Assembly (NCBI GenBank): GCA_017649485.1 | Contig: JAGCGS010000048.1 | Location: 1 to 64,000, forward strand | Direction: 5' to 3' | DNA length: 64,000 nt | DNA from: Bacteroidaceae bacterium | GTDB lineage: Bacteria > Bacteroidota > Bacteroidia > Bacteroidales > Bacteroidaceae | In this document: positions 1-64,000 of the stretch, piece by piece | Numbering within the stretch: position 1 is the stretch's first letter | Layout of the letters: every line of letters begins with the position of its first letter | Position numbers and translations under genes: made by a program | Notes under the pieces: generated by a model | What the model was told of the DNA's origin: nothing | The model's database searches: none | Seen by the model: the letters and a program-made list of their open reading frames with translations, nothing else

Positions 1-124
1 AAGACTGCTTTCCGTTTACGGCAGTTTGCTCCCGTTTTTGCGGTTTTCTTCCGTTTATTGGGCACATTTTTACCGTTACCCCGGCAGAATCGGCAAGCTG
101 CTGCTTTGACATGGATTTATACAT
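1..124 (-). CDS. Possible small HTH-like protein, partial at left edge
   Basis: An open frame runs from an ATG at 124 to the window edge without a stop (41 codons seen). Residues 5-17 (MSKQQLADSAGVT) resemble the first helices of small Bacteroidetes DNA-binding proteins, but the following residues do not obviously continue a helix-turn-helix. There is no clear promoter in front of it. It could be a real gene, a fragment or chance; I cannot assign a function. Confidence 0.3.
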   Translation of the reverse strand, partial: MYKSMSKQQLADSAGVTVKMCPINGRKPQKREQTAVNGKQS

Positions 125-152
125 ACTTTGGTGATTAATGGTTAATGTCGAT

Positions 153-263
153 ATGAAGCAATGAAGCTACATATACTAACTTTTATATATAGGAATTACA
201 TTTAGTTGACTATTAAATGTAAGTATATAGAGAAAGTCGCATACACGAGGTTCATTGCTTCAT
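153..263. repeat. Nested inverted repeat, MITE-like
   Basis: A perfect 13-bp inverted repeat (ATGAAGCAATGAA at 153-165, its complement at 251-263) encloses 85 bp. Inside it is a second perfect inverted repeat, TTACATTTA / TAAATGTAA, with a 9-nt loop. No coding sequence, transposase or clear target-site duplication is visible. It could be a miniature element or a large hairpin. I see nothing else of note between 264 and 424. Confidence 0.5.
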
Positions 264-424
264 ACTGGGGTTAGAATGGGAGTTTGGGTTCTGTCGGTTG
301 CTTGGGCTCCTGCACAAAGCCATTATCATGAGCATCAGCAACTATTGCTGGAAAAGCCGAGCGTGTTAGTTCCCTGAGGGCAAAGAATTGACAAGATTTG
401 GGGATTTTGCCAGATGTGTGTTGA

Positions 425-1516
425 TTATTTCTTACCTATTACGATCACTGGATTATCTTCTGCGTCTATACCTAAATTGGCAAGTTCGTCATCTTCCAAG
501 GTGGTGGGGTCAACCACGAAGATATACTCATTGTCTTTTGTAATGCGGCTTGGGAACAAATCCACCTTACCGTCAATGTCATTCGTCAGCCCTTTACCTT
601 CGAGACGGAATCCTTTTCCAGAAGCCTTGTTATATAACATCGGGTAAGTTTCTTTGCCTTGACGAATCAGATAGAAGATCGCATCGCTGTCTTCAGTGAT
701 CCTGTTGACTTGTAAAGGCTGCAAGTCCCTGAACAAGTCAGGCTTGTATCTCATTTCCAAGGAAACGCCCTTGCCGTCAAGCATAAACACGGCATGGGGA
801 TGTTTGCCCTGAAAATCAATATGATAAAGTGTGTCGTTGGTCATATTCTTATAATAGGTTTTGCCTGCATGGCGGTAGAAATAATCATCATTGGTGATAA
901 TCAGCACTACATTTTCAGGATTCTCAAACAATTGTCCATTGGCTATGGAATCGGTCACCTCGCCTTGATTATACAAATACATGCTGTAAGGCTCGTTGCC
1001 CAGCACGATTAGCGATGCACTCACAGCAGCATCAGCACCAAGAGGCGCCATCGTAGGGGTTTCCCCATGCAGGAACAATGTTCTTTTAGCTTCAGTATCG
1101 AGTGATTGGATCACAATCTCATTGGGTTTCCATCCCTTCAGCATCAGTTCGTCGGTCTCCTCTATCAATGCCACATTGCCCCCTCGTAAGGTGGATCTAT
1201 AGCCAGTGTCATCCTGTCCTTTGTGAAGAACTTCCCTAACAAACCTGCCATCTTTACGGGAGAATAGCAGGCAACGATTTCCGTCAATAGAGATTACGTA
1301 CTTTCTTGTCACATAAAACTCAGGATTCCTGCCTATTATGCAAGCTGAATCCGTTTCCAGTTGTATGTATTCGAGGCTTCCCACTGTTCCAGACAGATTG
1401 ACCTTGACAGTCTTCCCAAAATCCTCTGCCGCGTTAATCTGCAGCACTCCCCTTCCTGCTTGCTGGCAGCCAAAGAGGCATAGTAATACCAAACACACTA
1501 ATACTTGTTTTCTCAT
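425..1516 (-). CDS. Six-bladed beta-propeller lipoprotein (BF3164-like)
   Basis: Probable periplasmic or surface lipoprotein of the Bacteroidales six-bladed propeller family. The chosen start at 1516 gives a short signal peptide ending in lipobox LFGC; an upstream in-frame start at 1564 would fall at or before the inferred transcription start, since the -7 element is at 1562-1569. The body has the family's repeating pattern of hydrophobic strands and aspartates and no enzymatic motif. The same family recurs beside precursor and NVEAL genes in this window, and this copy has the same boxed promoter as those loci, so I infer a shared regulon. The ligand is unknown. Confidence 0.8.
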   Translation of the reverse strand: MRKQVLVCLVLLCLFGCQQAGRGVLQINAAEDFGKTVKVNLSGTVGSLEYIQLETDSACIIGRNPEFYVTRKYVISIDGNRCLLFSRKDGRFVREVLHKGQDDTGYRSTLRGGNVALIEETDELMLKGWKPNEIVIQSLDTEAKRTLFLHGETPTMAPLGADAAVSASLIVLGNEPYSMYLYNQGEVTDSIANGQLFENPENVVLIITNDDYFYRHAGKTYYKNMTNDTLYHIDFQGKHPHAVFMLDGKGVSLEMRYKPDLFRDLQPLQVNRITEDSDAIFYLIRQGKETYPMLYNKASGKGFRLEGKGLTNDIDGKVDLFPSRITKDNEYIFVVDPTTLEDDELANLGIDAEDNPVIVIGKK

Positions 1517-1561
1517 TTTCTGTGACTTCCTTGATTTAATATACTCATCGCAATTTAATTG

Positions 1562-1607
1562 CAAATATAGATAAACCTGTGCATTTAGATATCATCAAAA
1601 TGTAATT
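1562..1607 (-). promoter_or_regulatory. Boxed promoter of the propeller gene
   Basis: On the minus strand an 11-bp repeat AATTACATTTT (1597-1607) is followed by a degenerate second repeat GATGATATCTA (1586-1596) and a -7 element TATATTTG (1562-1569). The repeat start lies 38 bp before the -7 element, as at the other boxed promoters. The second repeat is the weakest of the set. Confidence 0.6.
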
Positions 1608-1677
1608 ATTGATAGTGAGGGGCTACTTTTTTACAAGGGAAGAGAGCCGGCATGGTTAGGGTCATCCAGATGTGAGA

Positions 1678-1751
1678 CTATTGCCTGCCAGTTTCTGGCA
1701 GTGTAAAGCTGAATGTACTGCCTTTGCCAGGCTCACTCTTTTTGACAAAAT
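1678..1751 (-). pseudogene. C-terminal scrap of a histidine kinase
   Basis: The minus strand reads SEPGKGSTFSFTLP followed by a few residues and a stop. This is the final strand of a HATPase_c domain and is almost identical to the end of the kinase at 18055-19413. No upstream kinase sequence remains. It is a relic of an extra kinase copy, likely left by recombination between the sensor genes of this island. Confidence 0.75.
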
Positions 1752-1793
1752 GAATACTTTTTAGGATAGCTTTAATCTTTTTCTTCAAAAAAG

Positions 1794-1825
1794 TTTGGCT
1801 ATTCCAAATTAAAGCAGTACCTTTG
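1794..1825 (+). promoter_or_regulatory. Bacteroidetes promoter before the AbiF-type locus
   Basis: TTTG at 1794-1797, 20 bp, then TACCTTTG at 1818-1825: a near-perfect match to the Bacteroidetes sigma consensus. Transcription should start near 1832, just before the hairpin at 1836-1881 and too far upstream of the protein to serve only as its leader. Confidence 0.75.
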
Positions 1826-1830
1826 AATCA

Positions 1831-1885
1831 CTAGAACCCGCCAAGCCTCTCAACGATGCTCAAATGTGCGGGTCGTTTTTTATAC
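1831..1885 (+). ncRNA. Candidate AbiF-associated structured RNA
   Basis: A short transcript is predicted between the promoter and the Abi gene. It holds inverted arms ACCCGC (1836-1841) and GCGGGT (1868-1873), a 26-nt loop and a T-run (1876-1881). AbiF/Abi_2 HEPN-type proteins are known to be preceded by a conserved structured RNA; a strong promoter, small hairpin RNA and terminator directly before this gene fits that layout. The hairpin could instead be a plain terminator. Covariance is not testable here. Confidence 0.5.
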
Positions 1886-2390
1886 AAAGAACAATAGAAT
1901 TCCTTTCCAGAAGCCGTACACCAGTGCGCACGACCTTGTCTGTCTCTTGCAGTCAAGAGGATTGACAATTACAGATACTGCTAAGGCTGAGAGTTATCTC
2001 GAATACATAGGCTATTACCGATTGTCAGCCTATATGTATCCTTTATTACAGATGCCAAAGGAGCAACATCGTTATAAACCGAACTCAACGTTCAGCCAAG
2101 TAATGATGCTCTATCGTTTCGACAAGAAGCTTCGCCTGCTTATCTTTAATGAGATAGAGAAGATTGAAGTGGCAGTAAGAAGTGCTATTGTCAATATCGG
2201 CTGTGACATGACGGGCAATCCCTTCTGGATGACAGATAGTGGCAACTTCATCGATGCAGCAAAGTTCCGTCACACAATGGACTTGATTGATGCGTTGCTG
2301 ACTAATTACCCATCTATCGACACGAATGCAATGGGATTCCCTCACGGTTGGGAAAATGAACCGTTGTGGAACACACCTGTTACTTTATAA
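1866..2390 (+). pseudogene. Abi_2/AbiF-type abortive-infection protein, internally deleted
   Basis: Abi_2 (AbiD/AbiF) family, phage-defence proteins with a HEPN-like RNase fold. The N-terminal signature is clear (LLQSRGLTI..., then YIGYYRLSAYMYPLL at about 47-61, and LYRFDKKLRLLIFNEIEKIEVAVRS at about 81-105, here shown only in part as FDKKLRLLIFNEIEK). Family members are about 300 residues; this one is 174. After residue about 145 it jumps directly to the family's usual C-terminus (AMGFPHGWENEPLW), so roughly 120-130 residues carrying the expected RxxxxH motif are missing. The only start seen is a GTG inside the hairpin; an original ATG near 1890 may be lost. Probably inactive. Confidence 0.75.
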
Positions 2391-2396
2391 AGCGAG

Positions 2397-3770
2397 TCAC
2401 TTCTGGGGCAAAGTAAAACTGAAGACACTGCCTTTGCCCGGCTCACCCTCAACCCATAGCTTGCCCCCGTGGGCAAGCACCAACTGCCGGGCATTGGCCA
2501 GTCCCATGCCATGCCCCTTGCGATAACGGTCTTCAGGTTGTTCAATACGATAATAAGGTCTGAATATCTTCTTGAAGTATCGTGGCTCGATGCCCCATCC
2601 ATTATCCTTCACTGACACTAACAGGGCGTTGTTTTGCAAAGTAAGTACCACCAGCACCTCAACCCCTGCATCGGCATACTTCACCGCATTCTCCACCAAG
2701 TTACGAAGAATACGCTCAACCTTGTCGGCATCCACCTTTGGCATTAGGTCTTGAGGTAATTGGTTGTCAATGCTGATGTTATGCTGCTTGGAGTGATATA
2801 CTATATCTACTTCTTGCTTCACCTTATCCGCCAAAGCAGCTAAATCTACAGGCTCACGGCTGATTGTTGTCCTTACCCCATCTTCACCAACAGTGTCAGC
2901 CAATGTCTCGATCTCATGCAACAGGTGCTGCATCATTGTTTCGTTTTTCTCTAATGGCTTGGCTTCCGGGTCATTCTGATGCCTGTATTTCACCATACCG
3001 AGCAGGGTGACAGCCGTGCCCACAGGTGATTTCAGGTCATGGATGATGCCTTTGGAAGCTATCTCTCTCCTGCGTGACATCTGTTCTTTATGGCGTATCA
3101 CTCTCAATTGCAGCACCACACAACCCAATAACAGCAACATCAGCAGTGCATTTGAGATTAGAGTCAGTATCTCCTGCTTGGCAAACTGGCTCATGGGAAT
3201 GTCAGCTTCCAAACGCAGAGTCTGCAATCCTTTCAAACCTATGGCTTGTGTCTTGATAAAATTGCCATGCCTGAACGGGAAGTCACCGATTGAATCCATC
3301 ACCTTTTCGTCCTTATCCAAAAGGACAAAGCGGTGTGGTAATTGCATCTTCATCCGATTGATGAAGATACTGTCTAATATGGGAAGTTTGATATAGTCAC
3401 CACGCCGGATATAATTGTCTTGGCTTTGCTGCTGGCTTATCTCTGCCGATGTGCCTATTGCACCTTCTTCCCTTGCCTTGGTTACGTTAATGGTGTCTTT
3501 GGCACCTGGCAGTTTGCTAATGCTGTCCAGCATGGCAGGCGTCATGTCTTCCATTCGTATCCGCACAATGGCATGAGTTTTCTCTGGTTTGTGTCCGTTA
3601 AGTAGCACACCCCTGATATGCAGCTCATCATCTATGGCTATGGACAAAGCCTGCTTCAGCTTATCTTCAATTTCCAGCTTGTAGTTCCTATAGATGCTGT
3701 CAATATGGTTTATCTGCAGCAGGATGATGGCAACAATGGCACAAATAGCTATGCAGTAGTACTTTTTCAT
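2397..3770 (-). CDS. Sensor histidine kinase (pair 1)
   Basis: Membrane histidine kinase of 457 residues. Transmembrane segments lie at about 5-20 and 200-222, enclosing a periplasmic sensor region of about 180 residues with no recognised domain. The H-box IIHDLKSPV gives His244 as the phosphorylation site. The ATPase domain has N-box NLVENAVKYA, G1 DNGWGI and G2 GHGMGLA, all intact. Its start overlaps the regulator gene's stop by 4 bp, so the two are co-translated. It is 40-50% like the second kinase at 18055, judged by eye. The signal is unknown; the setting suggests a peptide or envelope stress. Confidence 0.93.
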   Translation of the reverse strand: MKKYYCIAICAIVAIILLQINHIDSIYRNYKLEIEDKLKQALSIAIDDELHIRGVLLNGHKPEKTHAIVRIRMEDMTPAMLDSISKLPGAKDTINVTKAREEGAIGTSAEISQQQSQDNYIRRGDYIKLPILDSIFINRMKMQLPHRFVLLDKDEKVMDSIGDFPFRHGNFIKTQAIGLKGLQTLRLEADIPMSQFAKQEILTLISNALLMLLLLGCVVLQLRVIRHKEQMSRRREIASKGIIHDLKSPVGTAVTLLGMVKYRHQNDPEAKPLEKNETMMQHLLHEIETLADTVGEDGVRTTISREPVDLAALADKVKQEVDIVYHSKQHNISIDNQLPQDLMPKVDADKVERILRNLVENAVKYADAGVEVLVVLTLQNNALLVSVKDNGWGIEPRYFKKIFRPYYRIEQPEDRYRKGHGMGLANARQLVLAHGGKLWVEGEPGKGSVFSFTLPQK

Positions 3771-4435
3771 ATCCCGTTAATGCATAGTTTATAACCTACT
3801 CCCTCAACAGTTTGGATACTGATGCCCGTGTCAGCTTTTAATATCCTCCGAAGCTGGCTCACCATGTTATTCAAGGATAAGTCGTTACCCAGTTCATCAT
3901 GCCAGATGTTCATGTATATCTCCTGGCGGCTTACTGTCTGTCCCTTATTAGCAATTAGCATTTTAAGCAAAATGGTCTGATATTTAGTAAGCTTGATCTC
4001 TGTGTCATAATATGAAAGTTTCTGCCCCTTTACATCAAACATGAAAGAGCCGATATTTTCAATCTGTTTATTGAAGACTAAATTTCTTCTCAATGCATTG
4101 ATTTGGGCCAACACCTCTATACTGCTAACGGGCTTCTTTAAATAGGTTATGCCCCCTGCGCCCAGGGCCCTGGTTACTTCTGCACTGTCGGTATGAGATG
4201 ACATGAAGAGGATTATCGCAAAAGGAGCGGCTGCTTTTATCTTGGGCAATGCTTGCACTCCATCACCGTCATTGAATTCTATATCCAATAGGATGATATC
4301 GGGCATGATTTTCCCCACCTTAACACCAACATCATCAAGGCTATACAGGCTAAAGGCTTCATCACCATTCTCAGTGATGGCTATCTCTAATGCCATGCAC
4401 AGAGCTTCATCATCATCTATCGTAAGTATTTTCAT
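3767..4435 (-). CDS. OmpR/PhoB-family response regulator (pair 1)
   Basis: Receiver domain (about 1-115) with acidic pocket DDD at 7-9, phospho-acceptor Asp51 (ILLDIEF) and the conserved Lys in YLKKP near 100. The C-terminal half is a winged helix (TKYQTILLKMLIANKGQTV, then the ...EIYMNIW and NMVSQLRRIL helices), the OmpR/PhoB DNA-binding type. It is divergent from the precursor at 4642, whose promoter has the 11-bp direct repeats expected for such a regulator. Partner of the kinase at 2397. A remnant of this gene's first 18 codons lies at 10080-10134. Confidence 0.93.
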   Translation of the reverse strand: MKILTIDDDEALCMALEIAITENGDEAFSLYSLDDVGVKVGKIMPDIILLDIEFNDGDGVQALPKIKAAAPFAIILFMSSHTDSAEVTRALGAGGITYLKKPVSSIEVLAQINALRRNLVFNKQIENIGSFMFDVKGQKLSYYDTEIKLTKYQTILLKMLIANKGQTVSRQEIYMNIWHDELGNDLSLNNMVSQLRRILKADTGISIQTVEGVGYKLCINGI

Positions 4436-4559
4436 TTCGTGTTCATCCTTTGTTCTGCCTGCAAAGTTATCATATTATTTCAAGATTTCCGGCTTTTATC
4501 CTGAGCAAAAAGGCAACAGAACTTCCGTTTAGTATTTATTAACACTTTTTGAAGGTGTT

Positions 4560-4606
4560 GATTATATCTCAGTTATATACACATTTAAAAATAATGCACT
4601 TCTTTG
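4560..4606 (+). promoter_or_regulatory. Boxed promoter of the first precursor operon
   Basis: TTATAT occurs twice exactly 11 bp apart (repeats GATTATATCTC 4560-4570 and AGTTATATACA 4571-4581). The -7 position, 39 bp from the repeat start, holds CTTCTTTG (4599-4606), a weaker match to TAnnTTTG. A weak core plus activator sites suggests dependence on a response regulator. Confidence 0.6.
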
Positions 4607-4641
4607 CAAAAACTTTATGTTAAACTTAAAAATGAATCATT

Positions 4642-4776
4642 ATGGATAAGAAATTAACAACATTGACGAAAGATGAGCTTGCCAACTTAAAAGGTGGCAA
4701 ATGGGTATGGGATGAAGAAACCCATTCATGGGTTTGGGTAGAGGAAATCAGCGGAAATGGTGGCGAAGGCATGTAG
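4642..4776 (+). CDS. W-rich double-glycine-leader peptide precursor, copy 1
   Basis: A 44-residue peptide. Leader MDKKLTTLTKDELANLKGG has the amphipathic start and the GG cleavage site typical of peptides exported by C39-peptidase ABC transporters. The predicted core is 25 residues with three tryptophans in WVW and HSWVWV and a glycine-rich tail, and no cysteine. A near-identical second copy lies at 10341. It is followed 37 bp later by another precursor, so they probably share a transcript from the boxed promoter. I do not know the modification; Trp crosslinking by a radical SAM enzyme is only a guess. Confidence 0.75.
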   Translation: MDKKLTTLTKDELANLKGGKWVWDEETHSWVWVEEISGNGGEGM

Positions 4777-4813
4777 AAGTACATTGTTTTATTAACTTTA
4801 AAATTTAAATATT

Positions 4814-5020
4814 ATGAAAAAGCTTAGTAGTATTAAGTTAGCTCAACTGAATGAGCAGGAATTGAGCAAGCGAGAAATGAATCGACTTGTGGGTGGAGCA
4901 TCTTATTGTTGCATATGCGGATGTCAAACAAATGGGGAAACCATGTTTTTGTTGAATGAAAATACTGTCAACAATGCTTCTTCAAATAGACCAGGTTTTT
5001 TATATGGGAATGAAGCTTAG
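4814..5020 (+). CDS. GG-Bacteroidales RiPP precursor (TIGR04149-like), copy A
   Basis: 68-residue precursor. The leader ...SIKLAQLNEQELSKREMNRL then VGG matches the GG-Bacteroidales natural-product precursor family, processed after the double glycine and usually modified by a radical SAM enzyme. The core begins ASYCCICGCQ (four Cys), then a variable polar part and the tail SSNRPGFLYGN shared with the copy at 6507. A perfect hairpin (5026-5059) separates it from the propeller gene, which would let the peptide be made in excess. Signs of maturation genes nearby are all damaged. Confidence 0.85.
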   Translation: MKKLSSIKLAQLNEQELSKREMNRLVGGASYCCICGCQTNGETMFLLNENTVNNASSNRPGFLYGNEA

Positions 5021-5025
5021 TTTTC

Positions 5026-5059
5026 TAATCAAGGTTAGGATTTTTCTTAACCTTGATTA
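5026..5059 (+). terminator. Hairpin between precursor A and its propeller
   Basis: Perfect 12-bp stem (TAATCAAGGTTA / TAACCTTGATTA) with a 10-nt loop. No T-run follows and the next gene starts 16 bp later, so it more likely attenuates or stabilises the upstream message than fully terminates. Confidence 0.6.
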
Positions 5060-5074
5060 AACATTAAGGAGAAT

Positions 5075-6307
5075 ATGAGACTTACTTTTTCACTTTTTGC
5101 GCAAGCCATAATTATTTGCTCGATTTATATTTCATGTAAGAATAATGATTATCCTAGATACATATTGGACACAGCTCCGGTAATTGCTCGGCCTGTAACT
5201 AACATGTATGGTGACACCATTATTGTATGTAACATTGGCTTATTAAAAGACACCATTGACTTTCCCATGAGTCTGCTGTTTTCTGAGTTTGAAATGGTGA
5301 AGTTGGATGACAGGGATGAAGCCATCATGGACTTAATCTATACTTCTGCTGTGAGTGAGAATTATTTAGTATTAAATTCATATAATAATGGAATCAAGCT
5401 GTATAGCAGACAAGGTGAATACATTACTGACATTTCAAGACGAGGGAATGGGCCAGATGAATATCGGATAGGGGCAGACAATATGGTAATTGATGAGAGT
5501 GAGAACTGTATTTATATCTCAGGATCATATCTCAATAAAATACTAGTGTTTGATTTAAAAGGTAATCCGCTTCAACACATACCATTGGCTATTGAGAAAT
5601 ATGCCCGAACTATCAGATTCCGCATTGATAAAGGTAAACAGCTTTTTTATATGGCTCAAGGAAGTCTGTCATCAGAAAATGACCTTGCCTATTGGATACA
5701 GGATAAGGATGGTAACATGATCAATCAAGTATCAGCAGGTCATTTAGCTGTAGAAGGAGCCGACTTTTCCAACAGATTAGGTGAGATTATGAATACTACT
5801 GCATTAGATTATGCCATTGGTTATTGGTGGGTTGAAGATAGAATTGATTCTCTTTATCAATATGACCCTTCAAAAAATCGCATTATACCTGTATTTACAG
5901 CTAACTTAACTAGCATTCCTACATATCACATGTATATTGACCTACCATGTCATTTTTTAATACAAATGGGAGACTATGGTGGTGTGTTGACTAATTATAA
6001 ACATATTCTAATTGACAAACAGACTCTTAAAGGGAGTTATGTTAGGTTCAAATATGATATGCTTGGGAATATGGGTGGGCAAGATTGGTTGAGTTTCCGC
6101 CATGGTGTCTTTATAAACAGCATTGCGCCCTATGAATTATTAAATAAATGGCAAGGTAGCGAAGGTTTTTCTGAATTGCCTCCTAATATGGAGAAATTCA
6201 TGAAGTACATTCAAACTCATGACACAGAAGACATGAACAACGTGGTGCTGATAGGCAAGCTTAAACAGAATCTGGACGAAGAGTTTGTTTTACATGATAT
6301 GAACTAG
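5075..6307 (+). CDS. Six-bladed propeller lipoprotein paired with precursor A
   Basis: 410 residues with a signal peptide ending in a lipobox-like ISC at about residue 20-21, then a propeller body. It is the sister of the protein at 6770: the segments DTIDFPMSLLFS, LTSIPTYH, LIQMGDYGG and the end (DTEDMNNVVLIGKLKQ) are shared, while the central blades differ. Lipoproteins of this family are often encoded next to GG-leader precursors in Bacteroidales. I infer a surface or periplasmic partner, for example an immunity or capture protein for the peptide, but nothing in the sequence proves this. Confidence 0.82.
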   Translation: MRLTFSLFAQAIIICSIYISCKNNDYPRYILDTAPVIARPVTNMYGDTIIVCNIGLLKDTIDFPMSLLFSEFEMVKLDDRDEAIMDLIYTSAVSENYLVLNSYNNGIKLYSRQGEYITDISRRGNGPDEYRIGADNMVIDESENCIYISGSYLNKILVFDLKGNPLQHIPLAIEKYARTIRFRIDKGKQLFYMAQGSLSSENDLAYWIQDKDGNMINQVSAGHLAVEGADFSNRLGEIMNTTALDYAIGYWWVEDRIDSLYQYDPSKNRIIPVFTANLTSIPTYHMYIDLPCHFLIQMGDYGGVLTNYKHILIDKQTLKGSYVRFKYDMLGNMGGQDWLSFRHGVFINSIAPYELLNKWQGSEGFSELPPNMEKFMKYIQTHDTEDMNNVVLIGKLKQNLDEEFVLHDMN

Positions 6308-6359
6308 TAATAAATAGTGATTACTCTAAAAGAGTTGAAAGTATCTAATAAGAAAGAAA

Positions 6360-6488
6360 ATGAAAGATTATCTAATAACGACAGCCAAGTCATGTAACAA
6401 GTATCTGTATGCTGATGCTGCCAAATATAGTATTTATATACCTGATGCTTTTTATAAAACTTTTGGTAATGAAGATAGCAATGATTAA
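6360..6488 (+). CDS. 42-residue ORF between the two precursor-propeller cassettes
   Basis: ATG at 6360 with a purine-rich leader (AAGAAAGAAAA). Encodes a polar peptide with KSCNKYLYADAAKYSIY in the middle and acidic end FGNEDSND; no GG leader, signal peptide or membrane helix. It sits 52 bp after one propeller and 18 bp before the next precursor. It may be a real small protein or the N-terminal remnant of a lost maturation gene. Confidence 0.35.
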   Translation: MKDYLITTAKSCNKYLYADAAKYSIYIPDAFYKTFGNEDSND

Positions 6489-6506
6489 TCTTTAAAATTA
6501 ATGCCT

Positions 6507-6713
6507 ATGAAGAAATTAAACAGTATTAAGTTGGCTCAACTTAACGAGCAGGAGTTGAGCAAAAGGGAAATGAACCGCCTTATTGGTGGTGCTGAGTTGT
6601 GTTGCATCTGTGGTTGTGAAGATAATCAAATGACGAGGGGGCTTTTAAATTCATACACAGCACACAATGCTTCCTCAGACCTCCCCGGTTTTTTGTATGG
6701 TAATGCAAATTGA
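6507..6713 (+). CDS. GG-Bacteroidales RiPP precursor (TIGR04149-like), copy B
   Basis: Close paralogue of the precursor at 4814: leader MKKLNSIKLAQLNEQELSK and an IGG site, core starting AELCCICGCED with four Cys, and the shared tail SSDLPGFLYGN. I chose ATG 6507 rather than 6501 because it matches the start of the paralogue. The middle of the core (DNQMTRGLLNSYTA) differs, so the two would give distinct products from one scaffold. It is followed by a perfect hairpin and then its own propeller gene. Confidence 0.85.
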   Translation: MKKLNSIKLAQLNEQELSKREMNRLIGGAELCCICGCEDNQMTRGLLNSYTAHNASSDLPGFLYGNAN

Positions 6714-6723
6714 GAACACATGA

Positions 6724-6755
6724 TTTGAGGTTAGGGATTAATCCCTAACCTCAAA
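6724..6755 (+). terminator. Perfect hairpin between precursor B and its propeller
   Basis: A 32-bp perfect palindrome whose arm is TTTGAGGTTAGGGATT, 10 bp after the precursor stop and 14 bp before the propeller start. Same position as the hairpin at 5026 but with unrelated sequence, so the structure rather than the sequence is kept. Confidence 0.65.
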
Positions 6756-6769
6756 CTGAAAAATAAAAT

Positions 6770-8014
6770 ATGATAAACAAACTAACCAAATTATATTGTG
6801 CTATTTTTACAGTACTATCATGTTCTTGTAATAAAGAAGTGATTAATATTAATTCTCCATTGGATGCTTCTCCTGTTATAGCACAAGAAATTGTTACCCA
6901 AAAAGGAGATACAATGATAGTTTGTAATACAGACTTGATTAATGACACCATTGACTTTCCCATGAGTCTGTTATTTTCTGACTTTGAGATGGTGAAATTA
7001 GATGATAGAGACGATGCTTTGATTGACATGATAGCCATTATGAATGTTAGTTCACGGCATTTGGCATTATATTCCTATTATAATGGCATCAAACTATTTG
7101 ATAGGCAAGGTAACTACATTACTAATGTTTCAAAGATGGGACAAGGACCAGAGGATTATCCTTATGGGCTTGACTATATGTATATTGATGAGCCTTATAA
7201 TAGGTTGTATTTTTCTACTATTATTGGTGATAAAATAATGTCATTTGATTTGGGAGGTGGTTCTTACAAACCTATTCCTTTAGCGAGGCAAAAGCTCTCA
7301 AATCGCATAAAGTTTGAAATTGACAATAAGAGGCAAAGGGTTATTGTGGCTCATGGAGGTTTATACGAGGCTGATGAACCTGCTTATTGGGTTCAAGATT
7401 TGGATGGCAATATGATTCAACAGTTGCCAGCTGGTCATTTAGCAGCCGTTGATGGAGGAGGCTTAAACAATGGATTAGGTGAGTTGTTTAACACTTCGGC
7501 TTTCGATTATGCTATTGGTTATTGGTGGAGAGAAAACCGAATTGACACTTTGTACCATTATGATGTGACTTCCAATCTCATGAGACCTGTCTTTACTGCA
7601 AATCTCACAAGTATCCCAACGTATCATTTATACATAGAGCTTCCTTGTCACTACTTAATACAAATGGGAGATTATGGCGGTACACTCACGAATTATAAGC
7701 ACATTCTGATAGACAAACAAACGTTGAAAGGAAGTTATGTTCGATTCAAATTTGATATGTTAGGCAATTTGAATGGTCAAGAATGGTTAAGATTTCGTCG
7801 TGGTATTTTTATGAAAGGTATATCTCCTTATGAGTTATTAGAGAAATGGCAAGGCAGTAATGACTTTTCCGAGCTGCCACCTAATATGGCAAAATTCATG
7901 AGATATCTGCAAACGCATGATACCGAAGATATGAATAGTGTGGTATTGATAGGCAAACTCAAACAAAGCAAAGACGAAGAGTTTGTTTTACATGATATGA
8001 ATTTCAACGATTAG
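6770..8014 (+). CDS. Six-bladed propeller lipoprotein paired with precursor B
   Basis: 414 residues; signal peptide with lipobox-type LSCSC near residues 16-20, then the same propeller architecture as the protein at 5075. The first third after the signal and the last third are strongly conserved between the two, while the middle (about 75-230) has drifted. The pairing precursor, hairpin, propeller is thus repeated twice in tandem, which argues for a functional unit of peptide plus cognate lipoprotein. Followed 8 bp later by the LanC-like gene, so likely co-transcribed. Confidence 0.82.
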   Translation: MINKLTKLYCAIFTVLSCSCNKEVININSPLDASPVIAQEIVTQKGDTMIVCNTDLINDTIDFPMSLLFSDFEMVKLDDRDDALIDMIAIMNVSSRHLALYSYYNGIKLFDRQGNYITNVSKMGQGPEDYPYGLDYMYIDEPYNRLYFSTIIGDKIMSFDLGGGSYKPIPLARQKLSNRIKFEIDNKRQRVIVAHGGLYEADEPAYWVQDLDGNMIQQLPAGHLAAVDGGGLNNGLGELFNTSAFDYAIGYWWRENRIDTLYHYDVTSNLMRPVFTANLTSIPTYHLYIELPCHYLIQMGDYGGTLTNYKHILIDKQTLKGSYVRFKFDMLGNLNGQEWLRFRRGIFMKGISPYELLEKWQGSNDFSELPPNMAKFMRYLQTHDTEDMNSVVLIGKLKQSKDEEFVLHDMNFND

Positions 8015-8022
8015 TCTCTAAG

Positions 8023-8634
8023 GTGAAGAATATTATTGAGGATATAGCTAAGCGTTGTCTGATAGAATCAGGTGATAACACAGATATAGGTCTGATAAAA
8101 GGGAAAACCGGCCTTTGTCTGTTCTACTTCCTGTATAGTAAATATAGCAATAATGCTGTGCTTGAAGATTTAGCGGAGGAATTGCTGTATGAGGTAACAG
8201 AAGGAATCTCTAATGAAACTCCTATATGGTTTGGCGATGGACTGGCTGGCATTGGTTGGGCGGTACTTTATCTTTACCAGCATCATTATATTGATGGTGA
8301 TGTGAATATCATTCTTAACTGCTGTGACAGATTGATTACTCAAAGGGATGTCAGGCGGATCGGCAACACATCCTTAGAGAAAGGGCTACGTGGTATCGCA
8401 GCTTATGTGGCTGCAAGGTTTGAGTTGGGTTTGGAACACCCAATGCTTGATGAACAATATATCAATGAATTGCTTGCGAGATGTAAAGAAATGGGTGTCA
8501 ATAACTATGATTTATCCATGGAAGCATTGTGGAAATACATGAACCAGGTGGAATGTGCTGCTTTCTGGAAAGCAGGCATTTGTCCTATGATTGAGAAGCA
8601 ACATGAAGAGAAGTCATTTGTATCTGATAGATGA
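8023..8634 (+). CDS. LanC-like protein, probably truncated
   Basis: 203 residues starting at GTG. The pattern GLIKGKTGLCLFYFLY and then IWFGDGLAGIGWAVLYL matches the first helical repeats of LanC-like proteins (an alpha/alpha barrel that in lantibiotic systems forms thioether rings). True LanC enzymes are about 400 residues and bind zinc through later Cys and Cys-His residues; these are not present here, so cyclase activity is doubtful. Its end overlaps the next frame (8603) by 32 bp. Bacteroidales RiPP clusters often carry such a gene beside a glycosyltransferase. Confidence 0.6.
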   Translation: MKNIIEDIAKRCLIESGDNTDIGLIKGKTGLCLFYFLYSKYSNNAVLEDLAEELLYEVTEGISNETPIWFGDGLAGIGWAVLYLYQHHYIDGDVNIILNCCDRLITQRDVRRIGNTSLEKGLRGIAAYVAARFELGLEHPMLDEQYINELLARCKEMGVNNYDLSMEALWKYMNQVECAAFWKAGICPMIEKQHEEKSFVSDR

Positions 8635-8740
8635 GGTCTGCAAAGGCTCAAAATATGGGGTAAATTCCTATATGGCACTTCTGCAAGGATGTATATCATG
8701 CTTTGACAAGGTCACGGACAAAAGAGAATCCATTAAATGA
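8603..8740 (+). pseudogene. N-terminal stub of a glycosyltransferase
   Basis: A 45-residue frame begins at ATG 8603 inside the end of the LanC-like gene. It reads SHLYLIDEVCKGSKYGVNSY and then MALLQGCIS, resembling the start of GT4-type glycosyltransferases that accompany GG-Bacteroidales peptide systems (nucleotide-sugar enzymes with a conserved YGV...Y near the N-terminus). It stops at 8738-8740. I read it as the remains of a gene cut off when the ATPase module came in. The family call is an inference from a short stretch. Confidence 0.4.
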
Positions 8741-8834
8741 GAGTAATATAAGCAACAATGATATTTCAATTATATCTGTATTGAATGAGATGTCGTAACT
8801 TTGTCAGTTATCGGCTTATGGCCAAAAACAAGGG

Positions 8835-9977
8835 CTAAATGATGCCACTTCTTTTGAGCCACAGCAAGAAAAAGTGGTCGTAAACATAATATTCACCATC
8901 TGTTTCAGTGATGAAATCTTTCTCCAACAGCCCCTTGACAGCCGAGACCACAGAACTTACAGAGGGCAAATTGTACTTGTGGACAAAGCTCCCTCCAGAA
9001 ATGGTTTTCACATGTCCTTCAGCTGCTATTGCCAAAAAAACGTTTCGCTGCTTTTCAGGCATTTGCCTGAGAAGGGCTCCATAAGCCTCTGACGACATCT
9101 GCAAATAGGTGTCGATGGCAGGATCAACCATATCCTTAGTGCATTCGCCACCTATAGGAGTCTGCATATAGAGGATATTCATGATGCGTTGCACATTTGC
9201 CGTGATGCCATTGAATCGTTTATGTACCTCTTCTACAACATCTTGTTTTATTCGTCTGCCACCATTCCTGGCAAACAGGGATTCGGCAAATGCCCAATAG
9301 CGATTGAAAGGTATTGGTGCTAATCCCATAGGAACCACTGACTGATAGAATGGTCGTGCAGGTGATAGGAACATGTTGCTCATCAGATGACGTTGTGAAC
9401 CTGCGAAGATAAAATTGGCATTCGTGCAATGTTGAATCTGGGTACGCAACTCAGCTTCGATATGCTTGTTGTCATTATAGTAAAGAATCTGCTGAAACTC
9501 GTCGATCGCTACCAGACAATGCTTGTCAGCTTCACGTAGATAGGTGAAAATCTCATCGAGAGTGATTTGTGGTGGTGTCATAGCTCCTACACCCAATCCC
9601 CAAACAGGATTCCCGGAAATGTCGAAAGTTATCTCTGACCTAATTGAAAACAGTACATCAAGGAATTTCTCCCACACTTTTCGTCCCTTAGGTTTAAGCC
9701 CTTCAAGTATGGACTTGCCAAATACATTGACAAAGTCTCGGAACGAATCGGTCGCATAGATATCTACCAAGAATGTATAAAAGTTGTCACGTATGGCAGG
9801 CTGGTTAAAGCTGTGCTTAATCAAATCGGTTTTGCCAAGACGCCTCGGTGACATCAATGCAATATTATTTCCATTGGTCAGGAAATCAACCAGGTTTTTC
9901 GTCTCTTCTATGCGGTCGCAGAAATACGATGGACCCACATAACCATTTGTAACAAAAGGATTCTCTGTCATACGCAT
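8835..9977 (-). CDS. AAA-type ATPase of the archaeal-ATPase class
   Basis: 380-residue ATP-binding protein. P-loop SPRRLGKTDLI near residue 45, Walker B LVAIDEFQQI near 157, and an arginine-rich sensor region (FAGSQRHLMSNMF). The C-terminal third looks like a winged helix (KYNLPSVSSVVSAVKGLLEK). Such proteins are abundant in Prevotella and related genera, usually as solitary genes; their role is not established. It points against the flanking RiPP genes and sits exactly between the glycosyltransferase stub and the duplicated regulator remnant, so it was probably inserted into the island or brought in with the duplication. Confidence 0.85.
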   Translation of the reverse strand: MRMTENPFVTNGYVGPSYFCDRIEETKNLVDFLTNGNNIALMSPRRLGKTDLIKHSFNQPAIRDNFYTFLVDIYATDSFRDFVNVFGKSILEGLKPKGRKVWEKFLDVLFSIRSEITFDISGNPVWGLGVGAMTPPQITLDEIFTYLREADKHCLVAIDEFQQILYYNDNKHIEAELRTQIQHCTNANFIFAGSQRHLMSNMFLSPARPFYQSVVPMGLAPIPFNRYWAFAESLFARNGGRRIKQDVVEEVHKRFNGITANVQRIMNILYMQTPIGGECTKDMVDPAIDTYLQMSSEAYGALLRQMPEKQRNVFLAIAAEGHVKTISGGSFVHKYNLPSVSSVVSAVKGLLEKDFITETDGEYYVYDHFFLLWLKRSGII

Positions 9978-10079
9978 ATTCTAATTTACGTCGCAAAGAT
10001 AGAGAATTATTTGTAATTGTCAAAAAATGATTATCAAAAAATGACAAAAAAAATAGACATCCCTCCTTCATCATTCAAG

Positions 10080-10134
10080 ATATCTCTAATGCCATGCACA
10101 GAGCTTCATCATCATCTATCGTAAGTATTTTCAT
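10080..10134 (-). pseudogene. Remnant of response regulator 1 (first 18 codons)
   Basis: The minus strand reads MKILTIDDDEALCMALEI and then a serine and a stop. This is identical to the start of the regulator at 3767-4435. It marks the left end of the duplicated segment. Confidence 0.9.
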
Positions 10135-10258
10135 TTCGTGTTCATCCTTTGTTCTGCCTGCAAAGTTATCATATTATTTCAAGATTTCTGGCATTTATCT
10201 GGAGCAAAAAGGCAACAGAACTTCCGTTTAGTATTTATTAACACTTCTTACAAGTGCT

Positions 10259-10305
10259 GATTATATCTCAGTTATATACACATTTAAAAATAATGCACTT
10301 CTTTG
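10259..10305 (+). promoter_or_regulatory. Boxed promoter, duplicate copy
   Basis: Same repeats as at 4560 (GATTATATCTC 10259-10269, AGTTATATACA 10270-10280) and the same CTTCTTTG at the -7 position (10298-10305). Conserved while the neighbouring regulator is reduced to a stub. Confidence 0.55.
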
Positions 10306-10340
10306 CAAAAACTTTATGTTAAACTTAAAACTGAATCATT

Positions 10341-10475
10341 ATGGATAAGAAATTAACAACATTGACTAAAGATGAGCTTGCCAACTTAAAAGGAGGTGAG
10401 TGGGAATGGGATGAAGATACCCATTCATGGGTTTGGGTAGATGGAACCAGCGGGAATGGTGGTGAAGGCATGTAG
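10341..10475 (+). CDS. W-rich double-glycine-leader peptide precursor, copy 2
   Basis: 44 residues, leader identical to copy 1 (ends ANLKGG), core changed at several places: it begins EWEWDEDTHSWVWV, keeping all tryptophans (plus the spacing between them) while swapping charged residues. Open, with the promoter intact, so it has probably stayed under selection or is recent. The gene that should follow it is cut to 12 codons. Confidence 0.75.
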   Translation: MDKKLTTLTKDELANLKGGEWEWDEDTHSWVWVDGTSGNGGEGM

Positions 10476-10510
10476 AAGTACATTTTTATTAAATTTAAAA
10501 ATTAGATATT

Positions 10511-10549
10511 ATGAAAAAGCTAAGTACTATTAAGTTGGCTCAACTCTGA
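10511..10549 (+). pseudogene. Truncated GG-Bacteroidales precursor leader
   Basis: Reads MKKLSTIKLAQL and then a stop. This is the leader start of the precursors at 4814 and 6507, broken exactly after the codons for AQL. The junction marks the right end of the duplicated segment. Confidence 0.85.
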
Positions 10550-10609
10550 CAATCATGATATTATTGTTTATTCGTATTTTTGCATTAGGGTATAGTAAAA
10601 GGTTTTGAT

Positions 10610-12967
10610 ATGTATAAGCAACTTTTACATATTTTCTTTTTGCATATAAGAAAGAACATCGTTCAATACGCCTCTTCTTATATTGGTATGACATTTGCCA
10701 TTATAACAATAGTTGCTGCACTATACTGGATTCTATATGAAACCACTTTTGATAGTTTCTATCCTGAGTCAAAACATATTTATAAGGTATTTACCTTTGA
10801 CAAAGAATCAGATACCATGAATGATGCTTCAAAAGGGATAGAAGTAACACTTCGAGATCAAGTACCATCCATCGAGTCATCTACAGCAATTATCAAAAGC
10901 CAGGAAAACTGCAAGACAAAAGAAATTCCCTATATAAGCCTACAACTCATATATGCCGATAGCACTTTCCTTTCATTATTCCCTCAAAACAATGTCTGTG
11001 GGGATTACCTTAACCCCCTTTCCACGCTCAACAACATGGTGTTGACAGAAAGTCTGGCTCAGAAACTATTTGGTGATAGTGAAAAAGCATTAGGTCAGTA
11101 CATTCAAAATACCATCAGGCCTGACCTTGAGCCCTATTTGGTGACAGCAGTAGTTAAAGACCCACCTCGTAACTCCAATCTTTTGTTTGATGCCATAATC
11201 AACCATGATATGCTGCAATATTTTGCTTCCATTCCAGAAGAGGAACAATGGTCTGTTTTCCCCTTGGAGGTATTTGTCAAGACCAATCGACATGCAGATA
11301 TTGAATTGATTAGAAGTCAGATAAGCAAGTTACCTGCTATGCACAGAGCAAAAATTGAATTGGACATGATGCCCATACAAGATATACGTCATGCTGTTGG
11401 CAAGAATGTGTCGTTTACTCTCGATTTCATCAATCTGTTTGTTATGGCGGGTATCTTGTTGATGTTGGCTAGTGTTTTCAACTTCATCAATTTCAATGCG
11501 GAAGGACTTCTTTTGCGCATGAAGGAGTTTCGCATGCGATATGTGCATGGTGCCTCTAAAAGTATGTTGATGATACAGATGTTGACTGAACTTTTCACTG
11601 CTTTATTTATCATAGCATTGTTGTCATTCCTATTGGTTGTAATAATCAGGCCTTTCTTAATAAACCTCTTGGAGATTGACATTAGTGTTTGGAGCATGTT
11701 CAAATTACAATTATTAGTTCTACTGATGACCTATGTTTTGATACTTTTGATTTCTATAGCCGTTTATTTTTTCATAAGCTCCAGAGCCATTCTCCCATTT
11801 TCTGGACAATCAGCCACAAGCCAGCTAATGTTAAAAAGATTGGCTATCACAATGCAATTAATAGTTAGTATCTTGCTTGCGGTAGTTTCTGTTGTGATGT
11901 TTAAGCAGATGAACTTCGTATCCCATAAGGACCTTGGATTTCCCTCCAATGAGATTGTCATGCTCAAAGGTTTTCAAGATTATTCTGGTGGAGTAGAAAG
12001 AAAGTTGATAAATGGGATCAAACAATTGCCTCAAGTCAAGGACATTTCTGACTCTTTCTTTGAGCCCCAACATGAAACAAATCCTTCATTTGTGATTTCT
12101 GACGTATCGTGGGAGGGCAAGGGAATAGATGTGAATGTTGCCTTTGACTTGCTTTTAACAGACGATGCTTTTTTCACCACTATGGGTTTGTCAATGGTAG
12201 ATGGTACTTGGTGGCACCAAAACCAAATCAATTCCATCGTACTCAACGAAGAGGCCGTTAAGTCAATGCAACTTTCAGACCCCATCGGCAAGGTTATCAA
12301 CATGCCTTCCATTATGGATCCTTCCATTAGGCAAGATTATAGTATAATTGGTGTGGTAAAGGATTTCCATACATTATCGCTTCGACATCAAATCAATCCC
12401 ACTATCATGTTGCCTGCTGGTATGTTTGGTAACATTCTGTATGTTCGCACCACTTCTGATGAAGTAAGCCAACTGATAGGTAAAATATACGAATTATTGC
12501 CCAATATCCATGGAAGTTTAATCAATGCACGAGTAATGCCAATGCAGCATCTTTATGACGAACTCAACAAATCTGAGCAAGTTGGTACCAAGCTGTTCTC
12601 TATCCTAACCTTCGTAAGTTTCGCCATTTCATTGGTGGGTGTTAATTCTATTGCCATAATTTCAGCCAGAAAACGACGTAAAGAAATAGCTGTACGTCGT
12701 GTAATGGGTGCCTCAGAGCAGGGAATCGTTGCCTTTCTGTCGAAAGAATATGTTATCATGGTGGTTATGGCTAGCCTGATTGCCTTGCCAGTATCATGGA
12801 TTGTAATGAATTATTGGCTTCAAGGCTTTGCCTATCGTATTTCCATAACACCTACTATGTTAATTGGTATCTGTTGTTTGGCCATGTTCTTTGTGTTATT
12901 AAGCGTCATCAAACAAGTAATAAAAGTATCCCATGTCAATCTAATTGATGTGTTGAAGAGTGAATGA
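10610..12967 (+). CDS. FtsX/MacB-type ABC permease
   Basis: 785-residue inner-membrane permease with the duplicated Bacteroidetes layout: N-terminal helix (about 22-42), a MacB-like periplasmic domain, three helices around 270-390, a helix near 415-430, a second periplasmic domain, then three C-terminal helices near 665-775. The FtsX-type motif RKEIAVRRVMGAS is present before the last helices. These permeases work with a separate LolD/MacB-type ATPase, in peptide export, lipoprotein release or antimicrobial resistance. No such ATPase is in the window. It carries its own -7 match (TATTTTTG) about 30 bp upstream; by context it could serve peptide immunity. Confidence 0.88.
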   Translation: MYKQLLHIFFLHIRKNIVQYASSYIGMTFAIITIVAALYWILYETTFDSFYPESKHIYKVFTFDKESDTMNDASKGIEVTLRDQVPSIESSTAIIKSQENCKTKEIPYISLQLIYADSTFLSLFPQNNVCGDYLNPLSTLNNMVLTESLAQKLFGDSEKALGQYIQNTIRPDLEPYLVTAVVKDPPRNSNLLFDAIINHDMLQYFASIPEEEQWSVFPLEVFVKTNRHADIELIRSQISKLPAMHRAKIELDMMPIQDIRHAVGKNVSFTLDFINLFVMAGILLMLASVFNFINFNAEGLLLRMKEFRMRYVHGASKSMLMIQMLTELFTALFIIALLSFLLVVIIRPFLINLLEIDISVWSMFKLQLLVLLMTYVLILLISIAVYFFISSRAILPFSGQSATSQLMLKRLAITMQLIVSILLAVVSVVMFKQMNFVSHKDLGFPSNEIVMLKGFQDYSGGVERKLINGIKQLPQVKDISDSFFEPQHETNPSFVISDVSWEGKGIDVNVAFDLLLTDDAFFTTMGLSMVDGTWWHQNQINSIVLNEEAVKSMQLSDPIGKVINMPSIMDPSIRQDYSIIGVVKDFHTLSLRHQINPTIMLPAGMFGNILYVRTTSDEVSQLIGKIYELLPNIHGSLINARVMPMQHLYDELNKSEQVGTKLFSILTFVSFAISLVGVNSIAIISARKRRKEIAVRRVMGASEQGIVAFLSKEYVIMVVMASLIALPVSWIVMNYWLQGFAYRISITPTMLIGICCLAMFFVLLSVIKQVIKVSHVNLIDVLKSE

Positions 12968-13027
12968 GTGTATGCTCGATATTAGTTATTAATTTTAAAA
13001 ATTAAAAATTATGAAAAAAAGGAAGAA

Positions 13028-13222
13028 ATGACTAAAGGTTTAAAACTAAACCAATTGAACGGAATCGTTTTGAGTCGAAGAAGTATGTTTAATGTTAGAG
13101 GTGGCGGTCGACCTGGTTGCTCTTGTGTAGGTGTTACACAGACATTAACATACTGGAAAAACGCCAGAACCAGAAAATTAATTTTTTTTATGTCAGTCAA
13201 GGTTAATCCTTGGCTGGCATAA
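13028..13222 (+). CDS. GG-leader peptide precursor, end probably frameshifted
   Basis: Leader LKLNQLNGIVLSRRSMFNVR followed by GGG and a core RPGCSCVGVTQ fits the GG-Bacteroidales precursor family. The reading frame then continues as a basic, hydrophobic tail that runs straight through the terminator hairpin at 13191-13219, which real genes avoid. Another frame reaches a stop at about 13180 after TGKTPEPEN, a more natural ending. I suspect a one-base indel in the core, which would make this a damaged precursor. It lies just upstream of the radical SAM gene. Confidence 0.55.
   Translation: MTKGLKLNQLNGIVLSRRSMFNVRGGGRPGCSCVGVTQTLTYWKNARTRKLIFFMSVKVNPWLA
13191..13219 (+). terminator. Hairpin after the precursor at 13028
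   Basis: Stem of 12 pairs (TGTCAGTCAAGG with CCTTGGCTGGCA, two of them G-U), 5-nt loop, and a T-run shortly after. Resembles the hairpins at 5026 and 6724 in position behind a precursor. Confidence 0.65.
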
Positions 13223-13285
13223 ATTCATTTTTTTTCTTTAAACATTTTTGAACCCACCATATTATAGACTAGCAGTTCTAAAATT

Positions 13286-14425
13286 ATGCATACAATTTTC
13301 AAGTCAGAAGGAAATAACACTTATTTATATGATCATCACAGCAGATTATGTATGTTAATTCACCCTTCTCTAGTCAGATGCCAAAAAGATAAAAATGAAG
13401 ACTATTATTCAGCTAAGTTTGAATATTTAAGGCAGCACTTATTACAATTTGATGATTGTTTTACATTAACCAGAAAGGTAACACCTCAGATGGTTTTTGA
13501 TAGTTTAGCTACCACTCCTTCTGTGGTCTTTGAGGTTACAGACATGTGTAATCTAAAATGTAAGTATTGCGCATTTGGTGAAATGTACGAAATGGGACGT
13601 GATAGGCATTTTGGTAATATAGAAATTGAAAAAGCAAAACTTTTGTTGAAATACCTTTTCAATATAAGAAAAGTACAACTGAATAATGAATTCATGATCG
13701 GGTTTTATGGCGGTGAACCATTAATGAACATAGAATTTATAAAAGAAATATCAGAATATGCATTAAGTATAAACGATATAAGGTTAAACCTTAAATTCTC
13801 GATGACAACAAACGCCATACTCCTTAAAAAATATATAGGGTATCTTTCGGAAAAAGAATTTGAATTATTAGTTAGTTTGGATGGCGATTCTTTATCTCAT
13901 AGTTATAGAACATTTCCAAATGGGAAGCCTTCTTTTGATATAGTTTTGCACAATGTTGATTATGTGAAGTCTCATTATCCTGATTATTTCCAAAACCATG
14001 TCAGTTTCAATGCTGTCCTTAATGATCATAGTTCTGTATCGAAAATATATCATTTTATTTATAACCGATATGGTAAAATTCCAGAAATAACCCAACTGTT
14101 AAATAAAAATGTTAGAAATGAGAAGATGGACGCTTTTAATAAAATGTTTCTATCAAAAAAAAATAGTGAGAATGAATATTTAAATGATAATACTAAAGTT
14201 ATTCAATCGTCTATTCCTCATGTTTCTTATTCTGAGGAATATGTCGATTTTATAAAAGACTATTCTATCTGTTCATTATTGCCAACTGATTTTATAAATG
14301 ATCAATTGGAATTATACTATCCTGCAGATACTTGCATGCCTTTTTCCTTACACAATCGTTGGTTGATATTGGCATCCGTGACGGAAACATCGGTTTCATC
14401 ACCTTGGTCCTGGTTGCACAATTAA
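13286..14425 (+). pseudogene. Radical SAM peptide maturase, C-terminus lost by deletion fusion
   Basis: Radical SAM enzyme of the GG-Bacteroidales peptide systems. The [4Fe-4S]-binding motif is CNLKCKYC (Cys88, 92, 95), followed by GFYGGEPLM, a usual radical SAM strand. The SPASM-like region begins with YYPADTCMPF near residue 351, and there the protein leaves its family: the next 28 residues are the out-of-frame reading of an ABC exporter gene. The remaining auxiliary-cluster cysteines are gone, so activity is unlikely. Low GC compared with the following ABC sequence also shows two different origins at the junction. Confidence 0.85.
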
Positions 14426-15966
14426 TCTTGTCTGTCTCACAGTTGTCCGTGGAGTTCATACGAAGTTGGATCTTGCTTCACATGAACACACGCATTAACA
14501 TCTCTCTGATTTCCGATTTCCTCATCAAACTGATGAAGCTGCCTCTTAGGTTCTTTGACACGAAGATGATTGGAGACGTGATGCAGCGCATAGGTGACCA
14601 CCGTCGCATTGAGACATTCCTCACGGGTTCTGCCATCACCACACTTTTCTCATTCCTGAACTTCATCATATTCGGACTGGTACTCATCTACTACAATCCC
14701 TTGATATTCGGCATCTTTGTTTTGGGTAATACGCTATATGTATTGTGGATTCTTGTATTCATGAAGTACCGCAGGGAATTAGACATCAGGCGTTTTGCAC
14801 AAGCATCAGGAGAGCAGAGCAGTTTGATTCAGATGATCACTGCCATGCAGGAAATCAAACTCAATAATAGTGAACGACAAAAAAGATGGCAATGGGAGCG
14901 CATCCAGGCAAAGCTCTTTAAGATTAGCGTGAAAGGCCTTGCCCTTGGCCAGGTACAACAGGTGGGTTCGGTATTCTTTAACCAGACCACCAACATCATC
15001 ATTTCGTTCATTGCCGCTAAAGCGGTGGTGGATGGACAGATGACTTTGGGTATGATGATGTCATTGACTTATATCATCGGTCAGCTCAATGCCCCCGTCA
15101 GTTCATTTATCAGCTTTGCCCAACAACTGCAGGATGCTAAGATAAGTCTGGAACGCCTCAATGAGATACACGACTGAAAGGATGAGGAGCAACAAATAGA
15201 AGGTAAACTGCATGAGCTGCCTTCTAACCGTTCACTGACCATTAACAAGGTATCGTTCAGTTACGATGGCTCAGATCGTTTTTATGTTTTGGATGACATC
15301 AACCTGTCCATTCCCCAACACAAAGTTACCGCTATCGTGGGAGTCAGTGGTAGCGGTAAGACCACGCTTTTGAAATTGCTTTTAGGTTTCTATGAGCCAA
15401 ATCATGGGCAAGTGTGCGTAGGTGGCGTTCCTGTAGGGATGATAAACCCTCACCTTTGGCGCAAATCATGTGGGGCTGTGATGCAGGACGGTTTCATCTT
15501 CTCTGATACCATTGCCAACAACATTGCCATTGGTGAAGAAAGAATAGACACAAAAAGACTACGCCATGCGGTAACAATGGCAAACATTGGCGACTATATT
15601 GACAGTCTTCCTTTAGGGTTCAATACGAAGATAGGCATGGAAGGCAATGGCATCAGCCAGGGACAGAAACAACGCTTGCTCATTGCAAGAGCGATATACA
15701 AGAACCCCGAGTATCTGTTCTTTGACGAAGCCACCAATGCACTTGATGCCAACAATGAGCGTGAGATAATGGAAAACCTGCACGAATGCTTCCAAGGGAA
15801 GACCGTGGTAATCGTGGCACATAGGCTGAGCACTGTGAAGGGTGCCGATAAGATTGTGGTACTCGACCAGGGCAAGATAGTAGAAGAGGGTACACATAAA
15901 GAGTTAACAGCCCAACGGGGTTTATACTATACATTGGTGAGAAACCAATTGGAATTAGGAAACTGA
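14332..15966 (+). pseudogene. Peptidase-type ABC exporter, headless and interrupted by TGA
   Basis: Remains of a C39-peptidase bacteriocin exporter, which normally cleaves GG leaders and exports the core. The first intact sequence (FLTQSLVDIGI) falls inside the first membrane helix, so the peptidase domain and helix 1 are missing. The membrane domain runs to 15174; an in-frame TGA (15175-15177) then splits it from the nucleotide-binding domain, which continues in the same frame. That domain has Walker A GVSGSGKTT, signature ISQGQKQR, Walker B YLFFDEA and switch His in VAHRLS. A start at 15289 could still give a free ATPase domain. As an exporter it is dead. Confidence 0.88.
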
Positions 15967-15977
15967 AAACAAGCATC

Positions 15978-16940
15978 ATGGAAGAAGAGTATAAAGAAAT
16001 AGAGCTGCGAAGTGAGGAAGTACAGGAGGTGATGAACGCTATCCCCCCTGCCTTGTTGCGTTATGGCATTGGTGTGTTGTTAGGGGTAATCTGTCTGCTG
16101 TTTTTGGGGAGTATGTTTTTCTCCATACCAGACACCGTTGAAACTTCTTTTACACTCACATCAGACAACCCACCTGCTTATATACAGGCTGGGAGCAGTG
16201 GCAGACTGATACACCTTGAGGTCAGCAATAACCAGTCTGTAGAAGCAGGTACGATACTTGGTGTATTGGAGAATGTTGGCGAGACACAAGATGTCTTGAT
16301 GCTCCGTGAACGTCTCAGGAAATGGCGAAAGAATGGTGCACGCATTGAGGATTTCGATGAAGTACTCCTACATGGTATGCCTCGATTGGGAGATGTGCAA
16401 GATGCCTATTCCGCATGTCAATTAGCTTGGAGCAGATTTTTACAAAGTCCCAATGAGCTTGGAATGTCTGCAACCATGCTGGGTGCTGCCTCCTCTTTAC
16501 AAACAGCTATGTCGAAATGGGAAAGCACCTATTTGTTAGAATCTCCCGCCAAAGGACAAGTAAACTTCATGCAGTTATGGAAACCTTTGCAACAAGTATC
16601 TGCTGGTGAAACATTGTTTGTTATTGTTCCGGAAGAGAAGAATATTCCAGTAGGGAAGGCTTTACTGCCCGCTGATGGCGCTGGAAAGGTGATGGCAGGC
16701 CAGCGAGTCATCATCCGCCTGGCAGGTTTCCCCGAACAGGAGTTCGGCTATTTGGAAGGCATAGTATCATCCATATCTCCAGTGCCGGATACCGATGGCA
16801 TGTATGTGGTAGGGATATACATGCCAAAAGGCGTGGTCACCAGTCACGGTAGAAATCTCTCTGTCCAGAAAATCATGACAGGCAGTGCAGAGATAGTGAC
16901 CCGCGAGCGCAGTCTATTCCGAAGGTTACTTAATCTGTAG
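15978..16940 (+). CDS. HlyD-family secretion protein, coiled coil deleted
   Basis: Periplasmic adaptor normally linking a peptidase-type ABC exporter to TolC. It has an N-terminal helix (about 28-52), a lipoyl/barrel half (IQAGSSGRLIHLEV, then AGTILGVLEN) and its partner (LLESPAKGQVNFMQLW, AGETLFVIVPEE). At 320 residues it is about 100 short of the family: the long alpha-hairpin between the two lipoyl halves is reduced to a short stretch around 135-185, apparently by an in-frame deletion. The frame is open, but the adaptor could not span its usual distance. It starts 11 bp after the ABC gene, so it belongs to that operon. Confidence 0.75.
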   Translation: MEEEYKEIELRSEEVQEVMNAIPPALLRYGIGVLLGVICLLFLGSMFFSIPDTVETSFTLTSDNPPAYIQAGSSGRLIHLEVSNNQSVEAGTILGVLENVGETQDVLMLRERLRKWRKNGARIEDFDEVLLHGMPRLGDVQDAYSACQLAWSRFLQSPNELGMSATMLGAASSLQTAMSKWESTYLLESPAKGQVNFMQLWKPLQQVSAGETLFVIVPEEKNIPVGKALLPADGAGKVMAGQRVIIRLAGFPEQEFGYLEGIVSSISPVPDTDGMYVVGIYMPKGVVTSHGRNLSVQKIMTGSAEIVTRERSLFRRLLNL

Positions 16941-16992
16941 GGGAACAGCCATCTCCCCGCCATGTGCCTACCGGTATTCTTCTAATGCGAAT

Positions 16993-17039
16993 AATTACAT
17001 TTTAATTACATTATTTCCCCGATATTATTTTTATATTTG
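16993..17039 (+). promoter_or_regulatory. Boxed promoter of the Cys-rich precursor
   Basis: Repeats AATTACATTTT (16993-17003) and AATTACATTAT (17004-17014), then TATATTTG (17032-17039) 39 bp from the repeat start. One of the clearest members of the set, with both repeats and the -7 element well matched. Confidence 0.75.
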
Positions 17040-17068
17040 TAGTTACTATAGTAAAATAAAAAAGGATT

Positions 17069-17263
17069 ATGAAAAGTTTAAAGGATTTAACAATTGGTGA
17101 GGCTGCTAACATTTTAACAGAAAAGCAGATGAAAGCACTTAAAGGTGGGAATTTGTATTGCCATTGCAATAATGATTCAAGCTCATATCCAACGAGCAGT
17201 TGTGCAAATTGCTATTTATATTGTTATGACTGGTATGTATGCGATGGAGTACATAGGGGGTAA
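17069..17263 (+). CDS. Cys-rich double-glycine-leader peptide precursor
   Basis: 64-residue peptide with an N-terminal leader (GEAANILTEKQMKALKGG) ending in the double glycine, then a 30-odd residue core holding six cysteines (YCHC, SSCANC, LYC, YVC) and several aromatic residues. Unrelated in core to the other precursors. It has its own boxed promoter and is followed 78 bp later by a plug-domain gene, with a small AGGGAT/ATCCCT hairpin between. Likely substrate of the island's modification and export system, or a disulfide-rich bacteriocin. Confidence 0.75.
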   Translation: MKSLKDLTIGEAANILTEKQMKALKGGNLYCHCNNDSSSYPTSSCANCYLYCYDWYVCDGVHRG

Positions 17264-17341
17264 ATAAGCACTCATGAAAAGGGATTAGAACAATATCCCT
17301 ACTTATGTAATTATTTCTAACTACCAGAAATTTTTAATTAT

Positions 17342-18049
17342 ATGGCAAGATTCAAAGTTGCATTGTTTATTATAATTGTTGCATTTAGTCAAATCATTCA
17401 AGCGCAAGACCTGACAGGAACGATTCTGAAAGACGGCAAGCCGCAGAAGAACGTTCAAGTGTGGCTGAAGAACAGGATGGGTGCTGCCAAGACTGACAAA
17501 TACGGGCAATTCGTACTGATGAGGGTGGAACCTACAGATACCATCATGATGGGTGTGAGTAATAAATATGACGCTCAGCTGTTGGTGGGCTCTCACAAAA
17601 ACATCATTGTAAACTTGGAGGAGGATGGCTTCACGGTAGAGAACAAAATTGACGAAGTTACTGTCATTGCGCCTTCTACCAAGAACACATACACCTCTGT
17701 GATTACCCTGAAGAAGATGCAAGTGGTGAATCATGATATGATTATGCGAGAGGGTATCAAGTCGTTATATGATATTATCAGGAGAATTGTGCCTGGAGCA
17801 AAGATTGAGACTGATCCCATGACTTTTGAGAAACACCTTACTATCATCAGAGGGCGCAATTCCATGCGTGCTCCCGAACCTCCATTATTCATCATCGACG
17901 GCATACCATACGATGCTTCGGGTATAGAAGATATTCTACCTGTAGAAGATGTAGCTGAGGTATCTGTGGATCGCGACGGTAGTGGCTATGGCATTCGAGG
18001 TGCCAATGGAGTGGTTATCATCCGAACAATGAGAGGCAGCGACAGGTGA
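17342..18049 (+). CDS. Stand-alone carboxypeptidase-like plus TonB-plug protein 1
   Basis: 235 residues with signal peptide (cleaved near FSQIIQAQ), a carboxypeptidase-like regulatory domain (about 24-95; DGKPQKNVQVWLK) and a TonB-receptor plug domain (about 120-235; IIRGRNSM, PPLFIIDGIPY, VSVDRDGSGYGIRGANGVV). The plug is followed by a stop: there is no outer-membrane barrel and no room for one. It is thus the N-terminal module of a SusC-like receptor encoded alone. A sister gene at 20271 has the same limits, so it is not a chance truncation. Possible decoy, sensor or peptide-binding protein in the periplasm. Confidence 0.85.
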   Translation: MARFKVALFIIIVAFSQIIQAQDLTGTILKDGKPQKNVQVWLKNRMGAAKTDKYGQFVLMRVEPTDTIMMGVSNKYDAQLLVGSHKNIIVNLEEDGFTVENKIDEVTVIAPSTKNTYTSVITLKKMQVVNHDMIMREGIKSLYDIIRRIVPGAKIETDPMTFEKHLTIIRGRNSMRAPEPPLFIIDGIPYDASGIEDILPVEDVAEVSVDRDGSGYGIRGANGVVIIRTMRGSDR

Positions 18050-18054
18050 TACGT

Positions 18055-19413
18055 TCATGTAATTCTTTTTCTTGTGGCTGGCAAAGTAAAGCTGAATGTA
18101 CTGCCTTTGCCCGGCTCACTCTCAACCCATATCTTGCCGCCGTGGGCAAGCACGGCTGACTTGGCACTGGAAAGGCCAACGCCAGAACCTCTCCTTTCAT
18201 AATCTCCTTCCAATGGTATGCGGAAATACAGCTTGAAAATCTTTTTCTGATATTCGGGTGCTATGCCCCATCCATTGTCTTGAACATCAACCGATACACC
18301 TTTCTCTGTTTTATTCAGCCTTATTTCTACCTGCACTCCATGGTCGGCATACTTCAAGCCATTCTCCACCAAATTCCTCATGGCACGTTCTATCATCACA
18401 GCATTGCCCATGATCAGATAACCTTCAGGCAATCCATTCGTGATGACAATGGTATGCTCCTTATCTGCAAATAACATATCACACTCTTCTTTCACTCGCT
18501 GAGTCAGTTTGAAGAGGTTCACTTGCTGCATTTGCAGCTTATATCTCGTCGCATCTTCACTGGTGGCATCCTTCAGTTCCTCCACCTGTTGCAGCACATG
18601 GTTGAACTTATTGTAATTATAATCCATTGCCTCATGCAGCAGCTTGTCATCATTCAAGGCTTTCATGGTTTCAGCGATTGTCATGGCAGTGGTAATCGGA
18701 GTCTTTAAATCATGTACAATGTATCTTGTCGCTTCATCTCGTTGTTTTAGTTCTTCTTCCTTATTGCGTATAACTGTGAGTTGGAATAATACACAGAATA
18801 TAGCCAAAAGCATCAACAGCAAACTCAGCAACAATGATCCTATTTCATCTTTTATAAATACTTCTAAAGGTATCTTGACATCCAATTGAAGGGACTGGAA
18901 CCCCCTCAATCCTAAAGGCTGATACTTAGAATAATTGATACGTGTTATGTGGGAATTCCCGATAGAATCTGTGGCCTGCATCTCTTTGTCGAATAAAGTA
19001 AAACGATGAGGCAACTTTGTGGATATCAAAGCACAGAATAAGCTATCGAGTACTGGCATATCCATCAAATCCTTTAATTGAAAGTGTTTGTCTTCTCTGG
19101 AATGTGTGTAAATATCACCACTAGTTTCGAACACTCCTAATTTCCGATAATCTTCAATATCAATGTCAAGAAATTCAGCACGTGGAATGATTTGGTAGAT
19201 GCTATCCCTTTGTTCCTTAGTAAGTGAAAGCAATAGCCGATTAAAACGAAGTTCTCTTGCCAACATCTCCTCATCTATAGCTATTTTGTAAGCCCTGTCA
19301 ATTTTAAGGGTCATGTCTTGAATAAATTTGCCATAAATACTCGAGATATAGCTGAATTGCAGTAAGATAATGGCTATACCTGCAATGATTGTGATAATTT
19401 TATACTTCTTCAT
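18055..19413 (-). CDS. Sensor histidine kinase (pair 2)
   Basis: 452 residues, the same architecture as the kinase at 2397: helices at about 5-20 and 192-213, a periplasmic sensor of about 170 residues, H-box YIVHDLKTPI (His234), N-box NLVENGLKYA, G1 DNGWGIAP, G2 GSGVGLS. The sensor regions of the two kinases share only motifs (LPHRF, LDS, GLRGFQSL / GLKGLQTL), so they may read related but different signals. Its stop lies 5 bp from that of the convergent plug gene. The regulator gene precedes it by 15 bp. Confidence 0.93.
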   Translation of the reverse strand: MKKYKIITIIAGIAIILLQFSYISSIYGKFIQDMTLKIDRAYKIAIDEEMLARELRFNRLLLSLTKEQRDSIYQIIPRAEFLDIDIEDYRKLGVFETSGDIYTHSREDKHFQLKDLMDMPVLDSLFCALISTKLPHRFTLFDKEMQATDSIGNSHITRINYSKYQPLGLRGFQSLQLDVKIPLEVFIKDEIGSLLLSLLLMLLAIFCVLFQLTVIRNKEEELKQRDEATRYIVHDLKTPITTAMTIAETMKALNDDKLLHEAMDYNYNKFNHVLQQVEELKDATSEDATRYKLQMQQVNLFKLTQRVKEECDMLFADKEHTIVITNGLPEGYLIMGNAVMIERAMRNLVENGLKYADHGVQVEIRLNKTEKGVSVDVQDNGWGIAPEYQKKIFKLYFRIPLEGDYERRGSGVGLSSAKSAVLAHGGKIWVESEPGKGSTFSFTLPATRKRIT

Positions 19414-19428
19414 TTCGATGAGAATAAT

Positions 19429-20097
19429 TTATAAAATGGATAATTTGAAACCCACTCTGTTAAGTGTAATAATCTCAATGTTCTTATCATCTTTCAACAA
19501 CTTGTTGATTTTGGCTTTCAAATTGTACAATCCATGCTGATTACCAACCTCATCGCCCCATACATGAAGATTGATTTCATCGAAGGTGATGACTTGGTTG
19601 GGATGCGATGCGATATATGCCAAGAACCTGGTTTCCTGAGGTGTTAAATTGCCAATGACTTGGCTTCCTCTTTTCAACTCATGAGCTTTTACATCCAACA
19701 CATAATCCCCAAAGGAAAGCAACGGAAGGTGGAGTGGTTGATGGGTATCAAACCTGCGAATTGTTTCACGGAGTGTAGCAAAACCGATGGGTTTTTGCAG
19801 AAAAAAATCACCTTTTGATTTGATAGCCCTTGACACATAGCTGTCTTCACTATGACTGGACACAAGCACTATGGGCACGTCCGGGGCTGCCATCTTGATA
19901 TCAGGCAATCTCCTTATGCCATCTGCATCGGGGAATTCAATATCAAGCAGGATCATATCAGGCTTTATCTGTTCCATTTTTTTGGAAATATCTCTTAATG
20001 TATTTAACACCACAACCTCATGTCCCAGTTTCTGTAGCATCACTGAAACAGTTGTACAAAAAGCTTTGTCATCGTCTATAATCAATATCCTGCTCAT
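19429..20097 (-). CDS. OmpR/PhoB-family response regulator (pair 2)
   Basis: 222 residues: receiver domain with DDD at 8-10, phospho-acceptor Asp52 (LLDIEFPDADG) and Lys in FLQKPIG near 102; winged-helix C-terminal domain (LTPQETRFLAYIASH, then EINLHVWGDEVGNQ). Same length and layout as the regulator at 3767. Divergent from the plug gene at 20271, with which it shares an intergenic region holding a clear pair of direct repeats. It is a candidate activator of the boxed promoters and perhaps of itself. Confidence 0.93.
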   Translation of the reverse strand: MSRILIIDDDKAFCTTVSVMLQKLGHEVVVLNTLRDISKKMEQIKPDMILLDIEFPDADGIRRLPDIKMAAPDVPIVLVSSHSEDSYVSRAIKSKGDFFLQKPIGFATLRETIRRFDTHQPLHLPLLSFGDYVLDVKAHELKRGSQVIGNLTPQETRFLAYIASHPNQVITFDEINLHVWGDEVGNQHGLYNLKAKINKLLKDDKNIEIITLNRVGFKLSIL

Positions 20098-20194
20098 CGT
20101 TCTTATATTAATTGACTACTCTTTTATGCAAATATCGTAAAAATCATCATAATATCAAATATTGTTTGGGGGAAATAGATTGCACATGATAAAT

Positions 20195-20240
20195 AATTAC
20201 ATTTTAATTATATTTGGATGCAAAATAATATCTATATTTG
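20195..20240 (+). promoter_or_regulatory. Boxed promoter of plug protein 2
   Basis: Repeats AATTACATTTT (20195-20205) and AATTATATTTG (20206-20216), then TATATTTG (20233-20240), 38 bp from the repeat start. It sits between the divergent regulator gene and the plug gene. Confidence 0.75.
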
Positions 20241-20270
20241 TAAAAGTTTATTCCTAATAATCTATTCGTC

Positions 20271-20975
20271 ATGAAAAGAGTAAATGTTTTTATACTATTA
20301 GTCATTGCAATGTGTCAAATCATTCAGGCACAAGACTTGACAGGCACGATAATGAAGGACGGCAAGCCTCAGAAGAACGTCAGGGTGTGGTTGAAGCATA
20401 GTCGTGGTGCAGCTAAGACGGACAAGGAAGGAGTGTTTGTATTGAAGAATGTGCTGCCCTCTGATACATTGGTGATGGGTATCAGTACTAAGTATGATGC
20501 TCAATTGGCAATTGGTTCACACAGCAACATCGTTGTCAATCTTGAGGAAGATGGATTCACTGTTGAAGCAGGGCTGGATGAAGTTACTATATCTGCACCT
20601 TCAAGCTTGAGAAAAGAATACACCTCGGTTATTACCCTAAAAAAGATGCAGGTGCTGAATCATGATATGATTATGCGTGAAGGGGTCAAGGATGTTTATG
20701 CTGCTGTTCAGCGTATTGCGCCAGCTGCTCGAATTGAATTAGATTCACAAGGTGGGAGACATTTGATTATTGTTCGAGGCCGCAACTCTTTCCGGGCTCC
20801 AGAACCGCCTCTTTTTATTGTGGATGGTGTTCCTGTAGGAGCAGCTGTGGCGGAAAACACGCTTGCGGTTGAAGATATTGCAGAGTTGTCTGTTGACCGT
20901 GACGGAACCTCCTATGGCTCTCGTGGAGCCAATGGCGTAGTGATTATCCGGACGATGAAAGGTAGTGACAGGTGA
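20271..20975 (+). CDS. Stand-alone carboxypeptidase-like plus TonB-plug protein 2
   Basis: 234 residues, paralogue of the protein at 17342 with the same domain limits: signal peptide ending IIQAQ, regulatory domain with DGKPQKNVRVWLK, plug with IVRGRNSFRAPEPPLFIVDG and a C-terminal GANGVVIIRTMKGSDR that is nearly the same in both. The identical end in two divergent copies shows that the barrel-less form is the real product. Directly controlled by a boxed promoter. Lies next to regulator 2, so the kinase pair is flanked on both sides by plug genes. Confidence 0.85.
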   Translation: MKRVNVFILLVIAMCQIIQAQDLTGTIMKDGKPQKNVRVWLKHSRGAAKTDKEGVFVLKNVLPSDTLVMGISTKYDAQLAIGSHSNIVVNLEEDGFTVEAGLDEVTISAPSSLRKEYTSVITLKKMQVLNHDMIMREGVKDVYAAVQRIAPAARIELDSQGGRHLIIVRGRNSFRAPEPPLFIVDGVPVGAAVAENTLAVEDIAELSVDRDGTSYGSRGANGVVIIRTMKGSDR

Positions 20976-21093
20976 ATACCAACTATACTGATGAGAGATA
21001 GTACCTTTCGGAAGCTATCTGCCTGCACGCTTTTATCCATTATCGCCCGCTGCAGGCAAGCCTCCATATCGCCATCCTATATGACCAGTATCT

Positions 21094-22239
21094 TCATTTT
21101 TCTGTCATTATCGCCATCACAGGATTAGAGTCCTCTGTGAGCGTTGAAGCTATTTCTTTCAACCTGCCCTTAAGTTCACCTTTTTCGAGGGCATCCATCA
21201 GCTTTTGGGCTTCAAGCGTTTGTACACATGAGACCGTTCTGTTCTGCGCAAACCTGATCATATCCACTTGCTGCCTTGAAGTAAAGTCGGCATTCAATAC
21301 CACAGACGAGAAAATCTCATCTGTTTGCTTGTCGTAAACCAATTCACGGAGAGGGAACCCCCTGCCTGTTTGGGGATTAAATGTTTTGTCGATGGTCTGG
21401 AGGAAGCAATAACGAGATGTCTCTGTGCCGATAGTAATCATTCGCTCAGGATCAGTGGAGGGAACCTTTACCAAGTATGGCACCAGCTGGTGTTTCTGGG
21501 CAGTGAAACGATAGACGGTATCTGAAGAGTTTTGGATAATCAGCGCATCGTCATGCAGTGGCATAATTGTTTTAACAAAGGCGATAGAGGTTATCCCACC
21601 CGCCTGAATCATTGGCACATTCAGCTTCTCGTAGGGAACATGAATCTCTTGTACAACACTCCCGTCTTTTTTAGAAATCAAGAAATGATAAGACTTGCTG
21701 CTATCTGTCTCTGCATTCTCAGCATCCATGAAAATGTTCTCATTGAAACATATCAGATAGTCTTTGTCGAAACCTGTGACATCAACAAACTTGTAACCTT
21801 CACCATGATTAAAACTGCGCTTGAAATTACCCTGCAAGTCATACACACAGATTCTCCCGATGAGGGGATCATTTACAAACAACTCGTTCTCTGCTTCGTC
21901 CAGCACAACATTATACGCCATAGTATATTCTTCAGGTCCTTGTCCTACGCGGTCTATCACCTTGATGCCTTTGCCTGTGTGCCTATCGAACAAGAATAGT
22001 TTCCTGTCAGAGACAATCACAAGATACTTCTCTCCCATTGCTTTTAAAATGCCTGAGGTAATAAACTCGTCGTTGGTCTCCAAAGGCAAGTATTCCACAT
22101 CCATGAAATCCTGCAAGACCAACTCCTTCTCAGGATAATACAGGTTTAAATCTACGGTCATCAAACCACTTGTCTTATCACTACGCTGGCAAGCTGCAAG
22201 CAATGCCCCTGCCATTATCAGCATTATTAACCTTTTCAT
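21094..22239 (-). CDS. Six-bladed propeller lipoprotein
   Basis: 381 residues; signal peptide with lipobox LLAAC at residues 14-18, then a propeller body of BF3164 type (FLFDRHTGKGIKVI, GQGPEEY, NDPLIGRICVYDLQG are typical). The GQGPEEY/GNGPDEY-type motif is shared with the other propellers here. It has a -7 match TACTTTTG about 40 bp upstream and only a half-match (TTTTACATCAT) to the 11-bp repeat at the expected place, so membership of the regulon is doubtful. Single gene, convergent with plug protein 2. Confidence 0.8.
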   Translation of the reverse strand: MKRLIMLIMAGALLAACQRSDKTSGLMTVDLNLYYPEKELVLQDFMDVEYLPLETNDEFITSGILKAMGEKYLVIVSDRKLFLFDRHTGKGIKVIDRVGQGPEEYTMAYNVVLDEAENELFVNDPLIGRICVYDLQGNFKRSFNHGEGYKFVDVTGFDKDYLICFNENIFMDAENAETDSSKSYHFLISKKDGSVVQEIHVPYEKLNVPMIQAGGITSIAFVKTIMPLHDDALIIQNSSDTVYRFTAQKHQLVPYLVKVPSTDPERMITIGTETSRYCFLQTIDKTFNPQTGRGFPLRELVYDKQTDEIFSSVVLNADFTSRQQVDMIRFAQNRTVSCVQTLEAQKLMDALEKGELKGRLKEIASTLTEDSNPVMAIMTEK

Positions 22240-22348
22240 CTTTTATCTTTATTTTGGTGATTAATGCCACAAAAGTAGCAAACACCTCATAAAGATGATG
22301 TAAAAACGAGTTTACAAATAATTTACAATAACAGACACGGGAGTTAAC

Positions 22349-23749
22349 CTACAGACTTTGAATGACTTTATCCCAGTCTTCACCCCTGCCTTCCTGACCG
22401 AACACTTTCCTGTACAACCGCATCCTGCCATTACTGATGGCACTGTCGCTACGGCTCAGCAGGATGGCTATGCGAGATGGTTTGAAGCCCATTTTGATGA
22501 GATAACACATCTTCAGCTCATGCTCCTTGATAACGCCAAATGTAGTGAGGCGCGTCTTAAAATCAGGGTAAAGAGAATCGACTAATGCCATCATGGTACT
22601 GGCATCCGCTTCATTCATCGGTTTTTCTGACGCGAGCAAACGCTGGTATATATCTGCTTCACGTATGGCCAAAGTCTTCTTGTCAGTGTCAGGCTGTGGC
22701 GTGGAGGTTTTCAGCCGTTCCTCCTTCAGGTCTGCCTGCAAAGCCTCATTGTATTTCTCCAACAGAGCCTGGTTACGTTGCATACGCATCTTCTCGCTCC
22801 TCATACGGTATAGCAACATAATGGCAATGGCAATAACCAGTATAAGTGTGAGTAATCCAATTACGACTAAGAACTGCATCCGCTGGTTCTTGATGAAAAG
22901 GCTGGCTTTCTCTCGTTCGGTATGCAAGGCCTGATACAAGGCTCCCACATTGCCCGATGCTTCAAAGCGGGCTTCCATCTCCCTGTCCTTCTCCACGTCT
23001 CTTTGCAGCTCAAACAGGCTTGATAATAGGTTGTAATCCCGCTGCCTGATGGCTTGCTGCACTTTCTTGTTAATGGCATATTGTCGATAGGATGGCACTC
23101 CGCTTTCCATCAACCGGTCAAGGAACTGATTAACCGAGTCACTCCCGTTGCTTTTTTGTTCATATATGTGGGCCATCACGTAATTATACAGATGACCGTC
23201 GTCTTCACTGAGCTGGTCAAGCCTCTTTGGAAGCTGATCTTGCCCCTTATCTGTATTGCCTGTTTCGCAATAGGCTGCTGCCTTGCGCAGGGCAACTGCA
23301 TTCTGTGCCTTCACGTCTTTCTGCTTCACGGCAAGCTGTCCAGCCTGATTCAGGCACCTCATGGCTTCCTGAAAGTTGCTCAGACTGCGATAAGCATCGC
23401 CCATCCCCATGTAAGCATCAATCATGGCGAGCGTATCAGGCAAGCTGGTGGCGCATTGCAGCGCAAGTTCGTATCTGCCAATGGCTTCCTGGTACAGCTG
23501 CTGCTTTGCCATGAGTCTGCCCATCTCGTTGAATAAAGTTGCCTTACGACTGAGTGAAGCCTGATTGTCTGGCAGGACATCTATGGCACGTTGATAATAA
23601 AGCACGGCACGCAGGGCTGGATATTCATCTAAGCTCTGCCGTCCAACGGCATAGAGGCTATCAGACTCAGCCAGAGCCTCGCCTATTGCCTTCTGTCCAT
23701 AGCAAGAGGAGAGGCATATTGCCATCAGTACAGCTATAATCTTTCTCAT
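22349..23749 (-). CDS. TPR lipoprotein/membrane protein with C-terminal HTH
   Basis: 467 residues from the start at 23749, which gives a signal peptide ending in lipobox LSSC. Several TPR-like helical repeats follow (about 40-250), then one membrane helix (about 295-320; VVIGLLTLILVIAIAIMLLY), a coiled coil, and a cytoplasmic C-terminal helix-turn-helix of LuxR-like type (MGFKPSRIAILLSRSDSAIS). This TPR-TM-coiled coil-HTH layout is common in Bacteroidales and is thought to be regulatory, but I know no defined target. A promoter fits at 23869-23898. It stands between the propeller and the efflux genes. Confidence 0.78.
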   Translation of the reverse strand: MRKIIAVLMAICLSSCYGQKAIGEALAESDSLYAVGRQSLDEYPALRAVLYYQRAIDVLPDNQASLSRKATLFNEMGRLMAKQQLYQEAIGRYELALQCATSLPDTLAMIDAYMGMGDAYRSLSNFQEAMRCLNQAGQLAVKQKDVKAQNAVALRKAAAYCETGNTDKGQDQLPKRLDQLSEDDGHLYNYVMAHIYEQKSNGSDSVNQFLDRLMESGVPSYRQYAINKKVQQAIRQRDYNLLSSLFELQRDVEKDREMEARFEASGNVGALYQALHTEREKASLFIKNQRMQFLVVIGLLTLILVIAIAIMLLYRMRSEKMRMQRNQALLEKYNEALQADLKEERLKTSTPQPDTDKKTLAIREADIYQRLLASEKPMNEADASTMMALVDSLYPDFKTRLTTFGVIKEHELKMCYLIKMGFKPSRIAILLSRSDSAISNGRMRLYRKVFGQEGRGEDWDKVIQSL

Positions 23750-23868
23750 ATATAACGACAGTATCATTTTGGAAGAATAGAAGATATTACCATCACCCAT
23801 AGCAGGCAATATACGCTCAAACATAGCTATTAATTATAGAGGTTCAACTTGTGTTTTTCCTTTAAAAT

Positions 23869-23898
23869 CAAAAGTATAACTTGTGATTTTCAATCAAA
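23869..23898 (-). promoter_or_regulatory. Promoter of the TPR/HTH gene
   Basis: On the minus strand TTTG (23895-23898), 18 bp, TACTTTTG (23869-23876). The leader to the start at 23749 would be about 110 nt. Confidence 0.5.
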
Positions 23899-23950
23899 AT
23901 ACAACGCAAACATAATAAACATTTTGCACAAAAGCAAGAAAAAACATGCA

Positions 23951-26900
23951 CTATTTTAAGGTACGCCTCACCACGAAAGCTGGCAGGAAGCAGAAGATGG
24001 CGATGACGGACATGACCAAGCCACCGATGGTGCCTGCTGCCAAAGGGAACCAGAAGGCTTCGTGAGCCGTACCTACCATGAAGGGGATGAAGCCCAGGAT
24101 GGTGCTGACCACGGTGAGGAAGATGGGGATAACCTTGGCATTCCACGCCTTGACGTATGCACGGGCAGAAGAGAGGAGAGGATAACGCTTACGGATGTTG
24201 TTATACTCGTTGATGATATAGATGCTGGCATTGACGGTGATGCCGCAAAGCAGCACGAAAGAGGCAAAGCCTCCCTGGTCGAAATTGAGGTGGAACCAAT
24301 AGAATGTCAGGAAAACACCGATATAACTCACTGGGATGACGAAGATGATGGCTAAGGGCTGCTTCCAGGAGTTAAAGAGTATGCCAGTGACAAAGAAGAT
24401 GATGGCAACCACCACCAAGAGCAGCAGATACTGACGATTGTCCTTCTTTGACCAACTGCCGTAATAATCCACCGCCTCGACCGTATAGCCCATCGGCAAC
24501 ATAGGAGCAAAGGCTTTCAGCTCATTCTCCTGTACTCGCTTGCCCATCTCTGCTGCTCCCACATACTCATATTGCAGGCACAGCCTGTATTGCTGGTTTT
24601 CCTTCACTACCCGCTGGGGCTGCTGTCCTTTTTCTACAGAGGCAAGGTTGGAGAGTTTGGAGAATATACTCCCCCGCCCTTCGGGCACCCCCTCTACTTT
24701 AGAGGGGGAGGTAGAGGAAGCAGAGGCACCTGACGGGTTTAAAGGGAAGTTTTGCATCGCCCAGATATCGTATTCCTGCGACTGCAGGGAAGTGAGCTTG
24801 ATGCGCTCCGTGCCATCAGGAGTTGATACAGAGCCCACTGCCAAATCACGTCCAAAGACGGGACGGAGGGTGGAGAAAAGTTGCGAGGGAGTGACTCCTG
24901 CATTCATCATCTGCTCGCTATCAAGGTGGATATAATACTCCTGATAATCATCTTTCCAGAACGAGAACTCGCTGGTAATCGCCACCTCCTGAATACGTCG
25001 ATGCTCTAAGAGCTTAGTTTTCAACTTCTCTGCCCAACTGTATAACTCATCATAGTTATAGCCATACATACGGATTTGATAGGAGCCTGCCGTCTCACGC
25101 ACATCATTGCTGAAGCCCTGATCTGCCAGTCCGTAGATACTCCAGCTGCCCCCACCCAGCTGCAGGGCTTGGGTAGTCATGCGACTCTTGAGCAGATAGG
25201 GGAAACCTGTATGAGCGTATTCGTCCTTGAAATAGATGCTGATGCTGGCACGGTTGGCATTGTAGATGGTGGTTTGGAACTGCTTGATTTCATCGAAGTC
25301 ACTGAGGAACACTTCCATCCGCTGAATGAGGGTGTTCATCTGGTCGAGGGTACTGCCATTGGGCAAGTTGGCATTGGCATAAAGAATTACCTCATCGTTT
25401 CGGGTGAAGTAGCTGCCGTTATAGACTTTATTGATGAAGATATAGAGACCATAGGCAAAAGCTGCTATGAGCAGGAGGCAGACTGCCCAGCGGAAGCGGG
25501 CGAGGTAGCGAACTGCGACTTCGTAAATACGGGAGAAGACTAATTGACCTTTCTTCTTTTTGAAAACAGATGCACGAACTTCCATTTTCAGCATCTTAAT
25601 TAAAGCTGGCACGAAGAAGAGTGCAACGAGCAGGGAAACTGCCAAATTAATGATGACTACCGCTGCAAAGTCCTGCAGGTTCAGGCGGATGTTGTCATTT
25701 AGGAAGAAGATGATGACCAAGGCGCCCATGGTGGTGAGGGCGGCAGCTAAGACCGACAGGAACGCCTTGAGGTTATGGCGATGCATATAGTGGTCAGCCA
25801 TAACAATGGTACTGTCGATTACCAAGTTCAGGGAGATGGTGATGCCAGCTAATGAATACAGCTGTATCTCTAATCCTGCCAAATAATAGAAAATGAGTGC
25901 CACTGCGATATTGACTGACAATGAAACGGTAATCAAGAGCAGGTATTTCAGCCGTCGGCTGATGAGCCAAACAAACACCAACAGGATGAGAACTGTCAGT
26001 GCTGAGCGGTAATAAATCTTGTCCAGCTCCTTGCGGATATATTCTGTAGCATCATAGCCTGCATGTACCTCATAGCCCTGGGGTAGTTGTTGTATTATCC
26101 CTGCCATAACTGCCTTGATAGACTTATTGAGTTCCAACTGGTTGACCGACTCATTGGCAGTGATAGTCAGGTAGATGGAATTTAAGCCGTTGATGCGGTA
26201 GTAGCTTTGCGGAGCAGCTTCCACATGAATCGCCTTCACCAACTGGTCTAAGTGTATCAGTTTGCCGTCTGAAGCCTTCACCACAATGTCAGCCGGATTG
26301 AAAACAGTCTCATCCTGTTCTGGCGCCACCGTCAGGCGAATCCACTCCTGGCTGCCTTGAGCATCCATGTTGTGGGTACCCAAAAACACCCTTTGTGAAT
26401 GATGCTGAATAGCAGCAGTAATATCATCTATTGTCACCCCGAGGCTCTGCAACTGACGACTGTCGTACTGCAATTGCCACTCCATGGGTGTGGCACCAGA
26501 GAGGGTGATGCGATAGACACCATCAAGCTGGGCTAATCGTGGACTGATGTTCTCTTCTGCGTACCGTTGTATCTCAATAGGTGCTACTGAGGCATTGAGC
26601 GTATAAACCATAAATGGCCGTTCATTTTCTTCGTCTGGCACTTGCATGGTGATGACGGGATAGCTCATACCATCAGGCAACTGGGGCCAAGTCTGGCGGA
26701 TAATGGTAGAGGCCTCGAAGCGCGCGGCATCAATGTCAACATGCTTGTCGAGCTCAACCTTGATGCTGCCAGAGCCGTTATCGGATGTGGATCCTATCTT
26801 CTTTACACCTTTGATACGTGCCAGCATAGACTCCAGCCTGCTTGTCACCTCCATCTCTACCACTCTTGAAGAGCTGTTAGGAACGGTATATGACACCGTG

Positions 26901-27019
26901 AAGCCTGGCAGGGTACGCGAGGGGTTGAGCTTGACAGGAAGCAAAGGCAGCATCGCCAGTCCCACCAAAGCGAGACAGACGAACGAGACTATCACAGAAA
27001 AAGAAGAAATCCTATTCAT
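23951..27019 (-). CDS. RND efflux permease (second of operon)
   Basis: 1022-residue inner-membrane proton-driven efflux pump of the AcrB/CusA superfamily: helix 1 at about 8-28, two large periplasmic domains, and helices 2-6 and 8-12. In helix 4 the motif is LNLVIDSTIVMADH, with one aspartate where AcrB has a DD pair. A low-complexity stretch at about residues 760-785 (GASASSTSP, KVEGVPEGRG) is encoded by an intergenic-type palindromic repeat (24660-24740) and interrupts the second periplasmic domain. It is the last gene of the operon starting at 33147 and probably pairs with, or replaces, the RND protein at 28863. Confidence 0.9.
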   Translation of the reverse strand: MNRISSFSVIVSFVCLALVGLAMLPLLPVKLNPSRTLPGFTVSYTVPNSSSRVVEMEVTSRLESMLARIKGVKKIGSTSDNGSGSIKVELDKHVDIDAARFEASTIIRQTWPQLPDGMSYPVITMQVPDEENERPFMVYTLNASVAPIEIQRYAEENISPRLAQLDGVYRITLSGATPMEWQLQYDSRQLQSLGVTIDDITAAIQHHSQRVFLGTHNMDAQGSQEWIRLTVAPEQDETVFNPADIVVKASDGKLIHLDQLVKAIHVEAAPQSYYRINGLNSIYLTITANESVNQLELNKSIKAVMAGIIQQLPQGYEVHAGYDATEYIRKELDKIYYRSALTVLILLVFVWLISRRLKYLLLITVSLSVNIAVALIFYYLAGLEIQLYSLAGITISLNLVIDSTIVMADHYMHRHNLKAFLSVLAAALTTMGALVIIFFLNDNIRLNLQDFAAVVIINLAVSLLVALFFVPALIKMLKMEVRASVFKKKKGQLVFSRIYEVAVRYLARFRWAVCLLLIAAFAYGLYIFINKVYNGSYFTRNDEVILYANANLPNGSTLDQMNTLIQRMEVFLSDFDEIKQFQTTIYNANRASISIYFKDEYAHTGFPYLLKSRMTTQALQLGGGSWSIYGLADQGFSNDVRETAGSYQIRMYGYNYDELYSWAEKLKTKLLEHRRIQEVAITSEFSFWKDDYQEYYIHLDSEQMMNAGVTPSQLFSTLRPVFGRDLAVGSVSTPDGTERIKLTSLQSQEYDIWAMQNFPLNPSGASASSTSPSKVEGVPEGRGSIFSKLSNLASVEKGQQPQRVVKENQQYRLCLQYEYVGAAEMGKRVQENELKAFAPMLPMGYTVEAVDYYGSWSKKDNRQYLLLLVVVAIIFFVTGILFNSWKQPLAIIFVIPVSYIGVFLTFYWFHLNFDQGGFASFVLLCGITVNASIYIINEYNNIRKRYPLLSSARAYVKAWNAKVIPIFLTVVSTILGFIPFMVGTAHEAFWFPLAAGTIGGLVMSVIAIFCFLPAFVVRRTLK
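24660..24740. repeat. Palindromic repeat inserted in the RND coding sequence
   Basis: CCCGCCCTTCGGGC, then CCCCCTCTACTTTAGAGGGGG, written here as arms CCCCCTCT / AGAGGGGG. This GC-rich hairpin pair is typical of intergenic repeats of Bacteroidetes, yet here it is in frame inside a gene. Confidence 0.55.
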
Positions 27020-27057
27020 TTAATCATCATTAATACTAAACTCCCTACACCCTACTC

Positions 27058-27166
27058 TGCTCGGCTGGATTTGCAATCCAGCCGCATTGAATATAAGCAT
27101 TTATAATGCGCCTTTTTCGGATTATAAATCCTAACACTCGTACCCGTCGGATTGCAAATCCGACGG
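27058..27166. repeat. REP-like cluster of palindromes
   Basis: Three palindromes follow each other in the gap between the RND and TolC-like genes: GGCTGGATT / AATCCAGCC, GCATT...AATGC with an AT-rich loop, and CGTCGGATT / AATCCGACG, with GGATTATAAATCC between. The ends GCTC and GAGC are also complementary. This looks like a BIME-type REP element as mobilised by RAYT transposases; no such gene is in the window. Confidence 0.6.
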
Positions 27167-27210
27167 AGCAAGATCCATACTACTTACATCATATATCATC
27201 ATCATCCATC

Positions 27211-28764
27211 TCACTGCCAGTCAAACTTATTGGAGAGGGAGAAGCCTGTGGCAAAATCATGAAGCGTAAGTTTCCTGATCTTGTAGTAATTCTGCCAATA
27301 GCTCTGGAGGGCAGAGATATAGTTGCGCTGTGCCTCCTGCTGACGGTTCAGCGATAGCGTCAGGCTATTGATGTCTGCCCTGCCTATGATAAAGCGTTGA
27401 CGGGTTTCGTTATAAGCCAGGATAGACAGGTCGAGTGCCTCCTCCGCACTCGCCACCAGATCCTGTTGCATATTGAAGTCGCTCACCGCCATAATCACCT
27501 CCTCCTCAATGGAAATCTCACTCTGGCGTGCCGAAGTCTGTACCACATTCAGGTTATTCTTCGCCATGTTATACTTACCCTTACGCACACCCCAGTCAAT
27601 CAAGGGGATGGAGACGCTCACACTCACCAGTTCCTGCTGCATGGGATGACTGTAGGCATCACGCAGGTTCTCAGCCACCTGGTTGAAACCCACACTGGCA
27701 GTCATACTGGCATTGAAGCGAGACTCCTGACGGGTGCGATCCACATTCTGCTCAGCTTCCAACACATTCTGCCGTAAGCCCAAGAAATTGGGATTGTTGG
27801 CATGGGCAGCAGCAATGGCATCATCCACAGCCACCTCCATCCTTTGCGGCTTACCCGGCAACTCCACCCTTATCTCCATCTCCTTATCCATATTCAGGAA
27901 GGTGGCAAGAGAATACATGGCCCGTTTCAGGGCACTTTGCTTGTTCTTCAGCGTATTCTGGGCATTCACCCTGTCTAAACGCAAGGTCAATAAATCGGCA
28001 TTGCTGATGGCTGCAATCTTGAATCGTTGCATACCTATTTCGTAAAGTGTGTCTGTGTTCTGCACATTCTCCTGTGCCAAATCGTATTCTGCCTGTGCCA
28101 TAGCGAGGGCGAAGAAATGCTCCGTAGCCTGCTCTGATACCTGCTCGGCATTGTACAGGTATTCCTTCTTGGCTTTCTCATATTTCAGCGGCTCTATCTT
28201 GCGCTCCCACCGGAAGGCATTGTAGCCTATCAGGCTCTGGGAATAGCCGATGCGCAAGGGCACTGTGGTGAACTGGGTGTATTTATTATGCCCGAAGCTG
28301 CGCATATAACCCAGGTCGGTATCCACACTGAAGGTACCGCCCGTAAGGTCGAAATTCTGTTGCAACGAGAGCTGGCCATAAGAATAGAATGACTGCTGAC
28401 TGCGATAGACATCGATATCCTGACCAGAGTCATATCGGCGGGTGATGTCGCGATAATACTGAGCCGGCGTTAGGTTCAGCGTCAACGATGGCAAACGGTT
28501 GGCACGGTAGGTCCTATATTCCCAATAGCTTGCCAGATACATGTTCTTGGTACGGAATGCCTCCAAGGAGCTATCGTTGGCAAGGGTGATGGTTTGCTGC
28601 AAACTCAGCGTTAATGACCGTTGACCGTTAACAAGTGACGATTGACCATTGACTATTGACAATTGACAATTGAGTACATTGAGCATGATGAACAATGCCA
28701 GGCGTAGCATGGCAAATCTGGAAAGATGCATAGGTTTTATAGTGTCTATAGCTGTCATAATCAT
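27211..28764 (-). CDS. TolC-like outer-membrane efflux protein
   Basis: 517 residues, outer-membrane factor of the TolC family: two repeats of long helices (for example SEQATEHFFALAMAQAEYDL and the second set around 430-480) with short barrel strands. It would form the exit duct for the RND pumps of this operon. The N-terminus is odd: between the signal-like MLRLALFIMLNV and the mature start (LSLQQTITLANDSS) lie about 25 residues with seven-residue periodicity (SIVNGQS, SLVNGQR), encoded by a 7-bp repeat array. Several ATGs are possible; the first is used here. Confidence 0.9.
   Translation of the reverse strand: MIMTAIDTIKPMHLSRFAMLRLALFIMLNVLNCQLSIVNGQSSLVNGQRSLTLSLQQTITLANDSSLEAFRTKNMYLASYWEYRTYRANRLPSLTLNLTPAQYYRDITRRYDSGQDIDVYRSQQSFYSYGQLSLQQNFDLTGGTFSVDTDLGYMRSFGHNKYTQFTTVPLRIGYSQSLIGYNAFRWERKIEPLKYEKAKKEYLYNAEQVSEQATEHFFALAMAQAEYDLAQENVQNTDTLYEIGMQRFKIAAISNADLLTLRLDRVNAQNTLKNKQSALKRAMYSLATFLNMDKEMEIRVELPGKPQRMEVAVDDAIAAAHANNPNFLGLRQNVLEAEQNVDRTRQESRFNASMTASVGFNQVAENLRDAYSHPMQQELVSVSVSIPLIDWGVRKGKYNMAKNNLNVVQTSARQSEISIEEEVIMAVSDFNMQQDLVASAEEALDLSILAYNETRQRFIIGRADINSLTLSLNRQQEAQRNYISALQSYWQNYYKIRKLTLHDFATGFSLSNKFDWQ
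28616..28676. repeat. 7-bp repeat array inside the TolC-like gene
   Basis: Tandem heptamers of the type GACAATT / GACCATT / GACTATT. As 7 and 3 share no factor, the array codes a seven-residue repeat (NGQ-containing) in whichever frame it is read. Its length is a multiple that keeps the gene open. Confidence 0.75.
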
Positions 28765-28779
28765 CTAAAGTTTATAGTT

Positions 28780-28870
28780 TAATGTTCAATAGTCAATAGT
28801 CAATGGTCAATGTTCAATCTTCAATCTTCAATCTTCAATCTTCAATCTTCAATGGTCAATCTTCAATCTT
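28780..28870. repeat. Heptamer array between RND and TolC-like genes
   Basis: Runs of TCAATCT, with variants TCAATAG and TCAATGG, about a dozen units. The array reaches into the last codon of the RND gene (its stop codon is within a TCAATCT unit). Such arrays can change length by slippage. Confidence 0.75.
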
Positions 28871-31800
28871 TATAAATCCTCCAGTATGCTAATGGAATAA
28901 TAAACAAACTCACTAAAGTCCCCACCACCATAGCTCCTATCATAGCTATGGCAAGGGGTTTCTGAAGCTCTGAGCCCATGTCGAAGCTGAAAAGCAGGGG
29001 CAACATAGCAAAGATGGTGGTGAGTGAGGTCATGATGATGGATCGTAACCTGCGCCGCCCTGCCTCATGGATGGCCTCCAATAACGGCATCCCCTTCTTG
29101 CGCAGCTCGTTAATCACATCAATCTTCAGGATGGAGTCGTTGATGATGATACCGCAAGTAACGATGATACCAATAGCAGACATCAAATTCAGGGTATGGC
29201 CACAAACCCACAGTAGCACCAAAGCAGCAGCCACATCAATGGGTATCTCCAACAAGACAATCAGCGGCTGCACGAAACTCTCAAACTGAGATGCCAGAAT
29301 GAAATACATCAGCATAATGGATATCAGCAAGATAACCACCATCTCGCCCATCATCTCACGATTATCATAGATACTGCCACTGAACGATACATCCCAATGA
29401 CCAGCCTCATCAGCCACCTGATGTGATACGTTCTCCAAAGGTCGTTCATCAGCAACATCAAAGAATCTGAAAGGAATATATTCACCATTCCTTCCTGCCG
29501 TGATGGTTTTGAGATCCTCCGACGGCTCTAACTTCACGAGGCTATTCAGCGGGATATAATTGATGTCATCGGTCTTTACCAAGGTATTTGCCAGCACCTC
29601 ACTCACTGTCTGCTCGTGCGACACAATACTGACGGGCATGTTCTGCTGATTGGCATGCAGCACAGCCACACTGTTTTCCTTGAATGCTGTCCTCAGCACC
29701 CTGATTACCTCATCATAGCTGACATGATAAAGCTGAAGCAACTCCTGCGAAATATGTATGTTCAACTGGTTCTCAAACGCCAAACCTTCAGGAGTCAGGC
29801 CAGAGAGTGAAGTCATACGCTCATGCAAGCCCCTCACCTCATCCGGACGCGGAGCCATAGCCTTATTGCGCGCATAGAACTCAGCCGTGAAGGGTGCTTC
29901 TCCTGTGTCAAACAGTTTCTCGAATAAGGTCTCTGGTGGGTAGAAGGTAACCACAGCAGAAGGGTAATTTCGTTGTATCCAAGATGCTATCTGCTTCTGC
30001 AAAGGAGCAATATCTTTTGTTTCCTCCGTCTTGAAATACAGTTCTGCCTCAGTGACAGACAAGGCTTCGCCCCTGTCTAACAAATAGTCTTGCTGGCCAA
30101 TGGCAGCTGTCTGCTCAATGGATGAAGCTTTAGTTTGGGCAAAGAGCGCATCCACACGAGAGCGGTTCTCATCCAAATGGATATGCTCATTCCAATCCAC
30201 CCTCACCATCAGCTCTCGCTGGTCTATCTCCGGCATCCGCTCTATGTGGATGACATTGAACATCAAAACGCAGAGGGGCAAGGTCAACAAGGTAGCAACC
30301 GAGCAAAGCAACTTATGAGAGAAGACCCAACTGATGCCGGCATCGTACCAACGTTTGACCATTAAACGTTGACCATTGAGCTTCGCTCCTATTTCGTCGC
30401 GACTCGGCATAGCTGATGCAAGCATCGCTCTGCCCTCGCTGCTCCGAAAAGTGACCGTTGATTGTTGACCATCGATTGTTGACCGTCGACCGTTGAGAAT
30501 CCGGTAAACCAAATAATATAGAACAGGCAAAAGCATGATGCCCGTAAAGTATGAGACCAGCAAGCCCACGCTTACCGCAAAAGCCTGATCGTAGAACAAA
30601 GCCCCTGCAATGCCGCTCATAAATATAAGAGGTACAAACACGGCTATTGTGGTGAGGGAAGAACTGAGCATAGGGGTAATCACCTCTGTAGTACCTGCCA
30701 CACAAGCCTCCGACAGATCATGCCCCTTTTCCCTGTATTGCGAGATATTCTCCGTTACGATGATGCTACTGTCAATCATCATACCCAAGGCCAGAATCAA
30801 ACCTGAGATGGAGATAATGTTGAGCGACATATTAAAGAGGTAGAAAAACACGAAGCAGGTGATGATACTCACCACCATGCTCACGCCGATTATCAGGGGT
30901 GAGCGCACATCGCCCAAGAAGAACACTGCCACGATGAAGATAAAGACGAAACCCAGCAGTAGGTTCTGTTGCAGATTAGAGATGGTATAGTCCAGCAGCT
31001 CTGTCTGGTTCCTGCTCACCTGAAAGTTTATATGCGGATAGGTAACTCTGAAAGTATCTATTACCTCATTCACAACCTCCTTCATGTTGTCCATATTCTC
31101 ATCCGCCTGTTTGATAACAGCCAGGGTAACAGCCTGCTTACCATCAGCTTCGCTCATGCCTACAGCTTTCACAGAAGCCTGCTCCACTTCACAAAAATCG
31201 CCCATCCGCAAAAACCTATTACCCTTGTTGAGCAGGATATTCTTAACATCATCAGCTGTACGCAACAGGGTATTGAAGCGGATATTATATTCATAGTGTC
31301 CATCCCGCACAGTCATACTGCCAGGAGTCACATTATTCATTGTCAGAGCATTCTCCAGGTCGCTGACGGTCAACCCCATTGATGCCATCTTTGCCTCATC
31401 TGGGATTATCTGCAACTGCTGTTGCACAGTTCCGGTTATATCCACCATAGCCACCTCCGGCAATTGCTCTATCCTGCGCTTGATAATGCCTTCTGCCACC
31501 TCTGACAGTTCCAAGAAGCCAGCATCTGTTGTCAGATTGAGGTAAAACACAGGGATGTCTGTCGCGCTGGCCTTGATAACCTTTGGCCTGTCAATATCCT
31601 TGGGCAGGAAATTCATCGAAGCGTCAATCTTCTCATTTACTTCAATAAATGCCAGGTCAGTGTTGGTGCCATACTCGAATCCCAAACGGATAATACCACT
31701 TCCATCTCGGGTGCGACACTCCAGCGTCTTCAGTTTCGACACCTGCATGAGCTGCTGCCTTATCTGCCTCATCACCGTATTTTCCAGTTCACGGGCGGAG

Positions 31801-31955
31801 GTGTTCTGGGCAGTCACCTGCACGGTAATCTCAGGAATGGCTATGTCGGGCAACAGTGATACCGGCAAGGTGAAATAGGTCACCAAGCCGATGATGCAGC
31901 AGGCAGTAAATGCCATCAGCACCGCAATAGGTCTATTTATCAGGAACTTTACCAC
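28863..31955 (-). CDS. RND efflux permease (first of operon)
   Basis: 1030 residues, AcrB/HAE-like permease: helix 1 at about 10-30, two periplasmic porter/docking domains, helix 4 with GMMIDSSIIVTEN (one Asp, against DD in AcrB) and helices 8-12 ending near 1025. Between helices 6 and 7, in the cytoplasmic loop at about 490-535, there are some 45 extra residues (NGRRSTIDGQQSTV, then FRSSEGRAMLASAMPSRDE) encoded by a heptamer array and a dispersed repeat that also occurs in the intergenic region at 31990-32070. The frame is kept, so the pump probably tolerates it. Follows the fusion-protein gene by about 120 bp. Confidence 0.92.
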   Translation of the reverse strand: MVKFLINRPIAVLMAFTACCIIGLVTYFTLPVSLLPDIAIPEITVQVTAQNTSARELENTVMRQIRQQLMQVSKLKTLECRTRDGSGIIRLGFEYGTNTDLAFIEVNEKIDASMNFLPKDIDRPKVIKASATDIPVFYLNLTTDAGFLELSEVAEGIIKRRIEQLPEVAMVDITGTVQQQLQIIPDEAKMASMGLTVSDLENALTMNNVTPGSMTVRDGHYEYNIRFNTLLRTADDVKNILLNKGNRFLRMGDFCEVEQASVKAVGMSEADGKQAVTLAVIKQADENMDNMKEVVNEVIDTFRVTYPHINFQVSRNQTELLDYTISNLQQNLLLGFVFIFIVAVFFLGDVRSPLIIGVSMVVSIITCFVFFYLFNMSLNIISISGLILALGMMIDSSIIVTENISQYREKGHDLSEACVAGTTEVITPMLSSSLTTIAVFVPLIFMSGIAGALFYDQAFAVSVGLLVSYFTGIMLLPVLYYLVYRILNGRRSTIDGQQSTVTFRSSEGRAMLASAMPSRDEIGAKLNGQRLMVKRWYDAGISWVFSHKLLCSVATLLTLPLCVLMFNVIHIERMPEIDQRELMVRVDWNEHIHLDENRSRVDALFAQTKASSIEQTAAIGQQDYLLDRGEALSVTEAELYFKTEETKDIAPLQKQIASWIQRNYPSAVVTFYPPETLFEKLFDTGEAPFTAEFYARNKAMAPRPDEVRGLHERMTSLSGLTPEGLAFENQLNIHISQELLQLYHVSYDEVIRVLRTAFKENSVAVLHANQQNMPVSIVSHEQTVSEVLANTLVKTDDINYIPLNSLVKLEPSEDLKTITAGRNGEYIPFRFFDVADERPLENVSHQVADEAGHWDVSFSGSIYDNREMMGEMVVILLISIMLMYFILASQFESFVQPLIVLLEIPIDVAAALVLLWVCGHTLNLMSAIGIIVTCGIIINDSILKIDVINELRKKGMPLLEAIHEAGRRRLRSIIMTSLTTIFAMLPLLFSFDMGSELQKPLAIAMIGAMVVGTLVSLFIIPLAYWRIYKD
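30360..30505. repeat. Mobile repeat plus heptamers within the RND gene
   Basis: A unit of about 65 bp (30393-30456, containing CGACTCGGCATAGCTGATGC) is flanked by heptamer repeats of the type TTGACCA/TTGACCG. The same unit occurs at 32002-32066. It contains the short palindrome GATGC-AA-GCATC. Confidence 0.8.
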
Positions 31956-31965
31956 TTTAGCTTAT

Positions 31966-32072
31966 TGAAGATTGAAGATTGAAGATTGACTGCGTCCTTT
32001 TCTGTCGCGACTCGGCATAGCTGATGCAAGCATCGCTCTGCCCTCGCTGCTCCAGAAAGTGACCATTGATAT
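31966..32072. repeat. Same mobile repeat in the MFP-RND gap
   Basis: Heptamers (TTGAAGA, three units) followed by the unit found inside the RND gene (32002-32066; over 90% identical by eye) and again by a heptamer-like GACCATT. This is the natural, non-coding setting of the element. Confidence 0.8.
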
Positions 32073-32073
32073 T

Positions 32074-33147
32074 TTATTCATTTCTTCCGACTTTTACTTT
32101 TGATTCGTGTGCCAGGTTCACATTGCCAGTCACTATCACCTTATCGCCCTCCTTCAGCCCTTCCAAGATAGAGAAAGAGTCGGCATTCTCCAAACCAGTC
32201 TGCACATAATTCCACATGGCCTGGTCGCCTTGCAGGGTGAACACCACCTGCCTGCCCTGCCTCAGCACCACCGCACTCTTCGGCACCACAAGCTGATCAG
32301 GCATCTCACGCCTCACACTCACCTTGATGTTCATGCCGCTGAACAGCCTGTCGGTTCCCCTCACCTGTGCCTTTACCTGAACCATACCATTAGCATCCAC
32401 TATCGGATTGATTTCTGTGACAGTTCCCTCATGTGTAGCTGCCATATCAGCGTATGGAGCCACCACCACCTTATCGCCCCGATGAATCACTGCAAGCTCA
32501 TTCTCAAGCACACTGAAGGTGGCCTCCATCCCTTGTGAGCCTATGATGGTGCACACGGCATCAGAAGGGGTCACCCTGTTGAAACGCTTCACGTTGAGGT
32601 TGGCTATCGTTCCGGTAAAAGGAGCTTTCAATGAGGCATTTGCCTCGTTTGTCAAAGCCAGTTCGTAGGCTGACTGTGCCTGGCTATATCCGCTTCGGGT
32701 CTTTGCCAGTTGCATGATGTCTGCTGGTATCTCAGCCTCTGCCTTGTTGCCATAGCCTTGCCCTATCAGCACATCCTGCAAGTCGAGTTTTGCCTGCTCA
32801 AAGGTGTTCTTCGCCTGCTCCACCGCATTGTGCAACTTAAACTTGTCAAGTTCGGCAATCACCTGTCCTTGTGCCACATGGTCGCCATTCTTCACCTTCA
32901 CAGCCTCAATCACGCCTTCTGTCTCGAAATGCACATCCGTCAGCTGCATGGCCTCCACCTTTCCATTGCTCACCAGCTCATGCTCAAAAGCCTGTCGCTT
33001 CAGGGTAATGGTAGTCACCTCATTCGGTTCAGCCTGCTCCAAAGCGTTCACTCCTTCGCCGGAAGTATCAGCGTTATTTGCCTGACCGCTACAAGCTAAG
33101 CACAAGCCTGCCATCAGCCATAGTCCTATCCTTGACCTTGATTTCAT
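32074..33147 (-). CDS. RND efflux membrane fusion protein
   Basis: 357-residue periplasmic adaptor, lipid-anchored: signal peptide with lipobox CLAC at residues 16-19. Lipoyl half at about 65-100 (VEAVKVKNGDHVAQGQVIAE), alpha hairpin to about 165, second lipoyl half (LKAPFTGTIANLNVK), beta barrel and membrane-proximal domain (VVPKSAVVLRQGRQVVF). It links the RND permeases downstream to the TolC-like duct. First gene of the efflux operon, preceded by the boxed promoter, so efflux is put under the same inferred control as the peptide genes. Its first codons and promoter are duplicated at 40560-40675. Confidence 0.92.
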   Translation of the reverse strand: MKSRSRIGLWLMAGLCLACSGQANNADTSGEGVNALEQAEPNEVTTITLKRQAFEHELVSNGKVEAMQLTDVHFETEGVIEAVKVKNGDHVAQGQVIAELDKFKLHNAVEQAKNTFEQAKLDLQDVLIGQGYGNKAEAEIPADIMQLAKTRSGYSQAQSAYELALTNEANASLKAPFTGTIANLNVKRFNRVTPSDAVCTIIGSQGMEATFSVLENELAVIHRGDKVVVAPYADMAATHEGTVTEINPIVDANGMVQVKAQVRGTDRLFSGMNIKVSVRREMPDQLVVPKSAVVLRQGRQVVFTLQGDQAMWNYVQTGLENADSFSILEGLKEGDKVIVTGNVNLAHESKVKVGRNE

Positions 33148-33170
33148 ACCTTTTTCTTTTAATTAAACTA

Positions 33171-33217
33171 CAAATATACCCACATCGCCTCACAGGAAAT
33201 ATAATTGAAATATAATT
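33171..33217 (-). promoter_or_regulatory. Boxed promoter of the efflux operon
   Basis: On the minus strand AATTATATTTC (33207-33217) and again AATTATATTTC (33196-33206): two exact 11-bp repeats. TATATTTG (33171-33178) follows, 39 bp from the repeat start. The best example of the motif. Confidence 0.8.
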
Positions 33218-33271
33218 ATCACGCAAAGTAACTAAAAAAAACTCATAAATGAAGAAAAAAAGAATTCACTT

Positions 33272-34162
33272 TTATTTCACTTTTTTCATTATCCTGCCCC
33301 ATCTGAGCTTTCCTTCCCTGTCAACCGACTTCCAGATGCGCCAAACCCTGCCTACAATGTAGTCATCAGGCACCAAGCCCCAGAAGCGGGAGTCGATGGA
33401 GCTAACGGTGTTATCGCCAGCCATGAAGTAATAGTCGTGGGTAAAGGTATATTCTTGAATAGTTCCCTCACCCAACCTCACTACTCCCCGGTCATCAATC
33501 GTCAGCTTCCGCTTCTGCTCCCATTCCACCAACTGGCGATAGAGTTTCCAGGCTGTGCTGTCCATCCTCACTTTTTGTCCGCGCTTAGGAATGGGCAGGG
33601 GGCCAAACTCCTTCAAGGTCCAACCCATGCCCACACCTGCCGATGCCTCTGGATACACAGGGTCAGGATACCTCTCATAGAGGATGCTGTCTGAGAGCAG
33701 AAGCATTTCCATCTGCCGCGAACGCTTTCCAATTTCCCCTTTCTCGCCAGCTATCTGATACAATCCGTTTTTGATGCGGAGAGTATCCCCTGGTAAGCCT
33801 ATGCAGCGTTTCGTATAGTATTTCATCACATGAAACCTTATGCTGTCCCATCGCCCATACTCGTAGGGAAAGTTAAACACCGCCACATCATTCCGCCTGA
33901 TGCCCCTAAGCCCGGGCAGCCGAAATATCTCAACCTCCTCTAATCTTGTGGCCTTGAACACATTGAACAGCCTCGGTCCCATGCTGAGCTTCTCAACCAA
34001 AATAAAATCTCCCGGCATCATTTCAGGCACCATAGAATTGGTCGGCACCTTAAACGACACCAAGAGAAATACTTGCAGCAGCAGATACCCCACCACTGCC
34101 AGGCATCCATAGAACACTAAGTTCACCAGTATGTTGAGGCTACGCTTCATGACTGATGCCAT
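33272..34162 (-). CDS. lepB: Type I signal peptidase (S26), large form
   Basis: 296-residue membrane protease that removes signal peptides. One helix at about 12-35; catalytic Ser in VPTNSMVPEMMPGDF; general-base Lys just before RCIGLPGD (YYTKRCIGLPGD); box E GDNTVSSIDSRFWG. All catalytic boxes are intact. The 100-odd residue insert between boxes D and E is usual for Bacteroidetes. It is the last gene of the NVEAL-propeller array, 12 bp after its final propeller gene, which suggests a dedicated role in processing the exported NVEAL peptides; it could equally be a general paralogue. Symbol given for the family only. Confidence 0.9.
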   Translation of the reverse strand: MASVMKRSLNILVNLVFYGCLAVVGYLLLQVFLLVSFKVPTNSMVPEMMPGDFILVEKLSMGPRLFNVFKATRLEEVEIFRLPGLRGIRRNDVAVFNFPYEYGRWDSIRFHVMKYYTKRCIGLPGDTLRIKNGLYQIAGEKGEIGKRSRQMEMLLLSDSILYERYPDPVYPEASAGVGMGWTLKEFGPLPIPKRGQKVRMDSTAWKLYRQLVEWEQKRKLTIDDRGVVRLGEGTIQEYTFTHDYYFMAGDNTVSSIDSRFWGLVPDDYIVGRVWRIWKSVDREGKLRWGRIMKKVK

Positions 34163-34174
34163 CGATAATTAATT

Positions 34175-35194
34175 TCAAACAGGCAAATCACAGATCAGGA
34201 CTACAGGCTCAGGAAGATGAGACAACACATAAAGCTTTCCCCCATCAGTGTTAATAGCGAAACACCTTCTATTCAGATTATAAGATTCTAATAGATTGCC
34301 GGTACTAATATCAAATTTATGTATTGACTGACCATAAGGGGCAATTTCATCGTCATTCTCGGCCTCACCAGAATATAAGGCATACACATAACCACCATTG
34401 ATGAAAGCAGAGATATAGCCAATCTTCTTGTTATTAACAATTACTCCGCTCCCTTTTACTGTATAATCCAGCTCGTCACCAACATATTCCCACACTTTAG
34501 AAATAGTCATGTCATTTAGTTTATACAATGATATAATATTAGCGCCATAAATAATATCAACCATATAGCATTTATCACTGGAGAGAAACTGAGCCCCATG
34601 ATTAGCCATTATATGTTTTGAAATATCTACAGCCTCATTTTGCTTAGCACGATATTCACCCTCGTAACCTAGAATCTTAAAAGAATCAGTCAACAATGCG
34701 AACTTTCCTTCTTCAAACATTCCTGTTGCCACAAATCCACCATCTATCTTATTAATATTAAATACTCTTAACGAGTCACTTGCGAATGAGTCTATTGCGT
34801 ATGGATTTACTCCATCTTTATCCTTTTCTATATCTTCGAATGTAAAACTTCCCATTTTTCTTGAGCCCGTATCAAATAGAAGAATCTTATCATCCGCCAA
34901 ACTCATATTATCTATAAGAATAAACTCATTTGGGCCTGAGCCTTTGTCCGCAAAAGAAAACAAATATTTACGAGCATTAACATCATAAACTTGCACTAAT
35001 CTCTCGTGCCCCATAGCATCGGAAAGAAAAAGCATGCCATTAGACGTAACCATACTATATGGCAGACTTAATTCCAATTCTATTGAGTCAATCACTTCAA
35101 TATTCGTTTCTTCTCGCATTAGTTTTGCATTATTTGAACATGATACCAGATGAACAAGAATGCAAATTAAATAAAAATGATGAATCCTAAACAT
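34175..35194 (-). CDS. Array propeller lipoprotein 1
   Basis: About 339 residues from ATG 35194; an upstream GTG at 35209 overlaps the preceding stop and is less likely. Lipobox LVSC closes the signal peptide. Propeller body with the family motifs GSGPNEF and FDTGSRKMGSF and the C-terminal PEPVVLICDLP, nearly identical to the end of array propeller 2 (PEPVVLIYDLP). Stretches such as DKGSGPNEFILI are constant, whereas the outer loops vary. Paired with the two NVEAL peptides immediately upstream. Function unknown. Confidence 0.8.
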   Translation of the reverse strand: MFRIHHFYLICILVHLVSCSNNAKLMREETNIEVIDSIELELSLPYSMVTSNGMLFLSDAMGHERLVQVYDVNARKYLFSFADKGSGPNEFILIDNMSLADDKILLFDTGSRKMGSFTFEDIEKDKDGVNPYAIDSFASDSLRVFNINKIDGGFVATGMFEEGKFALLTDSFKILGYEGEYRAKQNEAVDISKHIMANHGAQFLSSDKCYMVDIIYGANIISLYKLNDMTISKVWEYVGDELDYTVKGSGVIVNNKKIGYISAFINGGYVYALYSGEAENDDEIAPYGQSIHKFDISTGNLLESYNLNRRCFAINTDGGKLYVLSHLPEPVVLICDLPV

Positions 35195-35205
35195 AACAAT
35201 TAGTA

Positions 35206-35457
35206 TCACTGATTTGGATTCTCATCTCTGTTTTTATAGAGCTTATAGTCATCATGTGAGGTTTCACAGATATACAGCAAATTAAATTTGCATCCTGGAA
35301 TTTTATTAACCCCATCACCCTCAGGATTTTCTGCCAACGCTTCAACATTAGCCTGTGTTAGTCCACTCATGTTCACTTCGCTCTTATCAGAGCCTGCCAT
35401 CATGTAGCCAGCTGCAACAGCAGCTACGAGGGCTACGCTCATTAAAAACCTCTTCAT
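35206..35457 (-). CDS. NVEAL peptide 1
   Basis: 83-residue exported peptide. N-terminal signal MKRFLMSVALVAAVAAGYMM, then SEVNMSGLTQ and the family motif ANVEALAENPEG. The C-terminal variable region has the constant cysteine pair GC-x7-C (GCKFNLLYIC) and a long charged tail. Members of the NVEAL family occur only in Bacteroidetes and their job is not established. Second of two adjacent NVEAL genes, directly followed by propeller 1. Confidence 0.85.
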   Translation of the reverse strand: MKRFLMSVALVAAVAAGYMMAGSDKSEVNMSGLTQANVEALAENPEGDGVNKIPGCKFNLLYICETSHDDYKLYKNRDENPNQ

Positions 35458-35469
35458 AACAAAAATATC

Positions 35470-35697
35470 TTATTGATCGATTACTATATAATCTATGTAA
35501 TTTAACAACACATAACCACCAGCCGTACAAACACCATTCATATATGGTTTGCAACCAGTGGCTTGCACATCTACAATATCATCTGCTAAAGCCCTAATGT
35601 TGACTTGAGCAATATTAGTCAAATCACTATGCCTGTTAAACCCAATAACACAACATACAAAAACGACAAAGAATGTCAACCAAAAAAAATTTTTCAT
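35470..35697 (-). CDS. NVEAL-like peptide 2 (divergent)
   Basis: 75 residues from ATG 35697. The signal region (MKNFFWLTFFVVFVCCVIGF) is unlike the other four, and the motif is altered to VNIRALADDI, but the position of the motif and the cysteine pair (TGCKPYMNGVC, C-x7-C) are kept. It is followed by NVEAL peptide 1 with 12 bp between and preceded by propeller 2 with 20 bp. Either an old member or one adapted to a different partner. Confidence 0.72.
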   Translation of the reverse strand: MKNFFWLTFFVVFVCCVIGFNRHSDLTNIAQVNIRALADDIVDVQATGCKPYMNGVCTAGGYVLLNYIDYIVIDQ

Positions 35698-35717
35698 ATT
35701 TCTGTTAATATAATTAA

Positions 35718-36743
35718 TCAAATAAATAAGGGTAAATCATAAATTAGGACCACTGGCTCTGGGTAATCCGTCTCAATATACATTTTTCCATTATGCTCAT
35801 CTACAACAATGTGACTCGATTTTCTATCAAGAATCAGTTTTTTGACAAGCTCGCCATTGTCCAAATCAAACACATGGATTTCATTGCCATAGGCATCAGG
35901 TATTTCTGGTGATTCACCTGAATAGATGGCATAGACATACTCAGATGAGAAGGAAACACTGACGTATCCTCTAGAAGATTTACGAACAGGAACAATATCA
36001 GCTTCAATCTCATAATCCAGTTCCTCAATCAGATATTCCCACTTTTTTATTACATCTTGTCCTCTTAATTCATACAAAGTAAGAACAGAGGCAGTCGTCA
36101 CACAATCAGCCAAATACTGTTTATCATCTGACAAATACTGCAATCCATAGCTCGCCATAAAGTGTACTTCATCAGATATTGATTCATTTGGTTTCTTACG
36201 ATAAGAGCCTGTAAATCCTAAGGACATCATTGTATCTGATAAAAGTCCAAACCTACCTTCTGGAAACATGCCAGTTGAAATATATCCGTTTCGAGTTTTA
36301 TAAAGATTAAGAATGGTTAGTCCTGTATCATTAACAAATTTCTCCTTGAAAGGGATAACAGATTCCCTTTTTTCCATAATATCATCAAGGAGGTAAGTAC
36401 ATACTTTATGGTTGAAGTCATACAAATCAACTAACTCAGTGCCTTCTTGTTCGTAGAAACTCATAGATGCAAGACTGACATATTCACCAGGTCCTTGGCC
36501 CATAGGAGCAAAAGAAAAAAGAAACTCTTTCTTCCTAATATCATATACTTGAATATAATCACTTATCGCTTTTCTATCTATCAAAAACAGATAGTCACCA
36601 TGAATATATATTGCTCCAGGGTCTGATAGTTCAAGATTGATTGAATCAGAAGCGTATAATGATTCAAATGCATCAGTTCTGTTTATATGCGAACAAGATA
36701 CAGCAACCACTACATAGAGTATCAAAACTGTAATAATTCTCAT
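35718..36743 (-). CDS. Array propeller lipoprotein 2
   Basis: 341 residues; lipobox AVSC closes the signal peptide at about residue 17. Propeller with MGQGPGEYVSL, LYDFNHKVCTYLLDD and the end PEPVVLIYDLPLF. Closest by eye to propeller 1, with which it shares whole segments (RKKPNES / RAKQNEA; LQYLSDDKQYL / AQFLSSDKCYM), so the pair arose by tandem duplication. Paired with the NVEAL peptide at 36796, from which it is separated by 52 bp holding a perfect hairpin. Confidence 0.8.
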   Translation of the reverse strand: MRIITVLILYVVVAVSCSHINRTDAFESLYASDSINLELSDPGAIYIHGDYLFLIDRKAISDYIQVYDIRKKEFLFSFAPMGQGPGEYVSLASMSFYEQEGTELVDLYDFNHKVCTYLLDDIMEKRESVIPFKEKFVNDTGLTILNLYKTRNGYISTGMFPEGRFGLLSDTMMSLGFTGSYRKKPNESISDEVHFMASYGLQYLSDDKQYLADCVTTASVLTLYELRGQDVIKKWEYLIEELDYEIEADIVPVRKSSRGYVSVSFSSEYVYAIYSGESPEIPDAYGNEIHVFDLDNGELVKKLILDRKSSHIVVDEHNGKMYIETDYPEPVVLIYDLPLFI

Positions 36744-36761
36744 CTTTTATTCTATAATAAT

Positions 36762-36784
36762 CCGCATGCAACAAATAGTTGCAT
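36762..36784. repeat. Hairpin between NVEAL 3 and propeller 2
   Basis: Perfect 9-bp stem GCATGCAAC / GTTGCATGC, 5-nt loop, no T-run. Could limit read-through from the small peptide gene to the propeller gene, as the hairpins do in the precursor cassettes. Confidence 0.55.
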
Positions 36785-36795
36785 GCAGGAAAAAC

Positions 36796-37029
36796 TCATT
36801 GATTCTTATCAACAACAGGTGTTAGATTCGATAAAGGAACTCCCATTACTATACAAATCGCTCTCTCATAAGGATTACAGCCCACAAGCGTATTAACACC
36901 ATCTGCCAATGCCTCGACATTAGCCTGAGCCAGTTCACTCATATTCACTTCGCTCTCATTAGAACCTGTCATCATGTAGCCAGCTGCAACAGCAGCTAAG
37001 AGGGCTACGCTCATTAATACTTTTTTCAT
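36796..37029 (-). CDS. NVEAL peptide 3
   Basis: 77 residues: signal MKKVLMSVALLAAVAAGYMM, then SEVNMSELAQANVEALADG and a variable end with the cysteine pair VGCNPYERAIC (C-x7-C) and the common final NQ. Signal and motif are nearly identical to peptides 1, 4 and 5, the part after the motif is not, a pattern expected of secreted specificity peptides. Downstream partner is propeller 2. Confidence 0.88.
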   Translation of the reverse strand: MKKVLMSVALLAAVAAGYMMTGSNESEVNMSELAQANVEALADGVNTLVGCNPYERAICIVMGVPLSNLTPVVDKNQ

Positions 37030-37041
37030 AACATTAATATT

Positions 37042-38070
37042 TTAAAGTTTATACTCTAATATACAACCTTCGGGGTCATTACCTATACCATAAAGGATAC
37101 CATTTTGCTCATCGATCTCGATTGAAAACAGGTCTTTCTCAAGTTTGTAATAATTTACAGGATTACCCTTCCAATCATAGACAAAGACATAGCCACCATA
37201 ATGTGATGTAAAGATATCATCACCGAAAATCTTTCCTGAATAGAGAGCATAAATGAATTGATTCGTGCAACAAACATCAACAAATCCTATCTTGCAGTTC
37301 CGTGATATGGTTAAAGGATGATATTCATATTCAATTGCAACAAATTCTGGAGGAAAATAGTTCAACATAGCCACTTCGTCCAAACCATCATCTGTACAAT
37401 CAAAAATAGCCAAAGCACATCCACTGCTTATTGTAGCCACAGCTTTATTACCGTCTGGGCTAAACTTTTGTTGTCCATTCTTGAAAACACTCATTTTCTC
37501 TAATCCGTTCAGCCCATCTGTCTCTGGAAAAGACGGAAAATCAATTGTATCAATTTCATCTTTGCCAATGTAATAATGCAGCCATGCATCAACAAACCAG
37601 CCTTTTGACAGTATCTTTTCACCATGAAATGTGGGGTATGAGATAGATTCAATGTCAATATCTTTGAAAACCTCAACACTTAGCGTAGAATCCTTATTCT
37701 CAACGAGTTTATACCTTTTCTTAGTAGTGTCATAAAAGGTAACTTCCTCGCCTTCAAGCATAAACCGCTCCGGCAAAAGCACTTCTCCAGGACCGTTACC
37801 AATATTTACTCCTTGATAGAAACTACCCGTTATAGGATTGATTGATGAAAATACATTACCCTTCTTTTCCTCAAGAACATAGTATTTCCCATTAGTCTTA
37901 ACACACTCCCATGGGCGATATATTCCATAAGATTCCAATTCAATATTATTATACACACTAATGGGTATTTTCTTGGTATGAGAAAAATGTTCTATGGGGT
38001 CTTTTATGGCTTGATCAGATGAACAAGCCATAAAAGAAAACATAACCAAATATAGAGCTACTTTCTTCAT
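37042..38070 (-). CDS. Array propeller lipoprotein 3
   Basis: 342 residues; lipobox FMAC (about residues 13-16). Belongs to a second propeller subtype together with propeller 5: both share VKVNY-type start regions (YGILKPQ / YGIYRPW), NGCALAIYDC / SGCALAIFDC and an identical C-terminus (IGNDPEGCILEYKL). Motif GNGPGEVLLPE is present. Located 12 bp upstream of NVEAL peptide 3 and 10 bp after NVEAL peptide 4, so co-transcribed. Confidence 0.8.
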   Translation of the reverse strand: MKKVALYLVMFSFMACSSDQAIKDPIEHFSHTKKIPISVYNNIELESYGIYRPWECVKTNGKYYVLEEKKGNVFSSINPITGSFYQGVNIGNGPGEVLLPERFMLEGEEVTFYDTTKKRYKLVENKDSTLSVEVFKDIDIESISYPTFHGEKILSKGWFVDAWLHYYIGKDEIDTIDFPSFPETDGLNGLEKMSVFKNGQQKFSPDGNKAVATISSGCALAIFDCTDDGLDEVAMLNYFPPEFVAIEYEYHPLTISRNCKIGFVDVCCTNQFIYALYSGKIFGDDIFTSHYGGYVFVYDWKGNPVNYYKLEKDLFSIEIDEQNGILYGIGNDPEGCILEYKL

Positions 38071-38080
38071 CAGCTTATAA

Positions 38081-38308
38081 TTATTGGTCAGGATACTGAA
38101 TTATACCAAGTGCGTCATCGTACCCAGGACCGCAGCTTTCTTTACTTATCTGAGCACAAGGATAACCAATTCCAATACTTTGCGCCAACGCTTCAACATT
38201 AGCCTGTGTTAGTCCACTCATGTTCACTTCGCTCTTATCAGAGCCTGTCATCATGTAGCCAGCTGCAACAGCAGCTACGAGGGCTACGCTCATAATTACT
38301 CTCTTCAT
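38081..38308 (-). CDS. NVEAL peptide 4
   Basis: 75 residues from ATG 38308 (a start at 38320 is possible but would add four residues before the normal signal). MKRVIMSVALVAAVAAGYMM signal, SEVNMSGLTQANVEALAQS motif, then a variable end with PCAQISKESC (C-x7-C) and GGPGYDD-like acidic residues, ending DQ. Followed by propeller 3. Confidence 0.87.
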   Translation of the reverse strand: MKRVIMSVALVAAVAAGYMMTGSDKSEVNMSGLTQANVEALAQSIGIGYPCAQISKESCGPGYDDALGIIQYPDQ

Positions 38309-38320
38309 ATTCGTTATCAT

Positions 38321-39331
38321 TTAGCCTAAAATGCCTTTCAAGTCCAAATAGCCGAACTGCATCTCTTCATCAAAAGAGAGGAACAATCTGTTATTGTCTT
38401 CATCTGCACTCATGAAGTGAATCTTAAGACCAGTTTCCAAGGTCTTCACATAATCGCCATTCATTTTAAATACATGTAGTTTAGTGGGCAGTATATAATC
38501 ATCATAGCTACTTCCCGAATATGCGGCTATGATATAATCTTTATATGCTACTAAAGGATAGTAATTCAACTTACTGCCATCACCATCATCCCAATCGGAT
38601 CCATATACATTATACTTTAGGTTAAGATTACCATCAAAGATACTGATAAGGTCAGCACAACCATGTCCCTCAACCAGTGTGTCATGCAGGCGAGAATAAG
38701 CAATGTTTGTCTGTTTGTTATTTACATCGGGGTGTTCGTATTCCATTAGCTTCACCTCACCCGTCTGCATATTCCATTTACCTGTCGTTCGCTTAACAGT
38801 CTTATTTTCCATTGATTGGATAAATGTTCCATAACAGAGAGTATCTGAGACATAGACATAATCTATGGGAAAGAGACTTTTATCTATTCTATATTTGGTA
38901 ATTGGCATATAGTCACTATCAGCTATAAGGCTATCTGTATCATAACCATATATACACATGTGACCAAAATCAGTCACATACAGCTTATTGCCATCTCCGT
39001 TCACAAATACATTCCCCAAACTTATAATTTCCCCTGGCCCTTGTCCTGTATTGCCTATGCTTGCTATGTATTTGAGCGAATTCTTGCCATATAGATGGAC
39101 TTTCTTGTCGCCAGAAGAATAATCGCTGAAAACTAAATAATCTCCTGTTATATAAGCTCGTGAAGATCGTCCCAGTATAATGTCATTTCCCGTGTTAATA
39201 GCGATGACGTATTTACTGACATCCTCTATTCTTGTACCTTTCTCTTGATACTTTTCTGTATCATCAGTAGCACATGACGCAAAAAGGGAAATCACTAATG
39301 CACACAAAAACAAGGATTTACATTTTCTCAT
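38321..39331 (-). CDS. Array propeller lipoprotein 4
   Basis: 336 residues from ATG 39331 (an earlier ATG at 39352 adds seven residues). Lipobox FASC. Propeller motif GNTGQGPGEIISLGN and the C-terminus EMQFGYLDLKGILG. It forms a third subtype in the array; a C-terminal fragment of the same subtype survives at 41129-41222, outside the array. Sits between NVEAL peptides 4 and 5. Confidence 0.8.
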   Translation of the reverse strand: MRKCKSLFLCALVISLFASCATDDTEKYQEKGTRIEDVSKYVIAINTGNDIILGRSSRAYITGDYLVFSDYSSGDKKVHLYGKNSLKYIASIGNTGQGPGEIISLGNVFVNGDGNKLYVTDFGHMCIYGYDTDSLIADSDYMPITKYRIDKSLFPIDYVYVSDTLCYGTFIQSMENKTVKRTTGKWNMQTGEVKLMEYEHPDVNNKQTNIAYSRLHDTLVEGHGCADLISIFDGNLNLKYNVYGSDWDDGDGSKLNYYPLVAYKDYIIAAYSGSSYDDYILPTKLHVFKMNGDYVKTLETGLKIHFMSADEDNNRLFLSFDEEMQFGYLDLKGILG

Positions 39332-39402
39332 TTCAAAGTGTTTTATTAACACAAACTATTCTGAAAAGCAGAAGTTTTCCAGAACAGCTTGTAAGAAGAT
39401 TG

Positions 39403-39630
39403 TTATTGATTCTGATTCTTTGACCTCCTTGAGACAACAGGAAGTTCTGGGTCGGTACAATCCCATCCCATCTCAGGGCAAGGCTTTACATAATTAATAT
39501 CATCAGCCAATGCCTCCACATTAGCCTTTGTCAAATCATTAACACTCACATCGCTCTTGTCAGAGCCAATCATACTGTAGCCAGCTGAGATAGCAGCTAC
39601 GAGGGCTACGCTCATTAATACTTTTCTCAT
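39403..39630 (-). CDS. NVEAL peptide 5
   Basis: 75 residues: signal MRKVLMSVALVAAISAGYSM, then SDVSVNDLTKANVEALADDI, and a variable end with PCPEMGWDC (C-x6-C, one shorter than in the others) and a basic end SRRSKNQNQ. The first NVEAL gene of the transcript, 12 bp after propeller 5; its partner should be propeller 4. Confidence 0.87.
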   Translation of the reverse strand: MRKVLMSVALVAAISAGYSMIGSDKSDVSVNDLTKANVEALADDINYVKPCPEMGWDCTDPELPVVSRRSKNQNQ

Positions 39631-39642
39631 AATACAAGAATT

Positions 39643-40605
39643 TTAAAGTTTGTATTCAAGTATGCAACCTTCGGGGTCATTACCGATACCATAAAGGATG
39701 CCTTTTTCTTCATCAACGCCAAATGTAACTAAAGGCTTCTCTAAATAGTAGCTTTTTAACAGTTCACCTTTCCAGTTGAAGACTAACAAACATGTATTTG
39801 ATTGGTGACCTTTCAGTAAATCTCCCATGGTGGCTTTCTCATATAAACAATAAAGATACTTGTCTCCTGCAAAGATATCGCCAAATCCGATGGGACTATC
39901 TATTGTTGCAGCAACAGATTGCTGTGAAACCACAAATATAGGTTCATCATACATTTTAAAAGAAACCTTCTTTACATCATTGGGAGAGCAATCATAAATA
40001 GCCAACGCACAACCGTTTGTTGTTGACAGAGCCATGTGCTTCGCATCTGGACTCATGGCAATATTCGTATTCATCAACAAGGCAGATTTTTCATGGTCAG
40101 TGAGTTCTATGATAGACTCTATCTCAGGATATGGAATAATAAATTCATGCCCATCACTTGAAGTGTATTTTGCCCAACAACCAGAAAAATACCCGGAAAC
40201 AGCAATGGCAGTATTTTGGGATGAAGCAAATATTACTCTTTCTCCTTCTCTTGACAAATCAGTCTTATTAGATATATAAAGGGAGTCCCCTCGTTTTGAG
40301 ACAGAATATGATGCCTGCTTCATCGCATCATTATAGATAATGTATAGCCCATCTTTCCTTTCTATTAATTGGGGCTTCAAAATGCCGTATTCTTCAACAT
40401 CTATTCGATTGGATACTTTTAGAGAGAAGTGAGGACATGACAAAAAGCCTTCCTCCGAAGAACTCGAAGACTTTCCGCCATTATTACAAGCCGCAAATAA
40501 TAGTGCAACTACTATAATTGCCCATCTTCTATTGCATTGGAGGTAGATATACCGGCTGCACATGCCTGCTATAAACCATAGTCCTATCCCTATCCTTGAT
40601 TTCAT
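39643..40605 (-). CDS. Array propeller lipoprotein 5, chimeric N-terminus
   Basis: 320 residues and first gene of the array. Residues 1-15 (MKSRIGIGLWFIAGM) come from the efflux fusion protein (MKSRSRIGLWLMAGL) together with its promoter; from about residue 26 (RRWAIIVVALLFAACNNGG) the protein has its own hydrophobic segment and lipobox FAAC. The fused signal region is thus about 20 residues too long, with a possible competing hydrophobic stretch. The rest is a propeller of the subtype of propeller 3. No other start is seen, so the original one seems lost and the array now depends on the borrowed expression signals. Confidence 0.8.
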   Translation of the reverse strand: MKSRIGIGLWFIAGMCSRYIYLQCNRRWAIIVVALLFAACNNGGKSSSSSEEGFLSCPHFSLKVSNRIDVEEYGILKPQLIERKDGLYIIYNDAMKQASYSVSKRGDSLYISNKTDLSREGERVIFASSQNTAIAVSGYFSGCWAKYTSSDGHEFIIPYPEIESIIELTDHEKSALLMNTNIAMSPDAKHMALSTTNGCALAIYDCSPNDVKKVSFKMYDEPIFVVSQQSVAATIDSPIGFGDIFAGDKYLYCLYEKATMGDLLKGHQSNTCLLVFNWKGELLKSYYLEKPLVTFGVDEEKGILYGIGNDPEGCILEYKL

Positions 40606-40628
40606 ACCTTATTCTTTATATTGAGCTT

Positions 40629-40675
40629 TAAATATACCCACATCGCCTCACAGGAAATATAATTGAAATATAATT
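40629..40675 (-). promoter_or_regulatory. Boxed promoter of the NVEAL-propeller array
   Basis: On the minus strand AATTATATTTC twice (40665-40675, 40654-40664), then TATATTTA (40629-40636) 39 bp from the repeat start. The repeats are unchanged from the copy at 33171; the -7 element has lost its final G. Confidence 0.7.
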
Positions 40676-40727
40676 TTCACGCAACACAACTAAAAAAACG
40701 CATATCTGAAGAAAAAAGAATTCACTT

Positions 40728-40792
40728 TTATTTCACTTTTTTCATTATCCTGCCCCATCTGAGCTTTCCTCCCCCGTCAACCGACTTACAAA
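40728..40792 (-). pseudogene. C-terminal fragment of a signal peptidase gene
   Basis: The minus strand reads GKLRWGRIMKKVK and a stop, identical to the end of the protein at 33272, preceded by a few diverging residues. Part of the duplicated junction. Confidence 0.8.
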
Positions 40793-40893
40793 TGCACGAA
40801 AAACTACACTGAGGAGGCTTGTTCAGAGGGGAAACATAGGATAGCACCAGAGTTAACACTATGTTCCCCTCGTTAGAGATAAGTAATGCGACA

Positions 40894-40982
40894 CACCAAA
40901 ACAAGTTGTTTTGGTATCATCAGATTGCTTCCAGCAAGGTGTCAGATAGCTTCCTCTCGCACCAAAACAAGTTGTTTTGGTG
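40894..40982. repeat. Two identical palindromes, 64 bp apart
   Basis: Arms ACCAAAACAA and TTGTTTTGGT with a single central G, at 40897-40917 and 40961-40981; the second has one extra pair. No gene is visible from 40793 to 41128. Two perfect copies suggest a cooperative protein-binding operator or paired RNA hairpins rather than a terminator, since no T-run follows. Confidence 0.6.
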
Positions 40983-41128
40983 CTTGCAAAAGCAGTGTAA
41001 CTTTGGAGAGAAGCTACACTTAATTAAAGGCAGTAAGTATTAAGCAATTAACAAGCATAGTGTAACTATGTAACTAACATACACCACCACGTTCACAGTA
41101 TGTCAAGACATCCCCTCAATTCATATCC

Positions 41129-41222
41129 TTAGCCTAATATCCCTTTCAAGTCCTGATAGCCGAACTGAATCTCGCCATCAAAAGTAAAATATAGGCGATC
41201 ATTAACTGCATAATGCTTATGC
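41129..41222 (-). pseudogene. C-terminal fragment of a propeller gene
   Basis: The minus strand ends FGYQDLKGILG and a stop, the C-terminus of propeller 4 with a few changes. About 30 codons remain. Shows that the array was once longer on its promoter side. Confidence 0.75.
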
Positions 41223-41305
41223 CGCAAAGATATAAAACTACCAAGAGAAACATGTAACAGAGTATTCACAAAAAGTTCACAAATGCTTTTATCCCTTATT
41301 GAAAA

Positions 41306-41344
41306 AAAGCATCAAGCATTCTCATACAAAATGCTTGATGCTTT
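41306..41344 (-). terminator. Terminator of nrdDG
   Basis: Perfect 15-bp stem (arm AAAGCATCAAGCATT), 9-nt loop, followed on the minus strand by a T-rich run (TTTTTTTC). Confidence 0.85.
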
Positions 41345-41378
41345 AATAATTACATCACGAAGTGTTGTTTGGTACTGG

Positions 41379-41849
41379 TTATTTCTTTCTCCAAAACCTA
41401 TCTGTGATATCATCGAAGGTACCAGCTTCATTCTGCATATACATCCGCTGATTCGTAGTGGGCTTTCCCAATGGTCCTAAATGACGGATGTAAGGCCCCA
41501 CCTTGATATAATCAAAATCCGTTTTCGTGACCGATGGCGGAATACGGAGCCTGCCACTATACCAGCCTACCTTATATTGCGGATATTCCTCATGTATATA
41601 CTGTGCCAACTGATTCACCCCTTTGGGGTCACAATCGCCTCCCATGAAAGCCAGGCAAGTGATATTCTTCCCATACTTGCTAATAAAAGCATCTATTGCT
41701 TCCGTGTCCAACGACAACCCGACATCCTCCCAAAGATAACGGCTATGGCAGCCTGGACAATGGCAAGGACAATTCGAGATGTTGATGGCCAAGGTTACCT
41801 CATCGGGTATCTCTTGAAATACCACGTCGGTATTGACATACTTCAGCAT
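41379..41849 (-). CDS. nrdG: Anaerobic ribonucleotide reductase activase
   Basis: 156-residue radical SAM enzyme that puts the glycyl radical on NrdD. Cluster motif CPCHCPGC (C-x3-C-x2-C) near residue 30, followed by HSRYLWE and the SAM-binding FMGGDCDP. Length fits the family. It lies 12 bp after nrdD in the same direction, the standard operon, and ends at a strong terminator. Confidence 0.95.
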   Translation of the reverse strand: MLKYVNTDVVFQEIPDEVTLAINISNCPCHCPGCHSRYLWEDVGLSLDTEAIDAFISKYGKNITCLAFMGGDCDPKGVNQLAQYIHEEYPQYKVGWYSGRLRIPPSVTKTDFDYIKVGPYIRHLGPLGKPTTNQRMYMQNEAGTFDDITDRFWRKK

Positions 41850-41861
41850 GGCTACCTTTCT

Positions 41862-43961
41862 TTATTTGGCAACTGATGCATAATAGCGGCGTGCTGCCTC
41901 TTCCTGACGTGGCTGCGAGAAATTACTTACACGCTTCAGGTAACCGATGATTCGGGTCATATAATCGACATTCTTGGAGTGACAATTCGGACACTCATGC
42001 AGGTAACGCTTATCAATAGTACCACAATCGTTACAGATGGTATTCGGTATATTGAAAGTAAAGTAGTTGCAACCTTCCTTGGCAGCCACCTTCAGCAACT
42101 GCTTGTACTGGTTCTTGCTAAGATGCTCTTCCAGGTTCATGTGCAGTGCAGAGCCACCTGTGAGGTGCTCAATGTAAGGAGCGCCATGCAGCTTGAACTT
42201 ATCCAGGATAGTGAGCGAATCATCCTCCACCACATAGAAATAAGAGTTATAGCAGTCACGAGGCACGAAATAACCATCCTCACGATCCCACTTCGCATGC
42301 TTAACACCCACGTTCTCAGCCGGAATCATTTCGCAGTTGAACATCACCTCCTTGGTGCGGTACTGCTTGTTGTATTTCTCAATCAGGCCAAGTATTCCCT
42401 GTACAAAGTGCAAGTAATCATCATTAGGCGTAATCTTCAATCCCATGAACTCAGCAGCCTCCACCAAGCCGTTGATACCGATGGTGAGGTACTGACGTCC
42501 GATATTAATGTAACCAGCATCAAACAACGGAAGCATGCCATGCGATTGCAATTCTTTGAGGTTCTCATTGTAAGCCAACTGTACCTTATGGCACAAATCG
42601 ATAATTGTGCCTAAATACTCCAAGTAATCCAACTTATGGTTTACAGCATATTGCACACAGCGATTCAGGTTGATGGTCAGCACGCTCTTTGAACCGGTTG
42701 ATACGCCACCAGCTCCCAGTGTATAGCTGAAACCGTTGTCGGTTATCTCGTTGCGCAGGCGACAGCAAGAGCTCAAAGAGTCAGCATTATCACTCATGTA
42801 AGTGAAGAAAGAATGGCCTTCCGAATACATCTCTGCTGTGAAATCGCCCCACTCCGGATCCAAGCATTCACCCTCTTTGTTTGTCAGCAATGCCATTGTC
42901 TCAACTGGGAAGGTCAGCAGTGTCTTTGTACGTTCCTTGTTGAACCACTTCATGAAGCGTTTCTGCAGCCAAGACAGCCCTTCCCAATCCGGCTTCGAAC
43001 CATCGGGGAAGTAGAACTCGCCGAAAATACTGTCGAAGTAATACTTGTCGTAGTATGCAATATTCCAGAAAACAGCCTGATAGTTACGAGCACCGGTTGG
43101 CTGATTCAGCGTATAGACTATCTGCTCGAAGCAGTCGGTAATTACCTTGTCGATGGTACGCTTCTTCAAACTCAAGTCAGCTTGGTCGTTCGGACGTTTA
43201 TAATAGTCCGCACCATATTCGCGACCTATGAAATAATTCATGTACATCAGGAACTCAGGAGTGGCGCATGCTCCGCTCAGCATACTTGACACCATGAACA
43301 CCATATTGACAAAGCTGCCACAGAAGCTTTTGAGGTTGGTGGGTGCAGTACTATTACCGCCAATAGAGATGGTACCACCAATCAGCCACGGATACATGGT
43401 GATGGAAGCACAATAATTCGCCAAGCTTGTCTCATCGTTCTTATATATAAAGTGGTGTGTCAGTTTGTCGATGTATTCATCTGCCAATTGCTTGTTATAC
43501 ATCTTTTTGATACGGTCCGTCAGCAGACGGCGATTCAGTCGGATGAAATTCGATTTGGGCAACTCACCTATCAAAGTTGCTATATTTTTATGTTCTACGT
43601 TTGCGTTTGCGTCATACTTTGAGCCAGTTGCAGCATTTACCGAATCACAATATTCAGACAAGAATTGCAACTTAGCAAGCGTCTCTCTATCCTCAGAATG
43701 CTGCTGGCGATACAGCATGAACGACTTAGCAACCTTATAGAAGCCTTCACGCATCAGGGCTTCCTCTACCTGGTTCTGGATATCCTCCACCTTGATGTCA
43801 TCATGCATATCCAAGTGACTCAGTATCTTTGAGATAGTAGCCAAATCAGCAGGTTGTTCAACACTCTCGAATGCCTTCAGAATAGCATTCATAATCTTGT
43901 CTAAAGAGAAGCGGTCCTTAGAACCGTCACGCTTGGTAATAGTAAAATTTTTAATTTCCAT
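41862..43961 (-). CDS. nrdD: Anaerobic ribonucleoside-triphosphate reductase
   Basis: 699 residues; makes deoxyribonucleotides under anaerobic conditions with formate as usual reductant. An ATP-cone allosteric domain covers about 5-95 (VEDIQNQVEEALMREGFYKV). The catalytic barrel follows, then a C-terminal zinc site (CNDCGTIDKRYLHECPNC) and the glycyl-radical loop around RIIGYLKRVSNFS near 670. Start has the family's usual first residues. A 12-bp inverted repeat lies 60-95 bp upstream and may be its operator. Confidence 0.96.
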   Translation of the reverse strand: MEIKNFTITKRDGSKDRFSLDKIMNAILKAFESVEQPADLATISKILSHLDMHDDIKVEDIQNQVEEALMREGFYKVAKSFMLYRQQHSEDRETLAKLQFLSEYCDSVNAATGSKYDANANVEHKNIATLIGELPKSNFIRLNRRLLTDRIKKMYNKQLADEYIDKLTHHFIYKNDETSLANYCASITMYPWLIGGTISIGGNSTAPTNLKSFCGSFVNMVFMVSSMLSGACATPEFLMYMNYFIGREYGADYYKRPNDQADLSLKKRTIDKVITDCFEQIVYTLNQPTGARNYQAVFWNIAYYDKYYFDSIFGEFYFPDGSKPDWEGLSWLQKRFMKWFNKERTKTLLTFPVETMALLTNKEGECLDPEWGDFTAEMYSEGHSFFTYMSDNADSLSSCCRLRNEITDNGFSYTLGAGGVSTGSKSVLTINLNRCVQYAVNHKLDYLEYLGTIIDLCHKVQLAYNENLKELQSHGMLPLFDAGYINIGRQYLTIGINGLVEAAEFMGLKITPNDDYLHFVQGILGLIEKYNKQYRTKEVMFNCEMIPAENVGVKHAKWDREDGYFVPRDCYNSYFYVVEDDSLTILDKFKLHGAPYIEHLTGGSALHMNLEEHLSKNQYKQLLKVAAKEGCNYFTFNIPNTICNDCGTIDKRYLHECPNCHSKNVDYMTRIIGYLKRVSNFSQPRQEEAARRYYASVAK

Positions 43962-44018
43962 ATTCCTGAATAATGTCTAATTTTCCATGATATTAGTTCG
44001 TGCAAAGTTTTCCGTTTT

Positions 44019-44056
44019 GGGAAACTTTTCGAAATTTAAATATGGAAAAGTTTCCC
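44019..44056. promoter_or_regulatory. Candidate operator of nrdDG
   Basis: Perfect inverted repeat GGGAAACTTTTC (44019-44030) and GAAAAGTTTCCC (44045-44056), 14-bp spacer, upstream of a -7-like AAACTTTG (minus strand, about 44003-44010). Position overlaps the expected -33 region. Not a clear match to the NrdR box as I know it. Confidence 0.5.
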
Positions 44057-44200
44057 GTTTGGTAAAACCGAAATGCGGTTACAAAGGTATAAAAATTCTA
44101 TAACATTGTTTACATTAATGACTTTTTTTTTCATAAAAAATGCTTGCTGATTCAAAACATTGTTGTATCTTCGCAATGTTAATTCATCAATAATGCTTGT

Positions 44201-44902
44201 ATGAAAAGGATAAAGGAATGGGGTATATCCCTGAAAGATTGGTTGTTTCCACATTATTGCAACATTTGTGGCAATCGCCTGCCCAAAGAGGGGCAAGTAC
44301 TTTGTCAAAGTTGCCTCAGCAAGATGCCGCGCACAAAGTATCACACCTGGCCAGACAATCGGATGGCAAGACAATTTTGGGGCAAGTTTCCTATGGAACG
44401 TGCAGCTGCATGGTTTTTCTACTCACAAGGTTCATCTTATGCACACATTATCCATCTTTTTAAATATAAGGGACGAAAACAGTTAGCCATCGATGTCGGA
44501 CGTATGATGGCTATAGAAATGTTATCATCTGGCTTCTTCGAAGGCATCGATTGTATAATTCCTGTTCCGTTGCATAACAAACGACAAAGAGAGCGCGGTT
44601 ACAACCAAAGCGAACTGCTTGCATATGGAGTGTCATCGGTGACACACATTCCCGTGGTTTGTGATGCAGTGGAACGCATACGCTATACTGAGACGCAAAC
44701 CCAACGATCATCGAAGGAACGTTTTGAGAATATGCAAAACGTGTTCCGCTCCAGAAAAGGAGAACCTTTAGTCGGCAAGCACATTTTGTTAGTGGATGAT
44801 GTAATGACTACTTCCGCTACGCTGACAGCTTGTGCCGATGCTTTGCAGGTAGTACCGGGCATAAGAGTTAGCTTTTTGACGGTGGCGATTGCCGACCATT
44901 GA
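44201..44902 (+). CDS. comF: ComF-family phosphoribosyltransferase-like protein
   Basis: 233 residues. N-terminal zinc finger (CNICGNRLP then CQSCLSKMP), middle region IHLFKYKGRKQLA, and C-terminal PRTase domain with PVPLHNKRQRERGYNQSELLA and the PRPP loop ILLVDDVMTTSAT. ComF proteins support DNA uptake in competent bacteria and are widespread elsewhere with unclear role. Single gene; a TATCTTCG -7-like element lies about 30 bp upstream, divergent from nrdD. Confidence 0.9.
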   Translation: MKRIKEWGISLKDWLFPHYCNICGNRLPKEGQVLCQSCLSKMPRTKYHTWPDNRMARQFWGKFPMERAAAWFFYSQGSSYAHIIHLFKYKGRKQLAIDVGRMMAIEMLSSGFFEGIDCIIPVPLHNKRQRERGYNQSELLAYGVSSVTHIPVVCDAVERIRYTETQTQRSSKERFENMQNVFRSRKGEPLVGKHILLVDDVMTTSATLTACADALQVVPGIRVSFLTVAIADH

Positions 44903-44998
44903 ACGGGTCTTAAAAAAATGTGTCAAAAAGAGGCGATTATTATTTGGCGTTCTCAGATTTTCTTTATTATTTTGTAGTTTTTAGGAAAAATAAAGCTT

Positions 44999-45406
44999 AT
45001 GCAACGAACGATTGAATTAAATAATGACATAGCAGAAATACCTCAGCTATCGGCATTTATAGATTCTTTTGCCGAAGAAGAAAACATAGATTTTTCTTTG
45101 GTTATGGGACTACAACTCGCTTTGGAAGAGGCTGTTGTCAACGTCATGGAGTATGCTTACCCAAAAGGAACAGTAGGCAAGGTACAGATTTCTGCTTCAG
45201 CTAATGGAGATGACCTGGAGTTCGTCATCAGCGATAGCGGCAAAGCATTCGACCCCACTGCTAAGGCAGAGGTGGATGTAGATTTGGGGGTGGAGGACAG
45301 ACCCATCGGCGGCTTGGGCATACACCTTGTTAGGAATATCATGGATAGTGTGAAATACTGCCGAAAGGACGACAAGAATGTCCTGACCTTGCATAAGCAT
45401 AAATAA
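44999..45406 (+). CDS. RsbW-like serine kinase / anti-sigma-type ATPase
   Basis: 135-residue HATPase_c protein of the RsbW/SpoIIAB type: N-box LALEEAVVNVMEYAY, G1 DSGKAFDP, G2 GGLGIHLV. Such proteins phosphorylate a STAS antagonist and bind a partner (a sigma factor in Bacillus). The antagonist candidate is two genes downstream at 47234, with a transporter gene between. No sigma factor is nearby. The next gene starts 21 bp after its stop. Confidence 0.88.
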   Translation: MQRTIELNNDIAEIPQLSAFIDSFAEEENIDFSLVMGLQLALEEAVVNVMEYAYPKGTVGKVQISASANGDDLEFVISDSGKAFDPTAKAEVDVDLGVEDRPIGGLGIHLVRNIMDSVKYCRKDDKNVLTLHKHK

Positions 45407-45427
45407 AAAGATTTTGGTGAAGTGACT

Positions 45428-47206
45428 ATGTTTTTGGGTTTGTCAGTACAGATTTGGCTGGTCATTATTATGACGATTGGCGTCTTCTATCTGTTGGTGC
45501 GTACACGCGTGCCAGCCGAGGTGACATTCCTTAGTGCTGTCACTTTCCTCTTGGCTACAGGCGTCATTACAGAGCAGAACGTACTGGAGTCCTTCGGGTC
45601 AGAAGCAGTCATCGTGACGAGTGCCTTCTATGTGGTACTGGCAGGTATGATGACCACAGGCCTTTTCTATTGGCTTAGCAAGCATCTGTTAGGCGACCCT
45701 TCATCTTACAAAAGAGCCATCATCAAGCTCATGGGACCAGCTGCTACCTTGAGTGCCATGTTGGGATGTACTGAAGTTACTCACTTGTTCATCGATTTGG
45801 TGAAGATCTGGTCGCGCAAGCTGTCCATTGCACCTTCCAAGTTGTTAGTACCTCTGAGTTATGCTGCCACTTTGGGTGGTATGTGCACCCTGTTAGGACA
45901 CACATCTAACTTGGTCATTGCAGGTTTGTACATTGAGCAGACAGGCGAGTCACTGAACCTGTTCACGCCCTTGGTGCCAGGCTTGGTATGCACGGTAGTA
46001 GGTATCACGCTGATGACATTCCTACGCAACAGAATACCACCTCGTGAGTCGCCTGATGTTTCATTCGAGGAAACCAGCGATTATACGGTAGAATTACTTG
46101 TTCCCACTGACAATGAAGCAGTAATGAAGACCATCGACGAGGCAGGCCTACGTAATGTGCGAGGAGGTTCACTGATTGAGATAGTTCGATTCGACAAGGA
46201 GGTCATCTCACCTGTGCCACCCGATGAGTTTATCTTTGGAGGCGACCGCCTGATTTATTCTGGACAGATCAACGAATTGTTAGAGCTGAAACTGAGTCAC
46301 GGACTGGTAGCAGCTGACCATCATATCTACAACATCAATGAAATAGACAGTAACCGCAAGCTACGTACTGCTTATGTGAATTTCGGAAGTGACCTGATAG
46401 GCACACGCATGAGCAAGAGTAGCTTTGAAAAACGAAGCGACATGGTACTGGTAGCAGTGGCAAGACAAGGCAGGCGAGTGGATGAGCAACCTCGCGAAGT
46501 GGTGTTGCAAGCTGGCGACACCCTGCTGCTGGAATGTCCATCAAAGAAAGACATCGATTTGGAGAACACCTACAAGCGCACGCTCACTTTCTTTGATTCA
46601 CAGTTCGTACCACAGTTAGGCTTGCGTACCGTAGTGTCGGCATGCATACTCATTATCATGTTCATGCTCTCATCGTTCCAGTTGGTGCCCTTGATCACCT
46701 CCACCATGATGGCTGCAGGAGCCATGTTATTCATGGGATGCTGCCGCATGGACAGTGTAACCAAGTATATCGACTTGAACTATTTGCTCACCATGGGTTC
46801 TATGATGGCATTCTCAACTGCCATCTCCAATACGGGTATGGTTTCTATCATTTCCAACCCCATCATCAACCTTTGTGGGCAGAATCCCTACATCGTAATG
46901 GTAGTGATGTGCCTCCTGGCTTCCTTGATGAGTGAAGCCTTCAGTAATGTATCAGCTGCAGCTGTGTTCTTTCCCATTATCTACCACCAAGCTATTTCGA
47001 TGGGATGTTCCCCCTTACCATTCGCCATTGCCTTAATGACGTCTGTAACCATCAGCTATGCTACTCCTGTAGGTTCGCTCACACACATGCAAATCTTTGG
47101 TCCCGGAGGCTTCAAGTTCACTGACTTCGCCAGACTTGGCACATTGATGCATTTGGTGCTATTTACGGTAAACATGATAACAGTAATTTTGGTATTTCCA
47201 TTGTAA
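45428..47206 (+). CDS. SLC13-type permease with TrkA-C domains
   Basis: 592 residues from ATG 45428 (GTG 45422 is possible). Ion/solute symporter family: helices in two blocks (about 3-200 and 395-590) around two cytoplasmic TrkA-C (RCK-C) domains (about 210-385; FIFGGDRLIYSGQ and LQAGDTLLLECP). The hairpin motifs LLGHTSNLVIAGL and AFSNVSAAAVFFPI match the family's re-entrant regions. Typical substrates are dicarboxylates or sulfate; the TrkA-C subtype is poorly defined. Placed between an RsbW-like and a STAS gene, so its activity or expression may be tied to that switch. Confidence 0.88.
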   Translation: MFLGLSVQIWLVIIMTIGVFYLLVRTRVPAEVTFLSAVTFLLATGVITEQNVLESFGSEAVIVTSAFYVVLAGMMTTGLFYWLSKHLLGDPSSYKRAIIKLMGPAATLSAMLGCTEVTHLFIDLVKIWSRKLSIAPSKLLVPLSYAATLGGMCTLLGHTSNLVIAGLYIEQTGESLNLFTPLVPGLVCTVVGITLMTFLRNRIPPRESPDVSFEETSDYTVELLVPTDNEAVMKTIDEAGLRNVRGGSLIEIVRFDKEVISPVPPDEFIFGGDRLIYSGQINELLELKLSHGLVAADHHIYNINEIDSNRKLRTAYVNFGSDLIGTRMSKSSFEKRSDMVLVAVARQGRRVDEQPREVVLQAGDTLLLECPSKKDIDLENTYKRTLTFFDSQFVPQLGLRTVVSACILIIMFMLSSFQLVPLITSTMMAAGAMLFMGCCRMDSVTKYIDLNYLLTMGSMMAFSTAISNTGMVSIISNPIINLCGQNPYIVMVVMCLLASLMSEAFSNVSAAAVFFPIIYHQAISMGCSPLPFAIALMTSVTISYATPVGSLTHMQIFGPGGFKFTDFARLGTLMHLVLFTVNMITVILVFPL

Positions 47207-47233
47207 TTAATAACTATAAATAATGAAGTAAAA

Positions 47234-47536
47234 ATGAACACAACGATTAAAGAAGAAGAAGGCAAGATGATTGCTGTATTTAACGGGCGACTCGATACGC
47301 TCGCAGCTGTACAGACTGCTAAGGATGTACAGCCTCTGATTGACGCTGATTGCACTGAGGTAGAACTTGACTGCCAAGATTTAGAGTACATCAGTAGTTC
47401 CGGCCTGCGTATCTTCATCAGCATCTTGAAGAGTGTAAAGGCAAGAAAAGGCACTGTGGTCGTGAAGAATATCAACGATGAAATCAAGAAGGTATTCGAG
47501 ATGACTGGTTTCAACAAACTCTTCATCATTAAGTGA
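47234..47536 (+). CDS. STAS-domain anti-sigma-factor antagonist
   Basis: 100 residues, single STAS domain. The phosphorylation loop YISSSGLRIF has the serine used in SpoIIAA/RsbV. Likely substrate of the RsbW-like kinase at 44999. Separated from the permease by 27 bp and followed by a strong terminator, so the three genes form one operon. Confidence 0.9.
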   Translation: MNTTIKEEEGKMIAVFNGRLDTLAAVQTAKDVQPLIDADCTEVELDCQDLEYISSSGLRIFISILKSVKARKGTVVVKNINDEIKKVFEMTGFNKLFIIK

Positions 47537-47560
47537 GAGGGGTTACAGCTTTGATGTAAA

Positions 47561-47599
47561 GCAAGAGAGGGAAAGCTTAAAAAACTTTCCCTCTCTTGC
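47561..47599. terminator. Terminator between STAS gene and tRNAs
   Basis: Perfect 15-bp stem (arm GCAAGAGAGGGAAAG) with a 9-nt A-rich loop. It lies between convergent units and can serve both. Confidence 0.8.
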
Positions 47600-47672
47600 T
47601 CTTCCTCTTGGACTTGAACCAAGGACCCTCTGATTAACAGTCAGATGCTCTAACCGACTGAGCTAAGGAAGA
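47599..47672 (-). tRNA. tRNA-Asn (GUU), copy 1
   Basis: 74 nt on the minus strand. Seven-pair acceptor (TCTTCCT / AGGAAGA), discriminator G, D arm from GCTCAGTCGG, anticodon loop CTGTTAA with GTT, T arm with GGTTCAAGTCC. CCA is not encoded. Confidence 0.96.
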
Positions 47673-47707
47673 ATGAATTGTTTACCCCTTAAAAACATTC
47701 TGTTGTG

Positions 47708-47781
47708 CTCTTCCTCTTGGACTTGAACCAAGGACCCTCTGATTAACAGTCAGATGCTCTAACCGACTGAGCTAAGGAAGA
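47708..47781 (-). tRNA. tRNA-Asn (GUU), copy 2
   Basis: Identical to copy 1, 35 bp away in the same orientation; a recent tandem duplication or gene conversion keeps them equal. Confidence 0.96.
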
Positions 47782-47848
47782 ATTACACTCTTTTGTTTTT
47801 TTTTCTTAAATGCGGTGCAAAATTAATAGGATATTTTGAAATATGCAA

Positions 47849-47856
47849 TATCTTTG
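47849..47856 (+). promoter_or_regulatory. -7 element of the kinase-protease operon
   Basis: TATCTTTG followed by C, 18 bp before the ATG of the PfkB kinase. The leader would be very short. No clear -33 TTTG at the usual distance. Confidence 0.45.
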
Positions 47857-47874
47857 CAAAAAAAAATTCACTGA

Positions 47875-48852
47875 ATGGACAAAATTTTAGGAATAGGCAA
47901 TGCTTTGACTGATGTTTCAGTGATTCTGAAAAGCGATGACATCCTTACAGAACTGGGGCTTCCCAAGGGAGGAATGGTTCATATAGGGGATGAACTGTTT
48001 GAAAGAATCCAGCAGACTATCAATCCATTACATACTACTATTACCCCTGGAGGATCAATAGCCAACTCTTGCAGGGCCATGGGGCATCTGGGTGTTCCTG
48101 TTGGCTTCATCGGCAAAGTAGGTCAGGATAAAGTAGGTAACTTTTACGCCAAAAGCCTTACTGACGTAGGAGTGAAGAACCTGTTGGTGGTGTCGCCAAC
48201 CTTAAGTTCTGGGGTGTGCACATCATTCATCTCTGAAGATGGGGAGCGTACTTTTGCTGACCACATGGGAGCCTCTATCGATTTGAATGCTAAAGACCTG
48301 ATATCAACCATGTTCGATGGTTACCAATACCTTTTCCTGGAAGGTTATCTGGTGCAGAACCATGAACTGATAGAGCAAGCCGCCAAGATGGGGAAAAAGG
48401 CTGGGATGAAGGTAATGATGGATTTGGCAAGCTATAACATCATACAGGTGGATCTGGAATTCTGTACTTATTTGGTGCAAGAATATATTGACATCGTTTT
48501 CGCCAATGAAAAAGAGGCTAAAGCATTTACAGGCTTTGAACCTTATGAAGCTGCCAGCAAGCTGAAGCAATGCTGTGAGGTTGCTGTGGTGAAAATAGGA
48601 TCCAAAGGATCGCTGATTGCCACCAAAGATCAGATAATAGAGGTTCCGACAAAGAAAGTGGAATGCATTGACAGTACAAGCGCAGGCGATTATTTCGCAG
48701 CAGGCTTCCTCAACGGTCTTGTCAATGGATATAGCCTCAAACAATGTGCAGAGATAGGCTCTGTCATAGCTGCCGAAGCTGTGCAAGTGGTTGGTACAGA
48801 ACTGGCACCAGAGAAATGGATTGATATCAAACATAAAATTGCAGAAATATGA
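47875..48852 (+). CDS. PfkB-family carbohydrate/nucleoside kinase
   Basis: 325 residues of the ribokinase/PfkB family, closest in layout to adenosine-kinase-like members. Substrate-side motif PGGSIANSCRAMGHLG near residue 60 and the ATP/anion-hole motif DSTSAGDYFAAGFL near 265 with the catalytic Asp. Substrate cannot be told from sequence. Its stop overlaps the start of the protease gene (4 bp), a conserved pairing in Bacteroidales as far as I recall. Confidence 0.9.
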   Translation: MDKILGIGNALTDVSVILKSDDILTELGLPKGGMVHIGDELFERIQQTINPLHTTITPGGSIANSCRAMGHLGVPVGFIGKVGQDKVGNFYAKSLTDVGVKNLLVVSPTLSSGVCTSFISEDGERTFADHMGASIDLNAKDLISTMFDGYQYLFLEGYLVQNHELIEQAAKMGKKAGMKVMMDLASYNIIQVDLEFCTYLVQEYIDIVFANEKEAKAFTGFEPYEAASKLKQCCEVAVVKIGSKGSLIATKDQIIEVPTKKVECIDSTSAGDYFAAGFLNGLVNGYSLKQCAEIGSVIAAEAVQVVGTELAPEKWIDIKHKIAEI

Positions 48853-50516
48853 AAAGAATGAAAAGCTGGCATGCGGTAGCCCTTTTGGCACTTACGATCA
48901 GTGCCATTGCGCTATGGGGTTTTGAGAAAGGCGAGAGTCACGATTTCCAGATTACTAAGAATCTGGACGTGTTCAACTCCATCGTCAGGGAGCTCGACAT
49001 GTTTTACGTAGATACATTAGATGCCGACAAGACTATCCGCGAGGGCATCGATAACATGCTTTACTCATTAGATCCTTATACTCAGTATTATCCAGAGGAT
49101 GACCGTGATGAACTTGAACAGATGCTACGTAATAAATATGGTGGCATTGGTTCGGTAATTACATGGAACGATAAACTGAAACGATCTGTCATATCTGAAC
49201 CATACGAGGGGATGCCTGCTGCCAAGGTGGGACTGAAGGTGGGCGATATTTTGATGGAACTGGATGGCGTGGATCTGTTAGGCAAGGACAACCAGCAGGT
49301 GAGTGAGATGCTGCGAGGTGATGCAGGTACATCATTCACTTTAAAGGTACAACGACCTGGCGAGGAGAAGCCGCTGACCTTTAATATTGTACGCCAATAC
49401 ATAGAACTGCCTTTGATTCCTTACTATACACAGATGGAGAACGGCATCGGCTACATCAACCTGAGTACATTCTCAGGCAACCCGTCAAAAGAGTTCAAGC
49501 GTGTGTTTCAGGAGTTGAAATCACAGGGAATGACCTCACTCGTTATCGATCTGCGAGATAATGGAGGTGGCTTGTTGGATGAAGCCATTGAGATCGCCAA
49601 TTTCTTCGTACCGAAGGGACAGACCTTGGTGACTACTCGTGGCAAGACGAAGCAGGCAAGCGAGACCTACAAGACATTGCGTGAACCACTTGACCTGAAC
49701 ATACCTATCGCCGTGTTAGTGAACAGTGGCACAGCATCTTCGTCAGAGATTTTAGCAGGTTCGCTGCAGGATCTCGACCGAGCTGTGATTGTGGGCACAC
49801 GAACCTATGGCAAGGGATTGGTACAGACCACCCGTCCACTTCCCTACGGTGGTACGATGAAGGTCACTACCTCTAAATATTACATTCCCAGCGGACGTTG
49901 TGTGCAAGCAATTGACTATTCACATCGCAATACGGATGGTAGTGTGGGGCGCATTCCTGACAGCCTGACAACCGTGTTCCATACAGCTGCAGGCAGAGAG
50001 GTGCGCGATGGAGGTGGTGTAACTCCCGATATCGTGGTAGAGCATTCTCAGATGCCTAATATTTTGTATTATCTCTCTCGTGATAACCTGATTTTCGATT
50101 ATGCCACAGACTATTGCATCAAGCACAAACATGTGGTACCGGCGCAGGATTTCAAGCTAACCGACAAGGATTACGAAGAATTCAAGGAGAAGGTGAAAGC
50201 TGCTGATTTCAAGTATGACCAGCAGAGCGACAGGTTGCTGAGGGACCTCAAGACTATGGCAGAGTTCGAAGGCTACAAGCAGGAGGCAGAAGCAGAGTTT
50301 GCGGCATTGGAGAAGAAGTTGCAACACAACCTGGACCGTGACCTGGATTATTTCGCAAACGACATCAAGCCGATGATTGCCATAGAAATCATGAAGCGTT
50401 TCTATTACCAGAAAGGTAGTATCATCGAGCAGCTGAAGGACGATCCCGATTTGGCAAAGGCTAAGGAAATACTGATAGATAACAGCAGTTATCGAACTAT
50501 GTTGGGAGCACGGTAA
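48849..50516 (+). CDS. C-terminal processing protease (S41, CtpA)
   Basis: 555-residue periplasmic serine protease. N-terminal helix at about 8-25, PDZ domain at about 85-165 (GIGSVI, AAKVGLKVGDILMELDG), S41 core with substrate-binding VIDLRDNGGGLL, nucleophile in NSGTASSSEILAG and Lys in RTYGKGLVQ. The C-terminal 120 residues form a helical tail common in Bacteroidetes. It trims C-termini of exported proteins. Co-translated with the PfkB kinase. Confidence 0.95.
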   Translation: MKRMKSWHAVALLALTISAIALWGFEKGESHDFQITKNLDVFNSIVRELDMFYVDTLDADKTIREGIDNMLYSLDPYTQYYPEDDRDELEQMLRNKYGGIGSVITWNDKLKRSVISEPYEGMPAAKVGLKVGDILMELDGVDLLGKDNQQVSEMLRGDAGTSFTLKVQRPGEEKPLTFNIVRQYIELPLIPYYTQMENGIGYINLSTFSGNPSKEFKRVFQELKSQGMTSLVIDLRDNGGGLLDEAIEIANFFVPKGQTLVTTRGKTKQASETYKTLREPLDLNIPIAVLVNSGTASSSEILAGSLQDLDRAVIVGTRTYGKGLVQTTRPLPYGGTMKVTTSKYYIPSGRCVQAIDYSHRNTDGSVGRIPDSLTTVFHTAAGREVRDGGGVTPDIVVEHSQMPNILYYLSRDNLIFDYATDYCIKHKHVVPAQDFKLTDKDYEEFKEKVKAADFKYDQQSDRLLRDLKTMAEFEGYKQEAEAEFAALEKKLQHNLDRDLDYFANDIKPMIAIEIMKRFYYQKGSIIEQLKDDPDLAKAKEILIDNSSYRTMLGAR

Positions 50517-50523
50517 TAAGACA

Positions 50524-51861
50524 TTACTTCACCTCTTCACCCAACAACGTGGCAGAGGTGGAGTTTGTTATCTTAACCATAACCACGTCGCCTATACGGT
50601 GAGAGCCTCTGTCGAACACCACCACACGGTTCTGCTCCGTACGTCCGAAAAGCTGTTCGCGAGAGCGTTTGGAAACACCCTCCACCAACACCTCGTAGGT
50701 CTTGCCAACAGCGCGGGCATTAGCCTCAGCTGACAGACGATTCTGCAAGGCGATAATTTCATTCAGGCGACGAATCTTAACCTCCTCAGCAATGTCATCC
50801 GGTAAGTGCTTCGAAGCATAAGTACCCTCACGCTCAGAATACTTGAACATGAAAGCTGCATCGTAGGCACATTCCTCCATCAGTGAGAGAGAAAGCTGGT
50901 GATCATCCTCCGTTTCGGAATGGAAGCCACAAAAGATGTCGGTTGACAAGCCACAGTCAGGAATGATGCGACGGATAGCGTCCACACGTTCCATATACCA
51001 CTTACGGTCGTAATGACGATTCATCAGCTTCAAGATGCGGTCGCTGCCACTCTGCACGGGCAAATGGATGTGCTTGCACACATTGGGTACCTCAGCAATC
51101 ACTTGCAATGTCTCGTCACTCATATCTTTCGGATGCGATGTGGTGAACCTCACCCTCATGGTTGGGAATGCCTCTCCCACCTGACGCAACAACATCGGGA
51201 AGGTCACAATGCCGCTGGCACCTTCAAAACGGTAAGAATTAACGTTCTGTCCCAGCAGTGTTACTTCCTTATAGCCCTTTGTCTGCAAATCTGCCACCTC
51301 ATTGAGTATGCTCTCCACATCACGGCTACGCTCACGCCCCCTGGTATATGGTACGATACAATAGGTGCAGAAATTGTTGCATCCACGCATAATAGACACA
51401 AAGCCAGAGATATGGTTACCACAGATTCGTGAAGGAATGATATCGCGATAGGTTTCCGTTTTCGACAATTCCACATTCATCGCCTTATGTCCTGCTTCCA
51501 CAGAGGCAATGAGTTCAGGCAGGCTCAGATAAGCATCAGGCCCCACCACCAAGTCGGCATGATGATGGTCAATCAAATCTTGTTGCACATGCTCCGCCAT
51601 GCAACCCATCACGCCAATGATGAGCGGATGCCGCTTGCGCATGCCGTGTAAGGCTTCCAAACGATTAAAAATCTTCTGTTCGGCATTATCTCGCACTGAG
51701 CATGTGTTCAGAAACACAGCATCGGCCTCATCCAGTTGTTCTGTCACCTCATAGCCTGCCATCTGCATAACAGAGGCAATAACCTCACTGTCAGCCACAT
51801 TCATCTGGCATCCGTAGGTTTCGATAAACAGTTTCTTCATGTCTGTAGTGGCTTTCTCCAT
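50524..51861 (-). CDS. miaB: tRNA-2-methylthio-N6-dimethylallyladenosine synthase
   Basis: 445 residues. Adds the methylthio group to i6A37 of tRNA. N-terminal UPF0004 domain with its cluster cysteines (ETYGCQMNVADSEV, NTCSVRDNAEQK, GVMGCMAE), radical SAM motif CNNFCTYC (C-x3-C-x2-C) and a C-terminal TRAM domain. The alternative start at 51840 (MKKLFIETYGC) matches many family members; the -7 element TATCTTTG at 51886-51893 allows both. Convergent with the protease gene. Confidence 0.96.
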   Translation of the reverse strand: MEKATTDMKKLFIETYGCQMNVADSEVIASVMQMAGYEVTEQLDEADAVFLNTCSVRDNAEQKIFNRLEALHGMRKRHPLIIGVMGCMAEHVQQDLIDHHHADLVVGPDAYLSLPELIASVEAGHKAMNVELSKTETYRDIIPSRICGNHISGFVSIMRGCNNFCTYCIVPYTRGRERSRDVESILNEVADLQTKGYKEVTLLGQNVNSYRFEGASGIVTFPMLLRQVGEAFPTMRVRFTTSHPKDMSDETLQVIAEVPNVCKHIHLPVQSGSDRILKLMNRHYDRKWYMERVDAIRRIIPDCGLSTDIFCGFHSETEDDHQLSLSLMEECAYDAAFMFKYSEREGTYASKHLPDDIAEEVKIRRLNEIIALQNRLSAEANARAVGKTYEVLVEGVSKRSREQLFGRTEQNRVVVFDRGSHRIGDVVMVKITNSTSATLLGEEVK

Positions 51862-51885
51862 ATCGTCTTTCGTTTAAATAGCGTG

Positions 51886-51893
51886 CAAAGATA
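51886..51893 (-). promoter_or_regulatory. -7 element of miaB
   Basis: TATCTTTG followed by C on the minus strand, 25 bp before the first miaB start. Confidence 0.5.
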
Positions 51894-52039
51894 ATTATTA
51901 AATATCACATATGCAAGCAACTTTCATTTCGCAATAAAAAGTGTGCGCGTTACACGAAAAAGGCACTTTTTATTAAAAAACTTTAATTATCCGAAGATAT
52001 TAGGGGGCATTTCTTGCAAATATAAAGAAAAAAGAAGAA

Positions 52040-52133
52040 ATTTGCAGTGTTCAAAAGAATAAAATTAGATTTTTTCATAGTTAAGGTTTAGGTTAAAAAA
52101 GGAAGAAGGGGAGTTGTGAAACTGCCCTTTTTT
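52040..52133 (+). ncRNA. Possible small RNA ending in an orphan terminator
   Basis: The gap 51894-52167 has no reading frame but ends in a hairpin with arms AAGGGGAGTT and AACTGCCCTT (nine of ten paired), loop GTGA and a T-run to 52133. No gene on the plus strand precedes it. A -7-like GAAATTTG lies near 52040. A short RNA of about 90 nt would fit; the start is a guess. Confidence 0.3.
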
Positions 52134-52167
52134 CGTGCCTGTATGTATTGATGTCAAAAAAAAGTAT

Positions 52168-52175
52168 TATCTTTG
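52168..52175 (+). promoter_or_regulatory. -7 element of the 128-residue membrane protein
   Basis: TATCTTTG followed by C, 25 bp before the ATG at 52201. Confidence 0.55.
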
Positions 52176-52200
52176 CACAATAAATTAGTTATTTATTATC

Positions 52201-52587
52201 ATGGACGGATTTATTGACTTTATCATATTTGCGGCTTTCATAGGCCTCTGCATCTTCTTCGACAAGTTTGGCAATGCGATGAAGAAGACTCAGAAACAGC
52301 CAGACACGGGGCCAGTAAGGATGGAGATACCAACCATGCAGCAACCCCATCAACAGCCGCAACCACAGAGAACGGTCAGAAAGACGACCAAGGGAGCCGA
52401 GACGAAAAACTGGCACAACAGGGAAGACCTGAGCAAACGCAGAGAGTTCCAGAACGAAGGAATACGTAGTACCGAGAATTTCATTCAACCCCTGGAGATC
52501 CAGCAACGATCAGAGTATGCTTTTGATTCAATCGACGATGTCCGCAAGGCCATCATCTGGTCGGAGATATTGAACAAAAAATATTAA
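52201..52587 (+). CDS. Small hypothetical membrane-anchored protein
   Basis: 128 residues: one N-terminal helix (about 4-20; FIDFIIFAAFIGLCIFF), then a proline/glutamine-rich linker (MQQPHQQPQPQRT) and a charged C-terminal part ending in a short helix (DDVRKAIIWSEILNKKY). Proteins with this last motif occur in many Bacteroidales next to varied genes. No known function. It has its own promoter and precedes the CoA-transferase gene by 21 bp, so both may be transcribed together. Confidence 0.8.
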   Translation: MDGFIDFIIFAAFIGLCIFFDKFGNAMKKTQKQPDTGPVRMEIPTMQQPHQQPQPQRTVRKTTKGAETKNWHNREDLSKRREFQNEGIRSTENFIQPLEIQQRSEYAFDSIDDVRKAIIWSEILNKKY

Positions 52588-52608
52588 AAACATAATAAGT
52601 AAAGATTT

Positions 52609-54114
52609 ATGGCTTTAAAGTACATTTCTGCCCTTGAGGCAGCTTCGCTCATCAAGAATGGCGATCAAATCGGTCTTAGCGGTTTTACACCTGCAGGTGC
52701 AGCTAAGGCAACGACAAAGGAACTGGCTAAGATAGCTGTTGCAGAACATGCAGCGGGTCGTCCTTTCCAAGTAAGTGTGTTTACAGGTGCTTCTACTGGC
52801 CAGAGCACCGATGGCGACTTGGCTTTAGCTCAAGCACTGAAGTTCCGTGCCCCCTACACTACCAACCCAGATTTCCGTAAGCATGTAAACATGAATGAAA
52901 TCGCTTACAACGACCTGCATCTGAGTCACATGGCGCAGGAGCTTCGTTACGGTTTCTATGGCAAGCTGAACTGGGGTATCCTGGAAGTGTGCGACATTGA
53001 GGAGAAAGACGGTAAGATTCGCGCTTACCTCACTGCTGCCGGTGGCATCAGCCCTACAGTAGCTATGTTGGCAGAACATATCATCTTGGAGCTGAACGCA
53101 TTCCACTCTAAGGGTGCCAAGCTGTTGCACGATGTTTACCAGCCTCTCGACCCACCTTACCGCAAGCCTATTCCTATCACGAAGGTGAGCGACCGCATCG
53201 GTACTCCTTATGTGGAGATCGACCCAGCCAAGCTGGTGGGAGTGGTAGAGTGCAACATCCCTGACGAGGCTCGTGGCTTCAAGGGTGAGGATCCTATCAC
53301 CACTCAGATTGGTCACAACACCGCTGAGTTCCTGGTGAATGACATGAAGCGTGGCATCATCCCAAGCTCATTCCTGCCGTTGCAGAGTGGCGTGGGCACC
53401 ACTGCCAACGCTATCCTTGGAGCTTTGGGTAAGGACCAGAATGTGCCTGACTTCAACATCTACACTGAGGTATTGCAGGATTCAGTGGTTGCCATGATGC
53501 TGGAAGGCCGCGTGAAGGATGCTTCTGCATGTTCACTGACGGTAACCAACGATTGCCTGATGCAGGTATATGACAACATCGACTACTTCAAAGATCACCT
53601 CACACTGCGTCAGAGCGAGATTTCCAACTCTCCAGAGGTTATCCGTCGCTTAGGCGTCATCGCCATTAACACGGCTATCGAGGTGGATATCTACGGCAAC
53701 GCCAACTCTACCCAGGTTAGCGGTACAAAGATGATGAACGGAATCGGTGGCTCAGGCGACTTCGAGCGCAATGCTTATATCAGTATCTTCACTTGTCCGT
53801 CAACTGCCAAGGGTGGCTTCATCAGCTCAATCGTGCCTTTCGTGAGCCATCAGGATCACTCAGAGCATGATGTGAATGTGATTGTTACAGAGCAGGGCGT
53901 AGCCGACCTCCGTGGCAAGTCTCCATTGGAACGTGCTAAGTGCATCATCGAGAACTGCGCTCATCCTGACTACAAGCAGCTGTTGTGGGACTACCTGAAG
54001 ATTGCTAAGGGTGGCCAGACTCACCACTACCTGCCCGCAGCATTTGCATTCCACGACACACTGGCTCGCAAGGGCGACATGCATCTGACTGATTTCTCAG
54101 AGTATATAAAATAA
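52609..54114 (+). CDS. Acetyl-CoA hydrolase/transferase family; succinate CoA-transferase
   Basis: 501 residues of the class I CoA-transferase family of the SCACT/ScpC type. Features: SGFTPAGAAKA near the start, the second-domain motifs NANSTQVSGTKMMNGIGGSGDF, here abbreviated NSTQVSG...GIGGSGDF, and the catalytic Glu in VTEQGVADLRGKSP. In Bacteroidales this enzyme exchanges CoA between succinyl- or propionyl-CoA and acetate in fermentative energy metabolism; the exact pair is inferred from the family. Higher GC and strong codon bias suggest high expression. A strong terminator follows. Confidence 0.92.
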   Translation: MALKYISALEAASLIKNGDQIGLSGFTPAGAAKATTKELAKIAVAEHAAGRPFQVSVFTGASTGQSTDGDLALAQALKFRAPYTTNPDFRKHVNMNEIAYNDLHLSHMAQELRYGFYGKLNWGILEVCDIEEKDGKIRAYLTAAGGISPTVAMLAEHIILELNAFHSKGAKLLHDVYQPLDPPYRKPIPITKVSDRIGTPYVEIDPAKLVGVVECNIPDEARGFKGEDPITTQIGHNTAEFLVNDMKRGIIPSSFLPLQSGVGTTANAILGALGKDQNVPDFNIYTEVLQDSVVAMMLEGRVKDASACSLTVTNDCLMQVYDNIDYFKDHLTLRQSEISNSPEVIRRLGVIAINTAIEVDIYGNANSTQVSGTKMMNGIGGSGDFERNAYISIFTCPSTAKGGFISSIVPFVSHQDHSEHDVNVIVTEQGVADLRGKSPLERAKCIIENCAHPDYKQLLWDYLKIAKGGQTHHYLPAAFAFHDTLARKGDMHLTDFSEYIK

Positions 54115-54133
54115 GGGTTTTTGTTTAGATACT

Positions 54134-54174
54134 AAGAACACCGCCAAGTTGAATGTCACTTGTGCGGTGTTCTT
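54134..54174 (+). terminator. Terminator of the CoA-transferase gene
   Basis: Arms AAGAACACCGC and GCGGTGTTCTT (11 pairs), 19-nt loop, then a T-rich stretch. Confidence 0.85.
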
Positions 54175-54252
54175 TATTTAGAGGTTTATTAATCCTATAA
54201 TACAGGAAGAAACAAGTAAATTTTGCAGAAGTTACGTTGTAGCATTGGTAAG

Positions 54253-56220
54253 TCAGCTATTCTTCTTCTTGCCTTTCTTTGCCCATCCTCCTTCATCGAA
54301 GTTGGGAGCATCACCCTTTAAGTCGTTATCCTGCATGAAGAACTGCATCCAGTCATCCTTGCGTCCACGAGGCTTGGTGTAGCCACGTTCTTCTCGGCTG
54401 GGTTTATTCTTGGGTGCCTTCTCCTTTTTGGCAGCTTTCTTGGCAGCCTTGATTTCCTTCAACTGCTTCACCACCTCCTTATCCTTTTCACGAGCTGAAC
54501 GTTTACTCTCTCGGGTTGGTTTCTCTGCACCTCTCGATTTGTCTCTTTCTCGTCTGTCCGACCTCCTGGGTTTCTCCTCTCCCTCACCAGGGTTAGAGAA
54601 CTCCACTGTGATGCCCCTATTCTTGTAATTCTGACCATTTAGGAATCTCACCACTCGGTCAGCATCGTTTTCCCTCACTTCAAAGAAAGAGAAATTCTGC
54701 ATCACATCAATACGGCCAATCTCCACCTTACCATGAATATGCTCGTTTATAAAGCTCATCAGAGCCTTAGGATTCAAATGGTCAGTACGTCCCAAGTTGA
54801 TGAACAGTCGGCTGAAACCCTCCTCGGCTACGCGTCCACGATCACGCTTGCCACCCTTACCTTCCTTCTTCTCCTTTGAACGCTCGCGACCATTGTCTAT
54901 TTCAATCTCTGGACGGTTGCGGTAATAATCCAGGAAGCGGTTGAATGCGATGGAAACAACCCTTTTCAGCACATCCTCTTTGCTCAGCCAGTCGAGCTTG
55001 CGATAGACCTCAGGCATGAACTCGTTGATTTCTTCCTCGTTCACCTGTACTTTCTCCAAGTTGTCGATGGATTTCATCAGCTGTTTCTTACAAATCTGCT
55101 GACGGGTTGGCATCTCTCCTGGTTGGAACTCATGACCTATCACCTTCTCGATGTTGCGCATCTTGCCTTTCTCACGCAGGTTGATGATGGCGATGGAAGT
55201 ACCCGTCTTGCCGGCACGTCCTGTACGTCCGCTACGATGGGTGTAATATTCAATATCGTCAGGCAGACCATAGTTGATGACATGCGTCAAATCATCCACA
55301 TCCAAACCACGGGCTGCCACATCCGTTGCCACCAACAGCTGCAAATGACGCAGGCGGAACTTCTGCATCACCAAGTCGCGGGCTGCCTGTGAGAGTTCAC
55401 CGTGCAAGCTGTCGGCATTATAGCCGTCCTGCATCAGCTTGTCGGCAATCTCCTGAGTCTCCACACGGGTTCGGCAGAAAATGATGGCATAGATGTTTGG
55501 ATGATAATCCACGATGCGCTTCAAAGTTTCATACTTATCTTTCGCATGTACGCAATAGTAAACATGGTTCACATTATGCGTACTTTCATTCTTGCGACCG
55601 ATAGTAATCTCTTTCGCATCATGCAGGTAGTTTTTCGCTATCTTCTCTATCTCCTTGTTCATCGTAGCCGAGAACATCAGTGTGTTCCTGGTTTCAGGCA
55701 CAGCTTCCAGGATTGCGTTCAGGTCTTCTGAGAAACCCATATCGAGCATCTCGTCAGCCTCATCCATTACCACATTCTTAATAGCAGCCAGTGAAACCTT
55801 TTCGCGACGCATCAGGTCGAGCAGTCGTCCTGGGGTAGCCACTACAATGTGTACACCTTGTTTCAAAGCGCGTATCTGGCTTTCGATAGATGAGCCGCCA
55901 TACACAGGCAGCACATGAACGCCTTCTACATACTTGGAGTAATCCTTCAAATCACCGGCTATCTGCAGGCAGAGCTCACGGGTAGGACAAAGAATCAGCG
56001 ACTGGGGAACACGCTGTTCCACATCCAGTTTCTGAATCACAGGCAGACCGAATGCTGCCGTCTTGCCTGTACCCGTCTGTGCCAACGCCACGACATCGGC
56101 GTCACCGCTCAGCAAATAAGGTATTACTTCCTCCTGTACAGGCATAGGGTTTACGAAACCCAGTTCATAAATGGCGCGGCAAATGTCTGCCGAAACGCCT
56201 AATTCTTCGAAAGTCTTCAT
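54253..56220 (-). CDS. DEAD-box RNA helicase with DbpA-type RNA-binding domain
   Basis: 655 residues. Helicase core: Q motif region (LGFVNPMPVQEEVIP), motif I AQTGTGKTAA, PTRELCLQ, DEAD at VVMDEADEMLD, SAT in MFSATMN, and VI HRSGRTGRAGKTG. After about 440 there is a basic linker, then a DbpA-like RRM at about 475-550 (RLFINLGRTDHLNP, GKVEIGRIDV) and a long Lys/Arg-rich tail (550-655). This is the DeaD/CsdA layout, acting in ribosome assembly and RNA turnover, especially in the cold. Monocistronic. Confidence 0.95.
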   Translation of the reverse strand: MKTFEELGVSADICRAIYELGFVNPMPVQEEVIPYLLSGDADVVALAQTGTGKTAAFGLPVIQKLDVEQRVPQSLILCPTRELCLQIAGDLKDYSKYVEGVHVLPVYGGSSIESQIRALKQGVHIVVATPGRLLDLMRREKVSLAAIKNVVMDEADEMLDMGFSEDLNAILEAVPETRNTLMFSATMNKEIEKIAKNYLHDAKEITIGRKNESTHNVNHVYYCVHAKDKYETLKRIVDYHPNIYAIIFCRTRVETQEIADKLMQDGYNADSLHGELSQAARDLVMQKFRLRHLQLLVATDVAARGLDVDDLTHVINYGLPDDIEYYTHRSGRTGRAGKTGTSIAIINLREKGKMRNIEKVIGHEFQPGEMPTRQQICKKQLMKSIDNLEKVQVNEEEINEFMPEVYRKLDWLSKEDVLKRVVSIAFNRFLDYYRNRPEIEIDNGRERSKEKKEGKGGKRDRGRVAEEGFSRLFINLGRTDHLNPKALMSFINEHIHGKVEIGRIDVMQNFSFFEVRENDADRVVRFLNGQNYKNRGITVEFSNPGEGEEKPRRSDRRERDKSRGAEKPTRESKRSAREKDKEVVKQLKEIKAAKKAAKKEKAPKNKPSREERGYTKPRGRKDDWMQFFMQDNDLKGDAPNFDEGGWAKKGKKKNS

Positions 56221-56375
56221 TAAAATTCTCTTAATCTTGATTTTAAGGCTGCAAAGGTAGTCATTTTTGAGTTAACTGCCAAATTTTGACACCTCTATGC
56301 TAAATATATTAGCTTTTTCGAGTGATAGTATTAGTTTTTAATGGTAAAAATCGAGAGAAATAACAGGAATGCCTC

Positions 56376-56532
56376 CTATGGGTTGTCGGAGACCTTGCTA
56401 TGGGTCGTCGCAATATCTGTTATGAGTTGTCGCAATATCTCCTATACCCCCATGGCAGATATTGCGACGGGTGATAGCAGATACTGCGACAAGTGGTAGC
56501 AAGTTTTACCCTTTGTGATAGCAAACTTTATC
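56376..56532. repeat. Inverted array of 22-bp repeats
   Basis: Three units of 22 bp with pattern CTAT...GTCGCAATATCTG in direct order (56376-56441), then a short centre (CTATACCCCCATGG) and three units in inverted order to 56532. The two halves could pair in a hairpin of about 70 bp. Outside it, the gap 56221-56639 shows nothing I can name. Confidence 0.7.
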
Positions 56533-56639
56533 CATACCATTGCGAGGTAAATTATATCAATGTCAGATATAGTATGTCTAAGCCGATATACTTCCGTCTT
56601 GGTGTTTGCATGGCATTATTCGAAAAAAACTAAATATAT

Positions 56640-56671
56640 TTTGCATTTATACTTGCTTAATTGTATTTTTG
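56640..56671 (+). promoter_or_regulatory. Promoter of the GH2-GH97 operon
   Basis: TTTG (56640-56643), exactly 20 bp, TATTTTTG (56664-56671): full consensus, 26 bp before the ATG. Confidence 0.8.
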
Positions 56672-56697
56672 CAATAGAATAATAAACTTAAAACAAT

Positions 56698-58524
56698 ATG
56701 ATGAAAAACAAAATTTGTGGAATAGTAGCAATGCTGCTGATTTCTGTTGCCGCATTGGCACAAGGATGGAAGCCTGCAGGCGACAAGATTAAGACAAAAT
56801 GGGCTGAGCAGATAAACCCAACGAATGTGTGGGCTGAATATCCTCGCCCCATTATGGAACGCCCCGACTGGAAGAACCTGAACGGACTGTGGAACTATGC
56901 CATCAAGCCGATGGGTGAAGCTATGCCTACAGCTTGGGACGGTCAGATACTGGTGCCTTTTGCTGTGGAGTCATCGCTCTCTGGCGTGGGCAAGCGCGTG
57001 AGTGATAAGGAAGAATTGTGGTATCAACGTACCTTTGATGTGCCTAAGAACTGGAGCGGCAAACGTGTTTTGCTTCACTTTGGTGCCGTTGACTGGAAGA
57101 TGGACGCATGGATAAATGGCATGAATGTGGGCTCACATACCGGTGGTTATGTGCCTTTCTGCCTTGATGTGACAGATGCCTTAAAAGCATCGGGCAGCAA
57201 CACCCTTACTATCCGCGTATGGGATCCAACCGACCAAAGTTTCCAGCCTCGTGGCAAACAAGTAAACAACCCAAGTGGCATTTGGTACACTCCTGTAACA
57301 GGTATCTGGCAGACGGTTTGGCTGGAGCCTGTGGCTGAGGCTCACATCGCCAATCTCAAGACAACTCCTGACATTGATAAGCATCTGCTGCAAGTGGAAG
57401 TACAGACGGAAGGCCTTTCTGGCAAGGGCTATCAGGCTAAGGTGAGCGTTTATGACGGTTCTAAGTTAGTAGCCGAGGGGGCAGCTGTGAACAACCTGCC
57501 TGTGCAAGTACAAATGCCTGCCGATGCCAAGTTGTGGTCACCCGACTCTCCATTCCTCTACACTGTAAAGGTGAGTTTGCTGAAAAATGGCAACGTAGTA
57601 GATAAGGTGGATAGCTATGCGGCTATGCGCAAGATCTCTGCTGGCAAAGACAAGAACGGCATTATGCGTTTGCAGCTCAACAACAAGCCTATCTTCATGT
57701 ATGGTCCGTTGGATCAGGGCTGGTGGCCCGATGGTCTCTACACCGCCCCAAGCGATGAGGCACTGAAGTACGATATCCAGAAGACCAAGGACTTTGGCTA
57801 CAACATGATTCGCAAGCACATCAAGGTGGAGCCTGCTCGCTGGTACACCTACTGCGACCAGATGGGTATCTTGTTGTGGCAGGATATGCCAAGTGGCGAC
57901 AGGAATCCTCGTTGGCAAAACAAGGAGTACTTTAATGATACCGAACTGCATCGCAGTGCAGAGAGCGAAGCCAACTACCGTAAGGAGTGGAAGGAGATCA
58001 TGGATGCCCTCTATAGCTATCCTTGCATTTCCGTATGGGTACCATTCAACGAGGCTTGGGGTCAGTTTAAGACTCAGGAGATTGTGGAGTGGACCAAGCA
58101 GTACGACCCGTCACGTTTAGTGAACCCTGCCAGTGGTGGTAACCACTATCCTGTGGGCGACATCCTCGACCTGCATAATTATCCGCAACCGGACATGTAT
58201 CTATACGATGGTTCACGCGTGAATGTGCTCGGTGAATATGGTGGCATCGGACGCGTTATCAAGGAGAACATCTGGGAACCTGACCGCAACTGGGGCTATG
58301 TGCAGTTCAACACAGAGAAAGAGGTGACGGATGAGTATCTGAAGTATGCCCAGATGCTGAAGGATTACATCCCCAAAGGCTTCTCAGCGGCTGTCTATAC
58401 CCAGACCACCGATGTGGAGATTGAGGTGAATGGTCTGATGACTTACGACCGCAAGGTGATTAAGCTCGATGAGGCTCAACTAAGACGAATGAACTCAAGT
58501 ATATGTCACGCTTTAGATGAATGA
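56698..58524 (+). CDS. Glycoside hydrolase family 2 protein
   Basis: 608 residues with signal peptide (cleaved after about VAALAQ). Sugar-binding jelly roll at about 45-215 (WYQRTFDVPKNWSGKR, LHFGAVDWKMDAWING), immunoglobulin-like domain to about 310, then the TIM barrel. Acid/base Glu in WVPFNEAWGQ near 453 and nucleophile Glu in VLGEYGGIG near 512 are present. Activity could be beta-galactosidase, glucuronidase or another beta-glycosidase; the sequence does not decide. It lacks the C-terminal domains of LacZ. Co-transcribed with the GH97 gene by a 4-bp overlap. Confidence 0.92.
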   Translation: MMKNKICGIVAMLLISVAALAQGWKPAGDKIKTKWAEQINPTNVWAEYPRPIMERPDWKNLNGLWNYAIKPMGEAMPTAWDGQILVPFAVESSLSGVGKRVSDKEELWYQRTFDVPKNWSGKRVLLHFGAVDWKMDAWINGMNVGSHTGGYVPFCLDVTDALKASGSNTLTIRVWDPTDQSFQPRGKQVNNPSGIWYTPVTGIWQTVWLEPVAEAHIANLKTTPDIDKHLLQVEVQTEGLSGKGYQAKVSVYDGSKLVAEGAAVNNLPVQVQMPADAKLWSPDSPFLYTVKVSLLKNGNVVDKVDSYAAMRKISAGKDKNGIMRLQLNNKPIFMYGPLDQGWWPDGLYTAPSDEALKYDIQKTKDFGYNMIRKHIKVEPARWYTYCDQMGILLWQDMPSGDRNPRWQNKEYFNDTELHRSAESEANYRKEWKEIMDALYSYPCISVWVPFNEAWGQFKTQEIVEWTKQYDPSRLVNPASGGNHYPVGDILDLHNYPQPDMYLYDGSRVNVLGEYGGIGRVIKENIWEPDRNWGYVQFNTEKEVTDEYLKYAQMLKDYIPKGFSAAVYTQTTDVEIEVNGLMTYDRKVIKLDEAQLRRMNSSICHALDE

Positions 58525-60497
58525 TGGTTATGAAAAAGTTATTTATTACTGCAATAGTACTTTGCCTATGTGGAAGTGCTTCGGCTCAGAAGGAGTTTAA
58601 GCTTGCTTCACCGAATGGTAGGGTGACGACTGAGATATCATTGGAAGATCAGCTCACTTACTCCATTTCTTTGGATGGTAAAGAAGTGATGGATGATTCG
58701 CCTATCGGTGTTACTCTGACTACAGGTGAGGTTTGGGGTAAAAGCCCTAAGCTGAGTTCGAAGAAAACTCAGAAGGTAGATCATATGATTCCTTCACCCT
58801 TTTATCGCGCCAAGGAGCTGAGAGATAATTACAATGCCTTGACCCTTACTTTCAAGGGCGATTACGCAGTGGAGTTCCGCGCCTACGATGACGGTATAGC
58901 ATACCGTTTATCAACCACCCGCAAGACTCCTTTCTTCATTCAAAAGGAGAACACAATGTTTGAGTTTGATGGCGATGACAAAGTAACTGCTTCTTATGTT
59001 TCTGCTGGTAAGGATGGTGACTTTACTTCTCAGTTTGGCAACTCGTTTGAGAATATCTACAGCGAATATAAGGTTTCCGACATGAAGAAAGACCGACTGA
59101 CTTTCCTCCCTGTGTTTGTGGAAACTGAGGGTGGTAAAGTGTGCATCACTGAGACAAATCTGGAAAGCTATCCAGGTCTATATCTCATTGGAACAGGGTC
59201 TGACAAAATGCAATCAGTCAATGCACCTTATCCTAAAACGATGAAGCAGGGCGGACACAATATGTTACAGGAGCTTGTGAGCGAGGGAGAGAATTATATA
59301 GCTAAAATCAATGGTCCGCGTACTTTCCCTTGGAGAATTGCTGTAGTATCTAAGGAGGACAAGGATATAGCTGCCAGCACATTGAGTTATCTGCTGGGTG
59401 AACCCAGCAGAGTAGCTGATTATAGTTGGGTGAAGCCTGGCAAGGTGGCTTGGGACTGGTGGAACGACTGGAACATCTCTGGTGTGGATTTCCGTGCCGG
59501 CATCAATACCGAGACTTATAAGTACTATATTGACTTTGCTTCTCAAAAAGGTATTGAGTATGTGATTTTGGATGAAGGCTGGGCTGTGAACCTCAAAGCC
59601 GACCTGCTGCAGATTATTCCTGAGATTGACCTGAAAGGCATTGTCGATTACGGCAAGCAGAAGGGCGTGGGCATCATCCTCTGGGCAGGCTACTACGCCT
59701 TTAACCGTGATATGGAGAATGTTTGCAAGTATTTCTCCGACATGGGTGTCAAGGGATTCAAGATAGACTTCATGGATCGAGACGACCAGCTGATGACTGA
59801 GTTTATGTATAGGGCTGCCTCAACCTGTGCCAAGTATCATTTGCTGGCTGACTTCCACGGAACTTACAAGCCTTCTGGACTGAACCGCACTTATCCTAAC
59901 GTGATAAACTTTGAGGGTGTGCATGGCTTGGAGCAGATGAAGTGGGAGCCTGCCACATGCGACCAGCTCAAGTATGATGTTACAATACCATATATCCGTC
60001 AGCTGGCTGGTCCGATGGATTATACCCAAGGTGCCATGCTGAATGGAGGCGTGAGAAACTACCATCCGTTCAACTCGGAGCCGATGAGCCAGGGTACTCG
60101 ATGCCATCAGTTGGGTCTGTATGTGGTGCTGGATTCTCCACTCAATATGCTGTGTGATTCTCCTACGAATTATCTGCGTGAGCCTGAATGTACCGATTTC
60201 ATCGCTAAAATACCAACTGTATGGGACGAAACACGTATCTTGGATGGCAAGTTAGGCGAGTATATCGTTACGGCACGTCGAAGTGGAAATACTTGGTATG
60301 TGGGTGGCTTGACCAATCGCGAGGCAAGAGACCTGACTATCGACCTTTCGTTCCTCAGTGGAAAGCGCATGCAGCTCTTCAAGGATGGTGTGAATGCCGA
60401 CCGCAAGGCTTCTGACTATAAACTCACCAATGAGACAGCTGGTCGCCTGCAGATTCATCTCGCCCCTGGCGGTGGCTTCGCAGCTAAGATTCAATAG
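58521..60497 (+). CDS. Glycoside hydrolase family 97 (SusB-like alpha-glycosidase)
   Basis: 658 residues; signal peptide ending CGSASAQ. N-terminal super-sandwich domain (about 20-285), catalytic barrel (YVILDEGWAV, FKIDFMDRDDQ, INFEGVHGLEQMKW) and C-terminal beta domain. GH97 splits into inverting enzymes with a base Glu and retaining ones with an Asp nucleophile; the Glu-rich FEGVHGLE here resembles the inverting, SusB-like alpha-glucosidase group, but that is only a reading of motifs. ATGs at 58521, 58524 and 58530 are possible; the last best matches the signal peptide. With GH2 it would split mixed alpha/beta oligosaccharides in the periplasm. Confidence 0.92.
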   Translation: MMVMKKLFITAIVLCLCGSASAQKEFKLASPNGRVTTEISLEDQLTYSISLDGKEVMDDSPIGVTLTTGEVWGKSPKLSSKKTQKVDHMIPSPFYRAKELRDNYNALTLTFKGDYAVEFRAYDDGIAYRLSTTRKTPFFIQKENTMFEFDGDDKVTASYVSAGKDGDFTSQFGNSFENIYSEYKVSDMKKDRLTFLPVFVETEGGKVCITETNLESYPGLYLIGTGSDKMQSVNAPYPKTMKQGGHNMLQELVSEGENYIAKINGPRTFPWRIAVVSKEDKDIAASTLSYLLGEPSRVADYSWVKPGKVAWDWWNDWNISGVDFRAGINTETYKYYIDFASQKGIEYVILDEGWAVNLKADLLQIIPEIDLKGIVDYGKQKGVGIILWAGYYAFNRDMENVCKYFSDMGVKGFKIDFMDRDDQLMTEFMYRAASTCAKYHLLADFHGTYKPSGLNRTYPNVINFEGVHGLEQMKWEPATCDQLKYDVTIPYIRQLAGPMDYTQGAMLNGGVRNYHPFNSEPMSQGTRCHQLGLYVVLDSPLNMLCDSPTNYLREPECTDFIAKIPTVWDETRILDGKLGEYIVTARRSGNTWYVGGLTNREARDLTIDLSFLSGKRMQLFKDGVNADRKASDYKLTNETAGRLQIHLAPGGGFAAKIQ

Positions 60498-60503
60498 CGC
60501 TCT

Positions 60504-60956
60504 TTAAAACACAGATAAGAGTACACCTATTAGAATAATATATCTGAGCAACTTGCCTAAAATCATCGCTATGATGGTGATGGGCAAGTTGCTTCGCATT
60601 AAACCCAGAGCAACAGCAATGGGACCTCCAACAAAAGGTAAGAAGGCGAAGAACGCCATCCAGGCTCCTTTGCCTTGTAGGAATTTCTGTGCTTTCAGTA
60701 CATGCTTCTCTTTGATGTGGAAATATCTCTCTATCCATTCCATCTTGCCTAAGCTTCCTAACCAATAACAAGTCATGCCGCCCAATGTATTTCCAATAGT
60801 AGCAGATATCAGGATGCCGATAGGACTTAATCCTAATGATAACAGACCCGTGAGTACGAGCTCAGAGCTGAAAGGTATGAGGCTACCCGCTAAGAAAGCT
60901 GTAAGTAGCATACCAATATAACCCCAGTCGGTCATGAGTTGTACGAAAGCATCCAT
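60504..60956 (-). CDS. YqaA-type DedA/SNARE-associated membrane protein
   Basis: 150 residues from ATG 60956, 2 bp after the preceding gene; a longer frame to 61031 would overlap that gene. Four or five helices with SLIPFSSELVLTGL, SATIGNTLGGMTCYWLG and FLPFVGGPIAVALGLMR, the YqaA branch of the DedA family. Members are linked to lipid or ion transport across the membrane; the substrate here is unknown. Convergent with the GH97 gene. Confidence 0.88.
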   Translation of the reverse strand: MDAFVQLMTDWGYIGMLLTAFLAGSLIPFSSELVLTGLLSLGLSPIGILISATIGNTLGGMTCYWLGSLGKMEWIERYFHIKEKHVLKAQKFLQGKGAWMAFFAFLPFVGGPIAVALGLMRSNLPITIIAMILGKLLRYIILIGVLLSVF

Positions 60957-60958
60957 GA

Positions 60959-64000
<3,042 letters not shown>

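Follow-up and report, generated by a model that had tools for sequence, protein, structure and literature searches.

Do the tandem repeats that stand at a fixed distance before several promoters of this Bacteroidaceae locus form the operator of one regulon, and if so, which regulator might bind them? In the window, i.e. the whole 64,000-nucleotide stretch that was analysed, the initial annotation had listed seven promoters with two 11-bp direct repeats (hereafter the box) upstream of the -7 element. We recovered all seven boxes at the same coordinates and on the same strands (Table 1), but the list was incomplete, as an eighth site at 8757 on the plus strand, with TAACTTTG at 39 bp, had been overlooked. 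The -7 element starts 38 bp from the box start for sites 1607 and 20195 and 39 bp from it for sites 16993, 33217 and 40675, the last with TATATTTA. Like a PHO-box-type operator, the box is built of two direct repeats with a period of 11 nt, and its predicted position, read from the sequence alone, covers the -33 region at 38/39 bp from the -7 element, a geometry that would suit class II activation. Two of the sites are copies by segment duplication, as had been proposed: sites 4560 and 10259 lie within a 300-nt repeat (96% identity), and sites 33217 and 40675 within a 246-nt repeat (88% identity). The number of independent cases is six, however, rather than five.

Table 1. Boxed promoters and genes of the island, with positions in the window. 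Bit scores are given with the family cut-offs.
Feature	Position	Strand	Remarks
6-bladed propeller lipoprotein (DUF4934/DUF5128)	425..1516	-	
Boxed promoter, TATATTTG at 38, before propeller lipoprotein (ATG 1516)	1562..1607	-	Like gene boxed in G006 C19
Histidine kinase HK1	2397..3770	-	41% identical to HK2
Response regulator RR1, receiver and Trans_reg_C	3767..4435	-	61% orthologue in G029, also divergent from box
Weak boxed promoter divergent from RR1	4560..4606	+	Stronger site at like locus in G029 (L083:1976)
44-aa W-rich double-Gly peptide, first ORF behind 4560 box	4642..4776	+	Copy at 10341-10475
TIGR04149 rSAM-modified RiPP precursor	4814..5020	+	54.5 bits (cut-off 25)
Second TIGR04149 RiPP precursor	6501..6713	+	54.2 bits (cut-off 25)
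Eighth boxed promoter, own gene displaced here	8757..8803	+	Pattern scan and counterparts in G029, G006
Copy of 4560 promoter, before W-rich peptide copy and MacB-like permease	10259..10305	+	300-nt repeat
Radical SAM maturase-like ORF	13286..14425	+	TIGR04148, 294.3 bits, just under cut-off 300
C39-peptidase ABC exporter remnant, residues 209-747 of 748	14344..15960	+	C39 domain outside match
HlyD-type membrane fusion protein	15978..16940	+	
Boxed promoter, TATATTTG at 39, before precursor 17069 and plug protein 17342	16993..17039	+	
Cys-rich double-Gly precursor, TIGR04149	17069..17263	+	27.5 bits (cut-off 25)
Barrel-less TonB-receptor plug protein	17342..18049	+	
Histidine kinase HK2	18055..19413	-	
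Response regulator RR2	19429..20097	-	61% orthologue in G006, same divergent box
Boxed promoter divergent from RR2, perfect consensus, TATATTTG at 38	20195..20240	+	
Second plug protein	20271..20975	+	
TPR - TM - C-terminal HTH-like membrane protein	22349..23824	-	TM, HTH read by eye; orthologues boxed in G013, G029
RND genes	MFP 32074-33147, then 28863-31955, 27211-28764, 23951-27019	-	
Boxed promoter before RND genes	33171..33217	-	Footprint over 6 promoters
Boxed promoter of TolB-like propeller / NVEAL array	40629..40675	-	246-nt copy of 33217 region

Matrix scores of the eight sites range from 25.8 to 43.7, and the next place in the window scores 11.5. Six of the sites are strong. Sites 4560 and 10259 are weak on their own: they have five mismatches to the box consensus, with CTTCTTTG at 39 bp, and are absent from the box matches at ≤3 mismatches. 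Scored with a matrix built without the window's genome they reach 14.7, about equal to the top score among ten shuffled windows (14.5, full matrix). They are backed by stronger sites at the corresponding locus of genome G029. For the eighth box, the same 53 bp precedes the C39-ABC exporter in G029 (L083:15319), and a similar site is found before a plug gene in G006 (L088:2689).

The island harbours a TIGR04149/TIGR04148 radical SAM RiPP system, as the precursors at 4814, 6501 and 17069 and the G029 maturase (493.8 bits vs 300) exceed the family cut-offs. The ORF at 13286 matches residues 21-378 of a 494-aa G029 protein. A precursor at 13028 falls under the TIGR04149 cut-off (22.4 vs 25).

By its own terms, the initial annotation would have been refuted by a motif equally frequent at random promoters; the scans run for this did not refute it. 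In the window's genome, the box followed by N18 and TANNTTTG (≤3 mismatches) has four matches, all within the window, vs none in the reversed control, and the N17 version adds two further matches, again both within the window. The box plus -7 combination at ≤3 mismatches is thus restricted to the window within its 2.6-Mb draft genome (82.6% complete, 69 contigs), whose draft state implies that further sites may be missing. The box alone is too weak as evidence, with 12 matches in the same genome at ≤3 mismatches vs five in the reversed control. Seven of these 12 are on contig C56, namely six of the sites and one match (10476) without a -7 element; none of the other five has a -7 element at 38/39 bp. 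Good box matches devoid of a -7 element are also found on contigs C33 and C41 of the same genome and at loci L013 (G001) and L018 (G013). A family-wide draw of 399 genomes, which did not contain G006, G013, G029, G027, G118 or G137, yielded a single three-mismatch match beyond the window's genome (G430).

Among 158 genomes of the genus, we found 22 distinct matches, 20 of which are in five genomes with the same response-regulator clade. Most of these 20 precede orthologues of the genes boxed in the window, coding for the RND pump, the NVEAL unit, the propeller lipoprotein, the barrel-less plug protein, the RiPP precursor and the C39 exporter, and in G029, G006 and G013 counterparts of the window's boxed genes stand behind boxes. 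The initial interpretation is supported in that the repeats form a regulatory element which is conserved and belongs to a coherent group of genes. Five of the seven clade-carrying genomes have box matches, vs 2 of the 151 others (Fisher 5.6e-7), a test that rests on non-independent events since the seven genomes probably share ancestry; more generally, the genomes are drafts and related, and the counts are therefore not independent. One pair of loci with the same regulator, L019 (MAG RGIG4876, JAFUVZ010000051.1) and G006:C12, each of 40013 bp, was counted once. The two stray matches, in a stretch without an ORF of at least 60 aa at the box (G119, score 26.1) and inside an ORF (G121, score 30.1), imply that the matrix by itself is no proof of any single site.

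Promoter comparisons delimit the conserved element. Across six RND promoters, the box is 86% and the -7 element 79% identical, vs 27-31% upstream, 36% in the spacer and 42% downstream; across twelve plug-unit promoters, the box is 78% identical and the flanks are near random (27-42%). A site predicted before the RND MFP gene of G137, outside the matrix training, was found with a score of 31.5, and none of the 25 MFP loci examined at ≤61% identity has a box plus -7 element. In G027 and G118, the sole boxes seen are at plug genes, with four mismatches each.

According to the initial annotation, the island has two OmpR/PhoB-type regulators, both oriented divergently to a boxed promoter, and this arrangement holds: RR1 starts at 4435, facing the weak box at 4560, and RR2 at 20097, facing the box at 20195. 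The layout recurs in related genomes. In both proteins the receiver and Trans_reg_C domains score above gathering thresholds, and the clade profile aligns over its full length to OmpR/PhoB-type structures. Residues D8, D9, D51 and K101, which we take to be the receiver active site (acidic triad/phospho-acceptor Asp, and Lys), are invariant across eight aligned clade members. In a tree of eight clade members and 16 other regulators, RR1, RR2 and RR3 group together as a single clade (support 0.94), and all eight intact members in the tree are divergent from a box, RR1 via the weak site 4560. The tree did not include the G029 RR3 (in-frame stop), L069 (wrong ORF picked), L067 and L098 (no ORF passed the filter), nor L074, L100, L101, L031 and L032.

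More distant kinase-regulator operons had seemed devoid of boxes because the kinase gene leads these operons and the loci contained hardly any DNA beyond its start. This view was dropped once upstream DNA was added: 12 of the 20 operons have a diverged upstream box, scoring 15.3-23.9 with a matrix trained on none of them, at exactly 39 bp, although the 12 include what seem to be closely related pairs (G086/G113, G104/G147 and G233/G216) and do not all count as independent. The remaining eight have no box at ≥13. When the same 28.7 kb was shuffled 20 times, three of the shuffled versions gave one match at ≥13, the best scoring 16.9. A matrix-free pattern allowing 37-40 bp gave nine matches, all at 39, vs a shuffle mean of 0.1 and no match in 40 control loci. 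In four distant operons, as in the window, the first gene behind the box codes for a short W-rich double-Gly peptide. Two W-rich peptides were scanned against TIGR04149 (cut-off 25): that of G086 reached 16.0 bits, and that of G216 matched no family.

We consider it quite probable that an OmpR/PhoB-type response regulator uses the box as its operator. A pair of winged-helix domains would sit head to tail on the AT-rich repeats AATTAYATTTY-RATTATATTT, from about -50 to -29, with the downstream repeat over the -33 region, and the bound regulator would attract the main RNA polymerase to the promoter, whose -7 element starts 38-39 bp from the box start. Here the binders would be RR1 and RR2, each paired with its own membrane histidine kinase. 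From the sites, their spacing, the footprint, the like targets in relatives and the adjacency of the regulators, we infer the other steps of this model, namely binding, activation, a signal and a division of labour between RR1 and RR2. Ancestrally, a kinase and a regulator gene may have been paired with one boxed gene in divergent orientation; in the lines of RR2 and RR3 this gene encodes a plug protein, and in that of RR1 and in several distant relatives a W-rich double-Gly peptide. In the window, the putative regulon would comprise the radical SAM RiPP locus (precursors, C39 exporter and HlyD protein), propeller lipoproteins, the NVEAL operon and the RND pump.

Another protein might bind the box, most likely the TPR-TM-HTH membrane protein or a paralogue, with the two-component genes as mere targets. 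Among the 157 genus genomes that entered the protein searches, its matches at E 1e-40 or better fall in exactly the seven genomes of the response-regulator clade, and a member of the family is encoded close to boxed genes in the window, in G013 and in G118. However, 12 of 20 such loci were examined, and a box is upstream in two of them (24.0 in G029, 26.5 in G013), with a weak trace in the window's own locus (11.5) and no box at ≥11 in the other nine. None of the libraries searched recognised a DNA-binding domain in the protein. The diverged boxes at distant operons weaken this explanation further, as they occur in nine genus genomes outside the seven (G086, G113, G104, G136, G147, G095, G082, G019 and G058), for which no match at the E 1e-40 level is reported. 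A role of this protein as the regulator thus appears unlikely, and it is possibly itself a target.

The fixed distance to the -7 element and the coverage of the -33 region might also suggest a special promoter class of an alternative sigma factor rather than an operator. This is very unlikely, as the -7 element, TAnnTTTG, is that of the main sigma factor (PMC7366714), a tandem repeat of period 11 is no -33 element, and the Pfam matches of the 20 window proteins scanned include no sigma factor. Lastly, the boxes might be copies of one promoter or chance AT-rich matches. Two of the eight sites are clear copies, and chance matches do occur, as in the reversed control and in viral contigs, used purely as a null set, with 75 matches to a related 19-bp pattern. 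Nevertheless, none of these 75 has TAnnTTTG, or even TTTG, at 38/39 bp, and the contrast between conserved boxes and divergent flanks at the RND and plug-unit promoters contradicts copying, making this explanation extremely improbable.

The operator model has known parallels. The PHO box lies over the -35 region. In Escherichia coli and relatives, PhoB, a two-component response regulator, occupies it with winged-helix domains that are arranged head to tail on two direct repeats of 11 nt (PMC4415409). The box described here differs in its sequence, its targets and its Bacteroidota -7 element. The PHO core CTGTCAT is absent from all 28 sites, and the targets are RiPP, export and envelope genes, not phosphate-scavenging genes, which led us to reject a Pho regulon proper. 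By analogy, the box is probably PHO-box-like in its working, yet it does not define a Pho regulon. RprXY of Bacteroides and Porphyromonas, which also has an OmpR-type regulator, gives the best NCBIfam name for RR1; this assignment was rejected for RR1 and RR2, which score 101.4 and 82.7 bits vs the NF051850 cut-off of 370. Riemerella anatipestifer belongs to the same phylum as the window's organism. Its PhoPR is a two-component regulator with a genome-wide binding motif whose most conserved nucleotides are TTTAACA, but the targets differ from those in the window (PMC9603813). The radical SAM RiPP clusters BGC3-5 of Bacteroidales encode radical SAM, pseudo-rSAM and LanC-like proteins with double-Gly precursors, and BGC5 also includes kinase and response-regulator genes, with regulation proposed from gene content; unlike here, the section on these clusters describes no operator or regulon (PMC10352776).

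The switch type is familiar, and the genes apparently under its control appear undescribed. Our searches found no described regulon for the NVEAL, propeller lipoprotein, double-Gly RiPP or barrel-less plug families. The box would tie these families into one programme and provides a usable candidate operator and two candidate regulators for them.

More tentatively, these observations taken jointly might point to a peptide-signalling circuit of Bacteroidota. The short double-Gly peptide, whose core is acidic and rich in W (WVWxExxxWxW type) and whose gene lies behind a box divergent from kinase-regulator genes, would be exported and sensed by the kinase, and the regulator would turn on its own peptide gene. 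In this lineage, the targets of the regulator might further include the RND pump, the NVEAL peptides, the propeller lipoproteins and the genes for RiPP production and for export. In the RR2 and RR3 lines, plug proteins take the place of the peptide on the divergent side, and they could be periplasmic partners of the signal or the kinase. In Gram-positive peptide-pheromone circuits, genes for a double-Gly peptide, a sensor kinase and a response regulator are adjacent, with direct repeats in the peptide promoter. The likeness is in gene arrangement only, the window representing another phylum, an OmpR-type regulator and a W-rich acidic peptide. The divergent unit of kinase-regulator genes, box and W-rich peptide is found in gut Bacteroidaceae of two genera, which makes peptide signalling in the phylum directly testable.

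Two paralogous circuits might run diverging sub-regulons in the window, with C at box position 11 near RR1 and T near RR2. This position is C in 5 of the 6 non-RR3 sites of G029 and T in 4 of the 5 sites of G006 (Fisher p = 0.08 only). The recognition helix of RR2 is unlike those of RR1 and RR3 at several places, though the nearby boxes are alike.

All seven promoters listed in the initial annotation were found in the window, each with two 11-bp direct repeats (the box) followed by a Bacteroides-type -7 element. That list was incomplete, as an eighth site, with TAACTTTG at 39 bp, occurs at 8757 (+). The 4560 and 10259 boxes are weak copies with five mismatches, followed by CTTCTTTG at 39 bp. 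Duplication explains 10259 and one of 33217 and 40675; therefore, with 8757 added, six cases are independent rather than the five counted initially. The consensus described for the main sigma factor is TAnnTTTG plus a -33 TTTG (PMC7366714). In six promoters of RND membrane fusion protein (MFP) genes anchored on the box, the box itself is 86% identical and the -7 element 79%, whereas identity falls to 27-31% upstream, 42% downstream and 36% within the spacer. Eleven promoters of genes for barrel-less TonB-receptor plug proteins, taken with the 16993 precursor-plug promoter, share 78% identity in the box and 29-40% elsewhere. It is the element that is conserved, not the DNA around it.

Boxed promoters in the window and in related genomes (distance, box start to -7 start)
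Genome	Site or locus	Distance (bp)	Behind the box
Window	1607	38	
Window	4560	39	44-aa W-rich peptide (4642-4776), first ORF
Window	8757 (+)	39	None; next gene, an ATPase (8835-9977), on the other strand
Window	10259	39	Copy of the W-rich peptide
Window	16993	39	Precursor, then plug protein (17342-18049)
Window	20195	38	
Window	33217	39	RND MFP
Window	40675	39	NVEAL array
G029	L084:6250		Unit of lipoprotein, NVEAL peptide, propeller, S26 peptidase
G029	L085:5384		One RND MFP
G029	L084:9324		Contig end; ORF starts like RND MFP
G029	L083:1976, 6277		RiPP precursor loci; W-rich peptide counterpart behind 1976
G029	L083:15319		C39-peptidase ABC exporter, then HlyD; first 53 bp of the site identical to those of 8757
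G029			Two plug genes
G006	C12, C14		Plug proteins
G006			Propeller lipoprotein, 60% identical to the 425-1516 product
G006	L087:5294-6508		404-aa lipoprotein, sub-cut-off thioredoxin matches, adjoins RND operon
G006			RND MFP
G013			RND MFP, two plug genes, TPR-HTH gene
G233	Distant operon		SusC-like N-terminus
G136, G082	Distant operons		268-aa proteins
G315	Distant operon		189-aa ORF
G104, G147, G095	Distant operons		Others

We searched the draft genome itself (2,615,097 bases, 82.6% complete) for the box followed by N18 and TANNTTTG, allowing ≤3 mismatches. All four matches lie inside the window, as do two further ones with N17; the reversed control of the N18 search gave none. With both spacings, 158 genomes of the genus yielded 22 distinct sites, 20 of which fall in G000, G029, G006, G013 and G137, all carriers of the regulator clade described below. 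The remaining two (G119 and G121) do not resemble promoters. The reversed control gave one match per spacing, both times in G108, and a draw of 399 genomes of the family added a single 3-mismatch match. These distributions speak against an equal rate at random promoters, a possibility raised with the initial annotation. A position matrix scored the window sites at 25.8-43.7, the next-best place at 11.5 and ten shuffled windows at 14.5 at most; when it was built without the own genome, 4560 and 10259 dropped to 14.7. TAnnTTTG stands at 38/39 bp in four of six box-only matches outside the own genome. As an empirical null, a related 19-bp pattern has 75 exact matches in viral contigs, whereas none of these carries TAnnTTTG, or even TTTG, at that distance. 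Two similar loci on other contigs of the own genome (L005 on C33, L009 on C41) have a good box match with no -7 element, beginning 41 bp upstream of an ORF with a response-regulator-like start.

RND MFP relatives at 81-86% identity occur in four genomes besides the own, with six genes in all. The box precedes five of the six, and the sixth begins at a contig end. It was present as predicted in G137, a genome outside the matrix training set. Among 25 loci of less similar MFPs (≤61%), none has box plus -7 element, and one has a 17.0 match without the latter. Of 15 plug matches at ≥61%, 11 have the box immediately upstream; the others are 17342, behind a boxed precursor gene, two that come second after a boxed plug gene, and one that begins at a contig end. 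No score exceeded 14.5 in 15 plug loci at ≤55%, in fragment locus L162 or in 11 upstream stretches. Several plug paralogues occur per genome, the box being confined to the closer ones. The two plug proteins of the window (the second at 20271-20975) resemble the SusC N-terminus (carboxypeptidase-regulatory-like plus plug), with no barrel. The boxed 404-aa lipoprotein of G006 has no counterpart among the window ORFs.

The OmpR/PhoB-type response regulators of the window, RR1 and RR2, are 35% identical and their kinases 41%. Searches with RR1 against 157 genomes of the genus and with RR2 against 27 genomes revealed orthologues of RR1 in G029 and of RR2 in G006 (61% each). A third type, RR3, is found in G013, G027, G118 and G137, and the three types form a single clade (support 0.94). 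A boxed promoter is divergent from the regulator in all eight intact members, as initially noted for RR1 and RR2, although that of RR1 is the weak 4560 box. RR3-side boxes read TATTACAATTRGATTATATTT at 38 bp in G118, G027 and G029, and are variable in G013 and G137, with one at 39 bp. The G029 copy of RR3 (L095:8089-8754) is interrupted by an in-frame stop, yet the box divergent from it is retained, as is the plug gene.

In more distant members of the regulator family, the kinase gene stands first in the operon. We took the DNA upstream of 20 operons of this kind (17 from the genus, three from another genus of the bacterial family). The matrix, whose training set included none of these, detected a diverged box (typically GATTATGTTTT-TATTATAAAC) in 12, with scores of 15.3-23.9 and always at 39 bp; the other eight have no match ≥13. 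Twenty shuffles of this DNA gave three single matches ≥13, the top one at 16.9. A matrix-free pattern, ATTA-N7-ATTA with a TTTG-type -7 element permitted at 37-40 bp, matched nine times, invariably at 39 bp, against a mean of 0.1 over 200 shuffles and none in 40 control loci (154 kb). In seven of the nine, 58-134 bp separate the start of the match from the divergently oriented kinase gene; those of G104 and G147 are not directly beside it.

The W-rich precursor of the initial annotation is the 44-aa peptide behind 4560, which carries a double-Gly leader; its core reads KWVWDEETHSWVWVEE. In G086, G113, G058 and G216 (the last from another genus), the diverged box is followed by a short double-Gly peptide with a W-rich acidic core, and in G019 by a W-rich ORF with no double Gly. 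An NCBIfam scan named neither of two such peptides at cut-off. The 28.7 kb upstream of distant operons hold 16 small double-Gly ORFs, compared with 12 in control loci totalling 154 kb. Some have varied cores (L277:660-905, L281:653-874, L267:648-860 and the second ORFs of L264 and L263). A double-Gly peptide that adjoins a kinase and a regulator, and that follows the putative operator of this regulator, is the layout expected of a peptide-signalling circuit.

Based on sequence, the best-supported reading is that a phosphorylated OmpR/PhoB-family regulator would activate the boxed promoters. The geometry is that of the PHO box, where PhoB domains are described as sitting head to tail on two 11-nt direct repeats (PMC4415409). 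With the -7 element centred near -7, the box would cover about -50 to -29, across the -33 region. In this lineage, the regulator would act on a radical-SAM RiPP system (precursors of TIGR04149, a TIGR04148 maturase, TIGR04150 pseudo-rSAM, LanC-like protein and C39 exporter), on propeller lipoproteins and NVEALA peptides (PF14055), and on an RND pump. A TPR-TM-HTH-like membrane protein (22349-23824) is a rival by co-occurrence: among the genomes compared, which are mutually related drafts, its matches (E 1e-40) occur in exactly seven of the genus, the same seven as the regulator clade. Its gene is boxed in G013 and G029, the own copy having a weak trace (score 11.5) at 23917(-). However, diverged boxes also adjoin operons in genomes with no reported match to this protein.

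One comparable RiPP cluster is described as containing a kinase and a regulator (PMC10352776). Our literature search, mostly without subscription papers, returned no paper on NVEAL with Bacteroides and none on NVEALA. Judged by title and abstract start, none of the matches listed for OmpR-type direct-repeat operators in Bacteroides describes the regulon found here, nor did searches for two-component control of RiPPs or bacteriocins in Bacteroidales, TIGR04149, or propeller plus peptide maturase yield a description of it.

Lastly, the 8757 promoter is orphaned in the window. Within 13286-15966, the radical SAM ORF continues into a C39 exporter remnant, matched without the peptidase domain, and 42-aa fragments of a glycosyltransferase (8591) and a maturase (6360) are left over. 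This suggests rearrangement or decay of the peptide locus, or else a misjoined draft.
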